From positions 294,463-358,462 of the forward strand of contig NZ_FMUX01000004.1 of the NCBI RefSeq assembly GCF_900101345.1: DNA of 64,000 bases, given 5' to 3'. The position numbers were made by a program, and so were the translations under genes. The notes below the pieces were generated by a model. That model did not search any database, was not told the DNA's origin, and saw only the letters and a list, made by a program, of their open reading frames with translations. Of this stretch, positions 1 to 64,000 are shown one piece after another (within the stretch, counting starts at the first letter, position 1; each line of letters opens with the position of its first letter). Source of the stretch: Desulfoluna spongiiphila. GTDB lineage: Bacteria > Desulfobacterota > Desulfobacteria > Desulfobacterales > Desulfolunaceae.

Positions 1-337
1 CCGGAGCCTGAAACGGCCTGAATGCCACGCAAATCCCGTTGAGAAAACCATGTTTCTCAGCAGTCGCCACAACCATCGCCTCCAGAGCATCAGCATCCGG
101 CTTTGCTTCAGAAATCTCCCTGGCCAGTTCCTGCCCCACCCGCTCCAGCTCAGCCAACCGAGACTCCGCATACCCGATGGACGTTCCCACCTTTGCCCTG
201 GCCATATCCAGCGTCTCCCGGACACACGCCGCCTTGTCGGCGCGGTAGTGCCAGATCATCACGGCCGAAAAGACAAGGGAAAGAATTAAGAGGACGATCT
301 GGATATTTCTGATGTGGTTTGTTGGTTTTGGGGGCAT
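1..337 (-). CDS. Membrane sensor protein with PDC-like periplasmic domain, N-terminal fragment
   Basis: Open from an ATG at 337 to the window edge, so only about 112 N-terminal residues are visible. AAGG precedes the start. Residues about 8-30 form one hydrophobic signal-anchor (IQIVLLILSLVFSAVMIW), followed by a helical extracytoplasmic stretch ending in NGICVAFRPFQAP. That ending resembles the start of PDC/Cache sensor domains in two-component kinases, methyl-accepting proteins and RsbU-type PP2C phosphatases. The output domain lies outside the window, so the class is undetermined. It follows the eCIS cargo island on the same strand after about 160 bp and is probably unrelated to it. Confidence 0.6.
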   Translation of the reverse strand, partial: MPPKPTNHIRNIQIVLLILSLVFSAVMIWHYRADKAACVRETLDMARAKVGTSIGYAESRLAELERVGQELAREISEAKPDADALEAMVVATAEKHGFLNGICVAFRPFQAP

Positions 338-498
338 GACCTTGTGAAGGAATGAAGTGGGCGGCTTGCGTAACGTGTGGATGGGAAAATCGGTGTTCTG
401 CTGTGAGGGCGTTTTTTAAGTATGGGTTTTGCCCAATGTCAAGACGCGCCCCCTTCTCTACTCCTCTAACTTTTATAGTTGATTATTGCTGCAATTAC

Positions 499-2433
499 TT
501 AAGAAATCATATTATCTGAATATTTAAAGATTAGGTCTTCACCGTGAAGGTGCCTCAATTGGTATTGATCATTCAAACTTACCTTAACTTTTACTTCACG
601 AAGGCGTTGAATACCATACATTCCTCCTTGAATTGCCTCTGCGCAATCGATATAAATATAGTCCCAATTTTGAGAGCGGGCGGTTTTCAGGGTATTCAGA
701 ACGGCGTTTTTTTCGGAAGTTGTCAAAAGAAGCACAGTATTCCCCGATGTCTTCCCGGTTTTTAATCTGTCTCGACACCGTTCTGTTGCGTCTGACTTGG
801 AAGCGCGAACATGATTGAAAGTGAACGTATAATGACTTGAGTCAGAAAAATATTGTTCTATTTTATTTGCTCGTTGCCTCGCAATTTCATCGTCTAAGGC
901 TGCTTCAACTTCAAAAAGAGTTGGGGGATCATAGCCTTCAGTCCCAAGCAAAGGCTTATCAGGTAAATTTTGAGTTAACCGACTATAAACATTGTTGTAC
1001 TCACTGTTTCCACTAAGCCGTAGTTCCGCGAGTAGTACAATCAGCCAATTGCCAGTTTTGGGTCTTCCATGCCATAGCCCCTTACTGTCCACATATTTAA
1101 TGGCATCGATCTCCGTACGCTGGATCACAGCATTTCCTGCAGGCTGCATGTTTTGATTCACTCCTTTTAGCTGAGTGAAGGTTTCAATTGTTTCCTGAGA
1201 GTTAATAAAACCGGAAGATTCCTGCGGTCTTGGTTGCTCGAAATCCCCCTCTCTACCTTGGTATTCTTTAAATTGTAAAGTGCGATTGCTCGGTTGTAGA
1301 GCACTTTTTTTTCGTTGCACAGGTTCTCGAAAAGACGTAATTGGTTCACTACCCATGATCCCAGGCGAATGGGCATAATTTTCCTTATGATTCGTATGCG
1401 CTACTTCATTCCCCTGCTCATCGAACTCTATTTCAAAAATGATCGTGTTACCTTCCCCCACCTCATCTTTTTTTTCTTCTTGATCTTCGTAATCGATGGT
1501 GTAATCATCATCTCCATAGTTAATTCGCTTCATCGCACCCTTGTCGATCACTGAGGTCTCGGAAGTTCCGTCAAAGTAAACACTCCCCTGTTCAGGAAAA
1601 TAAATTGCCATTTTAGCAAACTGCTTTTTATTCAGATTGAAGTGAATTTGATTCGAACCAACCCCAAATTGTTTCAAAAATCCTGTGAACCCTGACACAA
1701 ATTCAGTAAAGTCCTTATCTTTACCTATCAAACCCAAACCAGCAAAGACCGACACTTCTAAATCTTCTTTACGTTGAGGCTTAATGCTTTTTAGCATCGC
1801 ATAAACTGATTTATTGATAAGAACCGTCTTATCCTTAATTTTTTCCTGAGCATCTGTGTCAATGTGTGCCAACCCACCCATTTTTCGGCTGTTATCATGT
1901 ACAATCACCCCCATACATGTCATGTAACTATGGCTAGCAATAGGTAACTTGCCGCTCTTAGCAAAAGCGAAAGAATTTATTCGAATATAGCGACTTGGCG
2001 TTTGAGGTAATTCACTCAATGTTTGAAGTTTATCCCCTGATATTTCATAATTATCCAACATCTCGTACATATAGAGCGGCCCTTTTTTTCCAGACGGGAC
2101 GGCAGAAACAGTATATCCAAAACCCTCTATTTCATCATAGACATAGTAAACCCTATTCAACTCTTTCACGAGCACCGGAGTGTCTTTCTCCAGATTTTTT
2201 TTTACCATGAGTTGGGCTATTTCATTTTTAATTGAAGAAGAGGAAGGTCCGTTTTCATGCTTGTTTTTCTGTGTACTGATATTAACCATGTCCTGCAACT
2301 TTCTTTGTGCTATTGACTCAAATCGATTATCTACAAATCCCAGCCCTTGTTTTCTATTACATTTCTTTTTACCAACTGAATTAGCAGCTGTCCTATTTTT
2401 ATTATCATACGATTTCTCTACTTGTGCATTCAT
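499..2433 (-). CDS. eCIS cargo/toxin candidate with N-terminal GFVDNR leader
   Basis: 644 residues. The first 50 carry the leader typical of proteins encoded beside contractile injection systems: MNAQVEKS, then AANSVGKKK, then GFVDNRFESIAQRKLQDM. The middle (about 90-330) has no recognised fold. Around residue 375 there is VQRKKSALQPSNRTLQF, and at about 438 the short AVIQRTE motif that often separates leader and toxin parts in such cargo. The C-terminal 200 residues (ALDDEIARQRANKIEQYF, NWDYIYIDCAEAIQGG) should hold the activity, but I do not recognise it. The gene is much more AT-rich than the eCIS core, suggesting recent acquisition. It is the last gene of the minus-strand island, and an IS630 element separates it from the next cargo gene, which shares the leader. 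Confidence 0.75.
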   Translation of the reverse strand: MNAQVEKSYDNKNRTAANSVGKKKCNRKQGLGFVDNRFESIAQRKLQDMVNISTQKNKHENGPSSSSIKNEIAQLMVKKNLEKDTPVLVKELNRVYYVYDEIEGFGYTVSAVPSGKKGPLYMYEMLDNYEISGDKLQTLSELPQTPSRYIRINSFAFAKSGKLPIASHSYMTCMGVIVHDNSRKMGGLAHIDTDAQEKIKDKTVLINKSVYAMLKSIKPQRKEDLEVSVFAGLGLIGKDKDFTEFVSGFTGFLKQFGVGSNQIHFNLNKKQFAKMAIYFPEQGSVYFDGTSETSVIDKGAMKRINYGDDDYTIDYEDQEEKKDEVGEGNTIIFEIEFDEQGNEVAHTNHKENYAHSPGIMGSEPITSFREPVQRKKSALQPSNRTLQFKEYQGREGDFEQPRPQESSGFINSQETIETFTQLKGVNQNMQPAGNAVIQRTEIDAIKYVDSKGLWHGRPKTGNWLIVLLAELRLSGNSEYNNVYSRLTQNLPDKPLLGTEGYDPPTLFEVEAALDDEIARQRANKIEQYFSDSSHYTFTFNHVRASKSDATERCRDRLKTGKTSGNTVLLLTTSEKNAVLNTLKTARSQNWDYIYIDCAEAIQGGMYGIQRLREVKVKVSLNDQYQLRHLHGEDLIFKYSDNMIS

Positions 2434-2546
2434 ATCAAAAACCTTTTAAATTAGATTTATTCGATGTTATAGGCGTTCTTTCATTGCCAATAACAAGTCC
2501 CTTTGCCGTGATATGAGTGTAAATTTGAGTGGTCTTTGTGCTGCTA

Positions 2547-3661
2547 TTAACCCGGCAATTAAAAATACAGTAAACTGGTTGTTTGTGCTATACTCCTTTT
2601 CATGGAAAAGATTGATACAAGAAAACTACCAGCTGATACATTACACGAACTCCGAAAACAATCAGCCCGTCTACGCAGTAAAGGCATGACGTTTAGAAAA
2701 ATCGCTGAAATTGTTGGAGCTCACCAAGAAACCGTGCGCCGATGGTGTAAATCCTTTGAGAAAGAGGGTTCAAAGGCCCTTATTCCCAAAACTCGGGGCC
2801 GTAAGGCCGGTGAACGGCGAACGCTGACACCAGAGCAGGAAAAAACAATTCAAAAATGGATCAAAGAAAAAGATCCAAATCAATTGAAATTGGATTTTTG
2901 CCTATGGAATCGTCGGGCTATTGTCCTTTTGATCAAACAAGAATTTGATATTGAAATGCCTATACGAACGGTTGGTGAATACCTAAAAAGATGGGGTTTT
3001 ACCCCGCAAAAGCCACTTCGACGGGCCTATGAGCAAAACCCCAAGGCCGTTGATGCATGGCTTGAAGATGAATTCCCCTCAATCAAAGAAAGAGCCAAAC
3101 TCAAAAAGGCTGAAATACACTGGGGTGATGAAACCGGCCTCCGTACAGATAGTCAGCATGGGCGTTCCTACGCACCAAAGGGCAAAACGCCAGCAATACG
3201 CATTCCAGCCAAAAGGGATCGAGCGAACATGATATCGGCAATTACCAACCAAGGGAAAGTTCGATTCATGATCTATACAGAAACAATGAATGCTACTGTA
3301 CTGATTCGATTCATGAAACGACTTATTCAAGATGCTGGTCGAAAGGTTTTTCTAATCCTGGACAACCTAAGAGTCCACCATTCCAAAGTTGTTAAGCGAT
3401 GGTTGGCAGAAAACGCTGAACGGATAGAAGTTTTTTATCTACCTTCGTATTCTTTAGAGTTAAACCCAGATGAATACCTGAACTGTGACTTGAAAGCGGG
3501 AATTCACAGCAAAAAGCCAGCAAGAAACCAGAAACAATTGAAGGCGAAAGTATTATCCCATATGAGAATGCTCCAAAAAATGCCTTCAAGGGTAAAAAAA
3601 TACTTCCAGCATCCGAAAATTTCTTATGCTGCATATCCTGTGTATTAAATTGCCGGGTTAA
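2547..3661 (+). mobile_element. IS630-family insertion sequence, complete
   Basis: Ends are inverted repeats TTAACCCGGCAATT at 2547 and AATTGCCGGGTTAA ending at 3661. Both are flanked by TA (2545-2546 and 3662-3663), the target duplication expected of IS630/Tc1-mariner elements. It carries one transposase gene and lies between two leader-bearing cargo genes without visibly breaking either. Confidence 0.9.
2602..3648 (+). CDS. IS630 family transposase
   Basis: 348 residues. The N-terminal helix-turn-helix (about 25-60, FRKIAEIVGAHQETVRRWC) and Homeodomain-like region are followed by the DDE catalytic domain. The catalytic acidic residues lie in HWGDETGL, in LILDNLRVHH and in LPSYSLELNPDEYL; the last matches the NP(I/D)E motif of the family. 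Length and motif order are full-size, so the element looks intact and potentially active. The stop codon overlaps the right inverted repeat. Confidence 0.95.
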   Translation: MEKIDTRKLPADTLHELRKQSARLRSKGMTFRKIAEIVGAHQETVRRWCKSFEKEGSKALIPKTRGRKAGERRTLTPEQEKTIQKWIKEKDPNQLKLDFCLWNRRAIVLLIKQEFDIEMPIRTVGEYLKRWGFTPQKPLRRAYEQNPKAVDAWLEDEFPSIKERAKLKKAEIHWGDETGLRTDSQHGRSYAPKGKTPAIRIPAKRDRANMISAITNQGKVRFMIYTETMNATVLIRFMKRLIQDAGRKVFLILDNLRVHHSKVVKRWLAENAERIEVFYLPSYSLELNPDEYLNCDLKAGIHSKKPARNQKQLKAKVLSHMRMLQKMPSRVKKYFQHPKISYAAYPVY

Positions 3662-3863
3662 TATGTCCCAACAATGCTAGTATATACATGATATCCGAGC
3701 ACCGTTCCTCAAAATGTATCGCGAAAATTGGCCATGATTTCAAGGCCATAGTTTTTCATGTATAGTGTATGGGAGTCGAGTCTTGACATTTACACTCCAG
3801 ACACACCGTTTATTTGACAATCTATATATTTTGCTTTTAAATTTTGTTATGGAGCTTTATCTA

Positions 3864-4505
3864 TCAATCCCTACTTAGCTCACGTGACACATGCCCATCA
3901 ATACTATCCGAATAGTAAGTCATAATAGCCATTCCTCCAACCGCTTTATCCAAGTGTCCAATTTCACCTAAATCGCTTTTTCTTGTTGCCATACCTGTTT
4001 TAATATCTGCTCCATTAAACGTAGTAGTTTCGTATGCTCGATACTCGCCATCGGGAGTCATCTCTCGAGCCGTTGTTATAGTATGTGCACCGTTGATTCC
4101 TGATGTCCACGCATTTCCATTGTTATTATTCGCATTGTATGCAACGCGATGATTTTCTTTAATATTATCTTTATCACCCTTCGATAATACACAGTAGGTC
4201 GAACCACCATAATTATTTACATTATCTTGTCGTTGGAGACTATTTATCATGGCCTGACGAAGATTTGCTGCCATGTGATCATTCTTGAACTTATCGTTGA
4301 AATAAATACTTTGGATAGGTATCTCCGCTAATTGCGCAACTGTACTATAACTTGCCGCGCCCTGAATTATTGTTTTATACTTATGGACGTCTCTCCTTTT
4401 ATCCACAAAACCTGAGGCTTGCTTATCATTATCTTTCTTCCGAACAGCAGAATTAGCAGACACTTCACTTCTAATCCCTTTCGACTTCTCTACTCGTGTA
4501 TGCAT
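3864..4505 (-). CDS. eCIS cargo/toxin candidate with N-terminal leader
   Basis: 213 residues. The first 45 (MHTRVEKS, then SANSAVRKK, then KQASGFVDKR) align with the leader of the 644-residue cargo at 499-2433, though the AQRKLQ part is lost and replaced by HKYKTIIQ. The remainder, with GGSTYCVLSKGDKDN, an Asn-rich stretch and SGINGAHTITTAREMTPDGEYRAYETTTF, has no fold I recognise. The GAHTITTAREM segment with a conserved His could be part of a hydrolase or nuclease site, but that is a guess. Codon use is AT-rich like the first cargo. It lies upstream of the IS630 element on the opposite strand from the transposase. Confidence 0.7.
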   Translation of the reverse strand: MHTRVEKSKGIRSEVSANSAVRKKDNDKQASGFVDKRRDVHKYKTIIQGAASYSTVAQLAEIPIQSIYFNDKFKNDHMAANLRQAMINSLQRQDNVNNYGGSTYCVLSKGDKDNIKENHRVAYNANNNNGNAWTSGINGAHTITTAREMTPDGEYRAYETTTFNGADIKTGMATRKSDLGEIGHLDKAVGGMAIMTYYSDSIDGHVSRELSRD

Positions 4506-4615
4506 ATCTTAAGCCTTTCATATTCATCTATTATTATTGTAATACATAGACTCCGCCCAGTATGATTTTTTCACCTATTCTTAGCTTGTCATTAAAAAGG
4601 GGGATACCAATTGAT

Positions 4616-4880
4616 CGCGTATAGCGTATAGGGGTCGCGTCTTGACATTTGACAGCCCCAAAACAATAGGTCTCTGCAACACCGAAATAAAAATGTAGGG
4701 AATAGGCCAAACGCTCAGCATTCACGCCCCACCAGCAAAGCCCGTGCCCATCGGGTGAATGCAGAATGGAAATGCCTCATAAGGAGGATGCCAATTGATC
4801 GCGATGTTTATGTCGGGTGCTCAAAAGGTGAGCTATTCCGGGTTAAAGATGGGCATGCTCCGCTTTGCCCATCCTACAAT
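4616..4880. repeat. Long dispersed intergenic repeat, copy 1
   Basis: The gene-free stretch 4506-5149 contains a diverged copy of a module also found at 7851-8103. Both begin with a GGGGTCGCGTCTTGACATTT-like REP motif and CCAAAACAA. They continue through GCCAAACGCTC and TGAATGCAGAATGGAAATGC, and end with the palindromic GATGGGCATGCTCCGCTTTG followed by CCCATCCTAC. A shorter relative of the first motif is near 3770. The GTCTTGACATTT motif is of the kind associated with RAYT-type REP sequences (recalled). Nothing coding is supported in the rest of the gap. Confidence 0.7.
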
Positions 4881-5149
4881 ACAACAAGCATAACGGCTGC
4901 TTGATCTTAAACATTACCCTGCAATTGCTATCACAACATATAGCACCGTCTGTTCATACACGCTCATTGGTAGATCGGCGGGATAAAAAAGAAAAACCCT
5001 GCAGATTGACTACGTTTTACAGATTGGGTTTATCGATAAGAGAAGTGGCGTCATGATGGCCGCCCATAAAGAGTCCAAAACGCCAGTAGAAGGTTTTGAC
5101 AGGAAATCCACTGTCAATACGCGACACGTCTTATTCCACGCTTTCTTCA

Positions 5150-6124
5150 TCACCACACCGGATTGCCAGCCAACACGTAATTATCGCGGGCTGCATCGAT
5201 GATATCCGACAGGGTGTTTATGCTGGGCTGGCCGTCGGCTGCCAGGGTCACATTCACATCGTCAATAAGATCGTCGACGTCCTGGACCTGGGCGCCTGTC
5301 CAGACAGCACCTATACCGAGGATTAGGTTGATGCCCGTTTTGGTGTCAACGGCCTTCTGCCCAAAGGCGTTATCGCCCATATAGACCCCCGACACATAAA
5401 GATCCAGCAGGGTTTTCAGCTTGCTTAACCCAGACCTCACCGCTGCATTCGCATGGCTTCTCTGGGCAAGGTTTGCAGCGGCGGCAAGCCCGCCACCCAC
5501 AGCCGGAGGCCCTGCGGCCCCTCCTGTGATATTTGCATAGTTCACGCTGGGGTAAACGGTCTCGGCGATGTAAGGAAAGGGCCCTTTGGCAAAATCTTTT
5601 TTGAGCACATGGCCCAGTTGCCCGGTGGAGGTGAGGTCTACGATCCCGCGCTCTGCGTTGTGGGTGATGACAAAATCCGGAATGGCATTTCCCACAGGCA
5701 CCTGAGTGGCTGTACCTGCTGGCAGACCGGCACCTGAAACCTCGGATTCAATGACATAGCCGATGGCCATAAGCGTTGCGCCCACATTACCGAAGTTCAA
5801 GGCATTGACAAGATTTGTGACGCGGGCAGCGGAGGTGTTGGGAAACATGGCGGCGGTCAATGGTGTGCTGGTGGGTGGAAACGAATTTCGAATGGCCTGC
5901 CACACATTGGGATATACCGCATTGGTGAACCCATCAATGGTGGCGGCATCGGCTGCGATCTGAGCTTGATCCACATTGGGAACGGCCGGCTGCTTAAAGG
6001 CGTACAAAGCGCGCTGGCAAACCAGCGCACTCCCCTGGGCTGAAGCGGTTGCGCGCTGGCCGCCGGGATCTCTTCTTGCAGCCCCCCTTGAGACAGATTT
6101 ATTCTGGGTTTTACAAGCATACAT
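5150..6124 (-). CDS. Hypothetical eCIS cargo candidate with KTQNKS leader
   Basis: 324 residues from the ATG at 6124, chosen because GGAGG lies seven bases upstream; a longer in-frame extension has no ribosome site. The start MYACKTQNKSVSRGAARR resembles the K-T-Q-x-N-K-S beginning of DUF4157-type eCIS cargo leaders. The body is Ala/Gly/Val-rich and mostly helical, with VPVGNAIPDFVITHNAERGI and a Gly/Ala segment about residue 215. No catalytic motif is evident and I do not recognise the family. It is transcribed with the other cargo genes downstream of the injection-system genes. Confidence 0.65.
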   Translation of the reverse strand: MYACKTQNKSVSRGAARRDPGGQRATASAQGSALVCQRALYAFKQPAVPNVDQAQIAADAATIDGFTNAVYPNVWQAIRNSFPPTSTPLTAAMFPNTSAARVTNLVNALNFGNVGATLMAIGYVIESEVSGAGLPAGTATQVPVGNAIPDFVITHNAERGIVDLTSTGQLGHVLKKDFAKGPFPYIAETVYPSVNYANITGGAAGPPAVGGGLAAAANLAQRSHANAAVRSGLSKLKTLLDLYVSGVYMGDNAFGQKAVDTKTGINLILGIGAVWTGAQVQDVDDLIDDVNVTLAADGQPSINTLSDIIDAARDNYVLAGNPVW

Positions 6125-6359
6125 GAGCGCCTCCGACAGGGCGATTTGGGGATAGAAACCCCATAGCCACCCCAAAGAAAACCTATGCGATTATTTTAGC
6201 CCGGCTATTTTTCGCGGTTATGATGCTCGAACAGCCCTTCGAACTTGTTGCACTGCTTAACAGGATGTCGGTATCATGGTGAAGCATCGTCTATCGATGC
6301 TCCACCCGACACGGACAACACGTCAATGCCTTTTCGGTCAAACAAAACCTGACCGAGGA

Positions 6360-6920
6360 TTAGCCCTCAAACTCATTTTCGTAGTTCTGACCATCCATGG
6401 CCGTTTGCGGGGAGAGGGGGACTTGGTTTCCCTTGGCCCAGCCAGCGTTGGTTTTTGCTTTGTAGCCCGCCGCATCTCTGGCCTTGATTTTGGCGCAAGA
6501 GGTGATGGTAACCGTTTTGGTATCGGCTTTTACTGAACTGACCACCACACCGCCCACCTTGTCCTTGTTGGACTTGATGTGCTCTTTGGGAATATGGTAG
6601 AGCTTTTGGAGCCGGTCCATGCGTGCTTCCGTGTTTTTATTGGGCCCTATGCCCGTCACCATAAAAAACAGCTCATCCTTGGAGCCCTGGCTGAGGTTCA
6701 AGTCCCTGAGCCACTTCTCATCCCCATCGGTTGCCACATGGGCCATCAACACGTAGCTTCCCTCTTTTTTTTGCGTGATATAGATAAACGCAAAACAACT
6801 GGCCATGGAATCTGTGCCCAGCTCACCGGAGGGCAAGGATCGCATCACGTAATGTCCCATGGAAACGCCATCGCACAACGGGGCCTCAATGTGAGGCCTG
6901 AAAAGGTACTCTACATCCAT
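6360..6920 (-). CDS. CheD/CNF-like Cys-His deamidase-type effector candidate
   Basis: 186 residues from the ATG at 6920, which has AAAGGAGA nine bases upstream. Residues 35-42 read GTDSMASC and 60-62 AHV, giving Thr36, Cys42 and His61. The order and spacing resemble the Thr-Cys-His site of the chemoreceptor deamidase CheD (T-x5-C-x16-H as I recall it) and the CNF1 deamidase toxin Cys-His pair. The gene is a diverged paralogue of 14027-14539, which keeps the same motifs. The rest (KVGGVVVSSVKADTKTVTITSC) is a beta-rich C-terminal half. No chemotaxis genes are nearby and it lies among toxin-like genes, so a deamidase or related effector role is inferred rather than shown. Confidence 0.6.
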   Translation of the reverse strand: MDVEYLFRPHIEAPLCDGVSMGHYVMRSLPSGELGTDSMASCFAFIYITQKKEGSYVLMAHVATDGDEKWLRDLNLSQGSKDELFFMVTGIGPNKNTEARMDRLQKLYHIPKEHIKSNKDKVGGVVVSSVKADTKTVTITSCAKIKARDAAGYKAKTNAGWAKGNQVPLSPQTAMDGQNYENEFEG

Positions 6921-7117
6921 GTTTTTTCTCCTTTGGGTTGTTGTGTTGTGGGGGAAGCCCCCCGGGAAAGGGTGAACCATCGTAAAAGGAGTGGTTGGTG
7001 GTAGGTCAGTGGTTGATGCGGGCGACTGATGGGCACGTCCTGCTTTGCCCATCCTACAAAGCCATGGCCGTTGGCATCTGACAAAGGGTTATCGAATGGG
7101 CGTGGGGATCGGCCGGG

Positions 7118-7738
7118 TTACTCAATCCAGAATGGCCCCCAAGTGGGGTAATATTTGGGTCTGTCCAGAAAAGGTGTCTCGTAATGATCTCGATCGCCAA
7201 AACCTGCCCCGGAATCGATGTAGTGACCTTTGAGACTTCGGGTGATGTAGTGCATGCCTTGGTACCAGATCTCGGGATTCCCTATGATTGTCACAAGGAT
7301 TTGGGGTGCTGCAATACGGGCATAGGTGGCGTATTCGATACCTCGGATATGCTGACCGATAACGCCCATGGCTGCCTGTACCTTGGAGTCGACGTACAAT
7401 TTGTCCTGGGTTTTTATTTTCAGGTGAAGGTCGAACCCGAACCTGGCAAACTCGATCATCTGTTTGGGCGAGCAGAAACCTCGCAGATCAGGACTTTTTA
7501 CGATTTCATAAACGCAGGACGCCACAAATTTATCCTTGGAAATAGTGGTTTTTTCAAGATCATCCCGTCGTTTTTTGACTTCCGCGTTCTCAAGAACCCC
7601 GCTGTAGAGTCCCCGCGAGATGGCATACATAATATCTTCCGGCCTGAACCCCTTTTCCCCTAAGAAAGCACAGAGGGCAAAGGCCCCGCACATGGTGGAG
7701 CCGCTGTCTTGCTGGGCGTTAAACACATACATGGGCAT
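7118..7738 (-). CDS. Papain-fold (C39-like) cysteine protease effector candidate
   Basis: 206 residues, start at 7738 after a GGAG site. The N-terminus reads AQQDSGSTMCGAFALCAFL: Gln9/10 followed by Cys17, the usual oxyanion-Gln and nucleophile pattern of C39 and related papain-like peptidases. GMHYITRSLKGHYIDSG supplies His163 and Asp175 to complete a triad. Length suits a minimal protease domain with no signal peptide or secretion domain. Its place in the cargo run and lack of a signal peptide are consistent with delivery by the injection system. The exact peptidase family is unproven, and a transferase on the same fold is possible. Confidence 0.6.
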   Translation of the reverse strand: MPMYVFNAQQDSGSTMCGAFALCAFLGEKGFRPEDIMYAISRGLYSGVLENAEVKKRRDDLEKTTISKDKFVASCVYEIVKSPDLRGFCSPKQMIEFARFGFDLHLKIKTQDKLYVDSKVQAAMGVIGQHIRGIEYATYARIAAPQILVTIIGNPEIWYQGMHYITRSLKGHYIDSGAGFGDRDHYETPFLDRPKYYPTWGPFWIE

Positions 7739-7850
7739 AACGTTTTCTCCTTGGAGGCACGATGATCAGCCTGTTAAGGCGAGGGTTGCCTGGGCATTGC
7801 CGCAAAGGGCTCTCTCGTTGGTGTTACTCCCGGTCATGCTCTGATTTCCG

Positions 7851-8103
7851 ATGCGTGTTTAGGGGCCGTGTCTATACATTTGACGAACCCAAAACAACAT
7901 CAGGGAAATAAGCCAAACGCTCGGCAATGGCGCCCCACGTGCTGTAGGATAGACAAAGCCACAGCGTGCCCACTAGGTGAATGCAGAATGGAAATGCCTC
8001 AAAATATAGATACCGATTCATCGTGATGTTTTTCGTCAGATGATCAAATGGTGAGATATGGCGGGCATAAGATGGGCACGCTCCGCTTTGCCCATCCTAC
8101 AAT
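7851..8103. repeat. Long dispersed intergenic repeat, copy 2
   Basis: This is the second copy of the module at 4616-4880, lying in the 460-bp gap 7739-8201. It keeps the order REP-like GTCTATACATTTGACG, CCAAAACAA, GCCAAACGCTCGG, GTGAATGCAGAATGGAAATG, then GATGGGCACGCTCCGCTTTG and CCCATCCTAC (8071-8100). A copy of the terminal palindrome alone is at 7028-7057. No gene is supported in this gap. Confidence 0.7.
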
Positions 8104-8201
8104 GGAACGAAGGCAATCAACATCCTTATAGACGTCAACCAAAGGCGCTTGCACCCAAAAGCGCCCTTGGTTAATGCGGCTTACCGAATCGATGTCCCGT
8201 A

Positions 8202-10331
8202 TTATCCCATTTTCACACCCACAACCCATATCGCCTCGTCACTATTGCCGTCAGCGATGGTCGTCAGGTAGTTGTCACCTGCGCTACGGTGCCAGGCGAG
8301 GTAGGGTTTGTCGGTGTAGTGATGGTTTTTGATCCGCACCCGGTCACCGGCCCGGATCTCTTCCCCATCTTCCAGATTGATCTTCTCCAGGGTCCAGCCC
8401 TGTTTGGAGGTGTCGTAATCTTTGGTGTAGTAGTAAAGCGACGGGGTGGACCAGGCGCCGAGGAAACAGTAATTACCGGTTGCTGATTCGTTGGTTTTGA
8501 TCTTGATGGATGCACCATGCAGGGCTACATCCCGTGAGTCTTCGTTGTCGGCATGGATAAGCGAGACGGTGATGGCGGCTGTGCGCATTTTGGGGAAATA
8601 CTGGGTGGATGGAAAGAGTGATTCCTCCTGCATGGCGCCGATGAACTGGCCGTTGCCACCTTGCAGGGTCACATCGCTGGTGCGGTATTGGACGGGTACC
8701 CCGCCGGGCATGGGGCCCTCTTCCAGGTCCCACTCCACCTGGGTGGCGATGGTGGTCAGGTACTGATAGCCGTCGCCATACTGATAGGCGGCCAGGTAGG
8801 GTTTGTCGGTAAAGTTCTGATTCTTGACGTATACCCGATCACCCGGCCGGATCACGTCATCCTGGCTGAGATCGCTCTTTTCGATGATCCAGCGCTGTTT
8901 GTTGACCGAGTAGTCCTTGGTGTAATAGTAGAGGGCAGGCGTCTCCCAGGCTCCCAGAAAGGCGTATTCACCGACGGCACCTTCGGTGGTTTTGATCTCC
9001 GTCACCGCGCCGGAACGTAGCGGTCCCCCGTCCGGTTTGATCACCTTGTGGGTCAGGCCGATGTTGCTCATACGTGGATAGTATTGGGAGCTGCCGATGC
9101 CATAGGCGCTTTCGGACATCTTGCCGATGCATGCGCCGTCCCGGTTGCGAAGCCGCATGCTGACGGTGTTGGGCCCCTCATCGCCGGACAGAAAGAAAAG
9201 CCCCTGGCTCTCCAGGTGTCCATGGACCAATCCCAGATGATCCACAGCCGCCCGATTGAACCGGTAATAAGAGGTTCCTGCCTTGTCGCTGCTGGCTAGG
9301 TATTCATTCAACCATTGCATACGCTCAAAGGTTTCGGGTACCTCCAACGCCTGCCCGTCCACCAGGATGCGACCGATATTTTTTCTCCAGGCCCCGCACT
9401 GATCGGGCTCACGGGTGTCCAGAATCTCGCGGATCACCTGTTCGGTGGCGCTGTCCAGGGGGGCGTAGGTCTCAACCGTGAAGGGAGCGCGGTTGCGGAC
9501 GCAGGTCATGGCCTGGACCATCTGCTTGAACGCCTTCATGAAAAAATCACGGTTGTCCTTAATGATGGGTTCCCCGGACCATTGGGGCTGATAACGATAC
9601 CTCATGTAGGGGTAATCCGGGAGGTGCCCCATGCGTCCGTGGCCCTGATAGGCATAGGAGTTGTAAGCCGGCAGCGCCGGGGTGGCTATCTCCGGATTAA
9701 ACAGATCCCCCAACGGCCAGACACGTGTCCAGGCCACCTCGTGTTCAGAGCCGTCGGGATGGATGTCCATCACCGTTTCACCGGCATTGTTCATGAACCA
9801 TGCCGGGATGCCCGCATAATAGCAATGGGCCCAGGTGTCACACAGAATATGCATGCGCAGGCCGAGCATCTGCAGATTGTCGGCGTGCGCCTCCACCACG
9901 TTGTTGATCATCTCCCCCAAAAGCAGACTGTTCGGCAGGCATATCAGCTTAAACTTCTGCTCCGACTCCCGGTTGAAAACCCAGTGGTTGGTCCAGCCGT
10001 GATCCTCCATGGGCCCGGTATAATCGACCGTGTGGCCATGTCCGTAGTTGCCGGGCAAAAAGTGAAACGGAATCCAGACGCTCAAGGTTTCATCCAGGTG
10101 GGTACCTGACCAGGCAATGGTGTTGTATTTGACCATTTCCGCATTGGTCTGCACGGTGGGAACCATGTCAAAATCACCGATATGTGGTTGTCCGGCCTCA
10201 TCCTGCAACAGGGCGTGATCGGACTCGTCCACATACTGTGCGGCGTGGGCGATGGTCTGGGCTTCGGTGAAACTGTACCCCGCAATGCGCGCGGCGGTGT
10301 AGGTTGCGTAGTAATGAAAATCGATATTCAT
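8202..10331 (-). CDS. DUF6765-family protein with two C-terminal beta-rich repeats
   Basis: 709 residues; GGAAGG precedes the ATG at 10331. Residues 1-340 belong to the DUF6765-type helical domain: it begins MNIDFHYYATYTAARIAGYS, with HAAQYVDESDH, RMHILCDTWAHC (about 159-169) and GRMGHLPDYPYM. These clustered His and Asp residues look like a zinc site, similar in layout to phospholipase C/S1-P1 nuclease folds. Residues about 386-540 and 548-703 are a direct repeat sharing GEYAFLGAWETPALYYYTKDY, RAGDRV.IKN, TDKPYLA and YLTTIA; these may bind sugar or a surface ligand. A second DUF6765 gene without the repeats lies among the structural genes (37995-39491). Catalytic activity is unproven. Confidence 0.75.
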   Translation of the reverse strand: MNIDFHYYATYTAARIAGYSFTEAQTIAHAAQYVDESDHALLQDEAGQPHIGDFDMVPTVQTNAEMVKYNTIAWSGTHLDETLSVWIPFHFLPGNYGHGHTVDYTGPMEDHGWTNHWVFNRESEQKFKLICLPNSLLLGEMINNVVEAHADNLQMLGLRMHILCDTWAHCYYAGIPAWFMNNAGETVMDIHPDGSEHEVAWTRVWPLGDLFNPEIATPALPAYNSYAYQGHGRMGHLPDYPYMRYRYQPQWSGEPIIKDNRDFFMKAFKQMVQAMTCVRNRAPFTVETYAPLDSATEQVIREILDTREPDQCGAWRKNIGRILVDGQALEVPETFERMQWLNEYLASSDKAGTSYYRFNRAAVDHLGLVHGHLESQGLFFLSGDEGPNTVSMRLRNRDGACIGKMSESAYGIGSSQYYPRMSNIGLTHKVIKPDGGPLRSGAVTEIKTTEGAVGEYAFLGAWETPALYYYTKDYSVNKQRWIIEKSDLSQDDVIRPGDRVYVKNQNFTDKPYLAAYQYGDGYQYLTTIATQVEWDLEEGPMPGGVPVQYRTSDVTLQGGNGQFIGAMQEESLFPSTQYFPKMRTAAITVSLIHADNEDSRDVALHGASIKIKTNESATGNYCFLGAWSTPSLYYYTKDYDTSKQGWTLEKINLEDGEEIRAGDRVRIKNHHYTDKPYLAWHRSAGDNYLTTIADGNSDEAIWVVGVKMG

Positions 10332-10560
10332 AGCACCTTCCCTTCTTATATTAATGTGTTAGGCCATGAACCACGAAAAGGAATCGATCAGTCGTCATCT
10401 CCCCGCAACCGTCACCTCAAAATATGAACATATCGGTGTATGCCCGGCCGCTGGGTTACAGAGCAACACCTGGAAAATTGACTGCATCGATGGCATGGGG
10501 AAACAACAACGGCAGGAACGCCTGTAGGGAATACTTGACACGGGTTTGACGACGCCTGGG

Positions 10561-11484
10561 CTACACACGGATGCGCAACATCATCACACTATGGTCCGAT
10601 CCGTTTTGCTGCAACACAGGAACAGGGCCCGGGCATCGGGCCCAGAGTTCCACGTTTGCTACCTGGGCATTGGGAACAAGGGCGTAATCAATGGTGGAGG
10701 TTCCGCCTCCGCCTGCGTAGCGGGTATGGTAATAATTGCCACCGCCCCCGACCTGTCTCAGGGCAAGAATCGTATGGGTGCCGCCAACGGCGTATGAAAG
10801 CGAGGTATGTTTGTAAACCTCCCTGAGGTTCAAATTCATGTCCCCAAAGATGATCTCATTGGGAAAGAGCCTGCACAGCGCGACGATCTGCGTCCCGGGA
10901 TCCGCTTGCGTATTCTTTGTGTGAACAAACAGTCCCGTCACTCGCTGTGCGCTTCCGTTGTAATTCCAGTCGGCCTGAAAAAGCAAGGCGAAGCGATCCG
11001 AGCCGGGGGGAGCCGAAGGGACGGGCAGCGGGGGAAAATTCACGGCGCCGGTGCCCAGGCAACGGATACCGTGATCCGGCGCCCCGAGGAGCCCACGACC
11101 AAACCAGGCCGCAGCGCCGATCTGCATAGGCACAGCCGGAAGCACCGCCACCGGCCCTGCAGGAGCCCCTCCCCTGAGATACAGGCATCGACGATCCGTG
11201 GCCGGTACCATGCCCAGGTTTCCGAGAATGTTCAAAGGGGGCACATCCCAGTTGGCAAAAAAAGAGCCATAGGCTGGTGCCTCACACAGAAATATCCCGG
11301 CCGCAGTGGCCGCTCCCGTAACGCTTGCCCCCCAGGCGGCTGAGGGACCCGGTACGGCAAATGCCCCACCGGCACCCTGCCCGACGTTTGCCGCTGCAGG
11401 AAAGCCGTTGTAATAGGCCTGACCAGCCCCGACAATAACCATATTCCGCCGGATATTGTGAAACACGATGTCCAGATAAGCCAT
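10561..11484 (-). CDS. EEP-superfamily nuclease/phosphatase, CdtB-like effector candidate
   Basis: 307 residues from the ATG at 11484, which has AGGAGGG upstream; the longer frame lacks a site. All hallmarks of endonuclease/exonuclease/phosphatase folds appear in order: FHNIRRN (9-14), IFLCEAP with Glu68, FVHTKN with His188, IIFGDMNLN with Asp215 and Asn217, TIDYALV with Asp266, and GSDHSVM with Asp297-His298. The family includes DNase I, CdtB and lipid phosphatases. Cargo context and the absence of a signal peptide favour a CdtB-like DNase or phosphoinositide phosphatase acting inside a target cell, but the substrate cannot be read from sequence. Confidence 0.8.
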   Translation of the reverse strand: MAYLDIVFHNIRRNMVIVGAGQAYYNGFPAAANVGQGAGGAFAVPGPSAAWGASVTGAATAAGIFLCEAPAYGSFFANWDVPPLNILGNLGMVPATDRRCLYLRGGAPAGPVAVLPAVPMQIGAAAWFGRGLLGAPDHGIRCLGTGAVNFPPLPVPSAPPGSDRFALLFQADWNYNGSAQRVTGLFVHTKNTQADPGTQIVALCRLFPNEIIFGDMNLNLREVYKHTSLSYAVGGTHTILALRQVGGGGNYYHTRYAGGGGTSTIDYALVPNAQVANVELWARCPGPVPVLQQNGSDHSVMMLRIRV

Positions 11485-11659
11485 GGATGCCCTCCTGCTG
11501 AATCGCGCTCGGGCATGCGCAACATCGCACACATGCCCATGCGGAATTGTATAGCGCGGCCCCGCAACTCCCCCACTGTTTCGACCAAAGGGATAATCGA
11601 ACGGCGGTTTGCGATGACAGCACCAACTTGTGAAACCAAGCCCGAGGCCTTCCCGTCAC

Positions 11660-12982
11660 CTATTCAGGGGTAAAATCCCAGCGTGACATCCCCCCCATGG
11701 AGCCTGATACCTTCAACGCCCCCTTTGTGCCCCGGAACTGGCACCGGATCTTATCTCCCAACGTATCTTTATCCAAAAAAACAAAATCCCGGCTGAGCAT
11801 CCCTTTAAGGGACGGATACACTTCCCCTGCCATGGGGTCGTAGTAGAGATTCAAATGGGGAATGTAGGTGGCCGCATGCATGGTGAACAGGTAGTAACCT
11901 TGGAACTTTCCCTGGATCCGAATGTTGCCGTGCATGGAGCGATCGATAAAATTAGGGAGTTCCAGGATAATGGCCGAGGTATGCTCGGGATGCACGTACT
12001 TTGCCTCTGCTTTAATGCCGTACTTTCCAAGCAGTAAAGCAAATGCATAGGCCATGGCCACACAGTTTCCTGCCAGGTGATCTTCCGGTTCATGGCGTTC
12101 CCCCGGTGCCCCAAGCATAACCGGCGTAAAATTCTGGGCACTGTCATACTGAAACCCGCACCGGCAAAATCCATGGAAGAGATCGTCGATATCAACGTCC
12201 GGACCTGGATGCATGCCCCGAATATCCTCCAGAGGGTCAGACTGCTGAACAATCATGGGTGGGATATCGCTCAGCTTCAGCAACCGGGCCAGGGGGCGGG
12301 CATATTTCCTCATTTCCGGGGTTGATATCCTATAGATCCTTTTAGCTATTTTCGTTTTGCTTTTTAATTTCCAGACAACGCCGTCTCGAACCGCATCCTC
12401 CTCGATATCGGTAAGAATCTTTTCTGCGCCGGAAAGTTTGGCATAGGTAAAATCACCGGCCAGCTTGGCCTTCATCGCCACAAAGCCCTCGTCGATTAAC
12501 AGATCCTGCAGGAGTTCCTCGTATCGATCCCGGTACTCCGGTGCCTCGGCAAACCCGATGGCATGGGTTTCAAGGGCCTGGCGCCGGGCGATGAGGGTGG
12601 CGTCCTGGGTCTCCATGTCTACGACCTGTTCCGAGAGCTCTTCAATCTCTTCCCAAACCTCACGGGCACCTCCTTTCCACATCCCGATCTTGTTTACCCA
12701 GCTCTGTTCCCCGAAGTAGTCTTTTCGCCGCAAGGCCAGCTGAACGACCGCTGCCGGAAAACCGTTGTCCCGGGATGAGTTGGGTCGCTCCGACGTTAAG
12801 GCCCTTCGCGCGGCTGCCGGTCTTGTTTCGGCTTTTGGAACCCTTTGGTCCAGACTGGTATATGCCAAAGACCCCTCCCTCCCCATCACAGGGCAACGGG
12901 CTTCCGTGGTTGATGATAAAACGCGGAAGGACGCCCGCCGGTATGCAGGGCATACCGACGGGGCCATGTTTGTGATGGCCAA
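11660..12982 (-). CDS. Transglutaminase/papain-like cysteine enzyme, effector candidate
   Basis: Up to 440 residues. The start is uncertain: the ATG at 12982 directly follows the RING gene stop and would be coupled to it, and the first 60 residues are low-complexity. About 70-90 (RDNGFPAAVVQLALRRK) is a weak echo of the cargo leader DNRPEAVAQRKL. The helical middle (105-240) is Glu/Lys-rich. The C-terminal half has the transglutaminase-core pattern: AGNCVAMAYAFALLLGKYGI with Cys307, FTMHAATYIP with His369 and NLYYDPMAGE with Asp382. Such Cys-His-Asp enzymes act as transglutaminases, deamidases or proteases; several toxins use the fold. Confidence in the core motif is good, in the reaction low. 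Confidence 0.7.
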   Translation of the reverse strand: MAITNMAPSVCPAYRRASFRVLSSTTEARCPVMGREGSLAYTSLDQRVPKAETRPAAARRALTSERPNSSRDNGFPAAVVQLALRRKDYFGEQSWVNKIGMWKGGAREVWEEIEELSEQVVDMETQDATLIARRQALETHAIGFAEAPEYRDRYEELLQDLLIDEGFVAMKAKLAGDFTYAKLSGAEKILTDIEEDAVRDGVVWKLKSKTKIAKRIYRISTPEMRKYARPLARLLKLSDIPPMIVQQSDPLEDIRGMHPGPDVDIDDLFHGFCRCGFQYDSAQNFTPVMLGAPGERHEPEDHLAGNCVAMAYAFALLLGKYGIKAEAKYVHPEHTSAIILELPNFIDRSMHGNIRIQGKFQGYYLFTMHAATYIPHLNLYYDPMAGEVYPSLKGMLSRDFVFLDKDTLGDKIRCQFRGTKGALKVSGSMGGMSRWDFTPE

Positions 12983-12985
12983 ACA

Positions 12986-13183
12986 TCACATTTCGACGAT
13001 GATCCAGTCATCCCAATCTATGCGATCCCGGCATATGGGGCATGTGTCCCGTGTTTTATACCACTCCCGAAGGCACTCTTCGTGGAACGGGTGGGCCACG
13101 GTCTCCCCTGTGGCGTCGGAATCATGGGTTCGGATGTTGTCGCCCTGCTTGAATTTTTTCAGGCATATCGTGCAGGTTGTCAT
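12986..13183 (-). CDS. RING-H2 zinc-finger miniprotein (E3 ubiquitin-ligase-like)
   Basis: 65 residues with AAAGGAGG ahead of the start. The sequence is nearly all RING-H2 finger: MTTCTICLKKF (Cys4, Cys7), HPFHEECLREW (His31, His34, Cys37) and DTCPICRDRI (Cys48, Cys51), including the Trp after the sixth ligand and the CPxCR ending typical of eukaryotic E2-binding RINGs. The third ligand, usually Cys two before the first His, is Val29, so that zinc site is degenerate unless His20 or Asp21/23 substitutes. RING fingers of this type are rare in bacteria. Its place in a cargo island suggests an effector that redirects host ubiquitin, or a partner of the transglutaminase-like protein encoded immediately downstream. 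Confidence 0.8.
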   Translation of the reverse strand: MTTCTICLKKFKQGDNIRTHDSDATGETVAHPFHEECLREWYKTRDTCPICRDRIDWDDWIIVEM

Positions 13184-13230
13184 GGGAGCCTCCTTTTTGG
13201 TTAATCACGTAAGTTACATTGAAAGAAAAA

Positions 13231-13770
13231 TCACCACAGCCCGGCATTGGCGAGGTCATTGAGCATGACTTTCCCCGCTAAATCCTTAATCAATTCATAT
13301 TTTTGTTGATCGTCCGCACTTTCCCACTCTGCCCTCAAGCCAGCATACTCACCATCGACAGCGCCTCTCCGCCCACATGCAAAATCATCGAAGGCTTCAC
13401 CCGGATCAGGATGATTCGGTCTGTTGGTCGGCCCGACCACAAGATTTCCCGGCAGCCATGACAACAATCCGGCAAACTCTTCCAATGCGGCGTTATTCTG
13501 CTGAAGAATCTGGTTGATAAGCCCGTCATCGCCGTCAAGTTCCTTTAGCTGCCCGGTCCCTCCCCATTCACCCAGGTTGGCCGTCAGGAGGCTGTTGGCA
13601 TCATAACTGTCAAAAAAGCCCTGAACTCTTACCCGTTCATCCATTATGTAATCCCGCCCCACCACACACACCTCGGCCCAAGGGATGAGATGGTGCCTTG
13701 CGTTCTGGCCGACAGCACCGGGTAGGATGTCGTTGAAAGGGTAAGCGGGTCTTGCGCCACACATCGGCAT
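13231..13770 (-). CDS. HNH/AHH-like nuclease effector candidate
   Basis: 179 residues from the ATG at 13770, chosen for the GGAGG six bases upstream. Residues 21-31 read GQNARHHLIPW, the His-His-Leu-Ile-Pro motif common in HNH and AHH toxin nucleases. A later segment, VVGPTNRPNHPDPGEAFDDF, supplies the Asn and second His expected of an HNH site. No secretion signal or immunity partner is recognisable next to it. It sits between the RING gene and a deamidase-like gene in the cargo run, so delivery as a DNA- or RNA-cutting toxin is plausible. The divergence from classical HNH domains keeps this tentative. Confidence 0.55.
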   Translation of the reverse strand: MPMCGARPAYPFNDILPGAVGQNARHHLIPWAEVCVVGRDYIMDERVRVQGFFDSYDANSLLTANLGEWGGTGQLKELDGDDGLINQILQQNNAALEEFAGLLSWLPGNLVVGPTNRPNHPDPGEAFDDFACGRRGAVDGEYAGLRAEWESADDQQKYELIKDLAGKVMLNDLANAGLW

Positions 13771-13876
13771 GGTTGTTACCTCCATTTTTTGGTGTTGGGG
13801 TAAAAGCTAAGAGTCACGCATGGTATTTCGTTGCATGATCGAAAATGAGACAACGGTTCTGAGGCGAGAGCAATTT

Positions 13877-13898
13877 GGTGCACGGAGTGCACCCTACG
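13877..13898. repeat. REP-like palindrome GGTGCACGGAGTGCACCC
   Basis: A short palindrome followed by TACGG, in the 256-bp gap 13771-14026. Two more copies, in inverted orientation to each other, lie at 54480-54504 and 54565-54586. Confidence 0.6.
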
Positions 13899-14026
13899 GG
13901 CTGGAGAGGATTTGGTGGGATGTCGATATGGCGGTACGCACGGCGCGCCATGCGGGGTATCGTAAATTCGCTGCGGTTCAGGCGGTTCTACTCACTATTC
14001 ACTCTTGACCATTCACCACCAGCCAC

Positions 14027-14539
14027 TCACATGGACTCAAGCCCATGGGTGCCGGCCCATGATTTGGCTGTTTCCGTGTTGGCGACGTAGTTGGTGTTGT
14101 TGCTTGCCGTAATGGATTTGCAGTGGGTGATCACGATCTTGCCGTCCGCTTTTTTGAAAGGCGACAGGGCGACCCCGGCGTACTCGGCTTTCTGGTAGAC
14201 GCCGCCCCCGTACTTGTCTTTCAGGCTTTTGATCCGCCGCTCCGTGTTGTCATTGGGCTCCTTGCCCTTCACATAGAGGTACTGGATCTCTTTGTTGGCT
14301 GGGGTCAGAATGCTTGAGACGGGAAAGTCTCTGTCCAGAAGGGTGTCGGTCTCTCCGTCGCTGGACACATGGGCGAAGATCACGGACTCGGCGTCTTTGT
14401 CGACGCGGATAAAGGCAAAGCAGCTCCCCAGGCTGTCCGTGCCCAAGGACACCGTCACCGGCATCTGGTTCTCCACATAGTGCCCCCAGGACACCCCGAA
14501 GGCGTTCACGCTGTCTTCACTTTTCTGCTCGACGATCAT
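14027..14539 (-). CDS. CheD/CNF-like Cys-His deamidase-type effector candidate
   Basis: 170 residues from the ATG at 14539, with AAAAGGAGA upstream. GTDSLGSCFAFI and IFAHVSSDG place Thr34, Cys40 and His57. The Thr-to-Cys distance of six and Cys-to-His distance of seventeen are the same as I recall for Thermotoga CheD (Thr21, Cys27, His44), and LGSC itself is a CheD signature. It is the closer of two paralogues to the CheD pattern; the other is at 6360-6920. There is no signal peptide and there are no chemotaxis neighbours. Alternatives on this fold include glutamine deamidase, transglutaminase or a decayed CheD. An effector role is inferred from the island. Confidence 0.65.
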   Translation of the reverse strand: MIVEQKSEDSVNAFGVSWGHYVENQMPVTVSLGTDSLGSCFAFIRVDKDAESVIFAHVSSDGETDTLLDRDFPVSSILTPANKEIQYLYVKGKEPNDNTERRIKSLKDKYGGGVYQKAEYAGVALSPFKKADGKIVITHCKSITASNNTNYVANTETAKSWAGTHGLESM

Positions 14540-14690
14540 GTTTTCTCCTTTTGGTTGATAAGAATATCCCTTAAACATCGCTTCCTTTTGGCACCTCGTT
14601 AAATCATTCCTGCCCCATTGCCCTCACCATGCAAAAAAACAGTGTAAAATGCATCGGTCATCATCACAGGGCAGATCCATGGCAACGCCT

Positions 14691-15116
14691 TTATGTCCCC
14701 TCGTCGGAGCCGTTCGCTCCGGGTGGTGTATCGATCTCTCCGGCCTTGCCGTTCGTCCCCTGGAACACCATGGTCGCCGACGCCGAAAGAAACCCAAGGA
14801 TGGCCCCGAGGATGATGTGAAAGGAGTGGGCCGCGAAGGTCTGCTGATCCCGTGACGCCTTGGTGGCCTCCTGGATCATGGATGTCAGAAGCGCGCTGTA
14901 CTCCCCGTGGGTCAGGTCCCACGGCCCGTCCGGGTCGGCATCTGTCTTGACCCTGAACTTCTGCAGTTCCATGATGATGCGGCCTGTGGTCTCGGTGGGT
15001 TCGTTCACGCCTTTGTTCCCGAAGGCAACCCACCCGATCCCCGCCAGCAGAAGGACGTTGATGACTAAAATGATGCACCACACAACCGACTGTTGAAAAA
15101 GTGTTTTCTGCTTCAT
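14691..15116 (-). CDS. Small two-helix membrane protein, unknown
   Basis: 141 residues from the ATG at 15116, with GGGAGAGG upstream. Two hydrophobic segments are clear: about 11-33 (VVWCIILVINVLLLAGIGWV) and about 100-122 (IILGAILGFLSASATMVF). They flank a soluble helical loop (about 40-95), and the tail is short and Gly/Ser-rich. An overlapping reading frame on the same strand is Arg/Gly-rich and not convincing. It lies directly downstream of the GH19-like gene, so a holin-like or immunity role could be imagined, but nothing in the sequence proves it. Confidence 0.6.
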   Translation of the reverse strand: MKQKTLFQQSVVWCIILVINVLLLAGIGWVAFGNKGVNEPTETTGRIIMELQKFRVKTDADPDGPWDLTHGEYSALLTSMIQEATKASRDQQTFAAHSFHIILGAILGFLSASATMVFQGTNGKAGEIDTPPGANGSDEGT

Positions 15117-15163
15117 GATCCTCTCCCGTTTGCACAGCCCTTGATGTCCATGATTCCAGCCCC

Positions 15164-16386
15164 TCAGGCAATCCCCGCAATGTGAAGGTTCCCCGACATC
15201 TCCGCCGTCTCCACGAAGCACTCCCTCAGCAGCTCGTCTTCCGTGAGGCCAAAGGCTTTACCGTACTCAAAGTAGCCGTTTACTCTGGTGCCCACGCGGT
15301 AATCGGCGGGGATGGCGCACTCGATGCCGTTCACCGCGGCGATGGCCATGGCCATACCTTTTTTAAAGCCCAGACTGGTGATGCGCTCGTAGCAGACCCT
15401 GTCGATGTCGTTGACCGGATTACCGGTAAAGCAGCAGTGGCAGGAGGGGCGGGTTCCGGCCTGGGCCATCCAGTAAAACAGGGCGGAGGCCACCACCAGG
15501 TCGGAGTCTTTTCTCACCCGGTCCGAATCGTTGAGGAGGATCTCCTTGTCTCCGTAGTAAAACTGGCTGAAACGGGCGTAGTTGACGGGGTAGCTGAGCT
15601 GAAGGATTCCGGCTCCGGAGAAGTACTTCTGGTTGGGTTTAAGGGGATACCCGGTGTCGTAAGCCCGGCTTCGTTCGTGGCCCTGTTCACTGGAAAACGC
15701 CAGGTTCCATTTGTGGCTGGGTACATCGGTCCAGGCGGGCTCTGAGAACCCTTTGGCCTTGGTCTGGGTAAGCCCCTTTAAGACGATGGGGCCCCCGTCA
15801 CGAAGGGACTTGCCCCCCACCTCCTGAAGGGCCATGCCGAAAAAGGCGGCGACCTCTTTTTTCTGACTTTTTTCCTCTCCTGAGGCAAAGCCCGAAAAAT
15901 ACCGGACGTTTTTAATAAACGAATCATAGCTGTAAGGTGTTACCCCTTCAAAACACTGGTGGTTGGCATGGGGGAAGAGCTCGTCCCAGACGCTGCGTGT
16001 GAACCAGGATTCAATGGGATGCATCGCCAGGGGCTCGCCCTTTTCCTCGTCTGAGATTTCTACGGGATCGCCGTTTCCCTCATCGTGGGAAAACTCCGGA
16101 TCACCCGGAGCAGGCTCAGGCCCTGCCACCGTCTTTCCACAAACGGTAAACGCCCTGCCGTCGGTGATGTTGGCCGAGATGGTAAAGGTCTTTCCCGCCT
16201 TTGCATAACGCAGGCTGTGCCCGGAGACCGCCACCTCGCTCCACGCCCCGTCCACGGATCCGCCGGACCGGGTGTCAAAGGCCACATTGTCCGAGCAGTC
16301 AACGTTGAGGATCCTTGTTTTCTCTTCCGAGGTCAGCGTCATCTTGACGTACCACTGCGTGCCTTCCGATGCGACGAATGTCACCA
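15164..16386 (-). CDS. GH19-like chitinase/lysozyme with N-terminal beta domain
   Basis: 407 residues from the ATG at 16386, with AAAAGGAG upstream. Residues 1-88 look like a small beta-sandwich, followed by an acidic linker (90-120). The rest follows the GH19 layout: AAFFGMALQEVGGK with the likely catalytic Glu189, then YFSGAGILQLSYPVNYARFS, equivalent to the YYGRGPIQLTWNYNY motif of plant-type chitinases, then DSDLVVASALFYWM. There is no signal peptide. GH19 members cut chitin or peptidoglycan, so as cargo it could attack fungal, arthropod or bacterial walls, or help particle release. Confidence 0.75.
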
Positions 16387-16498
16387 TAATGGCTCCTTTT
16401 GTATGAGATGGCCCCACGGGGCCGAAAAAGGGGCAACGCGCACATGCGTAGCCCCTTGCTGTTCCCGGGGCCTTTGCAGAAACGGTGTGCCGGGGTCA

Positions 16499-16831
16499 TC
16501 AGTTTCCTTCCTTAAAATTCGGCAGGCCCAATTGGGTGAGGATCTCCTTGATATCGATGTGGTCCGTGGTGCCCACGTAAAGGGCAAGTCCTTTTGCGTA
16601 CACAACCAGGTCCTGCCAGGAGTCGACTTTCTTCTCGCAGAGATACGATGTGGTGTGCTGGGCTTCTCCCGTGCCCCACCAAATGCTCAACTTGATATGC
16701 CCGGCGTCTTCTTTGGTGAACGAGCAGGACACCGTCGAGGTATCGCAGACGTGTTGATCAAAGGAAATCATCCGTGCGGAAGCCCCCAGGGGCAACACGA
16801 GGCACACCAAAAAAACGATCACAGTTTTCAT
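16499..16831 (-). CDS. Small exported protein, unknown
   Basis: 110 residues. The start at 16831 (GGAAAGGCG upstream) gives MKTVIVFLVCLVLPLGASARM, a signal peptide probably cut after ASA. The mature part, about 90 residues, has four Cys (two in HVCDTSTVSC, one in SCSF or nearby, one in SYLCEKK) that may form disulphides, and ends with a helix (HIDIKEILTQLGL). It is one of the few cargo-island products with a Sec signal. Possibly an immunity or periplasmic partner of the GH19-like enzyme encoded next, by position only. Confidence 0.6.
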   Translation of the reverse strand: MKTVIVFLVCLVLPLGASARMISFDQHVCDTSTVSCSFTKEDAGHIKLSIWWGTGEAQHTTSYLCEKKVDSWQDLVVYAKGLALYVGTTDHIDIKEILTQLGLPNFKEGN

Positions 16832-16944
16832 CGCCTTTCCCTCCGTATTCATTCCACGTCATTTGGAAAAAGGGGGATGCCCCTTTGTCCTTAGCCCGGA
16901 TATTTGATGAATAATCGCAACACGCCACGCGTGAAATATCCGGG

Positions 16945-17187
16945 TTAGCGGTTAAGCTCAAAACAGATGCCACCCATGCCTGCCCCACCGATCTGTGTCA
17001 CCCTCACCGACATGAAGTTATTCCCGTTGGCATCGCTCAGGAAGTAGGAAGCGCCCACGCCGATCCTGCCCTGGGTCACCGGGCCCCAGCCTGTGACCCA
17101 AAAGGAGCCGTCAGGATTTTCCTGCCGGTTGCCAGCCGAGGTTCCCAGTTGCGTATGCTGGCCATCGCTGCTTTTTAAGACGTACAT
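16945..17187 (-). CDS. Small hypothetical protein
   Basis: 80 residues with AGAGGAAA before the ATG. The sequence is Gly-rich and beta-prone (GSFWVTGWGPVTQGRIGVGA, MSVRVTQIGGAGMGG) with no signal peptide and a single Cys near the end. I do not recognise a family. It lies 24 bp below the 491-residue unknown gene and may be co-translated with it. Confidence 0.55.
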   Translation of the reverse strand: MYVLKSSDGQHTQLGTSAGNRQENPDGSFWVTGWGPVTQGRIGVGASYFLSDANGNNFMSVRVTQIGGAGMGGICFELNR

Positions 17188-17211
17188 GTGGTTTCCTCTG
17201 TGATGATGTGC

Positions 17212-18687
17212 TTATTTCTTTGCGGGACCTTTGGACTGATCGTCACCGGAGCTCTCCCCGATAAACTGACCCGGGTAGAACTTGTTGAGCCAGGCCTCGG
17301 CCAGCTGCCTGGAGGTGATGGGCTTCAGGAAAAAGTTGATGGGGACGCCGCATTTGCCCGCGATGGCTTTTTTCACATAGTCCTCGAAGGCTGTCATGAG
17401 GGAGTTGGTGTCGATGACTTTGTTGTTCTTGTCGTCGTAGGCGCCGAGGCCGGAGACGACATTTTTGACGTAGGCGTTGTTCAGCTGCATGAAGCTCTCG
17501 CCTGCTTTGGCCTTGTCTGCGGCCGACCCCATGGTGTTTACCTCTGAATCGCTGGCACCCTGGATGGCGGCGAGCTGGGACATGACCTCCTTGGGATCCG
17601 GTTTCAGGTTCTGCACCGAGGTCTCAATCTTGTTGGAAACGATGGAGGGAATCAGGCCCATGGTGATAACGCTGGCATGGGTCTGGAGGTTGGAGGTGCT
17701 CAAAAGGCTCTTGACGCTGTCAGCAAAGGAGGAGTCCAGGCCGAACTTCCCGCTGTAGTTGGAGAGGCACAGGTTTTCGCTGATGGAGGTGCTGAGGGAC
17801 TCGGCCAGGGAACTCGCCGATTGCGAGGAGTCGCTCTTTTCGTCCTTCAACAGGTGAACCAGGCCCACAAAGCTCGACCCGTAGGATGCCCCGGAGAGGA
17901 GCTGCATGCCAGCTGTATCTGCGTCTTTGCCCTCGATGGCCTGGTCCATGGAGGTGTTGTCGTCGGTATTGATTTTCCGGTCCGGGCAGTAGACGTTCCA
18001 CGCACGGATGCCCTTTTCCGGGTCCAGGACAAAGGGGGCGAAGATATCGCAGATCTTGTGGGTGCAGTTGGCGGTAATCACCAGGGTGCCTTCGAGCTTG
18101 TGGTTGGCATGCTGGCTCTCCATGGCGCTCTTGGCCGACGACCCCACGGACGCGCCGTAGGAAGGTTCAAGAAAGCCTGACGTCTGGGCAGAAACGTAGG
18201 TGGCGATGGAACTGGAGTGGGCTTCCGAACTTTGATTGTTGGACTCGAACCGAAAGTACTGGGCATCCATGATCATGGAGTCCGACGACAGGGGCATCTG
18301 CTTGATGGCGGACTTGTTGTAATCAATGGGGCTCTCCACAGTGGCGCTTATCTTGTCTTCCTTCTGGCTGTCCCGTGCCGATTTGATGTTGTTCTGGGCA
18401 TCAATGGTCTTTTTGGCCAGATCCACGGCCGCATCGGCCATGGAGGTTTTCAGGGTTTCGACCTGCTTGGCCACTTTGTCCAGATCCTTGGCATCCACGT
18501 TCATGTTCATCATTTCCTGGATCGTCATGTCCATGCTTCGCTTTGCAAGGATGAGGGCATTGAGCTCCCGCTGGGCATCGTCCACGGGTTTCTGCAGAGT
18601 GGCGATGTGCTCAAGGGCCTTTATTTTTTCGGGTTTGACGATGTTGCCCAACACAAGGGACGGATCATAGGGAATGCTCGTAGGCAT
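17212..18687 (-). CDS. Large unknown cargo-island protein with N-terminal coiled coil
   Basis: 491 residues; GGAGG precedes the ATG at 18687. Residues about 20-110 are strongly helical with heptad-like spacing (coiled coil). The middle is Ser/Ala-rich (SSEAHSSSIATYVSAQ, SDSSQSASSLAESLSTSI), with a Cys-containing strand (LVITANCTHKICDIFAPFVLD). The C-terminal part has TAFEDYVKKAIAGKCGVPINFF and a Lys/Gly tail. The helical and Ser/Ala-rich make-up could suit an alpha-pore-forming toxin or membrane-active protein, but no known family is evident. Confidence 0.65.
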   Translation of the reverse strand: MPTSIPYDPSLVLGNIVKPEKIKALEHIATLQKPVDDAQRELNALILAKRSMDMTIQEMMNMNVDAKDLDKVAKQVETLKTSMADAAVDLAKKTIDAQNNIKSARDSQKEDKISATVESPIDYNKSAIKQMPLSSDSMIMDAQYFRFESNNQSSEAHSSSIATYVSAQTSGFLEPSYGASVGSSAKSAMESQHANHKLEGTLVITANCTHKICDIFAPFVLDPEKGIRAWNVYCPDRKINTDDNTSMDQAIEGKDADTAGMQLLSGASYGSSFVGLVHLLKDEKSDSSQSASSLAESLSTSISENLCLSNYSGKFGLDSSFADSVKSLLSTSNLQTHASVITMGLIPSIVSNKIETSVQNLKPDPKEVMSQLAAIQGASDSEVNTMGSAADKAKAGESFMQLNNAYVKNVVSGLGAYDDKNNKVIDTNSLMTAFEDYVKKAIAGKCGVPINFFLKPITSRQLAEAWLNKFYPGQFIGESSGDDQSKGPAKK

Positions 18688-18728
18688 GATGTTTCCTCCA
18701 TGTTATGAAACGATTTGATTCACGTTCA

Positions 18729-19778
18729 CTACCGCCAGCTTCCCTGGTAGCATTTGGTAACTCCCAGGGCATCGATGGTCACCTTTCCAGACTCTTTGGT
18801 TCCCGTCCAGCAATAGTCCTCCAAGCCGAAGGGCAACCCGCGTTCGATATCAAAGCCCTTCTTCGTGGCATTTTTCATGCCTTCGTACATGCTGTAAATA
18901 ATGGAGCCGCCGATGACCGTAGCCCGGGTGGCTTTGTCCTGTCCTGACGTCATGGCGTTTTTCAAACGCTCCACATCCTCTTCTGTGCCCTGGACAGGCG
19001 GATCAAGGAAAAACAGTGTCTCCCAGAATCTCAGAAGCCGCCCCAATGCCACGGAGAAGATCCGCCTGTTGCGAACCGTTGCCCTCAACCCCCAGCATTC
19101 AAGGTTGTTTTGATAATGGTGCAGGTACGCACCATAATCCGAGGCGTACATACCTATATTCATCCACGACCATTCCTTTACGATCCCCTGGTCTTCAGAG
19201 GTGGTACTCACTTTACTTTGAAGAAAATCAGGAAAGGTCTGGACCTCATCTATCAACACAGGTACCGTGGTTAGCCTGTCCGTATGACTCAGGGTATCAA
19301 GCAATGCCGCGCCATCGACCAGCTCCATGGTCGTGTCCAGGAACAGCCCCCCTTCCCGCCACATGATGTACTGGGCGATGAGGTCTTTTGCCGCCACCGG
19401 CGCCACCTCCTTAAGCCTGTCGTACGCCCGTTTGACGCCTTCTGCCGCGTCTTTGACCGCCCCCTCTTTTTCCACACAGACCTGGCCGTCGAAATTCTCA
19501 TAGATCAACCGGAACCCGTTCTCAATATCGCCTTCGAGTATGGCATCGACGTTCACCACCTCGGTGTGCCGGTGGGGTTTGTTGTCCTCGCCGGAGGAGT
19601 CCATCTCCCTGATCATCTCGTCCAATGCCCCGGCCTTGTCCCCGTTGCACCAGTACTTTATTTTAAGGGACTCGTTGGCGGCGAGGCCGGGGTCGTTCAC
19701 GATGGAGGTCAGCAGCATCAAGGCATTTTTTTTATGTTGAACCGGGTCTCCGATCCACACCATATGCAAGGTATCCAT
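18729..19778 (-). CDS. TcdB-type/GT-A glycosyltransferase effector candidate
   Basis: 349 residues; AAAGGATGG precedes the start. The beginning LHMVWIGDP matches the IHFIWIG strand of sugar-binding DXD glycosyltransferases, including large clostridial toxins. Residues 128-150 give VAAKDLIAQYIMWREGGLFL followed by DTT, corresponding to AAxSDxxRyxxLxxxGGxYxDxD. The metal-binding DXD therefore reads Asp-Thr-Thr, with the second Asp lost, so activity may need another acidic residue. The C-terminal GLEDYCWTGT resembles the conserved SW(Y) end region. In known toxins such enzymes glycosylate host GTPases; that role is inferred from the island. Confidence 0.75.
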   Translation of the reverse strand: MDTLHMVWIGDPVQHKKNALMLLTSIVNDPGLAANESLKIKYWCNGDKAGALDEMIREMDSSGEDNKPHRHTEVVNVDAILEGDIENGFRLIYENFDGQVCVEKEGAVKDAAEGVKRAYDRLKEVAPVAAKDLIAQYIMWREGGLFLDTTMELVDGAALLDTLSHTDRLTTVPVLIDEVQTFPDFLQSKVSTTSEDQGIVKEWSWMNIGMYASDYGAYLHHYQNNLECWGLRATVRNRRIFSVALGRLLRFWETLFFLDPPVQGTEEDVERLKNAMTSGQDKATRATVIGGSIIYSMYEGMKNATKKGFDIERGLPFGLEDYCWTGTKESGKVTIDALGVTKCYQGSWR

Positions 19779-19822
19779 GGGTCCATCCTTTCACCTGTTC
19801 GAGTTGGTATATGGGAAACCGA

Positions 19823-21943
19823 TTATTTTTCCAGGGAATAGCTGTCAGCGGCGCCTCGCATCAGGGCATTGAGCATGCGCCCGTAAGCAATACGGAGCAT
19901 CTGGTTGTTGGCGCGCCTCAGCCGAAACCTGATTTCGCGATAAATCGCGCGCCGCGAGGCATCCAGTCCGTGGCCGAAGAAGGGGGTGGGGTGTTCGGGG
20001 GAGGGCCCCATGACATCGCCTGCTTCAATGGGAAAATACGTAAGGGGCGGCACCCCCGGCCTGGCGTCCCAGTCCACCTTGACCAAATCCCCCGCAGCCA
20101 TGGGCGCTTTGCCGGTGCCTGTCACGGCAAGGGCCTTCTGGACCTGTTCGGGGTTTTCCACCTGAAAGATGCCGAAGGTGGGAAACCAGATCACGTCGGC
20201 CACCTGGCTCGCCTTGAGAAGAAGGTAGGCGGCCACCACCCAGTTGACTTTGATATGACCATCTTCCAGTAAGGCTCTGAGTTCGGCGATTGCCGGACCG
20301 TCCACCACGTCGGCCATGCACATCATTTCAAAAATGCCCGTTTCCCCGAGCTTTTTCGCCGCGCCCACGACATCATCGGGAACGCCGGTGTCCGCTGTAT
20401 CCTTCAACTCTTTCAGTGAAAGGAAAATCCCGTCGTAGAGCCAGTCCGGAAGCGTATGGATGGAGTAAAGCTGCTGATAATCCATGCTGAAAGAGTCCAC
20501 GAGGGCCTTGGGGGCGTCAAAGATCTCGGTGATGCTTGCAGGTCTCGGGCCGTCATGCTTTCTGGGGAACACCTGCACATGGTCACAGTGCACCCAGGTC
20601 TCTTTCATGCGGGCGATCCGTTTGCCCAGTTTGTGGGCGCTGTGGCTGAGGCCGCATGAATTTTCGATGATGAGGTTGACGTTCTCCTCAAGCTGGTAGT
20701 CAAAGTCACAGACCTTGAATCCCCATTGGCCGTCGGGTACCGGATCGGGGATCTGGTGATAGTAGGTACGGTCCTGGCAGAAATACCACTCCGGCGACGT
20801 AATATGGGGCACGGCCACATCCACGAACTCGCACTTTCCCGCACCGTTTCGCACATCGAGCTTTTCCGCCTCGGGGGAGGTGTCCGGGACATCGCGGTAC
20901 TCCACGGAGTAGCCCAGGAATTTCAGCGCCGTGCGGATCAGGGTAAAATCATCGATGAGGTTGTTGGCGTACATGGAGAGGTTGTAGCTCTCCTCCGGCT
21001 CAAAGAGGGTGTCGTCGTCATCGGAGACAGGCCCTTCGGTGATGTCCCTGCTGCTGTACCTGAAATCCGAGGTAATGATCTTGAACACGTCGTAGGGCTG
21101 AGTCGCCTCCGCCTCTTTCTGGCGGGCCTTCTGCTGGTCGATGGCCAGCTCCGAGACTTCATGGCCCAGGGCATCCATGCGACCCGGGGCGTAAGGGAAA
21201 AAGCTGTGGTCCACATCGTTCCAGGCGGAATTCACCCGGTTGAGGTCCGAGACAAAAAAAAGGGTCTCCGTGCAGTACACCAACCAGTCCTTTGAGTCAG
21301 CGGTCATAATCAGGTCAAAGACTTTTTTCAGGTTGGCGCCGCCAACGGCGGTGAGGATGGGGACCAGGTCCTTGAACACATTGACGATGGTCTGGGCGCC
21401 TGCAAACTCCACGGGAACCTGAAGAGGAATATCCAGCTTCTTTGACGAAAAATCGATGAGCTTTGCAAGGGCTTCAAGCTGGGAACACCGGTACAGCTTG
21501 TCCCCCCCCAGCGCCCCATGGGGCAGGTGCTCAAGCAGGGTGCTGTACCGCGTGTCTTCGATGGCCTCCACAAGAAGGATTTTGATGCGCTGGGCAACGG
21601 CCGCCATGACCTCTCCCACGGTTTTGCCCTTGGGAATCTTATCCTGCTTAATGACAAGGTTCAGGTCGCAGTCACCGGCATACCCGTCCCAGACCAGGGT
21701 GTCCGGGGGGTTGGGGCTGATCTGGGCCTTGAGGTTACTCAGGCCCAGCCCTCCCTTGACGCTCAGGGAGCAGAGTTCATGGAGGGTGATGGCACCAAGC
21801 AGCGGGCGGGTGTCGGTGTGGTACTTCTCCATAAACCGGTTGGCGTAGGCCATCAGCTCCCCCCGGATGGGGTCTATTTTCAGGAGCTGGCCGGTGATTT
21901 CACTGTCAATGGCTCGTTTGGTTGCAACCTTCATCCGTTTCAT
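19823..21943 (-). CDS. Large unknown protein, possible nucleotidyltransferase-like
   Basis: 706 residues with GGGAGGAT upstream of the start. The N-terminal 100 residues contain LSVKGGLGLSNLKAQI, then GDCDLNLVIKQ, which loosely fits the G-G/S then D-x-D pattern of Pol-beta-type nucleotidyltransferases. A possible third Asp is in CEFVDVAVPHI about residue 375. Other landmarks are an acidic DDDDTLFEPEE loop and a Cys/His-rich stretch (NSCGLSHSAH, WVHCDHVQVF). I do not recognise the family. It occupies the largest single space in the cargo island, next to the glycosyltransferase gene. Confidence 0.6.
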   Translation of the reverse strand: MKRMKVATKRAIDSEITGQLLKIDPIRGELMAYANRFMEKYHTDTRPLLGAITLHELCSLSVKGGLGLSNLKAQISPNPPDTLVWDGYAGDCDLNLVIKQDKIPKGKTVGEVMAAVAQRIKILLVEAIEDTRYSTLLEHLPHGALGGDKLYRCSQLEALAKLIDFSSKKLDIPLQVPVEFAGAQTIVNVFKDLVPILTAVGGANLKKVFDLIMTADSKDWLVYCTETLFFVSDLNRVNSAWNDVDHSFFPYAPGRMDALGHEVSELAIDQQKARQKEAEATQPYDVFKIITSDFRYSSRDITEGPVSDDDDTLFEPEESYNLSMYANNLIDDFTLIRTALKFLGYSVEYRDVPDTSPEAEKLDVRNGAGKCEFVDVAVPHITSPEWYFCQDRTYYHQIPDPVPDGQWGFKVCDFDYQLEENVNLIIENSCGLSHSAHKLGKRIARMKETWVHCDHVQVFPRKHDGPRPASITEIFDAPKALVDSFSMDYQQLYSIHTLPDWLYDGIFLSLKELKDTADTGVPDDVVGAAKKLGETGIFEMMCMADVVDGPAIAELRALLEDGHIKVNWVVAAYLLLKASQVADVIWFPTFGIFQVENPEQVQKALAVTGTGKAPMAAGDLVKVDWDARPGVPPLTYFPIEAGDVMGPSPEHPTPFFGHGLDASRRAIYREIRFRLRRANNQMLRIAYGRMLNALMRGAADSYSLEK

Positions 21944-22030
21944 ACGTTGTCATCCTCCCACGATCGGTTCGGTTTTTCGTGCCGTCACGGCATCGGTGAA
22001 TGTAAAAAACGATGTAAGTATTCAGCTCAA

Positions 22031-22190
22031 AATGCCTCCGGCGGCCCTGCCGGGGGCCAAACGTTTAAAACATTTGACAAACAGGCCTTACGCAAGCCTT
22101 TCCAGGCTCCGCCGGAGGCAAGCTGAATCGTTACAAAACGATTATGTAAATAACGTGGCCCCCACTGCCTCCGGTGCCCCTGCCGGGGGC
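22031..22190. repeat. CCTCCGGCGGCCCTGCCGGG repeat cluster
   Basis: A full copy starts at about 22033 (CCTCCGGCGGCCCTGCCGGG, then GGCCAAAC, then a TTTAAAACATTTGACAAACA segment). A partial copy ends near 22190, in the 253-bp gap above the gene at 22197-22682. Related copies are at 26468-26533 (inverted) and 59127-59196. The family always sits between genes. Confidence 0.65.
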
Positions 22191-22196
22191 CGGCGT

Positions 22197-22682
22197 TCAT
22201 CGAAAAGCCCCGCGTATGCCATAGACGCGTTTCCCACCGGCGATGTCCGTATACTGCGTCAGGGAATCCCCATGGACCATGGCCTCGAACTGAATGTCTG
22301 CCGTGGCCGGTTGCCCGGTGTACAACCCGTCGGTATAGCGCACATAGTGGGGGTCGGCCGGGGTACCGCAGATGAGCAGGTCCCCTTCCGCAGGGATCCT
22401 GTCCCGGCCGCGGAGAAACTCCCCGTCGCTTTTTCCGGTGAGGAGCCTGAGCAGATCCCGGCCGTACCCGTTGATGGTCTCTTTGCTTCGAAAGACATTC
22501 TTCTTGTCCGGTCGTCCGCCGGTGACCGTGGCCAGGTACACCACGGCACAGGCCAGGTATCCCCAGGAGAGGGTCGCTTTTTTCTCATTGTTTTTGCACC
22601 ACACAGTCCATCCCGGGCAGCCTTCGATGGCCGAGGGGATCTCCTCTCTGCCACACGCGTAGGCCAAACAGTTTGCAGGCAT
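22197..22682 (-). CDS. Small unknown protein, possibly NlpC/CHAP-like
   Basis: 161 residues; GGAGG precedes the ATG at 22682. MPANCLAYACGREE puts a Cys near the N-terminus, and PAEGDLLICGTPADPHYVRY puts a GDL(h) strand and a His in the order used by NlpC/P60 and CHAP amidases. The similarity is weak and the acidic third residue is not clear. There is no signal peptide. It lies between the baseplate genes and the main cargo run, next to another small unknown. Confidence 0.5.
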   Translation of the reverse strand: MPANCLAYACGREEIPSAIEGCPGWTVWCKNNEKKATLSWGYLACAVVYLATVTGGRPDKKNVFRSKETINGYGRDLLRLLTGKSDGEFLRGRDRIPAEGDLLICGTPADPHYVRYTDGLYTGQPATADIQFEAMVHGDSLTQYTDIAGGKRVYGIRGAFR

Positions 22683-22697
22683 GATTTTCCTCCGTTG

Positions 22698-23096
22698 TCA
22701 TGAAGTCGTGTGACTGGGTTCCCGGCTGCAGGGCAGCAGGATGACTTTCCGATAGCTTCGGGCAAAATCCCCGATATCCCAAAACGTGGCATCCGTTCCG
22801 CGCAGCACAAAGACCCGGTTGCCCGACAGGGCCCCGCCGCTCCGCCTGCCGCTGTCCACGAAGCCGGGCCCGGCCCCGGGGATCACCCCGAGGTCACGGC
22901 TGCACTGTGCATCGCTGAGCCCGGAAAAAGAGCCCGAAGACGAGGTGGTGCACTCCGGGGCTGAGGCCCCCCGGAGATACTCCCGGACCTCGTTGCCGCT
23001 GAGCGGCCCTCCGGCTTTTGCGATGACCCTTACCTTCGGATGCGAAAAGCAGCCGTCCGAAGCCTCTCCATGCACCAGCAGCACAATGGTTTCCAT
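22698..23096 (-). CDS. Small unknown protein
   Basis: 132 residues from the ATG at 23096 (AAGGACG upstream). It begins with a hydrophobic strand METIVLLVHGEA and carries a Ser/Gly-rich middle with Cys residues (APECTTSSSGSFSGLSDAQC). It ends in an alpha/beta-looking RVFVLRGTDATFWDIGDF and YRKVILLPC. The layout could be a small Rossmann-like domain. No family is recognised. It follows the large baseplate gene after 43 bp, so it may be a structural accessory or the first cargo gene. Confidence 0.5.
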   Translation of the reverse strand: METIVLLVHGEASDGCFSHPKVRVIAKAGGPLSGNEVREYLRGASAPECTTSSSGSFSGLSDAQCSRDLGVIPGAGPGFVDSGRRSGGALSGNRVFVLRGTDATFWDIGDFARSYRKVILLPCSREPSHTTS

Positions 23097-23139
23097 GGCT
23101 CGTCCTTGGTTGTCATTCGGTGGGTGGGGCAAAGGCGAC

Positions 23140-25533
23140 TTACCGGCTTTGCAGCAGGGTTTTCAGCGCATCGGCAAGTTCGTCCCGACGGCTTTCGTCT
23201 CCTCCTGCCGCGGCATCCTGCCAGCGGGTCCAGAGGGTTTCAAAGTGCTGCATCTCGTCAAAGGAGAGAAAATGAAAGGAGGGCTGAAGGTGGACCGGGA
23301 GCTGTCCGGCGACCATCTCCATGGTGATTTCGCGAAAGACGTCGCTGGCAAACCGATCGGTCCACGCGGGAAACAGAATGCTGATGCCGTGGACGTAAAA
23401 ACCGTCCGGCGGGGTCTCCGGGTCTGTGCCGAAGGAGCGGGGCCTCAGGAGCAGGTGTTCCACCACATGCATCCCTTCGGTGGCCATGTTGATGTACATG
23501 AGGTAACGGCGCAGGAGATGCACCAGGTGGGCGGCCCTCCAGATCGTCCGGGTGCTGCCCAGGTAAACCCAGGTGTCCCCCATGTGAAAAGCGATCTGCA
23601 CATCATCGCAGTCGGACAGGTGCACCAGGCGGTACCGGTTCAACTGACCACCGCCCCGCAGAAGGGAATCGAACAGGAGGTTGTGACGAAAAGGGACGAT
23701 GGAGACCATCAACTCACGGACGGCCCCGCAGGTGAGCCGGGGTTCCTTCGGGGCGGGAGAGATGGGGGCCATGTGGCCGGACCCGTCAGCATCGAGGTCC
23801 GCGGCAAGGGTTCCGGCATGCAGGCCCAGGTAGTGTTCGTCGCTGACCAGCTCCAGGCTGTCCCGGGTGATGGCCTGGGTCAGGGAGTCATGCTTGTGAT
23901 GGTAAAACCCCAGGAGAATCTCGCACTTCATTTGAAACGGCGGGATGTTTCGCTCCCCTTCCACCCGGTGCCCCGGACGCGACCCCCTGAACCTGTGGGC
24001 CGAGATCTCGGGCAGCCGTTTTAAAAGGGCGATGCGCACCTGGATCAGGGCCTCGTCAAGGGCGGTATCGCTGAAGTAGCTTCCGTCCCGGCGAAGGGGC
24101 TCTTTCTCCACCGTCTCCCCGTAAAGGGCCAGGAGGTGGGTAAGAAACCCGTTGCGGCGCCGATGAAAGGCGTCGTATTTTTTCATCAGGGCCCTGTGGG
24201 CGGCCTCGGGCTCTTTTTTGGTTCGAAGCCCGTCCATGCCGCTGATGTGACCCGAGTCAAGGAACCTCCCGAACCGGGTCCGCCGCACCGCAGGCTCCGG
24301 GGAGAAAAGGTCGGGCATGGCATCCAGGGTGGCCATGCCGTCGGCCAGGAACTGTTCCATCAGGGCCAGGTACCCCTTGAGCTGCCTGGCCGCGGCCTTT
24401 CGTTCCTCGGGATAGGAGGGGGGAACGCCGAAGGCGTTGATCCCGTAGACATTGGGAAAGTGGTCCTGGATGGAGGTGTACTCACCGAAATCCCGAAACG
24501 TCGCCTCCGGAAGGGTATAAAGCGATGCGGGATCGTGGGGCACGGGGCGCCGCCCACCGAACTCCAGGGCGGAGTAAAGCCCCTTGAACTGATCTATATC
24601 AACGGCAAGGCGCTTTCCCTCAAGAAAGAGCGCGACCCGGTTGTCAGAATCGTGCCCGGGGATGGCAAGGGAGAGTACACTTCCCTTGTTCTCTCGCTGG
24701 ATGCAGACAAAGTGACGGAGCCCCCCCTTGAAAAAGCAGAGTTTTTTTACCGACACCACCCCTTCCACCTTCCGCACCGCCCCGATCACTTCGGTGACGG
24801 CGACCCTCTCCACCACGGACGAGCGCCCCAGCCGGGACAAAATACCGTGGCGGGTCAGGGGCCCATGGAAGACAGTGGCCAGTTCCACCTCCTCTTCCAG
24901 CATCGCCTGATGGGACTCCGGTCGGATTCCCGGCGCCAGGAGCCCGTTGCAGACATGGTAGATCTCAGCCATGACCACGGAAGGGGAACGGGATCCGTCG
25001 AGTTCCATCTCCGCTTCCAGGGTGTAGGGATCCTCGGTGAGGACCACCACCTCCAGGAGATCTTCCCCCAGGTTTCGAACGGCGTGGTATACGTCGGTGG
25101 CTTCGGCCATGAGATACGCCGCGTCCACACCCGGGGCCGCCCTCAGCAGAATCCGCCAAAGCCCTGGAAAAAGGGCCTCCACCCAGACATTCTCCACGCC
25201 TTCCAGCCGGTCGAAGAGGTGCTTTCTCAAGTCATCTCCCGTCACAGGCCCGCAGGGCAGGATGGCCTCGGGACTGAACATCCCCACGGCCTCCGGGACA
25301 AACCCCTCTTCCCCGGTGAAGTAGTCCACCGTGGGAAACCCCGTGCGATGCACCAGATCGGTAATGCCATAACAGAGATGCTCCAGCATGGTAACCCCGG
25401 GGTCGTGGAGGTTGTAGTCCGTCCACACCCCACCGGAGAGCTCCTGGATGAGCCGTATCCCCTCTTTGCGAAGGGACTCAAAGCTGGTGTCATCCCGGCT
25501 GAAATCCCGCTTTTTAAGGACCAGGGACCCCAT
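23140..25533 (-). CDS. eCIS baseplate wedge protein (Afp12-like)
   Basis: 797 residues, starting two bases after the fibre gene stop. The N-terminus carries the hallmark of large eCIS baseplate subunits: ELSGGVWTDYNLHDPGVTML followed by EHLCYGITDLVHRTGFPTVD. The middle contains VVERVAVTEVIGAVRKVEGV, and the C-terminal half is His/Arg-rich and soluble. In Afp/PVC particles this protein forms the baseplate wedge with the 1236-residue partner encoded upstream. Length and order fit. Confidence 0.85.
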   Translation of the reverse strand: MGSLVLKKRDFSRDDTSFESLRKEGIRLIQELSGGVWTDYNLHDPGVTMLEHLCYGITDLVHRTGFPTVDYFTGEEGFVPEAVGMFSPEAILPCGPVTGDDLRKHLFDRLEGVENVWVEALFPGLWRILLRAAPGVDAAYLMAEATDVYHAVRNLGEDLLEVVVLTEDPYTLEAEMELDGSRSPSVVMAEIYHVCNGLLAPGIRPESHQAMLEEEVELATVFHGPLTRHGILSRLGRSSVVERVAVTEVIGAVRKVEGVVSVKKLCFFKGGLRHFVCIQRENKGSVLSLAIPGHDSDNRVALFLEGKRLAVDIDQFKGLYSALEFGGRRPVPHDPASLYTLPEATFRDFGEYTSIQDHFPNVYGINAFGVPPSYPEERKAAARQLKGYLALMEQFLADGMATLDAMPDLFSPEPAVRRTRFGRFLDSGHISGMDGLRTKKEPEAAHRALMKKYDAFHRRRNGFLTHLLALYGETVEKEPLRRDGSYFSDTALDEALIQVRIALLKRLPEISAHRFRGSRPGHRVEGERNIPPFQMKCEILLGFYHHKHDSLTQAITRDSLELVSDEHYLGLHAGTLAADLDADGSGHMAPISPAPKEPRLTCGAVRELMVSIVPFRHNLLFDSLLRGGGQLNRYRLVHLSDCDDVQIAFHMGDTWVYLGSTRTIWRAAHLVHLLRRYLMYINMATEGMHVVEHLLLRPRSFGTDPETPPDGFYVHGISILFPAWTDRFASDVFREITMEMVAGQLPVHLQPSFHFLSFDEMQHFETLWTRWQDAAAGGDESRRDELADALKTLLQSR

Positions 25534-25534
25534 C

Positions 25535-26284
25535 TCACACCTGCCCGGGGTCTAAAGGAAGAACACAGGATTCCATGAAGGGATCGTCCCAGAGCCGCGC
25601 AAGGCCGAACCGGATGGCGGCATCATCTCCGTAGGCGCGGCAGGTACGCATCTCCAGCCGATAATCATGGCGTTTCCCTCGCCACCGGATCAGGATCCGG
25701 TTGCGCCGGGCGTCGAAATAGGCTTGGTGCATCGTGATCTTTCCCCGGCCCCTGAAGGTGTTCAGGGCCACAGCATGCACCAGGGCATAGCGCCCTTCCC
25801 GCTTTTTACCGGCCCCTGCCGTGATCTCAAAGGCCTGGCAGCCGTCAAGGCCGCTGACCAGGGTATGCCAGCACCCGTCGGCCGGAATCAACCCCTGGCG
25901 AAACCGACCTGTCTGGCCTTCCACGGCAAGGGTCCCGCGCAGATCCAGGTCGGACCGGGGGTCGTCGCAGCCGATGCCCACCCGCCCGTCGGGGGTCAGG
26001 GTAAGCAGGCTCTTGCTGTCTGCGTTGCGGAGGTGAAACCGCCCCGTATCCGGGTGGATCCCCATGGACCAGTCCGGGCAGACCATCTCCATCTTCTGAA
26101 AGAAGCTGATGAGCTTCTCCCGCTCCCCGATGGCGGCGATCTTCAAGCCGTGCTCTGCGGACTTTTCAAAGCCGTCGTCGATGATGTTGATCACCGAATC
26201 GATCAAATCCGCGAACTGCTTTTCCGACGGCAGGGCGCCCTTCTTGAAATACTTTTTCAGGGTATTGCGGTTCTGCTGGGCCAT
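25535..26284 (-). CDS. eCIS tail-fibre-like protein
   Basis: 249 residues with GGAG before the start. The N-terminus NRNTLKKYFKKGALPSEKQF followed by ADLIDSVINI is a form repeatedly seen beside eCIS baseplate genes. It is followed by the fibre-type repeat LLTLTPDGRVGIGCDDPRSD and LDLRGTLAVEGQTGRF (about 92-128), as in trimeric phage fibres. The C-terminal 110 residues (FEITAGAGKKREGRYALVHA) may be a receptor-binding head. It lies between the two large baseplate genes, so it probably attaches to the baseplate and decides target recognition. Confidence 0.75.
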   Translation of the reverse strand: MAQQNRNTLKKYFKKGALPSEKQFADLIDSVINIIDDGFEKSAEHGLKIAAIGEREKLISFFQKMEMVCPDWSMGIHPDTGRFHLRNADSKSLLTLTPDGRVGIGCDDPRSDLDLRGTLAVEGQTGRFRQGLIPADGCWHTLVSGLDGCQAFEITAGAGKKREGRYALVHAVALNTFRGRGKITMHQAYFDARRNRILIRWRGKRHDYRLEMRTCRAYGDDAAIRFGLARLWDDPFMESCVLPLDPGQV

Positions 26285-26467
26285 GGAGTTCGCTCCGTTT
26301 GTCGTAACTATTCAGTGCTTAACATGCTGCCTTGTATGGTTAAGGTGCTCAAAAACAGCCTCCAACGGCAAGGTGTGCCACCTTGAAAGCGGGTTGCGGA
26401 TACGCTTTGCCCCTCGTCCCTCGGGTCAAATCACATCCGCCTTTCATTCAGGCTATATTGGGGAATT

Positions 26468-26533
26468 TGTGTCAGATAGGTGTTTGGCAACCTTTTCAAA
26501 AGGTTGGCCCCCGGCAGGGCCGCCGGAGGCATA
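26468..26533. repeat. CCTCCGGCGGCCCTGCCGGG repeat, inverted copy
   Basis: The reverse complement of this segment reads CCTCCGGCGGCCCTGCCGGG, then GGCCAACCTTTTGAAAAGGT, then TGCCAAACACCTATCTGACA. It matches 59127-59196 closely through the TTTTGAAAAG palindrome and CTATCTG. It lies in the 269-bp gap 26285-26553 that separates two baseplate-region genes; nothing else is seen there. Confidence 0.65.
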
Positions 26534-26553
26534 AACTGAACAGTCACCGTTTA

Positions 26554-29500
26554 TCAAACAATGAATGTCCGCCCCACTTCGAGTTCCCCGACACCGGTAC
26601 GCTGGGGGGCTATGGGACGGGGCTCGGGGATGGTCTGGAGATAATGGGCATCTGCGGGAACCGCAATACTCCAGGGGGTTGCGGGCCGGATTTCTTTCAG
26701 CGTGATGGAGACCTCTTCATCTGTAACCCCCTCGCAGGGGCGCTGGGCCACGTCATCGGCCCGGTCCCCTGCCATGATCACCGTATCCACCATGGCATAC
26801 CCCTCTTCCGGGGATCGAATCAGGTGCAGCATGGAAAAATCGGTGACGGACACCACATCCGGGTGGGCGGCGATGTGTGCCTCCACCTCCACTTCGCGGA
26901 CGCACCAGCCGAACCGGGCCGGGTATCCCACGTCCAGTACCCAGGGAGACAAAAAGTCACTGATGGAGCGGTGGACCCGTTTCAAGGCGTCCCCCTGCCC
27001 CTCCCTCAAGGTTAGGGTGCACCGCACCTGGATCCTTTCGTAGACGGGGTTGATCACATCCACCTCGGCATGATCGGGGAGCAGGCCCTTGAGGTAGCCT
27101 GCCATTCTCCCCAGCTCCAGGATGGTAAACAGCGGAGGCATGGAGCCCTGCCCCTGCCGGTCGGGCAGTACGGCCACCAGCAGCCGCCCGGGGTGCTCCC
27201 TGCGTTCCAAGCTCATGCCGGGAAAGCATTTCACCTTGCGAATCGCAGGCTCCCGCTCCAGGAGGAGCCGCTCCACATCCCAGGACGTTACGGCCCGGCC
27301 CTTGTGGCGAAGCCTTTCGCCGATGCGTGCCATGCGTTCCTCGGCGCTCTCCTCTCCCCTGCCGCCGAAGGAGTCCAGGAGCTGACGAACCGTCCCCACC
27401 CCGGCAAGGGGGGTTGCAGGCCGAAACGCACTCCCGCAGGGCACCGAGGCGTCGGTGGTTGCTTCGTGGTCCAGCCGGGCGAGGACACCGTTGAGCACCA
27501 CGGTACGGCACCTGCTCAGGGATGCCATGACGTTCTGCAGGGTTGCCGGGTCACCGGACGGAACCATGGGGATGGCCCGAAGCCAGAAAAAACCGGTGGG
27601 CATCACGGTATGGTCGCTGGAAAGCCCGCTGGCCGGAAGGTCGAGGACCACGAGGCCTGAGGTGAGAAACCCCCGGGTGCTATCCAGGAGCACACACCGG
27701 TCGGGCAGCGCCTGCCACCGGTCCGCTTCAAGGTAAGCCCACCGGGTCTCGGGAAGGGGCAGGTGAAAGGAGTGGACCCCGTCCCCTTCCAGGCAGAAGA
27801 GGAGGTTCACCATGCCGGCCAGGCGTTGGCCGCTGATCCCTAAAAACAGATGGCCGTCGCCGTCGGCGTCGGGGATCAGGGGAATCGTCTCCCCCTCTTC
27901 GCGATCGTCCAGCCGGTCATAGCCCGAGGGGTAGAGGTGGTAAAACTGACCGGCCCCCTGGCCACAGGAGAGGTCCAGGGTCTCCACGGCCTCGTAGGCA
28001 AGGCTCAACCGGGACACCATGGGCGTGTAGGGAGCATTGGGCAGATCGGCGATGATCTTCCCCTTTGCCTTTGCCTCTTTCATCAGACCCCGTGTCAGGA
28101 GCTGGGGGTAAAGCGCGTGGCCGAAGGCCATCTCAGGGGCCACAAGTTGAAACCGGTAAAACCCGTTGCACACACCGGGACCGAACACAAAGGCCCCCTC
28201 GTCATCGGGCACGGAGTCCAGAAGCTTTTCGCTGGTGCAGACCAGGGCACCCGTGGTGGCCGGTTTGTCCCCGGGGCCGGGGTCCTCGGAAAACAGTCGG
28301 TACCCGGGGCTTTCGGCGTCCTCCACCCATTGCCCCTGCTTCAGGACCGCCATCTTCACCTTAAAGGCCCCATTGTCAATGGCCCCTCCATACGCCCTGT
28401 AGTACCGGGCAAACCCGCCGGACGACGCGGGAAGTTCCGCCCAGGAAAACTCCACGGTGAGCTTTTTCACCTCTTTTCCGGTGGACTCCCGGTGGCCCAG
28501 GACCAGAAACGAACCGCACTTGGGCAAGGGGCCGAAGGGGGCAAAGGGGGTGTTGGCATCCAGCATGCCCAGGTTGTTCGCCAGGCTCAGGTTCCGGGCG
28601 CCGTCCACCTTCACCCGGAGCACAATGCGCGTCAACCGCATGCGGGACAACAGCGTGTACGGGTTGACGTGGGCCTTGGGATTCAACACCGCCCGCAGCA
28701 CGGGAGCCCCGGGTTCCCCCAGGTTGATGTCTCCGTGCATCTCGGCCGTGCAGGGCACCACGGCAGGGTCCCGGGGCTCCAGATCCATCTGGAAAACCAG
28801 GGTGGGACCGGCCTCGGACAGCCCCACCGACAGGGTGCAGTCGGACACCGGGTGCCAGCCCCCCTCTGCGGAGAGATACAGGTGAAAAGCGCTCCCGAAA
28901 AGAAGGCGCAAGGCCCCTGTACGCCCCTCTTTGCGGCTCTGCTCAAGGGTTGCCAGGGTGCGATGGAAAAGATCGGTGGTCCCGGCGTCAAGGGGGTGCG
29001 TGTGCACGGTCATCTCAATATGGCGATGTCCCTCGGCAAGGAGCAGCAGGGGGGCGGCCACGGCGAACCCCAGGGTGGCTTCACCCCCCTCTTCACCTTC
29101 GCTGTGGTGGGCGCCGAAGAGGCTCCACCCCACCCCTTCAGCCGGCGCTTCGTCGGCGGCGGGGTCCGCCACGTCGCAACCCGCATGGCGCACGGAGCTC
29201 ACCAGGCCCAGATCACATTCCGGGGTGATGAGGGGATGACGTTCAAAAAAGAGGGTCTCCACCCGGGCCACCCGCCCATGGTGAACCAGGAGAGGACGGG
29301 AGGTTCGGCATCCCGCGTCATGGCCCAGGCTCTCTTTCCCGCCGAAAAACAGGGTCTCCGCAGGCACAGGGACAACGGGCTGGGAGCCGTCGGAAAACAG
29401 GGTCAGGTAGAGACTGTCGGAGCGCCTGGGCTTCAGGGAAAACCCCAGGATGTTATCGTAATAAAGATCCCTGTGGCGACCGGGCATCTCGTTTATGCGA

Positions 29501-30264
29501 TCTGCGGCACGCTGGTACAGGGTGAGAAAGGCGATAAAAAGGCCCGCCGCCGGATCGTGGTCCCCGGTGGCCAGGGTTCGGGGGACCTGCTGCCGGGCCT
29601 TCTCCCGGATATGAAGGGCCGCATTGTAAAATGGCGAAAAGAGATCCGCGTGGACGCCGCTTTCCCCGGTCGCCCCGGCTTCAAGGGCCTGCATGCGCCC
29701 TGAAAGGGACCACACCGGGTGAAAGGCCGACGGATCCGCAAAGGAACGCTTGTCCGGGAGCTCCCGTTCAAGGGCATCCCCGGCAAGAAACAGGGAGGCA
29801 AGGGCATCCCCTAAACGGCTCTGGATAAGCTCTGAAAGGGCCCTTCCCAGCTCCGAGGGTTCCGGCCCTTTACTGGCTGTCAGGGCGTGGTACCAGTCGT
29901 TGAGCAGACGGGCCACCTTATAGATCAGGGCCCCCATGGCCCACCCGGCTTCTCCCTGGTGCCGTCCCCTGTACCGCCTCATCTTCTTTTCCGCATCCTC
30001 CAGGGGGGAGCAGGCGATCAGGGCCAGGAGCATGGAGGCATCGGTGGTGAAGGTGCCTTTCCAGCTTCCCGCAGGGAGGTTGCCGTCGCCGATAAAGGCC
30101 ACCTGGTCCGAGAAGGCCGCTGCCAGGGCAAGGCGCCGTGTCAGGTCCATGCCGTCCACGGCGAGCTCCGGCGGGGCCGGGAGCCCTTTCAGGCGATCGT
30201 CCCGCCCTGTGCCGTCGGTGTCGGTCAGGGGGTGAGGCGTCTGTGGTTGGGTGTCGGGATTCAT
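26554..30264 (-). CDS. eCIS large baseplate protein (Afp11-like)
   Basis: 1236 residues, the largest product in the window. The ATG overlaps the gp25 gene stop (TAAATG), indicating translational coupling. The C-terminal 260 residues carry the conserved eCIS baseplate signature: ERLRHKGRAVTSWDVERLLL, PAIRKVKCFPGM, RLLVAVLPD, INPVYERIQVRCTLTLREGQ and SISDFLSPWV. The long N-terminal part is variable as in other systems. The product joins the spike/hub to the sheath through the wedge. Confidence 0.85.
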   Translation of the reverse strand: MNPDTQPQTPHPLTDTDGTGRDDRLKGLPAPPELAVDGMDLTRRLALAAAFSDQVAFIGDGNLPAGSWKGTFTTDASMLLALIACSPLEDAEKKMRRYRGRHQGEAGWAMGALIYKVARLLNDWYHALTASKGPEPSELGRALSELIQSRLGDALASLFLAGDALERELPDKRSFADPSAFHPVWSLSGRMQALEAGATGESGVHADLFSPFYNAALHIREKARQQVPRTLATGDHDPAAGLFIAFLTLYQRAADRINEMPGRHRDLYYDNILGFSLKPRRSDSLYLTLFSDGSQPVVPVPAETLFFGGKESLGHDAGCRTSRPLLVHHGRVARVETLFFERHPLITPECDLGLVSSVRHAGCDVADPAADEAPAEGVGWSLFGAHHSEGEEGGEATLGFAVAAPLLLLAEGHRHIEMTVHTHPLDAGTTDLFHRTLATLEQSRKEGRTGALRLLFGSAFHLYLSAEGGWHPVSDCTLSVGLSEAGPTLVFQMDLEPRDPAVVPCTAEMHGDINLGEPGAPVLRAVLNPKAHVNPYTLLSRMRLTRIVLRVKVDGARNLSLANNLGMLDANTPFAPFGPLPKCGSFLVLGHRESTGKEVKKLTVEFSWAELPASSGGFARYYRAYGGAIDNGAFKVKMAVLKQGQWVEDAESPGYRLFSEDPGPGDKPATTGALVCTSEKLLDSVPDDEGAFVFGPGVCNGFYRFQLVAPEMAFGHALYPQLLTRGLMKEAKAKGKIIADLPNAPYTPMVSRLSLAYEAVETLDLSCGQGAGQFYHLYPSGYDRLDDREEGETIPLIPDADGDGHLFLGISGQRLAGMVNLLFCLEGDGVHSFHLPLPETRWAYLEADRWQALPDRCVLLDSTRGFLTSGLVVLDLPASGLSSDHTVMPTGFFWLRAIPMVPSGDPATLQNVMASLSRCRTVVLNGVLARLDHEATTDASVPCGSAFRPATPLAGVGTVRQLLDSFGGRGEESAEERMARIGERLRHKGRAVTSWDVERLLLEREPAIRKVKCFPGMSLERREHPGRLLVAVLPDRQGQGSMPPLFTILELGRMAGYLKGLLPDHAEVDVINPVYERIQVRCTLTLREGQGDALKRVHRSISDFLSPWVLDVGYPARFGWCVREVEVEAHIAAHPDVVSVTDFSMLHLIRSPEEGYAMVDTVIMAGDRADDVAQRPCEGVTDEEVSITLKEIRPATPWSIAVPADAHYLQTIPEPRPIAPQRTGVGELEVGRTFIV

Positions 30265-30675
30265 TTACAGGTTGGTGCCCTCAAGGAAGTAGAAAGGATA
30301 GACGATGTTGCTGCGGTTGTTGGTGGCGCGGACCCGATACGAGACGACAATGGAGAGAAAGCCTTCGGGCTCCCGGGACAGGTCCACCATCACCCGCTCC
30401 ACGATGATGCGCGGCTCAAAAAAAAGAATGGCCCGCTTCACCCGGTCCTCCACATCGGTGAGGGTGCTCCTGTCAAAGGTTTCAAACACCATGGAAGAGA
30501 GGCTGCAGCCGTACTCCGGCTGCATCACCCGCTCGCCGGGTACCGTGGAGAGAAGCAGGTGGAGGCTCTCCTTGATGTCCTCCCCGCCCTGGGCCATGCT
30601 CGCCAGGCGCCCGCGTCCGTTAAAGGACGGGGGAAATCGCCAGCCCGAACCGAGGAACAGGGATGTATCGTCCAT
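30265..30675 (-). CDS. gp25-like baseplate wedge protein (Afp9-like)
   Basis: 136 residues with GGAGGG upstream. It has the gp25/lysozyme-like baseplate pattern: SGWRFPPSFN, then DIKESLHLLLSTVPGERVMQ, PEYGCSLSSMVFE, and DRVKRAILFFEPRIIVERV. In T4, Afp and T6SS (TssE) this small protein initiates sheath assembly at the baseplate. Its place between the PAAR tip gene and the large baseplate gene is the usual eCIS order. Confidence 0.92.
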   Translation of the reverse strand: MDDTSLFLGSGWRFPPSFNGRGRLASMAQGGEDIKESLHLLLSTVPGERVMQPEYGCSLSSMVFETFDRSTLTDVEDRVKRAILFFEPRIIVERVMVDLSREPEGFLSIVVSYRVRATNNRSNIVYPFYFLEGTNL

Positions 30676-30679
30676 GGGG

Positions 30680-30982
30680 TTACCCTCCGATCATTACCGT
30701 AAGGCAGCCCATGGCGATGGTGCCGCCGTGGGCGGTGTTGTCGCCCACACGGGCTGCGGGACGTCCGCCGATCATGACGGTGGCCGACCCTTTGACAATG
30801 GCGTCCGGTGGGCCGACACAGGTACAGGTATCTCCCACCACGGAGGCGGGCATCTTGCCGATCATGACGTTGGGGACCCCGGGGCCTGTGACGGGGCCCC
30901 CCACGTGGGGGATGGGCGAAGGAAAGGCCGGGGTCTGCATGGGGCAGGTGTGCATGTCGGTGAGGCGGGCGGCGGGAGGCAT
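30680..30982 (-). CDS. PAAR-repeat spike tip protein (Afp10-like)
   Basis: 100 residues. The repeats are short: PAARLTDMHTCP, PNVMIGKMPASVVGDTCTC, ATVMIGGRPAARVGDNTAHG, LTVMIGG. They form the conical tip with a zinc site (His/Cys in DMHTCP and nearby). The start overlaps the spike gene stop (TGATG), implying coupling. There is no extra C-terminal toxin domain, so it is a plain tip. Confidence 0.92.
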   Translation of the reverse strand: MPPAARLTDMHTCPMQTPAFPSPIPHVGGPVTGPGVPNVMIGKMPASVVGDTCTCVGPPDAIVKGSATVMIGGRPAARVGDNTAHGGTIAMGCLTVMIGG

Positions 30983-32772
30983 CAGTTGATCATCACCATG
31001 GCCCCTTTGACCGTGGTCTGGCCCGAGGCCGAGAGCTCGGCGCTGGCGTTGCCCTTGGCCACCAGCCCCACGTCGGCCGCGGCATTGACGTTCATGCCTT
31101 TGAGCTTGACATCGGCTTTGGAGGTGACGCTGGCAGCGCCCATGGCATCCAGGGAGATCTTTCCCTTGGCCGTGACCGTGATGTCCTTGGGGCTGTCCAG
31201 GGAGATGCCCTTGTCGTTTAAGATGAGGGTGTTTTTGTTCTGGTCTTGCAGGGTGATGCCCTTGGCGTCGTCGCTGAGGATCACCTTGTTGCCCCCGGGA
31301 GTCTCCACGGTGATCACCTTCTTTTCTTCATCAAAGGTGATCTTCATCTTCTCCCGGGTGACAATGGCCTTGGTGTTGTTCTTGGCTTCGGGCTGGACCG
31401 GCATCTTGTGACAGCTCCCTTGAAGGGAGCCCAGGATCACCGGGTGACGAGGGTCTGAGTTGAAAAAGCCCAGGACCACCTCGTCCCCCACCTCTGGGAT
31501 AAAAAAGGTTCCCGCGTCCTTGGTGCCGTACAGGGTGGCCATCCTGGCCCAGATCCCCGGGGTGCTGTTCTCCATCACGGGCAGGGAGACCTGGATCCGG
31601 GTCTCTTTGGCCGGATCCGCATCGAGCTTGGTCACGAGCCCCACCTGGAGCCCGTCCACGCCGGGAAGCTGGCCCGAGGCCTTGGGCGGGGAGATGTCAT
31701 CCCTTTCTGCAAACCAGTCCGGGGAGAGCCCGAACTCCACATCCGTGTACCAGTCTCCCATGGAGATATCGTGGTGCACGGTGGCCACGAAGACCTTGCC
31801 GTTGAACCGGTCCCCCACCCCTTCCACCTCCACCAGGTCCCCCGGGGAGACCTTGGCGCTGCCCTGAAACCGCATGGTCCCGCGGATCCGTGCCAGCCCC
31901 GACTTGAGAAGGCGTGCATCGGCCCAGGCCTTCAGGGCATCACCCTCCATGGGGACGGCGCTTCGCAGCACCCCCTTGGGGTCCGCCACCACCTTGGCGA
32001 GTTCGGCTGTGGTGATGTTTCCCTGGGCCTGCAGTGAGGGTTTGGACCCGGTCTTTTCTGCAATGGCAAGGGTCTTGGGATCCCAGGAGACCCCGCGGGA
32101 GGCCGCCACCTGATGCCGCGCGTCCATGTCGGCGCGAAAATGAATCAGGTCGTCCCCCCAGGTGACCTTGAGCACTGCCGCCCCGTCGGTCTTGGGGGGC
32201 TTTACCGAAACCTTTCCGTCGGCCACGGTCACCAGAAGCCCGTTGGCATCGGCCCGGGTGAGCATGAAATCCCAGTCCGTGGCCTGGTACTGCACCATGC
32301 GGGCATGGGTGGGGCGGGTGGATGCAACGTCTGCGGACAGGCCCGGGCAGGCCTTGATCAATTTTGAGAGGATGGCGCTGTCGGCACTGTCCGTGTGGTT
32401 GGTGTTCTTCCGCACCGAGCACAGGGCCACGGCCTTGTCCCGGCACTCCACCACAAGGTGGGAGCCCCCGTCGTGGATATTGATGCCATGGGTGATCACC
32501 ACCCCCTTGAACACCGGGACCGCCACCTTGCCGTACCCCACCTCCAGGGTGATCTCAGCGCCGGGTTTAAATGCCTTGTCGCTGCTCACCTCAAAGGTCT
32601 TGTCGCTCATGTCGCCGTCGATGAGCACCAGCTGGGCCCAGGGGATCCGGTTGATCTTCTTGTCCACCACCGCGGAGATCACCCGGCATTTCTTCTCATC
32701 CACCTCACTGCCGCCGCTTTTCACCACCAGCTTTAAGACACCGTCGGCCTCTTTTTTCGGGGAATCGGGCAC
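30982..32772 (-). CDS. VgrG-like central spike protein (Afp8-like)
   Basis: 596 residues starting with GTG at 32772, overlapping the PAAR gene by the TGATG junction. The order is a gp27-like hub (about 1-370), a gp5-type OB fold around 395-450 (PGIWARMATLYGTKDAGTFF, IPEVGDEVVLGFF), then a beta-helical needle (KVITVETPGGNKVILSDDAK and following repeats). It forms the trimeric piercing spike capped by the PAAR protein. Confidence 0.92.
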   Translation of the reverse strand: MPDSPKKEADGVLKLVVKSGGSEVDEKKCRVISAVVDKKINRIPWAQLVLIDGDMSDKTFEVSSDKAFKPGAEITLEVGYGKVAVPVFKGVVITHGINIHDGGSHLVVECRDKAVALCSVRKNTNHTDSADSAILSKLIKACPGLSADVASTRPTHARMVQYQATDWDFMLTRADANGLLVTVADGKVSVKPPKTDGAAVLKVTWGDDLIHFRADMDARHQVAASRGVSWDPKTLAIAEKTGSKPSLQAQGNITTAELAKVVADPKGVLRSAVPMEGDALKAWADARLLKSGLARIRGTMRFQGSAKVSPGDLVEVEGVGDRFNGKVFVATVHHDISMGDWYTDVEFGLSPDWFAERDDISPPKASGQLPGVDGLQVGLVTKLDADPAKETRIQVSLPVMENSTPGIWARMATLYGTKDAGTFFIPEVGDEVVLGFFNSDPRHPVILGSLQGSCHKMPVQPEAKNNTKAIVTREKMKITFDEEKKVITVETPGGNKVILSDDAKGITLQDQNKNTLILNDKGISLDSPKDITVTAKGKISLDAMGAASVTSKADVKLKGMNVNAAADVGLVAKGNASAELSASGQTTVKGAMVMIN

Positions 32773-32775
32773 AGG

Positions 32776-33450
32776 TCACCTCAAGGGGGGAAATCGAAGG
32801 CGGGTTCCCGGCTCTATCCGCCTGAAATTGACCAGGTTGTTGATGCGCGCCACATCCGGGTAGTACGCATCGTCACCGTAAATTTTGCGACACAGGGCCG
32901 GCAGGGTGTCAAAGGCCATTACCTCGATGAGGTGGGTCATGTCCGGGGATTCGTTGGCCTTTTTCTTCACCTCCTCCTCTTTGCTCAAAAACTCGGTAAA
33001 GCTCAGCTTCACCTTGGCGCGCAAGGGGTCCCCGTCGGGTTTGAAAAGGGTGTATTCAATTTCCAGGGTATCGAGGCGGCCGTAAAACAACGTCGTGCCC
33101 CAGAGGACCTTCACCACGTTGACGTCGTGTTGGCTGCCCTCGTAACGGCTCACCACGGCCCTCAGGTTTTTCACCTGGGTCTTCACGTCATCGGGGTCGG
33201 TCACCTCCACCACACCGGTGCCATCCATGACGATGTCAAAGGAGAGCTTGTCCGGGCTGACCCGGGTGAACTTCTGCTCGCTGCCGATGGCCCCCTGGGC
33301 CTGGTCTTCGCTGAAGCAGATCCCCAAGGTCCTTGAAAAACCGGCCGGGTTGATCATCACCTCGAAGCTGTCCCCTTCGGCCCCAAGCTTGCCCTTGGTG
33401 ACGGCAACGGCGGTGAGCTTCAGTTTTTTCTTCAGACCCGATCCCAGCAT
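32776..33450 (-). CDS. LysM-domain hub/tube connector (Afp7-like)
   Basis: 224 residues, start directly after the upstream stop (TAGATG). The N-terminal beta domain has AEGDSFEVMINPAGFSRTLG, usual for this eCIS family. The C-terminal LysM motif (about 168-222) reads HLIEVMAFDTLPALCRKIYG, NNLVNFRRIEPGTRLRFPPL. It links the inner tube to the spike. The very tight packing with its neighbours fits a co-translated baseplate module. Confidence 0.92.
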   Translation of the reverse strand: MLGSGLKKKLKLTAVAVTKGKLGAEGDSFEVMINPAGFSRTLGICFSEDQAQGAIGSEQKFTRVSPDKLSFDIVMDGTGVVEVTDPDDVKTQVKNLRAVVSRYEGSQHDVNVVKVLWGTTLFYGRLDTLEIEYTLFKPDGDPLRAKVKLSFTEFLSKEEEVKKKANESPDMTHLIEVMAFDTLPALCRKIYGDDAYYPDVARINNLVNFRRIEPGTRLRFPPLR

Positions 33451-33621
33451 CTACCGCTCCTTCTGCTTTAGAAGGTAATCGGCCAGCCGCTCCATGCAGA
33501 CGGCCACCACCTCTCGCTTCACCCGCTCCATGCCGCTGCAGGAGAGGGTCTCACGCGGCTCTCCTGCAGGACCTGAAGAGATGGTGGTCCGCACCACCAT
33601 CTCGCGAATCTCAACCGCCAT
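33451..33621 (-). CDS. DUF5908-family small eCIS protein (Afp6-position)
   Basis: 56 residues: it begins MAVEIREMVVRTTI, has ETLSCSGMERVKREVVAVCM and ends LLKQKER. The start has AAGGAGG and the stop abuts the LysM gene start. MP(I/V)EIREMVIR-type starts and this length match the DUF5908 proteins usually placed between tube and LysM genes in eCIS operons. Its role is unknown; it may be a chaperone or a small baseplate part. Confidence 0.85.
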   Translation of the reverse strand: MAVEIREMVVRTTISSGPAGEPRETLSCSGMERVKREVVAVCMERLADYLLKQKER

Positions 33622-33636
33622 ACGGCCTCCTTGATG

Positions 33637-34137
33637 TCAGATAATGCGAAACATGTGGTTGTAACTCAGCTCAATCTCTTCGATGGCCACCTCGTTGCCG
33701 GTGGCGTTGAAGGGGTCCATCTTCCAGTTCACCGGGTAGGCGTTGGCAAAGAACCACCCACGCACCGGGAGCCGGTTTTCGTCCAGCAGATACACAAGGA
33801 CAGGCATGGGGACCAGGGCCACATGGCACCCCGACTCAAACACGGACTTGCACCAGATCACCAACGGGGAGGTGACATCGGCCACCCCCCGTTTCAACAG
33901 GAGCTTGGGATGTCTCACCCCCTTTGGCAATCGGTGGACGTAACGGTTCTCTCCCCCTTCCACCACCTCTTCGAGTTCCATCTCAGAGCCGATGCCGCCC
34001 ACCTCTTTAAACGAGGTGTCGGTGGCTCCCTGGGTGGCCGAAAAGACCACCCGGAAATGAAACGACGCCGGCAGGGCGCCACCGAACATCCCACCAAGGG
34101 GGAGAGACATAAGGCCTGCATCCGGTATACCTATCAT
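33637..34137 (-). CDS. eCIS tail tube protein, second copy (Afp5-like)
   Basis: 166 residues. It follows the gp19/Hcp-like tube pattern: FHFRVVFSATQGATDTSFKE, VGGIGSEMELEEVVEGGENR, a central VTSPLVIWCKSVF, and the closing GNEVAIEEIELSYNHMFR, which parallels GNEVAIESIEIAHEGL in the main tube protein encoded upstream. It probably forms the tube-baseplate initiating ring. Confidence 0.88.
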   Translation of the reverse strand: MIGIPDAGLMSLPLGGMFGGALPASFHFRVVFSATQGATDTSFKEVGGIGSEMELEEVVEGGENRYVHRLPKGVRHPKLLLKRGVADVTSPLVIWCKSVFESGCHVALVPMPVLVYLLDENRLPVRGWFFANAYPVNWKMDPFNATGNEVAIEEIELSYNHMFRII

Positions 34138-34169
34138 GGTACGGACTCCCTTATCTCAGACGGTGACGA

Positions 34170-34628
34170 TCAGGCGTTGGCGATCACCAGTCCTTCATGG
34201 GCGATCTCAATGGACTCAATGGCCACTTCGTTGCCGTCGGACTTCATGTCCGTGGCCTGGATCTTGGTGGGCCAGGCGTTGGCCAGGGTCCAGACCATGG
34301 TGGGAGCCCCGGTCTCGTCCAACAGGCTGATGGTCACCGGAACCCTTTTGATGGTGTTCATCTTGATCTGGTTGAACCAGTCCCAGAACTTGTTGTCGGA
34401 CTTGAAGACACCCTTTTTCATGGTCACATTGCCGCTCTTCTTGATCCCGGGCATCTTGATGGTGGAGAACTCCGGGCTGTCCCCATGGCGGTATTCAATG
34501 GGTTGTGCCTCGATATCCAGACCGGACACCTCCTGAAACGACATCACCTCCGAGTCCCATTTCACCTCAAAGTGAAATTTGGGCATCGGCCAGACCGTGG
34601 TCGATTGTGCGGAACCGTCATCACTCAT
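34170..34628 (-). CDS. eCIS inner tube protein (Afp1-like)
   Basis: 152 residues with AAAGGAGG upstream. FHFEVKWDSEVMSFQEVSGL, DIEAQPIEYRHGDSPEFS, GNVTMKKGVFKSDNKFWDWF and the ending SDGNEVAIESIEIAHEGL are the typical phage-tail/Hcp tube fold. It stacks as hexameric rings that carry cargo. It is immediately downstream of the sheath gene. Confidence 0.92.
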   Translation of the reverse strand: MSDDGSAQSTTVWPMPKFHFEVKWDSEVMSFQEVSGLDIEAQPIEYRHGDSPEFSTIKMPGIKKSGNVTMKKGVFKSDNKFWDWFNQIKMNTIKRVPVTISLLDETGAPTMVWTLANAWPTKIQATDMKSDGNEVAIESIEIAHEGLVIANA

Positions 34629-34671
34629 GGCATCTACCTCCTTTAATAATCGTTATCATCGCAGGGCCCTG

Positions 34672-36288
34672 TCAGGATTTCTGCATCTGCTGCTGGAAGG
34701 TGATCTCGATGAACTCCGCAGGACGAGACACAGCCACAAGTACCGTGACGCGCAGGATCCCTTCCAGAATGTCCTCCGGCGTCATGGTCTCCCCGAGACC
34801 CACATGGACGCTGAAGGCGTCCGAGGGCACGGCTCCGGCAAGGCCCCCTCGTTTCCAGATACCCGTCAGGAAATTGGATATCATGCTCTTGACCGTCACC
34901 CAGGTGTTGGCGTCGTTGGGTTCGAACACATAGGCCTTGCTGGCAAGGCGAATGGACTCTTCGAGCATGATCATGGTACGCCGCACGTTGATATAGCGCC
35001 AGTCCAGGCTGTTGCCGTCCAGGGTCCGGGCTCCCCAGCAGAGGACACCTTCCCCGATAAACGACCGGATGGCGTTGATGGACTTGCCGCTGGTGGGGAC
35101 GTTCAGGTCTTCCTGGTCGTCGTGAGTGATGTTCACGGACGGAGCGATCACCGCGTTCAGGCTCACGTTGGCCGGGGCTTTCCAGACCCCACGGGCGTTG
35201 TCCACCATGGTGTAGATCCCGGCCATGGCAGCCGATGGGGGCAGGCGGTTGAGCTTGGCCTTGAGCTCTTTGCACATGGTCTTGAACAGAGGGCTCACCT
35301 GCACCAGGGTTTTGTTGAGGAGCTCTTTTTCGTCGTCGGCAAGGGAGGGGTCCGTCATCTTCTCCAGGGCCTCTTTAAGCTGGGCCTTCTTGGGATCTTC
35401 GCCCCCCGCGTCCCCGCCTTTGTCCCCGCCGGAGTCGCCGTCAAGGCCCAGCTCCTCGGAGATCAAGGTCTTGACCATGTCTGCGTTGCTGATGCTCTCA
35501 TAGCCGAGCTCTTTGTCCTGGACGATGGAGGTGTCCACCCAGGGATAATAGGCCGCCGCAAAATCGAGGTAGTTGATCCCCAGGGCATTTCGGAACTGGT
35601 CGATGCAGTCCCCTGCGGGGTCCTGGCGGTCCCTGTAGCCGTCGTAGACATCCAAAATGGCGACCCGGTTCCGCATTTTGCCGCCACAGTGCTGAAGGGC
35701 CGCCTGCTGAACACCGGTGCAGTCCGCATCCTCGAGAAGCACCGCCTCGGGAACCACCACCATGGTGGGTTCCTGCTCCTTGATGAGCTCTTCGATGCCC
35801 TTTTTAAACCGGTCCGCCTCAACGGCTGCCTTGTAGTCCCCCACGGAGACGATGTAGCAGGGTCCGCCGCCGTTCTGGAAAAAAAGGCGCATGCAGTTGT
35901 AGAGGATGTAGTGTCCCTCGGACTGGTCCAGGGTGTAGGCTTTGTCGTTGAAGGTAAAATCCATGGCCGCCGGGGCAGAGCCGCCATCGGCTGCGGGTTC
36001 GGCGGCCCCTGCCTCACCGCCCTCTGCGGGCGGGGGTGTCGCTGCTTCGGCGCCGCCACCCTGCGCTTCGGCCAGGGTGAACTTGGGGAAAGGCGCCCCG
36101 CCGAAAAAGCTGTGGAACTCCGCCATGGAGGTGATGCGCCATGCCTTTCCGGCAAGGGACTTCCCTCCGTTCACCGCTTTTTCCGTATGCCCGATAAAGG
36201 CTGGCACGGCTGTTGCCACCTCCACCACCGAATTCGGAAACGCGCTTTTCTCGACGATGTAGACACCCGGTGTCTTCATTTGACCCAT
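34672..36288 (-). CDS. eCIS contractile sheath protein (Afp2-4-like)
   Basis: 538 residues from the ATG at 36288 (GGGAGGTG upstream), giving MGQMKTPGVYIVEKSAFPNS, the classical TPGVYI(x)E start of tail sheath proteins. A Gly/Ala/Pro insert (about 72-115) precedes the main domain. The C-terminal part GARTLDGNSLDWRYINVRRT and IEITFQQQMQKS carries the handshake region used for sheath meshing. Only one sheath gene is present, whereas Afp has three. Confidence 0.95.
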   Translation of the reverse strand: MGQMKTPGVYIVEKSAFPNSVVEVATAVPAFIGHTEKAVNGGKSLAGKAWRITSMAEFHSFFGGAPFPKFTLAEAQGGGAEAATPPPAEGGEAGAAEPAADGGSAPAAMDFTFNDKAYTLDQSEGHYILYNCMRLFFQNGGGPCYIVSVGDYKAAVEADRFKKGIEELIKEQEPTMVVVPEAVLLEDADCTGVQQAALQHCGGKMRNRVAILDVYDGYRDRQDPAGDCIDQFRNALGINYLDFAAAYYPWVDTSIVQDKELGYESISNADMVKTLISEELGLDGDSGGDKGGDAGGEDPKKAQLKEALEKMTDPSLADDEKELLNKTLVQVSPLFKTMCKELKAKLNRLPPSAAMAGIYTMVDNARGVWKAPANVSLNAVIAPSVNITHDDQEDLNVPTSGKSINAIRSFIGEGVLCWGARTLDGNSLDWRYINVRRTMIMLEESIRLASKAYVFEPNDANTWVTVKSMISNFLTGIWKRGGLAGAVPSDAFSVHVGLGETMTPEDILEGILRVTVLVAVSRPAEFIEITFQQQMQKS

Positions 36289-36290
36289 GT

Positions 36291-37160
36291 TCACCTCCCG
36301 TAAACGTAATGATTGACGAAAATATCCGAAACAAACACCTTTCCGTTGTCCAAATCCATGCAGTGCAGAGGATCCGACGGGGCATTTGGCAAAGCCTTCA
36401 CAAGGGTCCGGGCCCGACCGCCCCCCGTGCATGTCAACTGAAACCGCCCGGCACCCTTCCATTGAAGGCCAAGGGGCCGATCCGATACAAAACGGGCATA
36501 GTAGGGATGCCCCTGGGCACTGAGCCCGCCGGCCAGGCCGAAGGAGACACTCCCACCACGATCAACGATGCGAAGGTGCTCAGGATTTCCATCACAGGGA
36601 ATGAAATAACGCCAGAAGGTCTTGCGGTTCTCAAAATCAAGCCTGCAGACCCGGGGGCACCCCTCAAGGGCTCCCTGAAGATAATCCCTCCCCTGTCGGG
36701 ACCTGCAGTCCAGGCGTATCAGAGCAACGGGTGACGACGCCAGCTCCTCCCCCGTACAGGTACCGTCCGCCGTTAACGCATCTGCACGGACCAGGGAGTC
36801 CTGTGCCGGGGGATTTCGAATGCAAAGGGATGGGTCGAGTCCGTCCTCCCTGTAGGTTCCCTGAATGAGGCTGTCCCTGGGAACCTCGGGAAAAGCCGTA
36901 TAATTCCAGAAATCGTCCCGTCCTGCAAGGACCAGAATCGTCAGCATCAAAGGTTCTACGGTGTCTTCGGTGTAGGCCTTGAGCTTGGGGAGGTCGGTGG
37001 ACTCAAAGCAGATCCGAAGCCCGCTCTCCCGGGGGAAAAACCGCAGACCGGCCTTGTCCGCAATATACCGGCAGTGCCGGGTGGGAACAAAACGCACCCC
37101 GGCCCCTCCCCCCGCTCCGAAATAACTGTGCCTGCCTTCAAGAAGAAACAGCGTCTTCAC
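36291..37160 (-). CDS. Unknown eCIS-associated protein
   Basis: 289 residues from the GTG at 37160 (AAGGGG seven bases upstream, just after the neighbour's stop). It begins VKTLFLLEGRHSYFGAGGGA. The middle has LPKLKAYTEDTVEPLMLTIL and RDYLQGALEGCPRVCRLDF, and the end is beta-rich. I do not recognise a family, but it sits between the cap (DUF4255) and the sheath genes with a two-base gap before the sheath. It may be an assembly factor. Confidence 0.65.
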   Translation of the reverse strand: MKTLFLLEGRHSYFGAGGGAGVRFVPTRHCRYIADKAGLRFFPRESGLRICFESTDLPKLKAYTEDTVEPLMLTILVLAGRDDFWNYTAFPEVPRDSLIQGTYREDGLDPSLCIRNPPAQDSLVRADALTADGTCTGEELASSPVALIRLDCRSRQGRDYLQGALEGCPRVCRLDFENRKTFWRYFIPCDGNPEHLRIVDRGGSVSFGLAGGLSAQGHPYYARFVSDRPLGLQWKGAGRFQLTCTGGGRARTLVKALPNAPSDPLHCMDLDNGKVFVSDIFVNHYVYGR

Positions 37161-37170
37161 TGGGCACCCC

Positions 37171-37755
37171 TTACCGATGGGACTGGCCTGCCGAGGAATC
37201 CACACCGGACAGGCTGGTGACCTGCTTGCCAATCCCCCTTGAGTCAATGGTGATGATACGCATTTTGTAAACGATGGAGGGAAGATACCTGCCGCTGATC
37301 ACAGACCACAGGCTGCTCAAATCCCTTAAGTTCAAATTTTCAATGTCCATGACGAGCTTTTCGATATCCCCGTTTAACTCAGGGGAGTTTTCTCGGGTAA
37401 AGACGGGATTTCCCTGAAAAAAAAGGGCTGCATAGGAGATAAACTTCAAGGCCTCTGCATAATTGGACCCCGGAAAATACGCGGACACAAGGACATAGGC
37501 GTTGAGATGAATGGGCGGAAAACCGATGTTCGTGAGCCCGGTCTCCTTTGACCCCTGCCGGATAAAAGCGGCAGGGACCTGCTCTTTTTCGATGTTGACC
37601 AGGCTCACCACCAGCTTGTTGTGGATCTGGGCCTCAATGGATCCGTCCTGGTCCAGTATCCCGGACATGACGGCCACGTCCTGGGGAAGGTCAAAGACCC
37701 CCCTGAGGTACCCGTTGAGCGAGCCCGTGATGTGCTCGATGGCATGGTGAAGCAT
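37171..37755 (-). CDS. DUF4255 tail-terminator/cap protein (Afp16-like)
   Basis: 194 residues. Start MLHHAIEHITGSLNGYLRGV, then AQIHNKLVVSLVNIEKEQVP, NIGFPPIHLNAYVLVSAYFP, and LSSLWSVISGRYLPSIVYKM, which are the conserved blocks of the Pvc16/DUF4255 family. It caps the distal end of tube and sheath and stops elongation, and is the first clearly structural gene of the module after the accessory genes. Confidence 0.92.
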   Translation of the reverse strand: MLHHAIEHITGSLNGYLRGVFDLPQDVAVMSGILDQDGSIEAQIHNKLVVSLVNIEKEQVPAAFIRQGSKETGLTNIGFPPIHLNAYVLVSAYFPGSNYAEALKFISYAALFFQGNPVFTRENSPELNGDIEKLVMDIENLNLRDLSSLWSVISGRYLPSIVYKMRIITIDSRGIGKQVTSLSGVDSSAGQSHR

Positions 37756-37785
37756 GCGGCGCCCCCCTTTGTTAAAGCCCCATGG

Positions 37786-37926
37786 TCAATGGCCCGCCGC
37801 TGCCACGGCCATGGAGATCCCAAGAAGGCCCCCATACCCCAGAAAACCGGAAACGCCCAGGAACATGGCGACACACCCGCCAAGGGCAAACCAGGCCAGC
37901 GCATGGTGCAGAAGTGATGAGTTCAT
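37786..37926 (-). CDS. Small membrane protein, unknown
   Basis: 46 residues (MNSSLLHHALAWFALGGC and onward) made of two hydrophobic segments joined by GVSGFLGYGG. A longer in-frame start lacks support, and the chosen ATG has only a weak upstream site. A membrane miniprotein between a cap gene and a DUF6765 gene could be an accessory or lysis helper. It could also be spurious. Confidence 0.4.
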   Translation of the reverse strand: MNSSLLHHALAWFALGGCVAMFLGVSGFLGYGGLLGISMAVAAAGH

Positions 37927-37994
37927 GGAATCGTTCTTTCGAAATGGAGGTGAGAAATGCGGAAACATGGGCTTTTTTTCAAGGCCATGGGCCT

Positions 37995-39491
37995 TCAGCA
38001 GAAAAACAGGGTCTCGATTTCAAAGGGTGAGGTGGCCCTCTGGAGGGCTCGGTTCCTCAGCTTGAGACGCGCCACCTGATCGGAATAGTAGTACCCGCCG
38101 GAGCCCCTCCCCTTGGGGAGCCAGAACTCGGCAATCTCATCAAGGAGATGGAACTGGGACGGCAGGCAGGCTGAGGTTTTTGCAAAGGGCAGCACCTTCA
38201 CCCTGGTCCCCGGGGTCTGGAGCCGTTGGAACAGGTGGGCAAACACCGCTTTGGCCGCGCAGTTCCATTTGATAAAGGGAAGGCCCGTGAACTCCCGGAC
38301 GGACATCTCCCCACCCCCGGCAGATTTGACCTGGGCCGCCCACGCATCCCGGGTGGCGTCATAAACAGCCATGTCAACGCGAAGACCCGGCTTGATCACC
38401 TCGGTAACCAGCGCCCCCCACCGCTCTTCCGAGGCCCGGAACCAGGTATCGGCGGCCAGGTTCATTCCCGAATCGTAGAGGTCACGGTCGCACGCCTCAT
38501 GGGCTGTCGGGCAGATGACCCGGCCCACGCGCTCAAAAAAAGAGGCGTCCAGGCCAAAGGCTTCGTCTGCGTCGCTATCCGATGCAAGAAAGGAAAAGCG
38601 TTCCCCTGCACGCACAGCCCGAAGGGCACGCACCATCTCCATGAAACAGGTCAAAAAGACCTCCGGGTTGTTTCGGTTGGTGTCGGTTTTCCCGTCCGAC
38701 CAGCAGGGCTCAAACTCATAGGCAATGGACGAAACATCGGGAAGGTGGCCCATGTGGCCGTGCCCCACCCGGGTGGCGTCCATGGGCACCTCGGAGTAGG
38801 CCGTCAGGGGCGCTGCCGGTCCCCTGCCAACCCGCCAGGGCCAGGCGATCTCCTTGGGGCTTCGCTTGCGGGGAATCCAGCGGCGCCCCTTCCAGCTCCC
38901 CTTGTTCGTAAAGGTACCTGCGTTTCGCCAGATGCCCAGGCGCGGGGCATTGAGCTCCGGGGAAGCGCTGCCCGCAAAGTCCTGGTGGCCATAGGTGTCT
39001 GCAAACACATGCATGCAGATCCCCACAAGCATCAGGGCAAGGTGACGGTCCACCGCAGAAAGCTCCCCGTACCGATCCACGGCAAAGTTGACAAGCTCCC
39101 TGGCCGCTTCGCTCCCCGGACGGCAGAGGGCGTCCAGGGCTTCCCCGGCCGGTCCCCTTCGAACCACCACCGGGTCCTTCGGGCTCGGCGTGTTCCCGGG
39201 CAGGTAGTGAAAGGGCATCCAGATCTGCCGGGTTTCGTCGACTTCAGAGGCTCCGGCCCAGGTATTCAAATCGGCCACCGCCGTGATGATGGGGGTAAAG
39301 ACATACCCGCCCCCTGCGAGCACCCACACCTGTCTGGGGTTCCGGTTAAGGGGCCGGCCCTTGTGGGTGACAGCCTCCGTGCAATCGTCCACGAACTGCG
39401 CCGCAGTGGCGATGGTCAACGCCTCTTTACCGGAGAAACCGGCCCGGGAAGCCGCCATGAACGTCCCGAAAAAATGGAAATCTCGATCCAC
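37995..39491 (-). CDS. DUF6765-family protein (metal-dependent hydrolase-like)
   Basis: 498 residues from a GTG with AAGGAGG six bases upstream; a longer reading frame is not supported. It opens VDRDFHFFGTFMAASRAGFS, parallel to the cargo-island paralogue at 8202-10331. It shares LVGICMHVFADTYGHQDFAG and VGHGHMGHLPDVSSIAYEFE, the His/Asp-rich motifs of the family, but lacks the two beta repeats. It sits inside the structural cluster between the cap gene and the lysozyme, suggesting an accessory enzyme of assembly or release rather than cargo, though either is possible. Confidence 0.75.
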   Translation of the reverse strand: MDRDFHFFGTFMAASRAGFSGKEALTIATAAQFVDDCTEAVTHKGRPLNRNPRQVWVLAGGGYVFTPIITAVADLNTWAGASEVDETRQIWMPFHYLPGNTPSPKDPVVVRRGPAGEALDALCRPGSEAARELVNFAVDRYGELSAVDRHLALMLVGICMHVFADTYGHQDFAGSASPELNAPRLGIWRNAGTFTNKGSWKGRRWIPRKRSPKEIAWPWRVGRGPAAPLTAYSEVPMDATRVGHGHMGHLPDVSSIAYEFEPCWSDGKTDTNRNNPEVFLTCFMEMVRALRAVRAGERFSFLASDSDADEAFGLDASFFERVGRVICPTAHEACDRDLYDSGMNLAADTWFRASEERWGALVTEVIKPGLRVDMAVYDATRDAWAAQVKSAGGGEMSVREFTGLPFIKWNCAAKAVFAHLFQRLQTPGTRVKVLPFAKTSACLPSQFHLLDEIAEFWLPKGRGSGGYYYSDQVARLKLRNRALQRATSPFEIETLFFC

Positions 39492-39659
39492 CAATGGCCT
39501 CCTTATAGATAGACGGGGGAACGGGTCCTGGCATGCCCTCGAATGCCATGGAATCACAACTCCCCGCTCCCCCGACAGAACAGGGCCGGTCCGGCACCCC
39601 GCAAAATACAGATACGCTGCAGGCCGTCTCAATCGCGATGCCTGCGACCATGCCATGAC

Positions 39660-40463
39660 TTACCCCAGATGGGACCGGATCAATTCGGCCTCCATACGCC
39701 GTCGTTTCCGGATCCCTTCAAGGGGGTGATCCTGCTGCATGGCTCCCACCACGTTGGCCACTTCGGCCCAGTTTTTCTCCTCGATGGGTTGACGCAACAC
39801 CTCCAGGCCTTTGTTGTATGGACCCCGGTTGTAGGCGAGGGAGAGCATCACCGTCTGGACCGGAGGAAAGGTGTCGTCATCTGCCAGGGTCTTGAATCGC
39901 CCGGAGATCTTCTCCCAATACGGATCGGCGGCATACGGAAAAATCGTATCCGACTGCTCCCGGGACACCCGGATGCTCTGAACCACAGGGTTGGCCGAAA
40001 GGGCCGCCTTGGCCGCCTCGCCTTTGATTCCGGCAACCGATTCAATGGCACTGAGCTGCTCCCTTGAAAACAGGGGCCCGTAGAGTTTCTCTACCAGGGA
40101 AGAGGCGGCATACCCGAGATCGATTCCCGGGTCCAGGGTCACGCCGGACTCCCCCCCGGGCCAGTACGCTTTTCCGGCGTAGCCTTCCCGGGCGTGGACC
40201 CATGCCGCATCCCCCCTGAAACCTCGAAGGATCTCTCCGCCGGTCTCCAGGGCCTTCCATGTGTCCGAATCCACGATGCCGGTGGCGGCAAGCCCCTTGT
40301 CCGCCTGGAAGCGTTTCAGCTCCGCCTCCGTGCCCCTGCCGAACAGGCCGTCGGTATCCACGGGGTACCCGGCTTTGACCAACCCCTGCTGAAACACTTT
40401 CACTTCGGGCCGTAACTCAGGTGATTGACGGGAAAACCCGTCCCCTTGCTTTAAGGTCTTCAT
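39660..40463 (-). CDS. Peptidoglycan-binding lysozyme-like protein
   Basis: 267 residues from the ATG at 40463 (GGGAGGAA upstream). Residues about 18-72 are a PG_binding_1 domain (VFQQGLVKAGYPVDTDGLFG, LKRFQADKGL). Residues 85-260 are a T4-lysozyme/pesticin-like hydrolase: VHAREGYAGKAYW, with candidate catalytic Glu93, then GGESGVTLDPGIDLGY and LSLAYNRGPY. There is no signal peptide, so access to the wall would need a holin, cell lysis or the particle itself. Probably helps particle release or base-plate anchoring. Confidence 0.85.
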   Translation of the reverse strand: MKTLKQGDGFSRQSPELRPEVKVFQQGLVKAGYPVDTDGLFGRGTEAELKRFQADKGLAATGIVDSDTWKALETGGEILRGFRGDAAWVHAREGYAGKAYWPGGESGVTLDPGIDLGYAASSLVEKLYGPLFSREQLSAIESVAGIKGEAAKAALSANPVVQSIRVSREQSDTIFPYAADPYWEKISGRFKTLADDDTFPPVQTVMLSLAYNRGPYNKGLEVLRQPIEEKNWAEVANVVGAMQQDHPLEGIRKRRRMEAELIRSHLG

Positions 40464-40514
40464 GGTGTTCCTCCCTGCTGGTGTTGACATGATAAATAAT
40501 CGGGCAGCCTGCAC

Positions 40515-41342
40515 TTACCGCACGGATGCCCCCTGCCCCATGGGCCTCGCCGAACCCGGCCCCGGGCCCCCCCCGGCCATATCTCCCAACACGGCCAACC
40601 AGACCAGCAACACCGGATCCCGCCGGTAATCGGCCTTGAACAGGAAGCGATCCAGGCTCGTTGTCCGGCCCCCGTGCCGCCATGGGTTCCAGCCCCCCGT
40701 CGAGATGCGGGCAACCCCATGGCACTCATGGTCCAGCACCCAGACGCATCCCCTGCTGCCCTCCCTTTCCCTGAAATCCTGAAGGCTTGCTATAAGCGCC
40801 ACCACCTGTTGGAGAATTCGGTCCGCAGGCCCCGGGGCAAGGCGTTTCAGCACCTTTTCCAGCTGGTGTTCGGACATCACGCAAACCAGCCTGTGGCCTC
40901 CTGTGCTGTGCATCCCAAGGGAGGAAATAAACTCACGGACACATCCGGGGGGCTTTCTGAGAAGGCGGTCCACCCAGCGCCTCAGGGCGTATCCCTCCTC
41001 CATGGAGGTAAAGGCATCTGAAAAAAGAAGCTGCCGGGCATGGGCGGTGCGCCGCACCGTTATGTCCCCGAGCCTGTGCCGGCAGGCGTCTCCCTCGGCA
41101 ACGCCCTTCAATGCACGGTGCCAGCTGTGGTGCCCCGGAAACCTTTGGCACAGGCCCTTAAGGACCTCCCTCGCTCCGGGATCCCCGTGCAGATGCCACC
41201 GCTCGACCCAATCCATGCACTCCCTCAGGCAGGGGTCCCGGTAAAAGGCCTCGATGGCGGCCGTTCCGGGCCTCCGGTGCCGGTGCGCCCACCGGCTCGC
41301 GCCCATCAGGTACCGCGCCGATGCGGGCCTAATAATCGTCAT
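40515..41342 (-). CDS. Possible eCIS tape-measure-like protein (CIS_TMP-like)
   Basis: 275 residues. The ATG at 41342 overlaps the end of the 710-residue gene by 14 bases, so it is coupled to it. The segment GHRLVCVMSEHQLEKVLKRL followed by APGPADRILQQV resembles the (R)RLVRQ-F/L-S-x2-LE-x-LL-x-RL repeat unit of eCIS tape-measure family proteins, but the product is short for a ruler. Arg/His-rich stretches lie at both ends. The assignment is uncertain; no other tape-measure candidate is present. Confidence 0.4.
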   Translation of the reverse strand: MTIIRPASARYLMGASRWAHRHRRPGTAAIEAFYRDPCLRECMDWVERWHLHGDPGAREVLKGLCQRFPGHHSWHRALKGVAEGDACRHRLGDITVRRTAHARQLLFSDAFTSMEEGYALRRWVDRLLRKPPGCVREFISSLGMHSTGGHRLVCVMSEHQLEKVLKRLAPGPADRILQQVVALIASLQDFREREGSRGCVWVLDHECHGVARISTGGWNPWRHGGRTTSLDRFLFKADYRRDPVLLVWLAVLGDMAGGGPGPGSARPMGQGASVR

Positions 41343-43461
41343 CAAACAAGTGGCTCAGCAGCAGGTCGTCATCCAGGGGATCGTCCTTGTGCCCCTTGAG
41401 CGGCGGGTCATCGGCGGGGGGCTCTGAAACGACCGGCAATGCCGCAACCTCTTGCCTGGCCCCGCCCTTCACCGGCTCCGGAGGCGCCAGGCTGTTGTCG
41501 CCTTTTTGAAAACGGGTGGTCAGGGCAAAGGCGGCATACCTCTGGACGTTTTCATCAAGCAGGGCGGGCAGCCCCACCAAATCGTTGTAGAGCTCATACT
41601 CTTTGACAATCCCGATGCGCTCGGTCCCTCCCCCGCCGTCTCCAAGGACGAACTGCGAAGGAATCATCTCCACGAAGTGACCGATGGGCGAATGGGCAAG
41701 GATCGTCTGCCTGGGCATTTGCGTCCCGCCCTTTTCCCGGGTATGGATCTCCACGGCTTTTTCGATGACCATAAGATCGCCGACGCTTGCTTTACCCTCC
41801 TGTTTCCCGCCGATGCGGCTCTCCACCAGAAGAAGCTCCTTGGCGATGGTCAACTGGCGGGGGGTGATATTCAAATTCTGGATCGTCTCCCGGATGGTCC
41901 AGCCGGGGAGCATATCGACATAGACATTCTCGGATCCGGCAATAAGGCCAAGGATCTCGTCGTTTACCTGGGTAAGAGAGCCGAGCCTTAATTTGGCGTT
42001 CTTGTGGTTGAAAATACTGGCAAGGTAAGCCGACACCACCTGGTGAAGCACGGTGAGCTTTCGCGATTTAAAGGCCTCAAAGCTCTCTTTTTTCAGGGCC
42101 ATGAACGGGGCGGCAAAGGCAGGGTCCCGTTCACCGATGCGCAGCTCAAGGCCGCTGTAGCAAAACCGGATCAGCTTTGTTTCATCAAGGTCCAGGGCCA
42201 GCCGCTTGATTTTCCCGTAGTTGATCAGCAGTTCGTTGCTCACATACCCGTGCAGCCTTTTAAGGGGCGTCTTGATCTCAACCCAGTGGCCCACCCACCG
42301 ATTGGTCTCCATGAGGTCGTCGTTGGTGTAGCGAAGGGTGTCCATGGACACATGGACCACCAGAAGATCGTCCCGCTCAATAAACACCCTGTTGTGCAAC
42401 TCGTTGAAGAAGGCTTTGATGCCCCCTACGTCCACGGCATCGTCCTCGGGCCCGGTGAGGGTGACACCCACCAGCCTGGGCAGCAGGCCTGCATCCGAGG
42501 CGATCCATTCATCGTACCGCCCCAGGAGCTTGACGACCTCCTTTGCCGTGGAGCCCGTCCCCTCGGGGTTCACATCGGGCACTTTCAGCAGGAACCGCAC
42601 CCGTGTCTCGGAGTCGTCGCCGGTGCCGTACCTGTGCGTGGCGTACCACACCACCTGCATCATTTTGTCGAAGGGGTGCCTGGCAAGGCCGGTGATGAAC
42701 GCTTCCAGCGATGCAAAGGCTTCGACGTAGTAGGTTCCCCCCTCAAAGCCCCTGGGCTTCCAATAGTTTTCATACACCTGCCGCCCGTTGGTCCCGACAA
42801 AGGCGGACAGGTGCTCCAGGGTGTCCACGTGCTCCGGGCCGATGCCCACCCCGAACTGAAGGCTGAAGGCCCTGAAGATCACCTCTTCGGGCAAGTGCCC
42901 GATGACCAGGCCCGCATCTTCTGCGGTGATATTTTTCCCCACGTGCAGCGATTTTTTTATATTTCTCAAGCAGTAAGCGTTGATGCTCCTGGTCAGGACG
43001 ATGCGCCTCTTCATCAAGTGGCAGACCTCGAACTTGGCTTCATTGAAATAGCGTTTCAAATTCGCCACGATGCTCTTTTTTTTCGCAGGTGCCGAGGAGC
43101 CCGGCACCACGACGAGGTCATCGAAGGAGTCAAAGATCCTCTGGCTGTCGTCATCCACCTGCCGGGTGGTTGTAAACAGGCGAATCAACGTCCCCAGGGC
43201 CACGCAGTGGGTCACCATCATCCGCGCCAGGTTCATGCCCGCAACCTGGCAGACCTCAACCGCCTGCACCTCGGTGTCGCTGTCCTCATCCATGGTGTCC
43301 AGGGTGCCGATCACCGTTTCAAGAACCCCCTGCACCAGCCCCAGGTAACAGGTAAACACGTACTGTTCGTCTTTTTTCGCCAGCTCCGTGATCGCCTCCA
43401 GGTACCGCTCCGTCGGCAACTCCCGCCCGAACTGAGAATTGAAATTTCCTACTGTCTGCAT
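41329..43461 (-). CDS. Large unknown protein at reb/eCIS junction
   Basis: 710 residues; GAGGA precedes the start. It is helical at the N-terminus (YLEAITELAKKDEQYVFTCY, LGLVQGVLETVIGTLDTMDE) with a long soluble middle (TRSINAYCLRNIKKSLHVGK, DDLLVVHVSMDTLRYTNDDL). The tail is acidic (DDPLDDDLLLSHLFDDDY) and preceded by a Pro/Lys linker. I see no known domain. It is the first gene of the eCIS block, 80 bp below the last reb gene with no clear terminator between, and it overlaps the next gene. A role as a loading factor or regulator linking the two modules is only inference. Confidence 0.65.
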   Translation of the reverse strand: MQTVGNFNSQFGRELPTERYLEAITELAKKDEQYVFTCYLGLVQGVLETVIGTLDTMDEDSDTEVQAVEVCQVAGMNLARMMVTHCVALGTLIRLFTTTRQVDDDSQRIFDSFDDLVVVPGSSAPAKKKSIVANLKRYFNEAKFEVCHLMKRRIVLTRSINAYCLRNIKKSLHVGKNITAEDAGLVIGHLPEEVIFRAFSLQFGVGIGPEHVDTLEHLSAFVGTNGRQVYENYWKPRGFEGGTYYVEAFASLEAFITGLARHPFDKMMQVVWYATHRYGTGDDSETRVRFLLKVPDVNPEGTGSTAKEVVKLLGRYDEWIASDAGLLPRLVGVTLTGPEDDAVDVGGIKAFFNELHNRVFIERDDLLVVHVSMDTLRYTNDDLMETNRWVGHWVEIKTPLKRLHGYVSNELLINYGKIKRLALDLDETKLIRFCYSGLELRIGERDPAFAAPFMALKKESFEAFKSRKLTVLHQVVSAYLASIFNHKNAKLRLGSLTQVNDEILGLIAGSENVYVDMLPGWTIRETIQNLNITPRQLTIAKELLLVESRIGGKQEGKASVGDLMVIEKAVEIHTREKGGTQMPRQTILAHSPIGHFVEMIPSQFVLGDGGGGTERIGIVKEYELYNDLVGLPALLDENVQRYAAFALTTRFQKGDNSLAPPEPVKGGARQEVAALPVVSEPPADDPPLKGHKDDPLDDDLLLSHLFDDDY

Positions 43462-43541
43462 GGTTGGTCCTCGTCTCTATGGCGTCATAAAAGTAATGCG
43501 ACAAAACCGGCGGGTATGATGTGACCGTTGACAGTCCCGGG

Positions 43542-43901
43542 CTACTTTTGAAAAATCTCTTTGTAGGACTTCAAAATGGAGGCACCTGTCATGCCCACGC
43601 GCTCCCAGTAATCAACGGTGTTGGTCAGGTTCGATTTGCAGTGCTCGGTGATGGGGACATAGTCGTGATCCCTGGTTTCGATGTACTTCTGGGTTGCCAC
43701 CCCGATGGTGGCCGACTGAACGGTGGCCATACTCCGCATGGTATCCACGGAATCCTGCACCGCGATGGCTATGGACTGAGCAATGGACTGGACAGCATGG
43801 CCCGCCCCCTGGGTCAACGGGGTAAAGTTCTTTTTCTCCCCTTGAAGGTTTGCGGCAATCTCCTTGTTGGCTCCGGCAATGTGAACATGTTTGTCTGTCA
43901 T
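43542..43901 (-). CDS. RebB-family R-body protein, long form
   Basis: 119 residues; AAAGGAA precedes the start. The core GHAVQSIAQSIAIAVQDSVD followed by TMRSMATVQSATIGVATQKY matches the alternating Ala/Gln pattern of the RebB (killing trait) family, with a C-terminal extension ending GASILKSYKEIFQK. It is the paralogue of 46707-47060, sharing VQS, SIAIAVQD, ATQK and SYK.IF. In Caedibacter such proteins assemble into coiled ribbons. Confidence 0.8.
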   Translation of the reverse strand: MTDKHVHIAGANKEIAANLQGEKKNFTPLTQGAGHAVQSIAQSIAIAVQDSVDTMRSMATVQSATIGVATQKYIETRDHDYVPITEHCKSNLTNTVDYWERVGMTGASILKSYKEIFQK

Positions 43902-43964
43902 GACATTTCCTTTATTGGACTCGGTTTATGGTTGCCCCGCTCATCCCCAGACATGGGCCCGACT

Positions 43965-44231
43965 TTATTTGATAAGCGACAGAATTTTCTGACAGGTTTT
44001 TGCCACCGCCGCAGCCTCGATCTGCTTCATTCCGTACTGGGTGGAACCGGCATTTTGCATCACCAGGCTCAGCGAATGAGCCAACGATTCGTAAGAAACA
44101 GCCATGGCTTCATCGGACGCCACCCCGATGGCGGCTACGTTGGTGCTGGTGACCGCATCCAGGACCCTGGGATCCACTTTATTCTCATCTGCACTGCCCG
44201 CGTCAGCAGCCGGTTTGCTCATCTCAGCCAT
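43965..44231 (-). CDS. RebB-family R-body protein, divergent
   Basis: 88 residues starting after GAGGGGG. After a short polar N-terminus (ADAGSADENKVD) it has VLDAVTSTNVAAIGVASDEA then MAVSYESLAHSLSLVMQNAG, fitting the TDAVT(x)TNV and (L)YQ(T)...(A)...NA pattern of the short paralogues, with sequence divergence and a different end. Likely a distinct subunit of the ribbon. Confidence 0.75.
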   Translation of the reverse strand: MAEMSKPAADAGSADENKVDPRVLDAVTSTNVAAIGVASDEAMAVSYESLAHSLSLVMQNAGSTQYGMKQIEAAAVAKTCQKILSLIK

Positions 44232-44309
44232 AGAACCCCCTCATCGGTTGGCGCCTGAAAACACCGACCTTCGGGATGAAGGCCGATGTTTTCAAAGCTT
44301 CAGTGGTGC

Positions 44310-44537
44310 TTACTTGGGATTGATCATCTTGGTGATCGCCACGGTGGTGGCGGTCTGATGCGTGACATTGGCCTGCTGCTGGGCGTAAACCGCGTTGGCA
44401 GCGGCCATGGCCACGGAGTTGCCGATGGTCTGATACAGGCTGCCCATGGCCATTGCAGGTGCTTCGGACAGGACCTTCACGTTGGTCTGGGTGACGGCGT
44501 CGGTGACCGCCGGGCTGAGTTCGGGAAGTTGTGCCAT
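44310..44537 (-). CDS. rebB: RebB-family R-body protein, short form
   Basis: 75 residues. It reads MAQLPELSPAVTDAVTQTNV, then LSEAPAMAMGSLYQTIGNSV and AMAAANAVYAQQQANV, the RebB core, and ends AITKMINPK. It differs from the product at 44684-44911 at about seven positions. One of a set of near-identical 74-75 residue paralogues that probably co-polymerise. AAGGAG precedes the start. Confidence 0.85.
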   Translation of the reverse strand: MAQLPELSPAVTDAVTQTNVKVLSEAPAMAMGSLYQTIGNSVAMAAANAVYAQQQANVTHQTATTVAITKMINPK

Positions 44538-44683
44538 GTTGTTCCACTCCTTGTCTTAAATGTTGATGATGTGCCTTCAACCATCCTCGGAAGCGGCACC
44601 GCTCGCCGATGCGGCGACGGAGTCCACGGAAAAAACAGGGTGTGAAGCGGCCCGCTCGAACCGAAAGACAGCGGACTAGCGCA

Positions 44684-44911
44684 TTACTTGCTGTTGATCA
44701 TTTTATCCAGGCTGACGGTGGTGGCCGTCTGGTAGGTGACATTGGCCTGCTGTTGAGCATACACGGCGTTGGCAGCGGCCATGGCCACGGAGTTGCCGAT
44801 GGTCTGGTACAGGCTGCCAAGGGCCATGGCGGGAGATTCGGAGAGTACCTTGACGTTGGTCTGGGTCACTGCATCCGTGACGGCGGGGCTGAGTTCGGGA
44901 AGTTGTGCCAT
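44684..44911 (-). CDS. rebB: RebB-family R-body protein, short form
   Basis: 75 residues with AGGAGG upstream. Same core as its neighbours (SPAVTDAVTQTNV, GSLYQTIGNSVAMAAANAVY), with SESPAMAL and a final SLDKMINSK that vary. The differences fall in the linker and the C-terminus, as expected of recent tandem duplication. An ancestral head-to-tail amplification is likely. Confidence 0.85.
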   Translation of the reverse strand: MAQLPELSPAVTDAVTQTNVKVLSESPAMALGSLYQTIGNSVAMAAANAVYAQQQANVTYQTATTVSLDKMINSK

Positions 44912-44942
44912 TGTTTATTACCTCCTGATGGGTTTGTTAGGG

Positions 44943-45167
44943 TTAACCGTTAACCAGCTTGGTGATGGCAACCGTGGTTGCCGTTTGATAGGTCACGTTG
45001 GCCTGCTGCTGGGCATACACGGCGTTGGCGGCGGCCATGGCAACAGAGTTACCGATGGTCTGATAAAGGCTGCCCATGGCCATGGCAGGAGCTTCGGAGA
45101 GAACTTTGACGTTGGTCTGGGTCACTGCATCGGTTACGGCCGGGCTGATCTCTGCAAGTTGTGGCAT
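44943..45167 (-). CDS. rebB: RebB-family R-body protein, short form
   Basis: 74 residues, AAAGGAGG upstream. It starts MPQLAEISPAVTDAVTQTNV and keeps EAPAMAMGSLYQTIGNSVAM and the YAQQQANVTYQTATTVAITK core, ending LVNG. It is the copy most like 44310-44537. Confidence 0.85.
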   Translation of the reverse strand: MPQLAEISPAVTDAVTQTNVKVLSEAPAMAMGSLYQTIGNSVAMAAANAVYAQQQANVTYQTATTVAITKLVNG

Positions 45168-45190
45168 GATTGCCTCCTTTTAATTGTGGG

Positions 45191-45412
45191 TTAATTGCCA
45201 TTGGACATACGATCTATGGCAACAGTGGTTGCCGTCTGAAAGGTGACCCTGGCCTGCTGCTGCGCATTCACCGCAGTGGCTGCGGCCATGGCAACCGTGA
45301 TGCCAACGGTCTGATACAAGTTTCCCAGGGCCCTGGTCGGCGCCTACAACAAACCATTCACATGGGTAACCGCATCTGCAACGGCAGCACTCACATCTGC
45401 CGACTGCGCCAC
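45191..45412 (-). pseudogene. RebB-family paralogue interrupted by TAG
   Basis: Reading from a GTG at 45412 (AAAGGAG upstream), the frame is RebB-like: VAQSADVSAAVADAVTHVNG, then LL, then a TAG codon (45344-45346), then GNLYQTVGITVAMAAATAVN, AQQQARVTFQTATTVAIDR and a normal TAA at 45191. The rest of the frame is open, so it is either a nonsense-decayed copy or an amber codon read as an amino acid. Decay is the simpler reading, since it is also the most diverged copy in the LGNLYQTVG region. Confidence 0.85.
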
Positions 45413-45527
45413 GTGTTGCTCCTTTGAGTGTGACCGACTCGTCAAAAGGTCAGGGAGAGCTGCGCCGTTAGATACCATGCTGCTGTGTGGCGTTCTCTTC
45501 GTTTCCCTTCGACGAACCCATCACCCG

Positions 45528-45755
45528 TTATTCACCGTTCAGCATCTTGCTCAACCCGATGGTTGTTGCCGTCTGGTACGTAACGTTGGCCTGCTGCTGG
45601 GCGTACACCGAGTTTGCTGCGGACATGGCGACGGAGTTCCCGATGGTCTGGTACAGGCTCCCCAGGGCCATGGCCGGGGACTCGCCCAACACGCTGACAT
45701 TGCTCTGAGTCACCGCATCAGTCACCGCAGGCGTCAACTCTGGTAATTGAGGCAT
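45528..45755 (-). CDS. rebB: RebB-family R-body protein, short form
   Basis: 75 residues with GGAGA upstream. It begins MPQLPELTPAVTDAVTQSNV, differs from the others in VLGESPAMALGSLYQTI and AMSAANSVYAQQQANVTY, and ends GLSKMLNGE. A separate lineage of the same amplified family, 116 bp above the broken copy. Confidence 0.85.
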   Translation of the reverse strand: MPQLPELTPAVTDAVTQSNVSVLGESPAMALGSLYQTIGNSVAMSAANSVYAQQQANVTYQTATTIGLSKMLNGE

Positions 45756-45929
45756 TTCTCATCTCCTTTCGTCTATGGGGTTAACGGATCGTTTTACACC
45801 CACCACACACGGGCCGACAAAAAAACCGTGACAGGATCCATGCTGCCCTTAGAGAACATCCGATCAACCCGTCCTTTCCGGACAACGGCCACCAACGGGT
45901 TGATCCCGGACCCTTCACCGCGTGCACCA

Positions 45930-46154
45930 TCAATCTTCCATCAGTTTTTTCACAGCAAGGGTGGTGGCTGCCTGGAAAGTGACGTTTGCCTGCTGCTGTG
46001 CATACACCGCGTTTGCAGCAGCCATCGCCACTGAGTTACCGATGGTCTGATACAGACTGCCGAGGGCCATGGCTGGGGATTCACCCAACACACTCAAGTT
46101 TGATTCGGTGACCGCATCTGTGATCGCTGGGCTGACTTCCTGAAGTTGAGTCAT
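45930..46154 (-). CDS. rebB: RebB-family R-body protein, short form
   Basis: 74 residues; AAAAGGAG precedes the start. MTQLQEVSPAITDAVTESNL, VLGESPAMALGSLYQTI, and AMAAANAVYAQQQANVTFQ are the family core, ending AVKKLMED. Charged C-termini vary across the copies and may tune ribbon assembly or disassembly. Confidence 0.85.
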   Translation of the reverse strand: MTQLQEVSPAITDAVTESNLSVLGESPAMALGSLYQTIGNSVAMAAANAVYAQQQANVTFQAATTLAVKKLMED

Positions 46155-46217
46155 TTTCTACTCCTTTTTAGGTTAGTGAGTCATCGGGTAAACGCCATAC
46201 GCTCCGGCCTCAACACA

Positions 46218-46682
46218 TCACGACTCAGGAGCCGGTTCCTCGGAAGGAGCCGCAGGGTCCGGGGCCGGATTCGCCTGAAATTCAGGGTGCATCTTCTTCA
46301 GCATCTCGTTGCTTTTCTTGGTTAAGGCTTCGAGCTGCTTTGTCGCGCTCTTCAACATGGCATCCGCATGTTTGAACTGCTCATTGACCTGTTCCGATGT
46401 CTGGGACGACATCTTCATGAAGGCATTAACCTGACTCGCCTCCGGATCGCCGGCCGACGGACCGTCTTCCCCTTCGGGGGCCTCCCCGTCGGACTGGGTA
46501 AAAATCACGTTGTTGATCTTGATCAGTTTTTCGATCTCTTCGGCTTTATCCTCAAGGAACTGGTTGTTCATCTTCACCATGTCGCTCAGAGACGACGTGT
46601 AGTTCTTCAAAAATGAGCTGTAATTTTTTTTAAAGGAGCCAAAATCCTGGTGTGTAAACTTGAATACATTCTCATCTGCCAT
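46218..46682 (-). CDS. Coiled-coil accessory protein of the reb cluster
   Basis: 154 residues; no RebB core. It begins MADENVFKFTHQDFGSFKKN, and is predicted helical with heptad-like stretches about 20-60 (KNYTSSLSDMVKMNNQFLED) and 85-135 (MKMSSQTSEQVNEQFKHADA, MLKSATKQLEALTKKSNEML). Between them is an acidic Gly/Pro linker and at the end a Pro/Ala/Glu tail. It lies between two long-form genes and short-form genes, in the position where RebC/RebD-like accessory proteins might be expected; the link is positional. Confidence 0.65.
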   Translation of the reverse strand: MADENVFKFTHQDFGSFKKNYSSFLKNYTSSLSDMVKMNNQFLEDKAEEIEKLIKINNVIFTQSDGEAPEGEDGPSAGDPEASQVNAFMKMSSQTSEQVNEQFKHADAMLKSATKQLEALTKKSNEMLKKMHPEFQANPAPDPAAPSEEPAPES

Positions 46683-46706
46683 GTCCCCGCACCCCCTGAC
46701 CCTTGA

Positions 46707-47060
46707 TTAAAAAATTTTCTTGTACGATTCGAGAATCTCAGCCCCTTTTTTCCCGATGGTTTCCCAATACGTCACCGAATCATTCATCACGGCCTGGCAC
46801 TGTTTGATCACGGGAATATACTCAGGGTCCTTTGTCTCCACAAATTTCTGGGTGGCTACCCCCAGGGCTGTGGATTGAACAAGGGCAATGTTCCGCATGG
46901 TGTCCCCGGCATCCTGCACGGCAATGGCAACGGATTGAGAGACCGATTGGACAGATTGCCCTGCCCCGTTTGATAATGGCGATTTGTCAAATGCCCCCCC
47001 CTTGACCGAGGTGGCGATTTCGTTGTTTGCATCGGCAAGACTTTTTATCTTGTTTGACAT
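46707..47060 (-). CDS. RebB-family R-body protein, long form
   Basis: 117 residues. After a polar N-terminus (MSNKIKSLADANNEIATSVK) comes NGAGQSVQSVSQSVAIAVQD then AGDTMRNIALVQSTALGVAT, then a tail GAEILESYKKIF. It is the paralogue of 43542-43901. The two long forms bracket the short-form array. Confidence 0.8.
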   Translation of the reverse strand: MSNKIKSLADANNEIATSVKGGAFDKSPLSNGAGQSVQSVSQSVAIAVQDAGDTMRNIALVQSTALGVATQKFVETKDPEYIPVIKQCQAVMNDSVTYWETIGKKGAEILESYKKIF

Positions 47061-47079
47061 TTTTCATCTTTGCGGTGCG

Positions 47080-47295
47080 TTATGAACGAAGCATTTTGAT
47101 GACATTCTCAACGGTCGCTGTTTGGTGGACAATGCAGGACTGCTGCTGTGAATGCACGGCATTCATAGCCGCCATGGTGGTGTTGAATCCCTGGGTCTGG
47201 TACTGGCTTGCCAGGGACATTGCCGGAGAGGACCCGACAACAAGCGAATTGATCTGTGAAACCGCATCCGTTACAGCCTGGCTGAAATCCGTCAT
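47080..47295 (-). CDS. RebB-family R-body protein, first gene of the array
   Basis: 71 residues; GAGGGAGG precedes the start. It begins MTDFSQAVTDAVSQINSLVV and has SSPAMSLASQYQTQGFNTTM and AAMNAVHSQQQSCIVHQTAT, the RebB pattern with Cys and His replacing some Gln/Ala. It is the most promoter-proximal gene, about 126 bp below the sigma-54 promoter. Confidence 0.8.
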   Translation of the reverse strand: MTDFSQAVTDAVSQINSLVVGSSPAMSLASQYQTQGFNTTMAAMNAVHSQQQSCIVHQTATVENVIKMLRS

Positions 47296-47420
47296 ATGAG
47301 CCTCCCTCTGTGATGAACCGTTCGTGGTCGTTGCCGGGTTGCGGCCAGGAACGCATAGCTCCGCCCCTTGCGTTACAACCCTTTAATTTCAAGGATTAAT
47401 CCATAGATCAGGTATCCATT

Positions 47421-47437
47421 TAGCAACCTTCGTGCCA
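47421..47437 (-). promoter_or_regulatory. Sigma-54 promoter (-24/-12) for the reb array
   Basis: On the minus strand this reads TGGCACGAAGGTTGCTA, an exact match to the TGGCACG-N4-TTGCW consensus with correct GG and GC spacing. It faces the first reb gene (start 47295), and the next gene upstream encodes a sigma-54 activator. No other match this good was noticed near the eCIS genes. Confidence 0.85.
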
Positions 47438-47451
47438 ACACCGTATGATGC

Positions 47452-47479
47452 GATTCGCCGATCCTTTTTCTTGCGAATC
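47452..47479. promoter_or_regulatory. Inverted repeat upstream of the sigma-54 promoter
   Basis: GATTCGC (47452-47458) and GCGAATC (47473-47479) form a perfect 7-bp inverted repeat with a 14-bp spacer. The centre is about 35-40 bp upstream of the -24/-12 element. It may be an activator binding site, though it is closer than typical enhancer sites. Confidence 0.45.
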
Positions 47480-47481
47480 CA

Positions 47482-47540
47482 CAAAAAAATGGCCGGTTGC
47501 GTCCATCGCCACCAAAGGGATTGGACACTTCCGGCCATCG
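47482..47540 (-). terminator. Intrinsic-terminator-like hairpin after the activator gene
   Basis: On the minus strand, ATGGCCGG and CCGGCCAT arms (47531-47538 and 47489-47496), with an inner GTCCA/TGGAC pair, are followed by a T-run (47482-47488). It lies between the activator stop and the reb promoter, separating the two transcription units. Confidence 0.6.
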
Positions 47541-47608
47541 CGGGGTCATCGCAGCTCATCGCGCGAGACACACAACCATTGAAATTAACCGATGATCGCC
47601 ATCAGCGA

Positions 47609-48586
47609 TCACGCACCGTTGCACAGTTTGACTTTTCTCTCGATATATTTACGATGAACGCCCAGAAACCGGGCGGCCTGGCTCTTGTTCCCCTCCGCCC
47701 TCAAAAGCGCACGGCGCACCAGGGCCGTTTCCATGCGTTCAACCTTGTCCTCACAGGCAAGATCAATGACCTGATCGGCCACATTGTCAAAGGTCTCATC
47801 AAGGGGCAATACCTCCTGATGGGCAAAGGTGGCCACGCTTTTTTCCGTAATGGGGTTTTCGTCGGAGAGAAGGGATATCTTTTCGATGGTGTTCTTCAAC
47901 TGGCGTATGTTGCCCGGCCAGTCCAAGGCCATCATCGCCTGCAACGCCCCGTCCGTAAAGTCCACCCGCTGCTCGACACGACGCAGGAAAAACCGTATCA
48001 ATTCAGGAATATCCTGGCGCCGTTCCTGCAGAGACGGAACCTCAAGGTTGAGAACATTCAAGCGATAGTAAAGGTCTTCGCGAAACCTGCGATGCTCAAT
48101 CATCGTTTCAAGATCCGCGTGGGTCGCTGCGATGATGCGCCCCTCAAAAGGGAGGTTCACGGCCCCTCCCAGGGGCCGGTACGACCTGGATTCGATCACG
48201 CGCAGCAATTTCGCCTGCTGGGGAAGCGGAAGCTCCCCGATTTCATCGAGAAACAGCGTTCCCCTGCCGGTGATGGAGAGGTAGCCCTGATGCTTCCCCG
48301 TTGCCCCGGTGAACATGCCCTTTTCATGGCCGAACAACAGGGTCTCCACCAATGTCTCCGGTATGGCGGCGCAGTTGATGTCCACAAAGGGCAGACGTGG
48401 GTCCCCCCGCATGTGGTGAATCACAGACGCGATGACCTCCTTTCCACAGCCCGTCGGCCCGGTGATCAGCACCGGCAGTGAAGAGGGAGCGATTCTGCAG
48501 ACCATATCCATCACGTGCTCCATCTTCGACGAACTGCCGATCACCATGGCATCGCGTACAATCTCCTGATTGACTTTCAAGTCCAT
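47609..48586 (-). CDS. Sigma-54-dependent transcriptional activator (bEBP)
   Basis: 325 residues from the ATG at 48586. Walker A GPTGCGKE (43-50), sigma-54-contact loop GMFTGAT (90-96, Met for Ala in GAFTGA), Walker B GRGTLFLDEIGELPLP, sensor WPGNIRQLKN and a C-terminal Fis-type helix-turn-helix (SQAARFLGVHRKYIERKV) are all present. There is no N-terminal receiver or GAF domain, so it is like PspF: activity must be set by a partner protein or by level. It sits directly upstream of the reb sigma-54 promoter on the same strand and probably controls the R-body genes, and perhaps the eCIS genes below them. Confidence 0.9.
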   Translation of the reverse strand: MDLKVNQEIVRDAMVIGSSSKMEHVMDMVCRIAPSSLPVLITGPTGCGKEVIASVIHHMRGDPRLPFVDINCAAIPETLVETLLFGHEKGMFTGATGKHQGYLSITGRGTLFLDEIGELPLPQQAKLLRVIESRSYRPLGGAVNLPFEGRIIAATHADLETMIEHRRFREDLYYRLNVLNLEVPSLQERRQDIPELIRFFLRRVEQRVDFTDGALQAMMALDWPGNIRQLKNTIEKISLLSDENPITEKSVATFAHQEVLPLDETFDNVADQVIDLACEDKVERMETALVRRALLRAEGNKSQAARFLGVHRKYIERKVKLCNGA

Positions 48587-49021
48587 AACCACAGGCCCTT
48601 TATATAAGCATATCACAACTAGTTTATTATTTTTGCGGCCTCGCAAGACTCGTACAAATGCCTGCAGACATAAGGTATGGCAGGGGTCGTCTTAAAAAAT
48701 CACTGACGGATCCTTCAGGGGGATTACAACTACATTTTCAACACCAACGACACCCGTGACCACACCAATGTCTGAAAATACAGATGAATCAAACCTGCTC
48801 ACTAAGCAAAAAAAAATTTCGTGGATTGATACGTTGCCAACAACTCATCGCAAAAGGCATACAGACGGGTCTAATCAAACGATATAAAGCGAGAAAATCG
48901 CGAAGCATCCCGCACAGCCCGGGGACACTTCGTGCACTTTTGGTATACATATTCCGTGCCACCCTGAAACATCGGTGGCGCCCGGCAGGCCCTGGGGACC
49001 TGCCGACTGCCCCGGCGGGGC
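48587..49021. other. Non-coding gap with a GC-rich repeat
   Basis: No gene is supported. Near 48976-49018 is GGCAGGCCCTGGGGACCTGC followed by CGACTGCCCCGGCGGGGC, a hairpin-forming GC-rich segment related in style to the other intergenic repeats. It could also end the RluA transcript. The rest holds nothing recognised; a promoter for the activator gene presumably lies here. Confidence 0.4.
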
Positions 49022-49912
49022 TTAACGAAACAGCGTAAGATTGACCGTTCTGAGTATGGGATCCGGCAGGGTCTCTTCCGTGGTGAATGAGACCTGTCGA
49101 CGGAGGAAGGGGCAGAGAAAGGAGAGGTTTACGGCGGCAAGACGAAGCCCGAAGCGGTTCTTGTTCCCTTTGCCGTAGCGGGGGTCACCCATGACCGGGT
49201 GGCCGATCATATCGAAATGTCGGCGAATCTGATGCATGCGCCCGGTGTGGAGACGCACCAGGGCAGTGGAGGTGCCGGCATCCGGGTCGACACTCTCCAC
49301 GGCGAATTCGGTTTTTGCCTCTTTTCCCTCAATGGGTTCGGTGATAAAGGGGCTTTCCCCGGCGTCGGAGATGTCCCCGAGGAGCTCGGCACGGTATATC
49401 TTTTGAATCTTTCCCTCGCGAAAAAGGGCCGACAGGGCTGCAGCGCTCTTTTTGCCGTGGGCAAGGATCACCAGCCCGGCGGTTTCCCGGTCGAGGCGAT
49501 GCACAGGGTGGATATGGCGGGCTCCGGCAAAATGGAGCTCAGCCTTGCGCTCAAGGGAAAAGTGATCGCCGTACAGGGATCCCTGGGTCAGGAGCCCGGC
49601 AGGTTTGAACCAGACACTGTAATGCTCCCCGTCCTTCAGGCACCAGGCCTCCGGGGGCGTCGCCGTAAGAAGGGCCTCATCGTAATAGATTTCCAGGGTC
49701 TCGCCGGGCTGAACCGTGCGCTTGGCATGGCGAATCCGACGCCTCTTTTTTCCCTGGCGAAGCCAGACAGCACCCTGTTTCATGGCCAGTTTCACCCGCC
49801 CCCGGGAGAGACCCGTGGCGGCTGCCAGGCAGCTTCCGGCTTCCACCGCACTGCCGGAAACCGTTTCTCGATGCTGCCACTTCTTTCCTCGACTCACGTC
49901 CATACTATCCAT
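49022..49912 (-). CDS. RluA-family 23S rRNA/tRNA pseudouridine synthase
   Basis: 296 residues from the ATG at 49912; an ATG at 49903 (GGGATGG upstream) is an alternative. An S4-like N-terminus (LSRGRVKLAMKQGAVWLRQG) precedes the catalytic domain: HPVHRLDRETAGLVILAHGK carries the catalytic Asp, and HTGRMHQIRRHFDMIGHPVM followed by GDPRYG is the usual second block. Modifies RNA uridines; a housekeeping gene unrelated to the injection system. Confidence 0.9.
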   Translation of the reverse strand: MDSMDVSRGKKWQHRETVSGSAVEAGSCLAAATGLSRGRVKLAMKQGAVWLRQGKKRRRIRHAKRTVQPGETLEIYYDEALLTATPPEAWCLKDGEHYSVWFKPAGLLTQGSLYGDHFSLERKAELHFAGARHIHPVHRLDRETAGLVILAHGKKSAAALSALFREGKIQKIYRAELLGDISDAGESPFITEPIEGKEAKTEFAVESVDPDAGTSTALVRLHTGRMHQIRRHFDMIGHPVMGDPRYGKGNKNRFGLRLAAVNLSFLCPFLRRQVSFTTEETLPDPILRTVNLTLFR

Positions 49913-50044
49913 CCCGCACACTATATCACGCAAAAAACGATAAAATCCCGGCCCCTCACACGTGGCCGACGTCTATACCCTATCACTTGAATCCTGATGA
50001 CCCGTGGCCTACAACCTATGGCCTCTTGCCTATTTGCCTGTCAC

Positions 50045-51655
50045 CTACTTCATCTGCCCCACCCTCTCCAGCACCAGCTCCGGGTCTCTGTGGAAACCGA
50101 CGCGCACCCGGGACAGGCAGATATGCGTATCGTTTTCAGGGCGCCTCATCCCTTTGACCGTGTACACACGAATGGAGCGTCCGTTGCCGTACTGCAACCA
50201 GCCGTCCCGGTACAGGCCGCAGACGCGTTCCACCACCTCGTTGACGACGGAACCGTCGCGAAGGTTGACGGCATCGCCCACGGCGAGGAGGTGATCCCCG
50301 GTATCGGCTTTGCCCCGCCTCACCATGTCGGTGACGGCCGTCACCTCACGGAGCCCGTAATAATCGGCAAGCCGCGTCACCGTCATATCGACGATCCACC
50401 CCGGCTGCAGGGCTTTTCCCACCTTGTAGAGATAGATGGCCCGGCCCCCGGGGGACTTGACCACGGCATTTGAACCCGCCTTGTATAGCACAACCACACC
50501 ACGTAGGCGATAGTTCGCCGGACCCGGCGGCAGATTGTACAGATCGGCAACGGATGCCTCCGGTGGCGCGGCTTGAGGGACCGGCGCCCGGAGGGCCGGC
50601 TCGCCCTTGCGGACGACCTCAAAAGGCCCCGCACGAAACTCCGCACAGACGGGGAGATGATCGGAGTAGCCCCTGCCCAGGTGCCTGCCCCGTCCCCCGT
50701 CCGCTCGCTGCCAGCGAAAAATCTTCCCCTTGCGGAACAGGTGCTCCGGTGCATACCGGTGAAAGGAGCCGTCCACATAGCTGATGCCCTTGCCGTCGTA
50801 AAGGGCGGCCGGAAGAAGGATATGATCGAGGCTCCCCTTCCGGCCGTGAAACCTGTAGCTCCACCGCTTCTCCGGCGGCAGTTCCATCCAGAGATTGTAA
50901 TGAAGGCCCTTGCCCGTTACCACCTTCTCCTCGGTGACCATGGCGTTGTTGTGGATGGTTCCGAGCAGGTGATTGATGCCGGTTTTTCCGCGGGTATCGT
51001 TCAACCGGGGCTCTTCGGAAAACCTCTGCCATTCGTTGTGGTTGGTATTAAAATCTCCGGCGAGGATGTAATCGGTGCCGGAAGGCAAGGTGGCGATATC
51101 AGCGGTCAGGGCCCGGGCGTAAGGCAGGCGCTCACTTTCCGGGCCCTGCTTGGACTTCCAGTGGTTGGCGTACACCACCAGGGGGATGCCCGTGACATTC
51201 AGGGTCACCCGTAAAATGGACCGCATGCCGGGACCGGGAGAGATCTCATGGGTCTGTGAAATGGGAAAACAGGAGAGCACCGCACAGCGTACGGTGGTGG
51301 GATGCGTTGCGACAACCCCGTGGGACATGGGCTGTCCCGCATGTAAAAGGGCCCGTTGAAGGCGTGCCAGGGCCTCGGGGGACTCCACCTCGGAGAGCAC
51401 CGCCACATGGGCCCCTGAGCCGGCCAGAACCGAAGCAATGTTGGCGTACTTCACCCTGGCCGCGGCGTCATTCCAACCGGTGCCTGTGTTGGGAACATAG
51501 TCGGCATATTCGCTGCCGTTTCGGGTCAGGTCAAAAAGATTTTCAACATTGTAGGAGACAAGGCGAAACCCCGGCTCTGCCGAGGCAGGAACACCAAGCA
51601 GAAAAACAAGGAACCCGGCCAGGAGCCGGGCAGTTGTCACAACCTTGCGAACCAT
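50045..51655 (-). CDS. Exported EEP-family endonuclease-like protein
   Basis: 536 residues from the ATG at 51655. A signal peptide (about 1-25, LLAGFLVFLLGVPASA) precedes the EEP fold: VSYNVENLFD, VLSEVESPEAL, VVYANHWKSK, YILAGDFNTNHNEW, GSLDHILLP and GYSDHLPVC give the full catalytic set. A C-terminal region (about 400-530) contains LYKAGSNAVVKSPGGRAIYL, perhaps an OB-like nucleic-acid or substrate-binding extension. Probably an extracellular or periplasmic nuclease for nucleic acid scavenging. Confidence 0.85.
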   Translation of the reverse strand: MVRKVVTTARLLAGFLVFLLGVPASAEPGFRLVSYNVENLFDLTRNGSEYADYVPNTGTGWNDAAARVKYANIASVLAGSGAHVAVLSEVESPEALARLQRALLHAGQPMSHGVVATHPTTVRCAVLSCFPISQTHEISPGPGMRSILRVTLNVTGIPLVVYANHWKSKQGPESERLPYARALTADIATLPSGTDYILAGDFNTNHNEWQRFSEEPRLNDTRGKTGINHLLGTIHNNAMVTEEKVVTGKGLHYNLWMELPPEKRWSYRFHGRKGSLDHILLPAALYDGKGISYVDGSFHRYAPEHLFRKGKIFRWQRADGGRGRHLGRGYSDHLPVCAEFRAGPFEVVRKGEPALRAPVPQAAPPEASVADLYNLPPGPANYRLRGVVVLYKAGSNAVVKSPGGRAIYLYKVGKALQPGWIVDMTVTRLADYYGLREVTAVTDMVRRGKADTGDHLLAVGDAVNLRDGSVVNEVVERVCGLYRDGWLQYGNGRSIRVYTVKGMRRPENDTHICLSRVRVGFHRDPELVLERVGQMK

Positions 51656-51686
51656 GGAACTCCTGAAATAAGTATGTATCGTTGAC

Positions 51687-54008
51687 TCAGTAGGCGACAG
51701 AGACTGTTTTCTCACAATCGAGGGTACGCTCCAGGGTCTCATCGGCGACTTCCTGGGTGGCCTCAAACCCTTCGGCTCCGCTCAGCTCCCCCCAGACCCG
51801 GGTGTACATGGAGTAGCAGACGGTCTGAAACATGGCATGGATCAAGTGATGTGCCGAAACTTTCATGCCCCCTTCGTTGAAGCGGGCGGAGAAACGGGCG
51901 ATCCCTTCAAACTGAACCTTGAACCCGTGGAGTAATCGCAAGAAACGAACGGCTTCCGCCACCCGGCTGCGCTGCTGATCCGAGGTGATGCTCTTCTTCT
52001 TCCATGTGTCGATGAGACGCAGAATCTGCTGGCTGCTGGCCCGTTTAAGGGTGTCGGTGTTTTTCTCCCCTTGAAAAAAGGTCTGGGCCTCAACGAGCTG
52101 ATCCACCCGGGCTTCGAGCCCCATTTTGCAAAAATCGATCTCCGTTTTGAGGACCTTCTGGTTTTTCCGGAGCACGATAATCTGAAACGCCGACAACATC
52201 TCCCGGTGTTTGGTGATTTTCTCGTCAAACTCAGCAAGGGCTTTCTTGAAATAAATTCGGCTCACATATTCATACACCGAAGGGCCGGAGTCGTCATCTG
52301 CCACGGAGAGGATTCTCAGCACTTCCGGAATCAGCTGGGCCGAGTCCTCAAACAGGTCCTTGCCCGTCACCACCTTGAAGATCAGGGCAGCGGTGGCATA
52401 CCAGTCCTGGAGTCTCAGGATGCGGGCCACCTCACCAAAGTGTTCGCGGATGACCTCGTTTCCGAAAAGATTGCTGGGGGTGGCGTATTTTGGCGTTCCC
52501 CCCAAAAGGGGCTGCTCGATGCGGCCCTTCTCTCCCATGGAGAGATAAGCGGCGGTCTCCACATCGATGATGCCGACCTTGAACTCCGTGGGGCTGGTGA
52601 GAAAGCTGGGATAATTTTCCGGGTCCCCTGCGATGAGAAGGTTGTCCGGTTTGATGTCCCGAATGGCGATATAACGTTTGTTAAGCCCTGCCAGAAGGTC
52701 CAGCAGGTTGGTCACGATGCTGCCGATCATCGCCCGGGTCTTCACCGTGTTCTTTTTAAATAGATAGTCGTGGATCATCTGCCGGTAGGCGGCGATGGCC
52801 TCGGCGTGTTCGGCCATGGACAAAGTGGCCTGGGTGTTGAGTTCATCCATGAATGCCGCTGACAGGTTCTGGTCTGTTGTGGGGATGGTTCGCCCGGCAA
52901 GGTATTGTACAAACCAGGATCGCACACTGAAAATCGGCAGGGAGGAGCTGATGCCGAACTGCACCAGAAGCCGGTTGACCTCCTCTTCGAAAAAATCGAA
53001 CACAGCGGATATTTTTCCGGCAGACGCGGCCCTCTCTTTGCCGTACCGCCCCTCAAAATCATTGAGGTCCCAGAGGATATGGGGATGCCCCACGATCTCC
53101 TCCTCAATGGATTTTCGGGAGATGTGGATATCCTCCAGCACCTGGCTCAAGAAGTAGTAGCGGGACAGGTCCATGAAAAAGGCAAAGGAGGGGCCGATCA
53201 TGAGGTGTTTCTGGTACGCCGCGTTCGTTGAGAGGCGCCCCACGTGCCCCTTTTCGATTTCCGTAGCAGAAAGGGAAGGGGTGCGGTTCGGGGCCAGGAG
53301 TTCCATGATCACCGTGACGTTGGGCACCACGCACTCGGTGGGGGCAAGACGGGCCGCAAGGGAGTTGCCGTACACCAGCTCTTTGATGTAGGCGTTGAAG
53401 TCGGTGAGGGGCTTGGGGGGAATCTTCACCACGATGTAGCGGTCATAGATCACAAACCAGGTGTGGCTCCTCTGGGTCCCGGCCTCCCCAAGGGGGCCGA
53501 TGGTGAGGCGACGCGTCTGCCACTCCCCGCCCTTCAAGACGCCCAGCTCGTAAATGACGCCGAAGGTGCCCCTTTGCCCTTCCACGGGCTCGAACCTGCA
53601 GGGGGCATCGCTGCGTACCCCAAGCTGGGTCCGGTAGATCCCCAGAAAGTGCTTGACCACGTCCTCTTCCACGTAGCGATACTCAATCTCCGCCGCTTCG
53701 TCATGGCTCGACTCAGGCGCCTTGCCTGTAGAGCCCGCCCCCCTCCCCTCTTTTCCAGCCTTTGCCTTAAAGGAGAACACGCCCCAGAGGCTCAGGAACA
53801 CAACCGCCGCCACAAGAAAGAAGGCCACGCCCTCTTCCGTAACCGGTGCATCGTTATAAATAAACAGGATAAAAAAGGTGAGAGATTCAGCGACGGCGCG
53901 GATCCAGTGGTCAGCCCTGCGCCACAGGAGATCGGTCTTCTCGGGAAAAAAAGAGACGGCCAGGGCAAAAAGAACAAAAAGAAAAAGGATCCTTTTAAAG
54001 GCTTTCAT
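51687..54008 (-). CDS. Membrane-anchored Ser/Thr protein kinase-like protein
   Basis: 773 residues from the ATG at 54008. Two or three transmembrane segments (about 6-20, 42-51, 61-78) are followed by a cytoplasmic part. Kinase-like motifs are YIVVKIP (Lys195), IRDIKPDNLLI (449-459), VGIIDVETAAYL (482-484 DVE in place of DFG) and GGTPKYATPSN. A roughly 250-residue insert separates the lobes, and a long helical C-terminal part (600-770) follows. The altered DFG may mean a pseudokinase or unusual activity. It follows the nuclease gene on the same strand, 30 bp away. Confidence 0.8.
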   Translation of the reverse strand: MKAFKRILFLFVLFALAVSFFPEKTDLLWRRADHWIRAVAESLTFFILFIYNDAPVTEEGVAFFLVAAVVFLSLWGVFSFKAKAGKEGRGAGSTGKAPESSHDEAAEIEYRYVEEDVVKHFLGIYRTQLGVRSDAPCRFEPVEGQRGTFGVIYELGVLKGGEWQTRRLTIGPLGEAGTQRSHTWFVIYDRYIVVKIPPKPLTDFNAYIKELVYGNSLAARLAPTECVVPNVTVIMELLAPNRTPSLSATEIEKGHVGRLSTNAAYQKHLMIGPSFAFFMDLSRYYFLSQVLEDIHISRKSIEEEIVGHPHILWDLNDFEGRYGKERAASAGKISAVFDFFEEEVNRLLVQFGISSSLPIFSVRSWFVQYLAGRTIPTTDQNLSAAFMDELNTQATLSMAEHAEAIAAYRQMIHDYLFKKNTVKTRAMIGSIVTNLLDLLAGLNKRYIAIRDIKPDNLLIAGDPENYPSFLTSPTEFKVGIIDVETAAYLSMGEKGRIEQPLLGGTPKYATPSNLFGNEVIREHFGEVARILRLQDWYATAALIFKVVTGKDLFEDSAQLIPEVLRILSVADDDSGPSVYEYVSRIYFKKALAEFDEKITKHREMLSAFQIIVLRKNQKVLKTEIDFCKMGLEARVDQLVEAQTFFQGEKNTDTLKRASSQQILRLIDTWKKKSITSDQQRSRVAEAVRFLRLLHGFKVQFEGIARFSARFNEGGMKVSAHHLIHAMFQTVCYSMYTRVWGELSGAEGFEATQEVADETLERTLDCEKTVSVAY

Positions 54009-55024
54009 GGTGGTGTCCGCACTGAGGTGTAGGAGAAATAATAATGCCGCCGCACTGAAAGGCGGCATGAAAAAGCGCTGTCTCCTTTCGCTGGGCCATC
54101 GCACTAAGCAGACCGACATCGGATGCATCGCCATAAGATTCTCTGATTTTCTACGGTGCCGTCACGCCTTGATATGCTCGGGAACCCATGCCTGCCGCAA
54201 TCGACCGACACCTCCCTTATGTAACAGAATCCCCCAAAGGCAGCAAGCCATTGACTTGAAATACGTTTGAAATCAATGGAACGAAAAAAAAGCGGCATGC
54301 CCTTTTTGAATCGCAAAATGAGAAACTGTGGATAAAAGGATGAGGGAGAATGAAATCGCTACGCCCAGAGACCCCACATTTCCGGGAAACAGCGATTGCT
54401 TGAAGGAAAAAAAGGCCTTGGTTATCGTTTGGGCCACTGAGGTGTTATTGATGACACCGTCCCAAAAGGCCGACAGCCCGTAGGGTGCACTCTGCGCACC
54501 GTGTCCGGGTCACCCAAGGTTTCGATTTTGCCCAGGCGTTCGGGGCATGACGGGCTTTGATTTTGGTGCACGGAGTGCACCCTACGAACCGGCTCTTTTC
54601 AGGTCGCGGCTCAAACGATGATCAAGGTCGGAAAAATATGAGGGTAGTGGATGTAAGGGGGCAAAAAAAAACCGGGGCTGAAATTCGCCTGATTTTATTG
54701 AAACATAACGGCCATCGATGGTTCGAGCATGGTGCGTCAAAGGCACCTTGCGGCTATGCTTGGATGCCCAGTGAGACTATGCCCCGGCCATATCCCTTTA
54801 TGATAAGCGGAGAAGCTCGAACACGGCATGAATCTGTTTTGAAGATATTATGCCTAAACGGCTTCTCCACCCTTGCCACCGAAGTTGCGTTTTCCCCCTC
54901 ACGTTGAGCATAGAAGGCAAACGGAATAAGGCGGCCGGACATAAATAATTATGCATTGACTCGCCAAAATTCAGCTGGGCTTTGACCCGAGAAACGAGGG
55001 AAAAAACGCATTCGCAGCCTGCTT
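54009..55024. other. About 1 kb non-coding region with inverted REP copies
   Basis: No credible gene on either strand. It contains two copies of the GGTGCACxxAGTGCACCCTAC repeat in opposite orientation (54480-54504 and 54565-54586), so the pair could fold into a large hairpin. A T-rich and A-rich tract lies either side. Minor open frames have no ribosome sites. Confidence 0.6.
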
Positions 55025-56581
55025 TTAGTCCTTCACCGGCCGAGGGCTGTAGCAGCGTTTCCACAAGCTGTCGTAGGCCTCAACCTCACGTTCCCACCGC
55101 TCATCGTCCCAGTTCAAGGGGTTTTGAACCACCTCCCGAATGGCTGGCATCTGGTCAAGTCCCCCGTTCTTTAGAACCAGCCCGATGCGAACCCGCCGGA
55201 GCAGGAGGTCATCAAGGTGGCTCACCGACTCATGCTCCGCGGCATAGGCAAGCTCTGCCCAGACATAAGGCGACTCGGCAATGGGCTCCAGCCCCCGGGG
55301 CACGGACAGGGCGAGCAGCGCCAGGGTCCCTTTGCCATATCGGCTCCACAGGCGCTTGTACACCTCGGTCTTCAGCCCTTCAGGGGTGGTGCCCCTGCGC
55401 TCGGAAAAAACCGCATCCCCCTCACCGGTGAGGGGATCTTCCCTGATAAACGGCTGTGCAGCCTTGAGGGTGTCCCAGGCCAGTTTCCTGAAGGTGGTGA
55501 GCTTACCCCCGGTCACCGTCACCAGACCCCGGTCCACCCAGACGGCATGTTCCCGGGACTCCCGGGAGGCTTCCTTGCGCCCCTCGCTGAGGACCGGCCG
55601 GACACCGGCAAAGGAGGTCAGGGCGTCGTCGCGGGTTACCTCCGCATGGGGAATCACACGCTTCAAGGCGGCCAGCAGGTACTCGGCTTCGTCATCGGAG
55701 ATGGCGGGCTCCAGATTCACGTCCCCCTCATGGTCCAGGTCCGTGGTCCCCAGCAGCACCACCCCCTCCCAGGGGATAATAAAAAGCGGACGCTTGTCCA
55801 CGGGATGAAAAAAACTGATGGCGTGCTCCACGGGAAGCGTCTCCCTGGAAAACACAAGGTGGCTCCCCCGCAAGGGACGAAGGTGAAGATGGGCTTCCGG
55901 GGACGGGTGAAGGCTCTCGGCCCACACGCCGGTGGCATTGATCACGGCCGGGGCCGACACCTCCCAGGTGTCTCCCGTTGCCACATCCTTTAAGGACACG
56001 CCGCACACCGCCCCTTTCTCATCCCGCAGGACGGATCGGGCCTCGGTGTAATTCAGGGCACGCCCCCCCTGACGCGTCCCCTCACCGATGAGACGAAGCA
56101 CCAGCCGGGCGTCGTCGACCTGGGCGTCCATGAAAAGGTAGCCCCCTTTCAACTTGCCGGTGTTGATCCCGGGGACCAATTCCTTGACCCGGCCGCTGCG
56201 CAGGTACCGATGGCGAAACTTTCCCGCAATGATATCGTAAACCGTCAGCCCCGCTGCCATGGCCGCCCTGCCGGGCCCTGAGGACTCGTAAAGGGGCATG
56301 AGAAAATCAATGGGCGAGACAAGACCCTCGGCATCGGCAAGGAGTCTCTCCCTCTCCTTCACCGACTCCAGGGTCAGCTTGAACTGGGCCTCTTTTAAAT
56401 ACCTGAGCCCCCCGTGAATCAGCTTGGAGGACCTGCTGGAGGTCCCCCAGGCGAAATCTTTCTGCTCCACCAGGAGACACCGGAGTCCGTTTCGAACCGC
56501 TTCGCGGAACACCCCCGCACCGGTGACACCGCCACCGACAATGATCAAATCCACCTTGCTCTCTTCCTGCTGTCGTTCCAT
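55025..56581 (-). CDS. glpD: FAD-dependent glycerol-3-phosphate dehydrogenase
   Basis: 518 residues from the ATG at 56581 (AAGGGGA upstream). DLIIVGGGVTGAGVFREAVR is the Rossmann FAD motif. AWGTSSRSSKLIHGGLRYL is the GlpD/GlpA active-site region, and PLFIIPWEGVVLLGTTDLDH, GLVTVTGGKLTTFRKLAWDT and the C-terminal GlpD domain follow. It oxidises glycerol-3-phosphate to dihydroxyacetone phosphate with electrons to the quinone pool. It sits beside a FadR-type regulator gene and opposite a FGGY kinase gene. Confidence 0.9.
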   Translation of the reverse strand: MERQQEESKVDLIIVGGGVTGAGVFREAVRNGLRCLLVEQKDFAWGTSSRSSKLIHGGLRYLKEAQFKLTLESVKERERLLADAEGLVSPIDFLMPLYESSGPGRAAMAAGLTVYDIIAGKFRHRYLRSGRVKELVPGINTGKLKGGYLFMDAQVDDARLVLRLIGEGTRQGGRALNYTEARSVLRDEKGAVCGVSLKDVATGDTWEVSAPAVINATGVWAESLHPSPEAHLHLRPLRGSHLVFSRETLPVEHAISFFHPVDKRPLFIIPWEGVVLLGTTDLDHEGDVNLEPAISDDEAEYLLAALKRVIPHAEVTRDDALTSFAGVRPVLSEGRKEASRESREHAVWVDRGLVTVTGGKLTTFRKLAWDTLKAAQPFIREDPLTGEGDAVFSERRGTTPEGLKTEVYKRLWSRYGKGTLALLALSVPRGLEPIAESPYVWAELAYAAEHESVSHLDDLLLRRVRIGLVLKNGGLDQMPAIREVVQNPLNWDDERWEREVEAYDSLWKRCYSPRPVKD

Positions 56582-56601
56582 TGGTTCCCCTTCCCGATAC
56601 G

Positions 56602-57297
56602 TCACGTTCCCACCATGGACTTCCAGAGTGCGGATGCTTGTTCCATGGTCTGCCGCACCACCTCCGATGCCCCTTTGCAATCGCTTGCTTCCACTGCCTC
56701 ACGCAGGGTCTTGTAATACGCTGAGGATTCTCTGCGATGGGCATCCTCCTCGAAATACATGCCCCCCATATAGAGATACATCTCTCCAAAATCGTTTAAA
56801 ATCATCCGGTAAAACGGGTTGCCGGACAGATCGGCCAGGATCAGGTGCAACCCCCAGTCGTATGCCACATAGGCAGCAGAGGTCTCGGCAAGCCCCTGGG
56901 CCTCACCCAGGTATGCCAGGAGCCTGTCCCTCTCCTCCCACACCGCAAACAGGGCCATCCGGGGCATGAGCGCGGATCTGAGTTCAAGGAAATGGGAGAC
57001 AAAGGCGTTGGGAACGTACCCTTTGTGGCGGGTGAGGGTAGAAAGAATACCCAGCCCTCCGGTCTTCAGGTAATCGTTCACCAGGGTCGGCTTGCCGTGG
57101 GCAATGGTGATCCACCCTTCGGTTTCCATCTGTTTGAGGGTCTCCCGCAGGGTCGGGCGGGTAACCCCCATCTCAACGGCCAGGGCCCGCTCCGCAGGCA
57201 ATTTGGACCCGGGGGGGTAGGTGCCGTCAAGGATCGCACTGACCAGCTTGTGTTCTGCAAACTTGGTGGGACGTAAAGGCCCGGCACTGTTGTCCAT
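56602..57297 (-). CDS. FadR/GntR-family transcriptional regulator
   Basis: 231 residues. N-terminal winged helix: PPGSKLPAERALAVEMGVTR and PTLRETLKQMETEGWITI. C-terminal FCD/FadR helical ligand domain from about 80. The gene is 20 bp upstream of glpD and divergent from the kinase gene, with a palindromic operator between (57348-57360). It probably represses both arms and senses an acyl-CoA, glycerol metabolite or a similar ligand; the ligand is not readable. Confidence 0.85.
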   Translation of the reverse strand: MDNSAGPLRPTKFAEHKLVSAILDGTYPPGSKLPAERALAVEMGVTRPTLRETLKQMETEGWITIAHGKPTLVNDYLKTGGLGILSTLTRHKGYVPNAFVSHFLELRSALMPRMALFAVWEERDRLLAYLGEAQGLAETSAAYVAYDWGLHLILADLSGNPFYRMILNDFGEMYLYMGGMYFEEDAHRRESSAYYKTLREAVEASDCKGASEVVRQTMEQASALWKSMVGT

Positions 57298-57347
57298 CGC
57301 GTTTTCTCCTTCATTTTTTTCTTTGCAATGAAGCCAATATCTGGTAA

Positions 57348-57360
57348 GTGGTCATACCAC
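57348..57360. promoter_or_regulatory. FadR-type operator GTGGTCATACCAC
   Basis: A 13-bp imperfect palindrome whose core TGGTxxxACCA fits GntR/FadR operators. It lies between the regulator start (57297) and the kinase start (57568). Confidence 0.7.
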
Positions 57361-57567
57361 TATACATCATTCTGTGTCAAGACGGCAACAAGCTGAATAC
57401 CCGATTAAAAACAATTGCCATCGCAAGCTGAACATGTTTATCCAGAGCCCGCCATGTTCACAGAGCGCAACACACAGAACCGACCAACCCGATGGCAAAG
57501 CCCGTGGGGGGGGGCATCGCTGCAACGCCCGCCCCTTTTTTCCGAAGCCGATCCCAAAGGAGCCCCT

Positions 57568-59115
57568 ATGACCCCTGTGATCCTCTCCATAGACTGCGGC
57601 ACCCAGAGCATGAGAACCCTCCTCTTTTCCGGGGACGGTGCCCTCCTTGACAGCGAACAGGTGGAGTACGCCCCCTACTACAGCGAGCACCCGGGCTGGG
57701 CCGAACAGGACCCGGAGCTCCTCTGGAACAGCCTGGTGGCAGGCTGCCGGACGCTGCTGAAGCGCTGCCCGGACCTCATGGCCGCCGTCAAGGGAGTGGG
57801 CATCACCACCCAGCGGGCCACCATGATCAACGTGGATGAAAAGGGGACCCCCTTGCGCCCGGCCATCACCTGGCTGGACCAGAGAAAAGCAACCCCGGTC
57901 TTTACGCCTCCCTTTCCCATAGGCCCCATCCTGTCCGCCGTCGGCGTGGGCTCCATCCTCACCAAGGTGCAGCAGGAGGGCAAGGGCAACTGGATTCGTC
58001 AGAACCAGCCTGAAATCTGGAAAAAAACCCATAAATACCTTCAGGTATCCGGGTTCCTGAACCACCGGCTCACCGGGCGGTTCGCCGACGCCTCCGCCTC
58101 CCAGATCGGCCACATCCCCTTTAACTACAAAAAGAGCTGCTGGGCCTCCCGATTCGACCCCTCTTCCCTGCTCTTTCCCATGGAGAGGGAAAAACTCCCC
58201 GAGGTGGTTCCCCCCGGCGAGGTGCTCGGCCACATCACCAAGGAGGCCGCAGCGGCCACGGGCCTTGCCCAGGGCCTGCCCGTCATCGCCTGCGGATCGG
58301 ACAAGGGGTGCGAAACCCTCGGCATGGGGGTCCTCTCCGAGGAGACCGCCAGCCTGAGCTTCGGCACCACCGCCACGGTACAGATCTCATCCAGGCGCTA
58401 CTTCGAGCCGCTGCGCTTTATGCCCGCCTACCCGGCCCCGGTGCCCGGGCACTGGAACCCGGAGATCGAGATTTTCCGGGGCTACTGGATGATCACCTGG
58501 TTCAAGAATGAATTCGCCCATAAAGAGGTGGCCAGGGCCGAAGTCAAGGGTATCGCCCCGGAAGCCGAGATGGACCGGCTCCTTGAAAAAGCCCCCCCCG
58601 GTGCCATGGGACTCATGGTCCAGCCCTACTGGGGCCCGGGCCTGGAGCATCCCAACGCCAAGGGGGCCATGATCGGCTTCGGGGATGTCCACAAAAAGGA
58701 GCACGTCTACAAGGCAGTCATCGAAGGGCTGGGATATGCTCTTCTGGAAGGATTGGAACGCCTGGAAAAAAAGACCAAAATACCGGTGGGGCGCCTTGCC
58801 GTGTCCGGCGGGGCCTCTCGAAGCGACCAGATCTGCCAGATCTCGGCCGACATCTTCAATCGCCCCCTGGTCCGGGGAAAAACCACGGAGACCTCCGGCC
58901 TGGGGGCCGCCATCGTCACGGCCGTGGGCCTTGGGCTCCACCCAGACTTTCAAGCCGCCATCGGCGCCATGGTTCACTACGACACCACCTTTGAGCCGAG
59001 CCCCGACCGTGCCGCCCTATACCGAAAAATGTACCAGCGGGTCTACAAGCGCATCTACCCGCGGCTGGACCCCATTTATAAAGAGATCCGGGAGATCACC
59101 GGATATCCCGAATAA
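57568..59115 (+). CDS. FGGY-family carbohydrate kinase
   Basis: 515 residues from the ATG at 57568 (AAAGGAG upstream); the in-frame extension upstream is not supported. ILSIDCGTQSMRTLLFSGDG is the ATP phosphate-1 motif, GVGITTQRATMINVDEKG and PAITWLDQRK follow, and LAVSGGASRSDQICQISADI is the C-terminal FGGY motif. The neighbours (GlpD and an alkyl-DHAP-synthase-like oxidase) suggest a glycerol or dihydroxyacetone-type substrate, but members also use xylulose, ribulose or erythritol. Confidence 0.9.
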   Translation: MTPVILSIDCGTQSMRTLLFSGDGALLDSEQVEYAPYYSEHPGWAEQDPELLWNSLVAGCRTLLKRCPDLMAAVKGVGITTQRATMINVDEKGTPLRPAITWLDQRKATPVFTPPFPIGPILSAVGVGSILTKVQQEGKGNWIRQNQPEIWKKTHKYLQVSGFLNHRLTGRFADASASQIGHIPFNYKKSCWASRFDPSSLLFPMEREKLPEVVPPGEVLGHITKEAAAATGLAQGLPVIACGSDKGCETLGMGVLSEETASLSFGTTATVQISSRRYFEPLRFMPAYPAPVPGHWNPEIEIFRGYWMITWFKNEFAHKEVARAEVKGIAPEAEMDRLLEKAPPGAMGLMVQPYWGPGLEHPNAKGAMIGFGDVHKKEHVYKAVIEGLGYALLEGLERLEKKTKIPVGRLAVSGGASRSDQICQISADIFNRPLVRGKTTETSGLGAAIVTAVGLGLHPDFQAAIGAMVHYDTTFEPSPDRAALYRKMYQRVYKRIYPRLDPIYKEIREITGYPE

Positions 59116-59126
59116 TAAGGGCAAAA

Positions 59127-59196
59127 AGCCTCCGGCGGCCCTGCCGGGGGCCAAACTTTTGAAAAGTTTGACAAACAGCTATCTGGCATTAAACGA
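59127..59196. repeat. CCTCCGGCGGCCCTGCCGGG repeat
   Basis: GCCTCCGGCGGCCCTGCCGG, then GGGCCAAAC, TTTTGAAAAG and TTTGACAAACAGCTATCTGG. Same family as 22031-22190 and 26468-26533, here between the kinase and oxidase genes. Confidence 0.7.
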
Positions 59197-59301
59197 AGCG
59201 CGCATCCGCGGAGGCGTTTTTTATAATCTTGATCGTTACGTTTTTTCAAAAATATGCCCATGCACACAGATATCACGACACACACGCAAGGAGACCTGCC
59301 C

Positions 59302-61014
59302 ATGAAACGAAAAAAAACATCCTTTGAGCCCCAATGGCGGACCACTCCCCCGGAACCCGGAAGCTGGCGTTCCATCTTCAAATGGGGGGCACCGGACGGG
59401 TTCAAGCACCCCAACGCCAAGCTCTATGCCATGCTCAAAGAGACCTTCGGCCTCTCCGACGACGCCTTCTCCGCCCCGGTCTCCGCAGGGGACGACCCCG
59501 TCACGCTGGGCGACAAGGCTCCGGCCATGCCCCTCGAAACCATCGAGGCATTCACCGCCATCTGCGGCGAGGAAAACGTCTCGGTGAGTGACTACGACCG
59601 GGTGAAGTACTCCACCGGCAAGACCATGGAGGAGATCTACGCCCTGCGGGACGGAACGCCGGACAAGGTGGCGGATCTCATCGTCCATCCCCGCACCGAA
59701 GAGGAGATCTCCCGCATCGTGGCCCTCTGCCACGAGAAAAAAATCCCACTGCACGTATTTGGCGGCGGCAGCTCCGTGACCCTTGGCCTCACGCCGAACA
59801 AAGGGGGCGTCACCCTGGTCATGGCCACCCACATGACCCGGGTGGTGGAGTTCAACGAGACCAACCAGACCATCACCGTGGAATGCGGCATCATGGGCCC
59901 CGCCCTGGAGGATCTCCTCAACAACGCCCCCAACACCTTCAACACCCGTCACCCCTACACCTGCGGCCACTTCCCCCAGTCCTTCGAGTTCTCCACCGTG
60001 GGCGGCTGGATCGCGGCCAAGGGATCGGGCCAGCAGTCCTCCTACTACGGCGACGCCGTGGACCTGGTCCTGGGCCAGACCTGCGTCACGCCCGCGGGCA
60101 AGGTGATCACCCTTGATTACCCCAGCACCGCCACCGGCCCCATGGTCAACGACATCCTCAAAGGAGGGGAAGGAACCTACGGGATTCTCACGCGCGCCAC
60201 CCTCAAGGTTTTTCGTCATACCCCGGGGACCCGCAAAAACTTCAGCTTCATCTTCCCCACCTGGCAGGACGCGGTAAACGCCACCCGGGAGATCTCCCAG
60301 GCCGAATGCGGCATGCCCTCGGTCTTTCGGATATCCGACCCGGAAGAGACCTATATCGGCCTCAAGCAACACGGCATCGAGGGGACCCCACTGGACACCT
60401 TCATGACCTTCAAAGGTTACAAGTCCGGCCAGCGATGCCTGCTCCTCGGCCACACCGAAGGGGAAAAGGGATTCTCCAAAAACGTCTGCAAAAACGTTCG
60501 CCGCATCGCAAAGGCCAACGGTGCCATGAGCCTCACCGGCTACCCGGTCAAACTCTGGCAGCATGGCCGGTTCAACGACCCGTACCTGCGGGAGGACTTA
60601 AACGACTACGGCGTGGTCATCGACACCCTGGAGACCGGCGTCAAATGGGACAACCTGCACCAGGTCCACATGGGCGTCCGCAAGTACATCAAAGAGCGCC
60701 CGGACACCCTGTGCATGACCCACTGCTCCCACATCTACCCCCAGGGGACCAACCTCTACTTCATCTTCATCGGAAAGTTCGAGACCCGGGATGAATTCGT
60801 GGCCTTTCAACGGGGCATCATCCAAAGCATCGAAGAAAACGGCGGCACCCTCTCCCACCACCACGGCGTGGGCCGCATGATGGCCCCCCTCATGGAGAAA
60901 CACCTGGGCAAGGGCCAGATGGACACCTTAAAAGCCCTGAAAAAACACTTTGATCCCAACAACATCATGAACCCGGGCGGCACCCTGGGCCTCGACGAGC
61001 CCACCGAACCTTAA
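59302..61014 (+). CDS. FAD-binding oxidase, alkyl-dihydroxyacetonephosphate-synthase-like
   Basis: 570 residues from the ATG at 59302 (AAGGAGA upstream). FAD-binding PCMH domain with LIVHPRTEEEISRIVALCHE and PLHVFGGGSSVTLGLTPNKG, then CGHFPQSFEFSTVGGWIAAK and GSGQQSSYYG, like the EFSTxGGWVATxxSG motif of AGPS enzymes. The late SHHHGVGRMM motif matches the active-site SHHHGVG. AGPS makes the ether bond of alkyl-DHAP, which would fit the GlpD-kinase context, but related flavin oxidases also share these motifs. Confidence 0.8.
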   Translation: MKRKKTSFEPQWRTTPPEPGSWRSIFKWGAPDGFKHPNAKLYAMLKETFGLSDDAFSAPVSAGDDPVTLGDKAPAMPLETIEAFTAICGEENVSVSDYDRVKYSTGKTMEEIYALRDGTPDKVADLIVHPRTEEEISRIVALCHEKKIPLHVFGGGSSVTLGLTPNKGGVTLVMATHMTRVVEFNETNQTITVECGIMGPALEDLLNNAPNTFNTRHPYTCGHFPQSFEFSTVGGWIAAKGSGQQSSYYGDAVDLVLGQTCVTPAGKVITLDYPSTATGPMVNDILKGGEGTYGILTRATLKVFRHTPGTRKNFSFIFPTWQDAVNATREISQAECGMPSVFRISDPEETYIGLKQHGIEGTPLDTFMTFKGYKSGQRCLLLGHTEGEKGFSKNVCKNVRRIAKANGAMSLTGYPVKLWQHGRFNDPYLREDLNDYGVVIDTLETGVKWDNLHQVHMGVRKYIKERPDTLCMTHCSHIYPQGTNLYFIFIGKFETRDEFVAFQRGIIQSIEENGGTLSHHHGVGRMMAPLMEKHLGKGQMDTLKALKKHFDPNNIMNPGGTLGLDEPTEP

Positions 61015-61192
61015 CCCGAAGTTCTCACAAGTCGAGTGCTTGCATCTTCAAAGCTCTGGCAACGCAAAAGATGGATGCACTCGGCTCGCCTGAAGGGTAA
61101 GAACATCGAGTAGAAAACCAAAAATGACATGTTGCGTTTTTTCATGACATAGCCTGGATAGGGAGATCGGGATCTGTGCCCCCGCTCCCAAC

Positions 61193-61240
61193 AAAAAACC
61201 GCCTCCCCGGGTGACCCCACACCCGGAAGGCGGTTTTTTT
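61193..61240 (+). terminator. Strong bidirectional intrinsic terminator
   Basis: AAAAAACCGCCT, then CCCCGGGTGACCCCACACCCGG, then AAGGCGGTTTTTTT: a GC-rich stem with A-run before and T-run after. It ends the kinase/oxidase transcription unit and could act on the other strand as well. Confidence 0.9.
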
Positions 61241-61705
61241 GTCAGCGACGAAACCATTCAGCCCAACACGGCCACCACAAGAAAAGCGGATTTCACCGTT
61301 CGATTTCGTCATTCCCGGCTGGCCGGGGCCCCAAAGCGACAGAAGCCTCCTTTAGCATGTCAAGATGCGCCGCACCCACCCCGTACACTGTCCCGGCTCC
61401 CCAGGAAAATACCCCACACATTTGAGTCATTTGCTTCATGGACCCGTCACTTTATTTCGCCTATATTAAATATCGAAGTAAATCCCCTCATCAACAGCAT
61501 TCCCCCTTAGAAAGCAGGTGGACTTTCCCAGAGTCCGCCTGTTTTCTTTTTGGGAAACCGGTATCCAACCCCACCCCACAAACCAACACCACACCAAACC
61601 ACGCAGGATGGGCAAAACAGAGCGTGCCCATCAAGCGCTTCACTTCCCCACACACCAACATATAGTGCCTCCCGCTCCGCAATGCCCTAAGCGCCGTGGC
61701 GCTCT
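61241..61705. other. Non-coding, AT-richer gap
   Basis: Nothing coding is supported. A second terminator-like hairpin is at 61512-61551. At about 61607-61632 is GATGGGCAAAACAGAGCGTG followed by CCCATC, a relative of the GATGGGCACGCTCCGC repeat. Confidence 0.5.
61512..61551 (+). terminator. Terminator-like hairpin
   Basis: CAGGTGGACT and AGTCCGCCTG (one G-U pair) separated by TTTCCCAG and followed by TTTTCTTTTT. No plus-strand gene is immediately upstream, so its client is unclear. Confidence 0.6.
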
Positions 61706-61999
61706 CTACCCCCTCCCCTTCGCCGACATCCTCTCCTGTTCCTCCTTGTAAAACGCCACAATCCGATCCACGGCCCGGTATTGCCGCTCCAGAAGGTCTT
61801 CGGTGATGGTGCGAAGCCCCCATTTCTTGAAATCGATCTGAAGACCGTTTCCTCCCGGGGCTTCGGCATCCTCCAGTTCGGAAAAGAACGCCCCCACGGA
61901 TGTAAGCAGGCGATGTACGTCCTTGATGGCATCACAGAGTTCAGATATTTCCGACCCTGAAAACATGCGACGGCCGGGCTGGCTGTCCGATGAGATCAT
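61706..61999 (-). CDS. Small hypothetical protein
   Basis: 97 residues from the ATG at 61999 (GCGGGAG upstream). Helical and charged: SGSEISELCDAIKDVHRLLT, FFSELEDAEAPGG, LLERQYRAVDRIVAFYKEEQ. No known domain. It may be a small regulator or part of a mobile region; no partner gene is adjacent. Confidence 0.55.
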   Translation of the reverse strand: MISSDSQPGRRMFSGSEISELCDAIKDVHRLLTSVGAFFSELEDAEAPGGNGLQIDFKKWGLRTITEDLLERQYRAVDRIVAFYKEEQERMSAKGRG

Positions 62000-62222
62000 G
62001 ATGAACTCCCGCTTCTTTAGTGAATAGTAAAGGGCTAATCGTGAGCAGAGATGGAGCAATCCGGGCCCATATGCAATACAGGCTGTTGCCATGAACCCGT
62101 TGCCCCGTAAAGATGAATAGAGATCGTGAATAGAGGCGGCATCGTAAACGCGTCAACAGCGGTTCATGTATGCCGTAGATCTGCGCCCAATGCGGTACAG
62201 ACACTATTCACGACGTCATAGT

Positions 62223-62351
62223 TCACCATTCACTGTCTATTGGCCATTTGTAGCGACGATTTCGTTGATGAAAGGGGCGCAAGGTTGCGCGGATGGAGGA
62301 AAATACGACTTGAAATGGGGGTGAGTGTGGTGTAAAAAACCGTGTAGCCAT
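62223..62351 (-). CDS. Possible 42-residue peptide, unknown
   Basis: An ATG at 62351 has GAGGAGG five bases upstream, and encodes MATRFFTPHSPPFQVVFSSI followed by RATLRPFHQRNRRYKWPIDS and EW. A perfect CAGGATG/CATCCTG hairpin (62389-62408) lies just ahead. It is Arg-rich with no known family and could be spurious. Confidence 0.25.
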   Translation of the reverse strand: MATRFFTPHSPPFQVVFSSIRATLRPFHQRNRRYKWPIDSEW

Positions 62352-63171
62352 GACGACCTCCTCTGAAGGTTGTTTTGGTCAGGCCTGGCAGGATGTTGGC
62401 GCATCCTGTCGGGTCGCATCATGAATTCCAAAAACTTCGCAATAACTAGTTATTACACCCCACCCTAAATTCATATCTTTAATGTGTCAACAGTTTTTTT
62501 GTGATAATTCACTGGGTTATTCATTTCGAAACTTACAGAAAGACCCACCGCCCTCTTCACATCCCCATAGCGCTGATTGCGCGAACTAACTCGGTCCCAA
62601 AGGCGGTTGACCTTGACGCCTCCGACCAACGAATCCCCGACAGAGAGCGGACACGCAGGGTCCATCAAGTTTACAGATCTACGCAGATAAACAGAGGCAA
62701 CCGGTCTTGGCTTTCAGGCCCATAGTTCCAAGCAGACCAAAATAAACCATGTGCCAAATTTCAGGGTGTTGGACAATGTCCTCCCCCAGGATAATATCTA
62801 TTTTTTAAATTGAAAAATCGAAATTTCAGGCGTATGAATTGAAAGGTCACGAGACGGGAATATCAGGTCAATTAGGGCGCTGATTGAAACGTAAAAATTG
62901 AATGAACCTGTTCTTCGGATCTGTTCACACAAGCACAAGAACTGTCATGGAAAATTGACTCACGTGTCAACTCCGAAACTTGAGTTATAGATGATAAACA
63001 AATGGGACGATGGCGGTGCTTCCGGCAAAAGATGGGCACGCCTCGGGCTTTGCCAACTCAACCAGGAACCAACCATCCTTAAGCTCCCCCCTGTATGAAA
63101 ATTGCTGTCAAACCTGAAACTCTATCGTGCGTCGGACGAGACCCGTCGTGTGCCTATTGGAATCCCAACCT
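62352..63171. other. Sparse intergenic region
   Basis: Low-complexity, AT-rich sequence. A partial GATGGGCACGCCTCGGGC repeat is at about 63032-63056. Minus-strand frames in this stretch have no clear ribosome site, and no RNA gene was recognised. Promoter elements for the acetyltransferase must be here but were not singled out. Confidence 0.4.
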
Positions 63172-63570
63172 ATGGAAATCAAGCACCGTTTGCCTTCTAT
63201 CGAAGAATACCAAAAACTAAGAAACGTGGTCGGCTGGTGGGATACTGACGCCAATGCCACAAAGGTTGCTTTGAACAATTCTCTGTTCTCAGTTGTTGCA
63301 ATAGAAGGCGAAACAGTGGTTGGCATAGGCCGTATTGCAGGTGACGGGGGGCTGTACTTCTACATTCAAGACGTGATTGTCCATCCCGATTACCAGTCGA
63401 AGGGCATCGGAAAGGCTCTTATGAAGGAGCTGATGACCTACATCAAAAAAACAGCGAAACCTGGTTCATACATCGCTTTGATGTCAGCAAAGGGGCTCGA
63501 AAAATATTATGAAGCCTTTGGCTTTGAGGCACGTAACGATGATGCTCCGGGAGTGTTTCAGATAGTGTAA
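63172..63570 (+). CDS. GNAT-family N-acetyltransferase
   Basis: 132 residues from the ATG at 63172; the in-frame extension upstream looks non-coding. Core motifs are SLFSVVAIEGETVVGIGRIA, IQDVIVHPDYQSKGIGKALM (acetyl-CoA Q/RxxGxG/A loop) and GLEKYYEAFGFEA. Substrate unknown. No partner toxin or antitoxin gene is adjacent. Confidence 0.85.
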   Translation: MEIKHRLPSIEEYQKLRNVVGWWDTDANATKVALNNSLFSVVAIEGETVVGIGRIAGDGGLYFYIQDVIVHPDYQSKGIGKALMKELMTYIKKTAKPGSYIALMSAKGLEKYYEAFGFEARNDDAPGVFQIV

Positions 63571-63856
63571 CCAAAAAGGCACAGAATCGGATAGGTGGAG
63601 GTTCAGCGAGACACGCCCTTCAGTTGCACAGAGGATGATTCACAAAAAAGAGAACCGGTCCTTAGCCGGGTAATGAATCTTGCCCCACGCCCCCCCAACA
63701 AAGAACAGGATACACAATTAAGAATCTGACTATATTTACACTGTTGTCCAAAATAGGATTTGACCGGAAGTAAACCGGTGAGAATTTGAAAAGATGCTCC
63801 TTATAAGGCATGGTTAAGTTTGCAAACAAAGACCTCGCCAAACAAGGAGCATATCA

Positions 63857-64000
63857 ATGGTACGTCATTCCAGCCTTTTCAGTCAAATCGTAGGTTTTTT
63901 TGACCGTAACCAGTTTGCCCGTTTAGTCTCCGAGCACGACGCAGAAAGAAACTCGAAGGGCTTCAAGTGCTGGGATCATTTTGTTTCCATGCTTTTTTGC
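63857..64000 (+). CDS. IS4-family transposase, N-terminal fragment (DUF4372)
   Basis: 48 residues to the window edge: MVRHSSLFSQIVGFFDRNQF, then ARLVSEHDAERNSKGFKCWD and HFVSMLFC, the standard DUF4372 start of IS4-type transposases. AAGGAG precedes the ATG. The left end of the element probably lies in 63720-63850, including ACTGTTGTCCAAAATAGGAT; the 3' end is outside the window. Confidence 0.8.
   Translation, partial: MVRHSSLFSQIVGFFDRNQFARLVSEHDAERNSKGFKCWDHFVSMLFC

What the first reader, a model, noticed from the sequence alone, without database searches (positions are those of the whole stretch)
23140..48586. An R-body (RebB) array fused head-to-tail with an extracellular contractile injection system
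Nine intact RebB-family genes, a broken copy, a coiled-coil gene and a sigma-54 activator run directly into eCIS genes on the same strand. An 80-bp gap separates the last reb gene from the first gene of the eCIS block, with no evident terminator. R-bodies burst membranes from inside; eCIS particles lack an export route and need cell lysis. The pairing suggests a built-in release mechanism. I do not know of a described R-body/eCIS combination.
Basis: partly seen in the sequence, partly recalled or inferred. Interest (0 to 1): 0.95.

Follow-up and report, generated by a model that had tools for sequence, protein, structure and literature searches.

The report
R-body operon wired to injection particles
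In the bacterium Desulfoluna, genes of the R-body family (coiled protein ribbons known to burst cells) and a lysozyme-like gene lie in one same-strand run with genes for a phage-tail-like injection machine, behind a regulator of a type found beside R-body genes in other phyla, so the cell likely makes both together and would burst itself to let the injectors out.

Summary
The pairing is real. A reb array (7 intact RebB, 2 reb-linked paralogues, 1 TAG-broken copy) and a contractile injection system (CIS) share one strand, with a sigma-54 activator (EBP) upstream. Correction: the gene 80 bp after the array is not a CIS gene but a 710-aa orphan family (7 hits in about 5.8 billion proteins, 6 of them on contigs with RebB by length). 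Then come an unknown gene, a lysozyme-like gene, DUF6765 and a small ORF; the first CIS gene lies 5.8 kb past the array.

In a same-genus relative (G002) the same EBP and a sigma-54-like site directly precede the CIS, without reb. That EBP nests (100/99) among EBPs beside reb arrays in other phyla. The literature searches listed no paper linking R-bodies to eCIS.

Limits: no transcript or microscopy data; a strong hairpin inside the array may attenuate transcription; no AAA ATPase found at the locus; elsewhere the two systems often share a genome but are seldom neighbours. Most likely: one sigma-54 switch makes particles plus a reb/lysozyme release module.

The parts
47609..48646 (-). Sigma-54 enhancer-binding protein (EBP), 345 aa, AAA+ and Fis HTH, no other domain found; GMFTGA in place of the usual GAFTGA
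   Evidence: Pfam PF00158 E 1.3e-60; inside a 100/99 clade with EBPs beside reb in other phyla; motif
47422..47437 (-). Predicted sigma-54 promoter TGGCACGAAGGTTGCT
   Evidence: only zero-mismatch match to the (recalled) consensus in the window; same 16 bases in D. butyratoxydans; related site before Pvc16 in G002
47080..47295 (-). RebB-family gene 1 (71 aa)
   Evidence: PF11747 60 bits
46707..47060 (-). reb-linked paralogue, 117 aa
   Evidence: no PF11747 hit; homologues in other reb clusters
46218..46682 (-). Helical/coiled-coil-type protein, 154 aa
   Evidence: only weak Pfam hits below cut-off
45930..46154 (-). RebB
   Evidence: PF11747 84.9 bits
45528..45755 (-). RebB
   Evidence: PF11747 84.1 bits
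45203..45382 (-). Broken RebB copy with an in-frame TAG
   Evidence: G000:C29:339665-339844, 1 TAG
44943..45167 (-). RebB
   Evidence: PF11747 82.7 bits
44684..44911 (-). RebB
   Evidence: PF11747 79.4 bits; 100% identical protein in D. butyratoxydans
44310..44537 (-). RebB
   Evidence: PF11747 82.9 bits; 100% identical protein in D. butyratoxydans
44232..44309 (-). Intergenic hairpin with short U tract: possible attenuator
   Evidence: -33.7 kcal/mol, z -4.05; also in D. butyratoxydans
43965..44231 (-). RebB-family gene (88 aa)
   Evidence: PF11747 53.4 bits
43542..43901 (-). reb-linked paralogue, 119 aa
   Evidence: no PF11747 hit; homologues in other reb clusters
41329..43461 (-). 710-aa orphan family, reb-linked
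   Evidence: 7 hits in the database (only the 7992 candidates sharing most words were scored), 6 on contigs that carry RebB by length; no Pfam, PHROG or PDB sequence match
40515..41345 (-). 276-aa orphan, overlaps its upstream neighbour by 17 bp
39660..40514 (-). Lysozyme-like gene: peptidoglycan-binding domain plus pesticin/phage-lysozyme-like domain
   Evidence: PF01471 E 1.9e-16; PF16754 25.8 bits, exactly at its cut-off. PHROG and PDB endolysin matches cover only the peptidoglycan-binding part
37995..39656 (-). DUF6765 protein, 553 aa, function unknown
   Evidence: PF20551 E 2.7e-54
37786..37968 (-). Small ORF with a hydrophobic stretch; a similar stretch in D. butyratoxydans, seen by eye
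   Evidence: no PHROG
37171..37755 (-). CIS cap protein (Pvc16_N)
   Evidence: PF14065 E 1.5e-29
36291..37247 (-). CIS-linked gene, 318 aa as the first start codon gives it
   Evidence: no Pfam; homologue at the same place in G002
34672..36462 (-). Tail sheath
   Evidence: PF17482; PDB 9r9h, 7adz, 7b5h
34170..34628 (-). Inner tube
   Evidence: PF06841 E 6.2e-49; PDB
33637..34137 (-). Second gp19-type tube protein
   Evidence: PF06841
32776..33450 (-). CIS_tube
   Evidence: PF19266 E 6.5e-45
30982..32772 (-). Spike/hub
   Evidence: PF04717
30680..30982 (-). PAAR tip
   Evidence: PF05488
30265..30675 (-). gp25 baseplate wedge
   Evidence: PF04965
26554..30264 (-). Baseplate J-like, 1236 aa
   Evidence: PF04865 21.8 bits, just over its cut-off
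25535..26284 (-). CIS-linked gene, 249 aa
   Evidence: 73% identical in G002
23140..25533 (-). Putative baseplate assembly protein, 797 aa
   Evidence: short partial TIGR02243 match below cut-off; 47% identical in G002

Best explanation
In Desulfoluna, an activator of an R-body-linked sigma-54 family and a predicted sigma-54 promoter sit at the head of a same-strand run of R-body-family genes, a lysozyme-like gene and contractile injection genes, and this run likely works as one switch-driven unit that builds injection particles together with the R-body and lysozyme machinery that would burst the cell and release them. Shown: the gene order, its conservation in D. butyratoxydans, the EBP phylogeny, a sigma-54-like site in front of the CIS in a relative without reb, and low dN/dS. 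Inferred: co-transcription, perhaps with the R-body subunits more abundant than the CIS parts because of the hairpin in the array; R-body assembly; R-body extension breaking the inner membrane so that the lysozyme, which has no hydrophobic stretch that would export it (hydropathy scan only), can reach the wall; release of particles. The trigger for extension is unknown: acidification inside a grazing protist, as reported for Caedibacter, is one candidate.
For: Same order in the window genome and D. butyratoxydans MSL71. In G002 the same flanks, EBP, a terminator-like hairpin and a sigma-54-like site 119 bp upstream lead straight to Pvc16. The EBP of window, D. butyratoxydans and G002 lies in a 16-row clade (100/99) whose other 13 rows are all EBPs found within 10 kb of reb, apart from 30 other EBPs of this genome (of 75 matches) and three more. 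Sigma-54-like sites scoring >= 23 are enriched within 250 bp upstream of reb-family genes: 7 seen, 1.15 expected. Lysozyme-like gene. Tight packing of 710/276/lysozyme/DUF6765 (gaps -17, 0, 3). dN/dS 0.00-0.29 for 27 intact genes. No folding signal in the two junction gaps.
Against: No RNA, protein or microscopy data. The hairpin with U4 inside the array, and a second structured gap with a T7 run (45790-45929 folded, z -1.96), could cut transcription short. The pattern scan of 36-49 kb lists 21 terminator-like sites (14.5 expected) and 10 sigma-70-like sites (4.7 expected), among them minus-strand promoter-like sites inside the 710-aa and DUF6765 genes and one weak terminator-like site just before Pvc16, so internal starts and stops are not excluded. 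Counting up to 2 mismatches, sigma-54 matches in the window are not above chance (6 against 11.5). In the phylum RebB and Pvc16 overlap in 1 of 395 genomes, and two other reb+ genomes (G073, G473) have no CIS_tube. Of 12 other reb+CIS genomes, 11 keep the two on different contigs. In genus relatives the CIS is lost or decayed (G001, G003, G004). The 6,682,390-bp contig has RebB and 710-aa rows but no Pvc16 row, although rows can be missing: D. butyratoxydans' own 710-aa gene is not listed under its 492,188-bp contig either. The pesticin-type domain only just reaches its cut-off, and such domains are read as injected toxins in the literature (PMC8213781). Both structure models were too weak to use (pLDDT 52.9 and 36.3).
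Confidence: 0.5

Rival explanations
1. Co-regulated arsenal: R-bodies and the CIS are two separate anti-predator weapons put under one switch; the R-body acts only after ingestion, and the CIS does not depend on it for release, or is freed only because the eaten cell bursts.
For: Same EBP and promoter evidence. R-body lysis in lysosomal conditions is the known role in Caedibacter (PMC8322103 passages). The two systems co-occur in genomes where they are unlinked: CIS_tube in 13 of 24 searched genomes of the reb loci, D. butyratoxydans among them; RebB in 10, CIS_tube in 11 and both in 5 of 146 Shewanellaceae, Fisher p 1.9e-4, 0.05 when four genomes with like arrays (G493, G495-G497) are counted once.
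Against: Does not explain the lysozyme-like gene between the array and the cap gene; eCIS particles are held to need producer lysis (PMC10598620 passages).
Confidence: 0.25
2. The 710-aa, 276-aa, lysozyme-like and DUF6765 proteins are cargo of the CIS, and R-bodies have nothing to do with release.
For: Pesticin domains (PF16754) have been listed as antibacterial eCIS toxins (PMC8213781). A second DUF6765 gene and a GH19 chitinase-like gene lie beyond the CIS.
Against: That paper says such toxins tend to lie at the 3' end of operons; these lie at the 5' end, before the cap. The 710-aa family goes with reb: 6 of 7 hits are on contigs with RebB rows by length. One of these, the 5,141,290-bp Desulfobacter contig, has no Pvc16 row among the 120 of 166 listed, though rows can be missing.
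Confidence: 0.15
3. Fortuitous neighbourhood: a reb module inserted between a regulator and a CIS, with separate expression.
For: Reb and CIS are seldom neighbours elsewhere. Hairpin in the array and promoter- and terminator-like sites within the run. All secure cases are one clade.
Against: Linkage seen in lineages whose Pvc16 differs by up to 31%, and low dN/dS between the two genomes compared. R-body-type EBP and a sigma-54-like site in front of the CIS even without reb.
Confidence: 0.1

Closest known systems
R-bodies (Caedibacter, Pseudomonas aeruginosa PA14 and other reb clusters)
   Same: PF11747 RebB proteins in tandem, with regulator genes nearby; lysis of the producer in lysosomal conditions is the outcome described for Caedibacter (PMC8322103).
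   Different: [quoted passage not shown] Raymann 2013 found no prophage or phage-like elements within 40 kb on each side in 25 complete genomes. Here a sigma-54 EBP and a CIS are attached.
eCIS of the AlgoCIS / Anabaena tCIS type
   Same: Sheath and tube match chains 7adz and 7b5h (7adz as AlgoCIS and 7b5h as tCIS is recalled), after the closest deposited one, 9r9h, whose source I could not identify. tCIS are exposed by cell lysis (PMC8894136 passages).
   Different: Preceded by a reb array and an R-body-type EBP; no AAA ATPase found at the locus by tblastn.
R-tailocin holin/endolysin cassettes
   Same: Function proposed: lysis genes in the same cluster and under the same regulation as the particle (PMC10598620 passages).
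   Different: No holin or spanin recognised in the proteins scanned; R-body genes stand where a membrane-breaking part would be expected.
Marinomonas mediterranea MMB-1 (R-bodies and an R-type bacteriocin in one organism)
   Same: An organism reported to make R-bodies (a 2003 paper seen only as a reference title) and a contractile R-type bacteriocin (PMC10870725).
   Different: R-bodies are mentioned there only in the reference list; no genomic link is described in what I saw.

Membership tests
R-body (reb) locus | RebB-family proteins | tested here: met
   7 intact genes over the PF11747 cut-off
R-body (reb) locus | Several tandem reb genes with accessory genes | tested here: met
   9 intact plus 1 broken; the 117/119-aa paralogue type is shared with 16 of 25 reb loci
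R-body (reb) locus | Assembly of an extendable ribbon | not testable with these tools
   needs microscopy
eCIS | Sheath, tube, CIS_tube, spike/hub, PAAR, gp25, baseplate J, Pvc16 cap | tested here: met
eCIS | Afp15/Pvc15-type AAA ATPase in the cluster (recalled as core) | tested here: not met
   tblastn with the NORP12 ATPase finds none in the window, in 36 kb of D. butyratoxydans or in the 39-kb G002 contig; it does hit L034, a second CIS-like locus at G000 C35
eCIS | Tail fibre, tape measure, eCIS_core cargo | tested here: inconclusive
   no Pfam hit for these in the window ORFs scanned; not every ORF was scanned
eCIS | Free extracellular particle released by lysis | not testable with these tools
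   needs electron microscopy
Sigma-54 EBP | Walker A, Walker B, GAFTGA loop, HTH | tested here: inconclusive
   Walker A and B, AAA and HTH present; loop reads GMFTGA here and GIFTGA in G002, GAFTGA in the other 13 reb-linked EBPs
Sigma-54 EBP beside reb | Phylogenetic placement with EBPs beside reb | tested here: met
   16-row clade, 100/99

The most novel reading that the evidence does not exclude
R-bodies are the release engine of a contractile injection system: a cross-phylum R-body sigma-54 switch has been placed in charge of a CIS, so that one signal makes both the particles and the membrane-bursting ribbon plus lysozyme that free them, in place of a phage holin.
Probability: 0.4. Interest if true: 0.93.

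Novelty: new variant of a known kind. Interest (0 to 1): 0.84.

Why it matters
How non-tailocin CIS particles leave the cell, and what R-bodies do in free-living bacteria, are both open. This locus ties the two into one testable unit in a genus with a named, sequenced species (D. butyratoxydans MSL71). It also suggests that a short sigma-54 activator is a cross-phylum regulator of R-body arrays, and that a CIS can be rewired to that switch.

Tried and rejected
Structure models of the 710-aa protein (pLDDT 52.9) and of DUF6765 (36.3) were too weak, so no fold search was run. A phospholipase-like reading of DUF6765 from recalled motifs was dropped as untested. The scan of viral contigs gave 33 stretches with a RebB pattern, none confirmed by tblastn; the plasmid collection gave no 710-aa relative. 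The idea that adjacency is general was rejected: 1 of 25 loci by tblastn. NORP12 (L080) has an AAA ATPase and an eCIS_core gene, the latter about 7.4 kb from a RebB gene on one contig, but opposite-strand ORFs lie between, so I do not count it as the same arrangement; the search of its genus held no other genome. Rfam: no match at gathering scores in 36000-49500. The Xenorhabdus paper that holds 'killing trait' and eCIS means an insect-killing trait, not RebB.

Dropped before counts: G569 (RebB under the cut-off) was left out, giving 10 of 146 in place of 11; G416 likewise, giving 3 of 395 in place of 4; L068 was not held for the CIS_tube search. L063 and L064 have an EBP that is not counted as reb-type: L063 fell outside the clade, L064 was not in the tree. 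That leaves 14 of 25 loci with a reb-type EBP. Only 30 of this genome's 75 PF00158 matches went into the tree besides the window's own. The table was typed from the 120 listed of 639 RebB hits, the 7 hits of the 710-aa gene and the top 14 of the 120 listed (of 166) Pvc16 hits; a cluster shows only its longest contig.
Full report
What is there. The window is the end of contig C29 of a 6.5-Mb genome of the genus Desulfoluna: its same-genus relative G005 has the contig length and reb locus of D. butyratoxydans MSL71. On the minus strand, reading from 48.6 kb down, come an EBP gene, its terminator-like hairpin (z -4.84), a perfect match to the recalled sigma-54 consensus 126 bp before the first reb gene, the reb array, a 710-aa gene, a 276-aa gene, a lysozyme-like gene, DUF6765, a small ORF with a hydrophobic stretch, and then the CIS from Pvc16 to a 797-aa baseplate-type gene.

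The gene 80 bp after the array is not a CIS gene. Its family has 7 hits in a search of about 5.8 billion proteins, in which only the 7992 candidates sharing most words were scored. By exact contig length, six of the seven also have RebB rows among the 120 listed of 639 (6,682,390; 328,073; 45,257; 15,617; 40,614; 5,141,290); the seventh (7,708 bp) does not. It is therefore best called a reb-linked gene. The first CIS gene lies 5.8 kb past the last reb gene.

Conservation of the pairing. D. butyratoxydans has the whole run in the same order, with dN/dS of 0.00 to 0.29 for the 27 intact genes compared. Three contig lengths in the protein database (45,257, 40,614 and 328,073 bp) carry RebB, the 710-aa gene and Pvc16; the 328,073-bp one is a near twin of D. 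butyratoxydans. I could not read these contigs, so order and strand there are unknown, and a shared length is strong but indirect evidence that the genes lie on one contig. Against this, the 6,682,390-bp contig has RebB and 710-aa rows but no Pvc16 row; rows can be missing, since the 710-aa gene of D. butyratoxydans, seen directly, is not listed under its contig length. In a tree of 23 Pvc16 proteins the five reb+ rows fall in one clade (96/90), which also holds one short contig of unknown content, and G002 falls outside (the root is a midpoint).

The reb-less relative. In G002 (same genus; no RebB in its genome) the flanking genes match (57-76% identity), the EBP is 68% identical, and Pvc16 follows with no reb, 710-aa, 276-aa, lysozyme or DUF6765 homologue on its 39-kb contig. 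A sigma-54-like site with one mismatch to the recalled consensus stands 119 bp before Pvc16. In the other genus members the site is decayed or empty: G001 keeps a sheath and one tube gene next to the same flank, G003 and G004 keep only the flank in what was fetched. So either the reb module was inserted between the CIS and its promoter, or G002 lost it.

The switch. A tree of 49 EBPs puts the three Desulfoluna EBPs in a clade with 13 EBPs that lie within 10 kb of reb arrays in Planctomycetota, Myxococcota and Pseudomonadota (100/99); 30 other EBPs of this genome and three more fall outside. In all, 14 of the 25 reb loci found in genome contigs have such an EBP. Sigma-54-like sites are enriched before reb-family genes: 7 in 30,000 bp against 1.15 expected, p 2e-4; 5 with p 0.005 after leaving out Desulfoluna and one of two Rheinheimera (weights and consensus recalled). 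In the window as a whole, matches with up to 2 mismatches are not above chance (6 against 11.5). Four Oxalobacteraceae CIS loci of a related type have perfect sites about 489-527 bp before Pvc16, while the Shewanella, Aliikangiella, Thalassomonas and NORP12 loci have none at the threshold used. The regulator of this CIS is thus of R-body type, and sigma-54 control of related CIS may exist without it.

Wider co-occurrence. RebB is over its cut-off in 3 and Pvc16 in 17 of 395 phylum genomes, both in 1 (Fisher p 0.12). Among 96 nearer relatives, the window's genome included, RebB is in 3 and CIS_tube in 10. Among genomes of the 25 reb loci, CIS_tube is present in 13 of the 24 that could be searched, but on a reb contig only in D. 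butyratoxydans and NORP12. In 146 Shewanellaceae, RebB is in 10, CIS_tube in 11, both in 5 (p 1.9e-4; 0.05 if four genomes with like arrays are counted once). The two systems may thus go together beyond Desulfoluna, but this is weak and is not adjacency.

Mechanism. Most likely the EBP fires the promoter, the array is transcribed at a high level and the rest at a lower level through the hairpin, CIS particles and R-bodies build up, and R-body extension with the lysozyme breaks the envelope. Everything after the gene order, the tree and the motif is inference. The weak points are the hairpin and the other start- and stop-like sites in the run, the missing ATPase and the chance that the lysozyme is cargo: its catalytic domain match is exactly at the Pfam cut-off, its endolysin matches cover only the wall-binding part, and pesticin domains have been read as eCIS toxins (PMC8213781, passages). 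The same paper does say that such toxins might contribute to lysis of the producer.

Literature. A search for R-bodies with contractile injection system gave one paper, which names R-bodies only in its reference list. Searches (20 of 73 papers listed; 20 of 39; 15 of 133; 40 of 46) list no other paper with both an R-body term and a CIS or tailocin term, apart from the chance match explained; one search gave none. Seen as passages only: PMC3583457, PMC8322103, PMC10598620, PMC8213781, PMC8894136, PMC10870725, PMC11566119; PMC13430693 as outline, abstract and one passage. The two reb surveys name sigma factors or other regulators near reb. The terms RpoN, sigma-54 and enhancer do not occur in the PA14 paper, and a search on reb with sigma-54 terms showed nothing on R-bodies in the 15 of 24 papers listed. 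Only open-licence PMC papers are held, so absence here is not absence in print.

Noticed in passing
L059, L060, L065-L068, L070, L071, L073-L077 (with L056: 14 of 25 reb loci): A short sigma-54 EBP clade lies within 10 kb of reb arrays in three phyla besides Desulfoluna's; seemingly a general R-body regulator, named in no passage I read.
   Followed up: partly
window 47609-48646: The EBP loop reads GMFTGA here and in D. butyratoxydans, and GIFTGA in G002, against GAFTGA in the 13 other reb-linked EBPs.
   Followed up: partly
L080 9749-10180: NORP12 (Alteromonadaceae MAG) has a RebB domain behind a Nif11-like stretch (below the Pfam cut-off), about 7.4 kb from an eCIS_core gene.
   Followed up: partly
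G000 C35 about 22-29 kb (L034, L053); G005 C8 about 233 kb: A second CIS-like locus: Pvc16, a weak CIS_tube match and an AAA ATPase homologue in G000; the weak CIS_tube match in G005.
   Followed up: no
window 8202-10331, 10561-11532, 15164-16417: Beyond the CIS lie a second DUF6765 gene, an endonuclease/phosphatase-type gene (below cut-off) and a GH19 chitinase-like gene: possible cargo.
   Followed up: no
window 2602-3648 and 1-5000: A DDE_3 transposase in a stretch of lower GC (0.38-0.46, against 0.5-0.66 over most of the window): perhaps an island edge.
   Followed up: no
L125 13100-15500: Another Desulfoluna (G001) keeps only a sheath and one tube gene at the same flank: a CIS in decay.
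   Followed up: partly
L099 18253, L101 11198, L103 about 6900, L104 18014: Perfect sigma-54 sites about 0.5 kb before Pvc16 in four Oxalobacteraceae CIS loci.
   Followed up: partly
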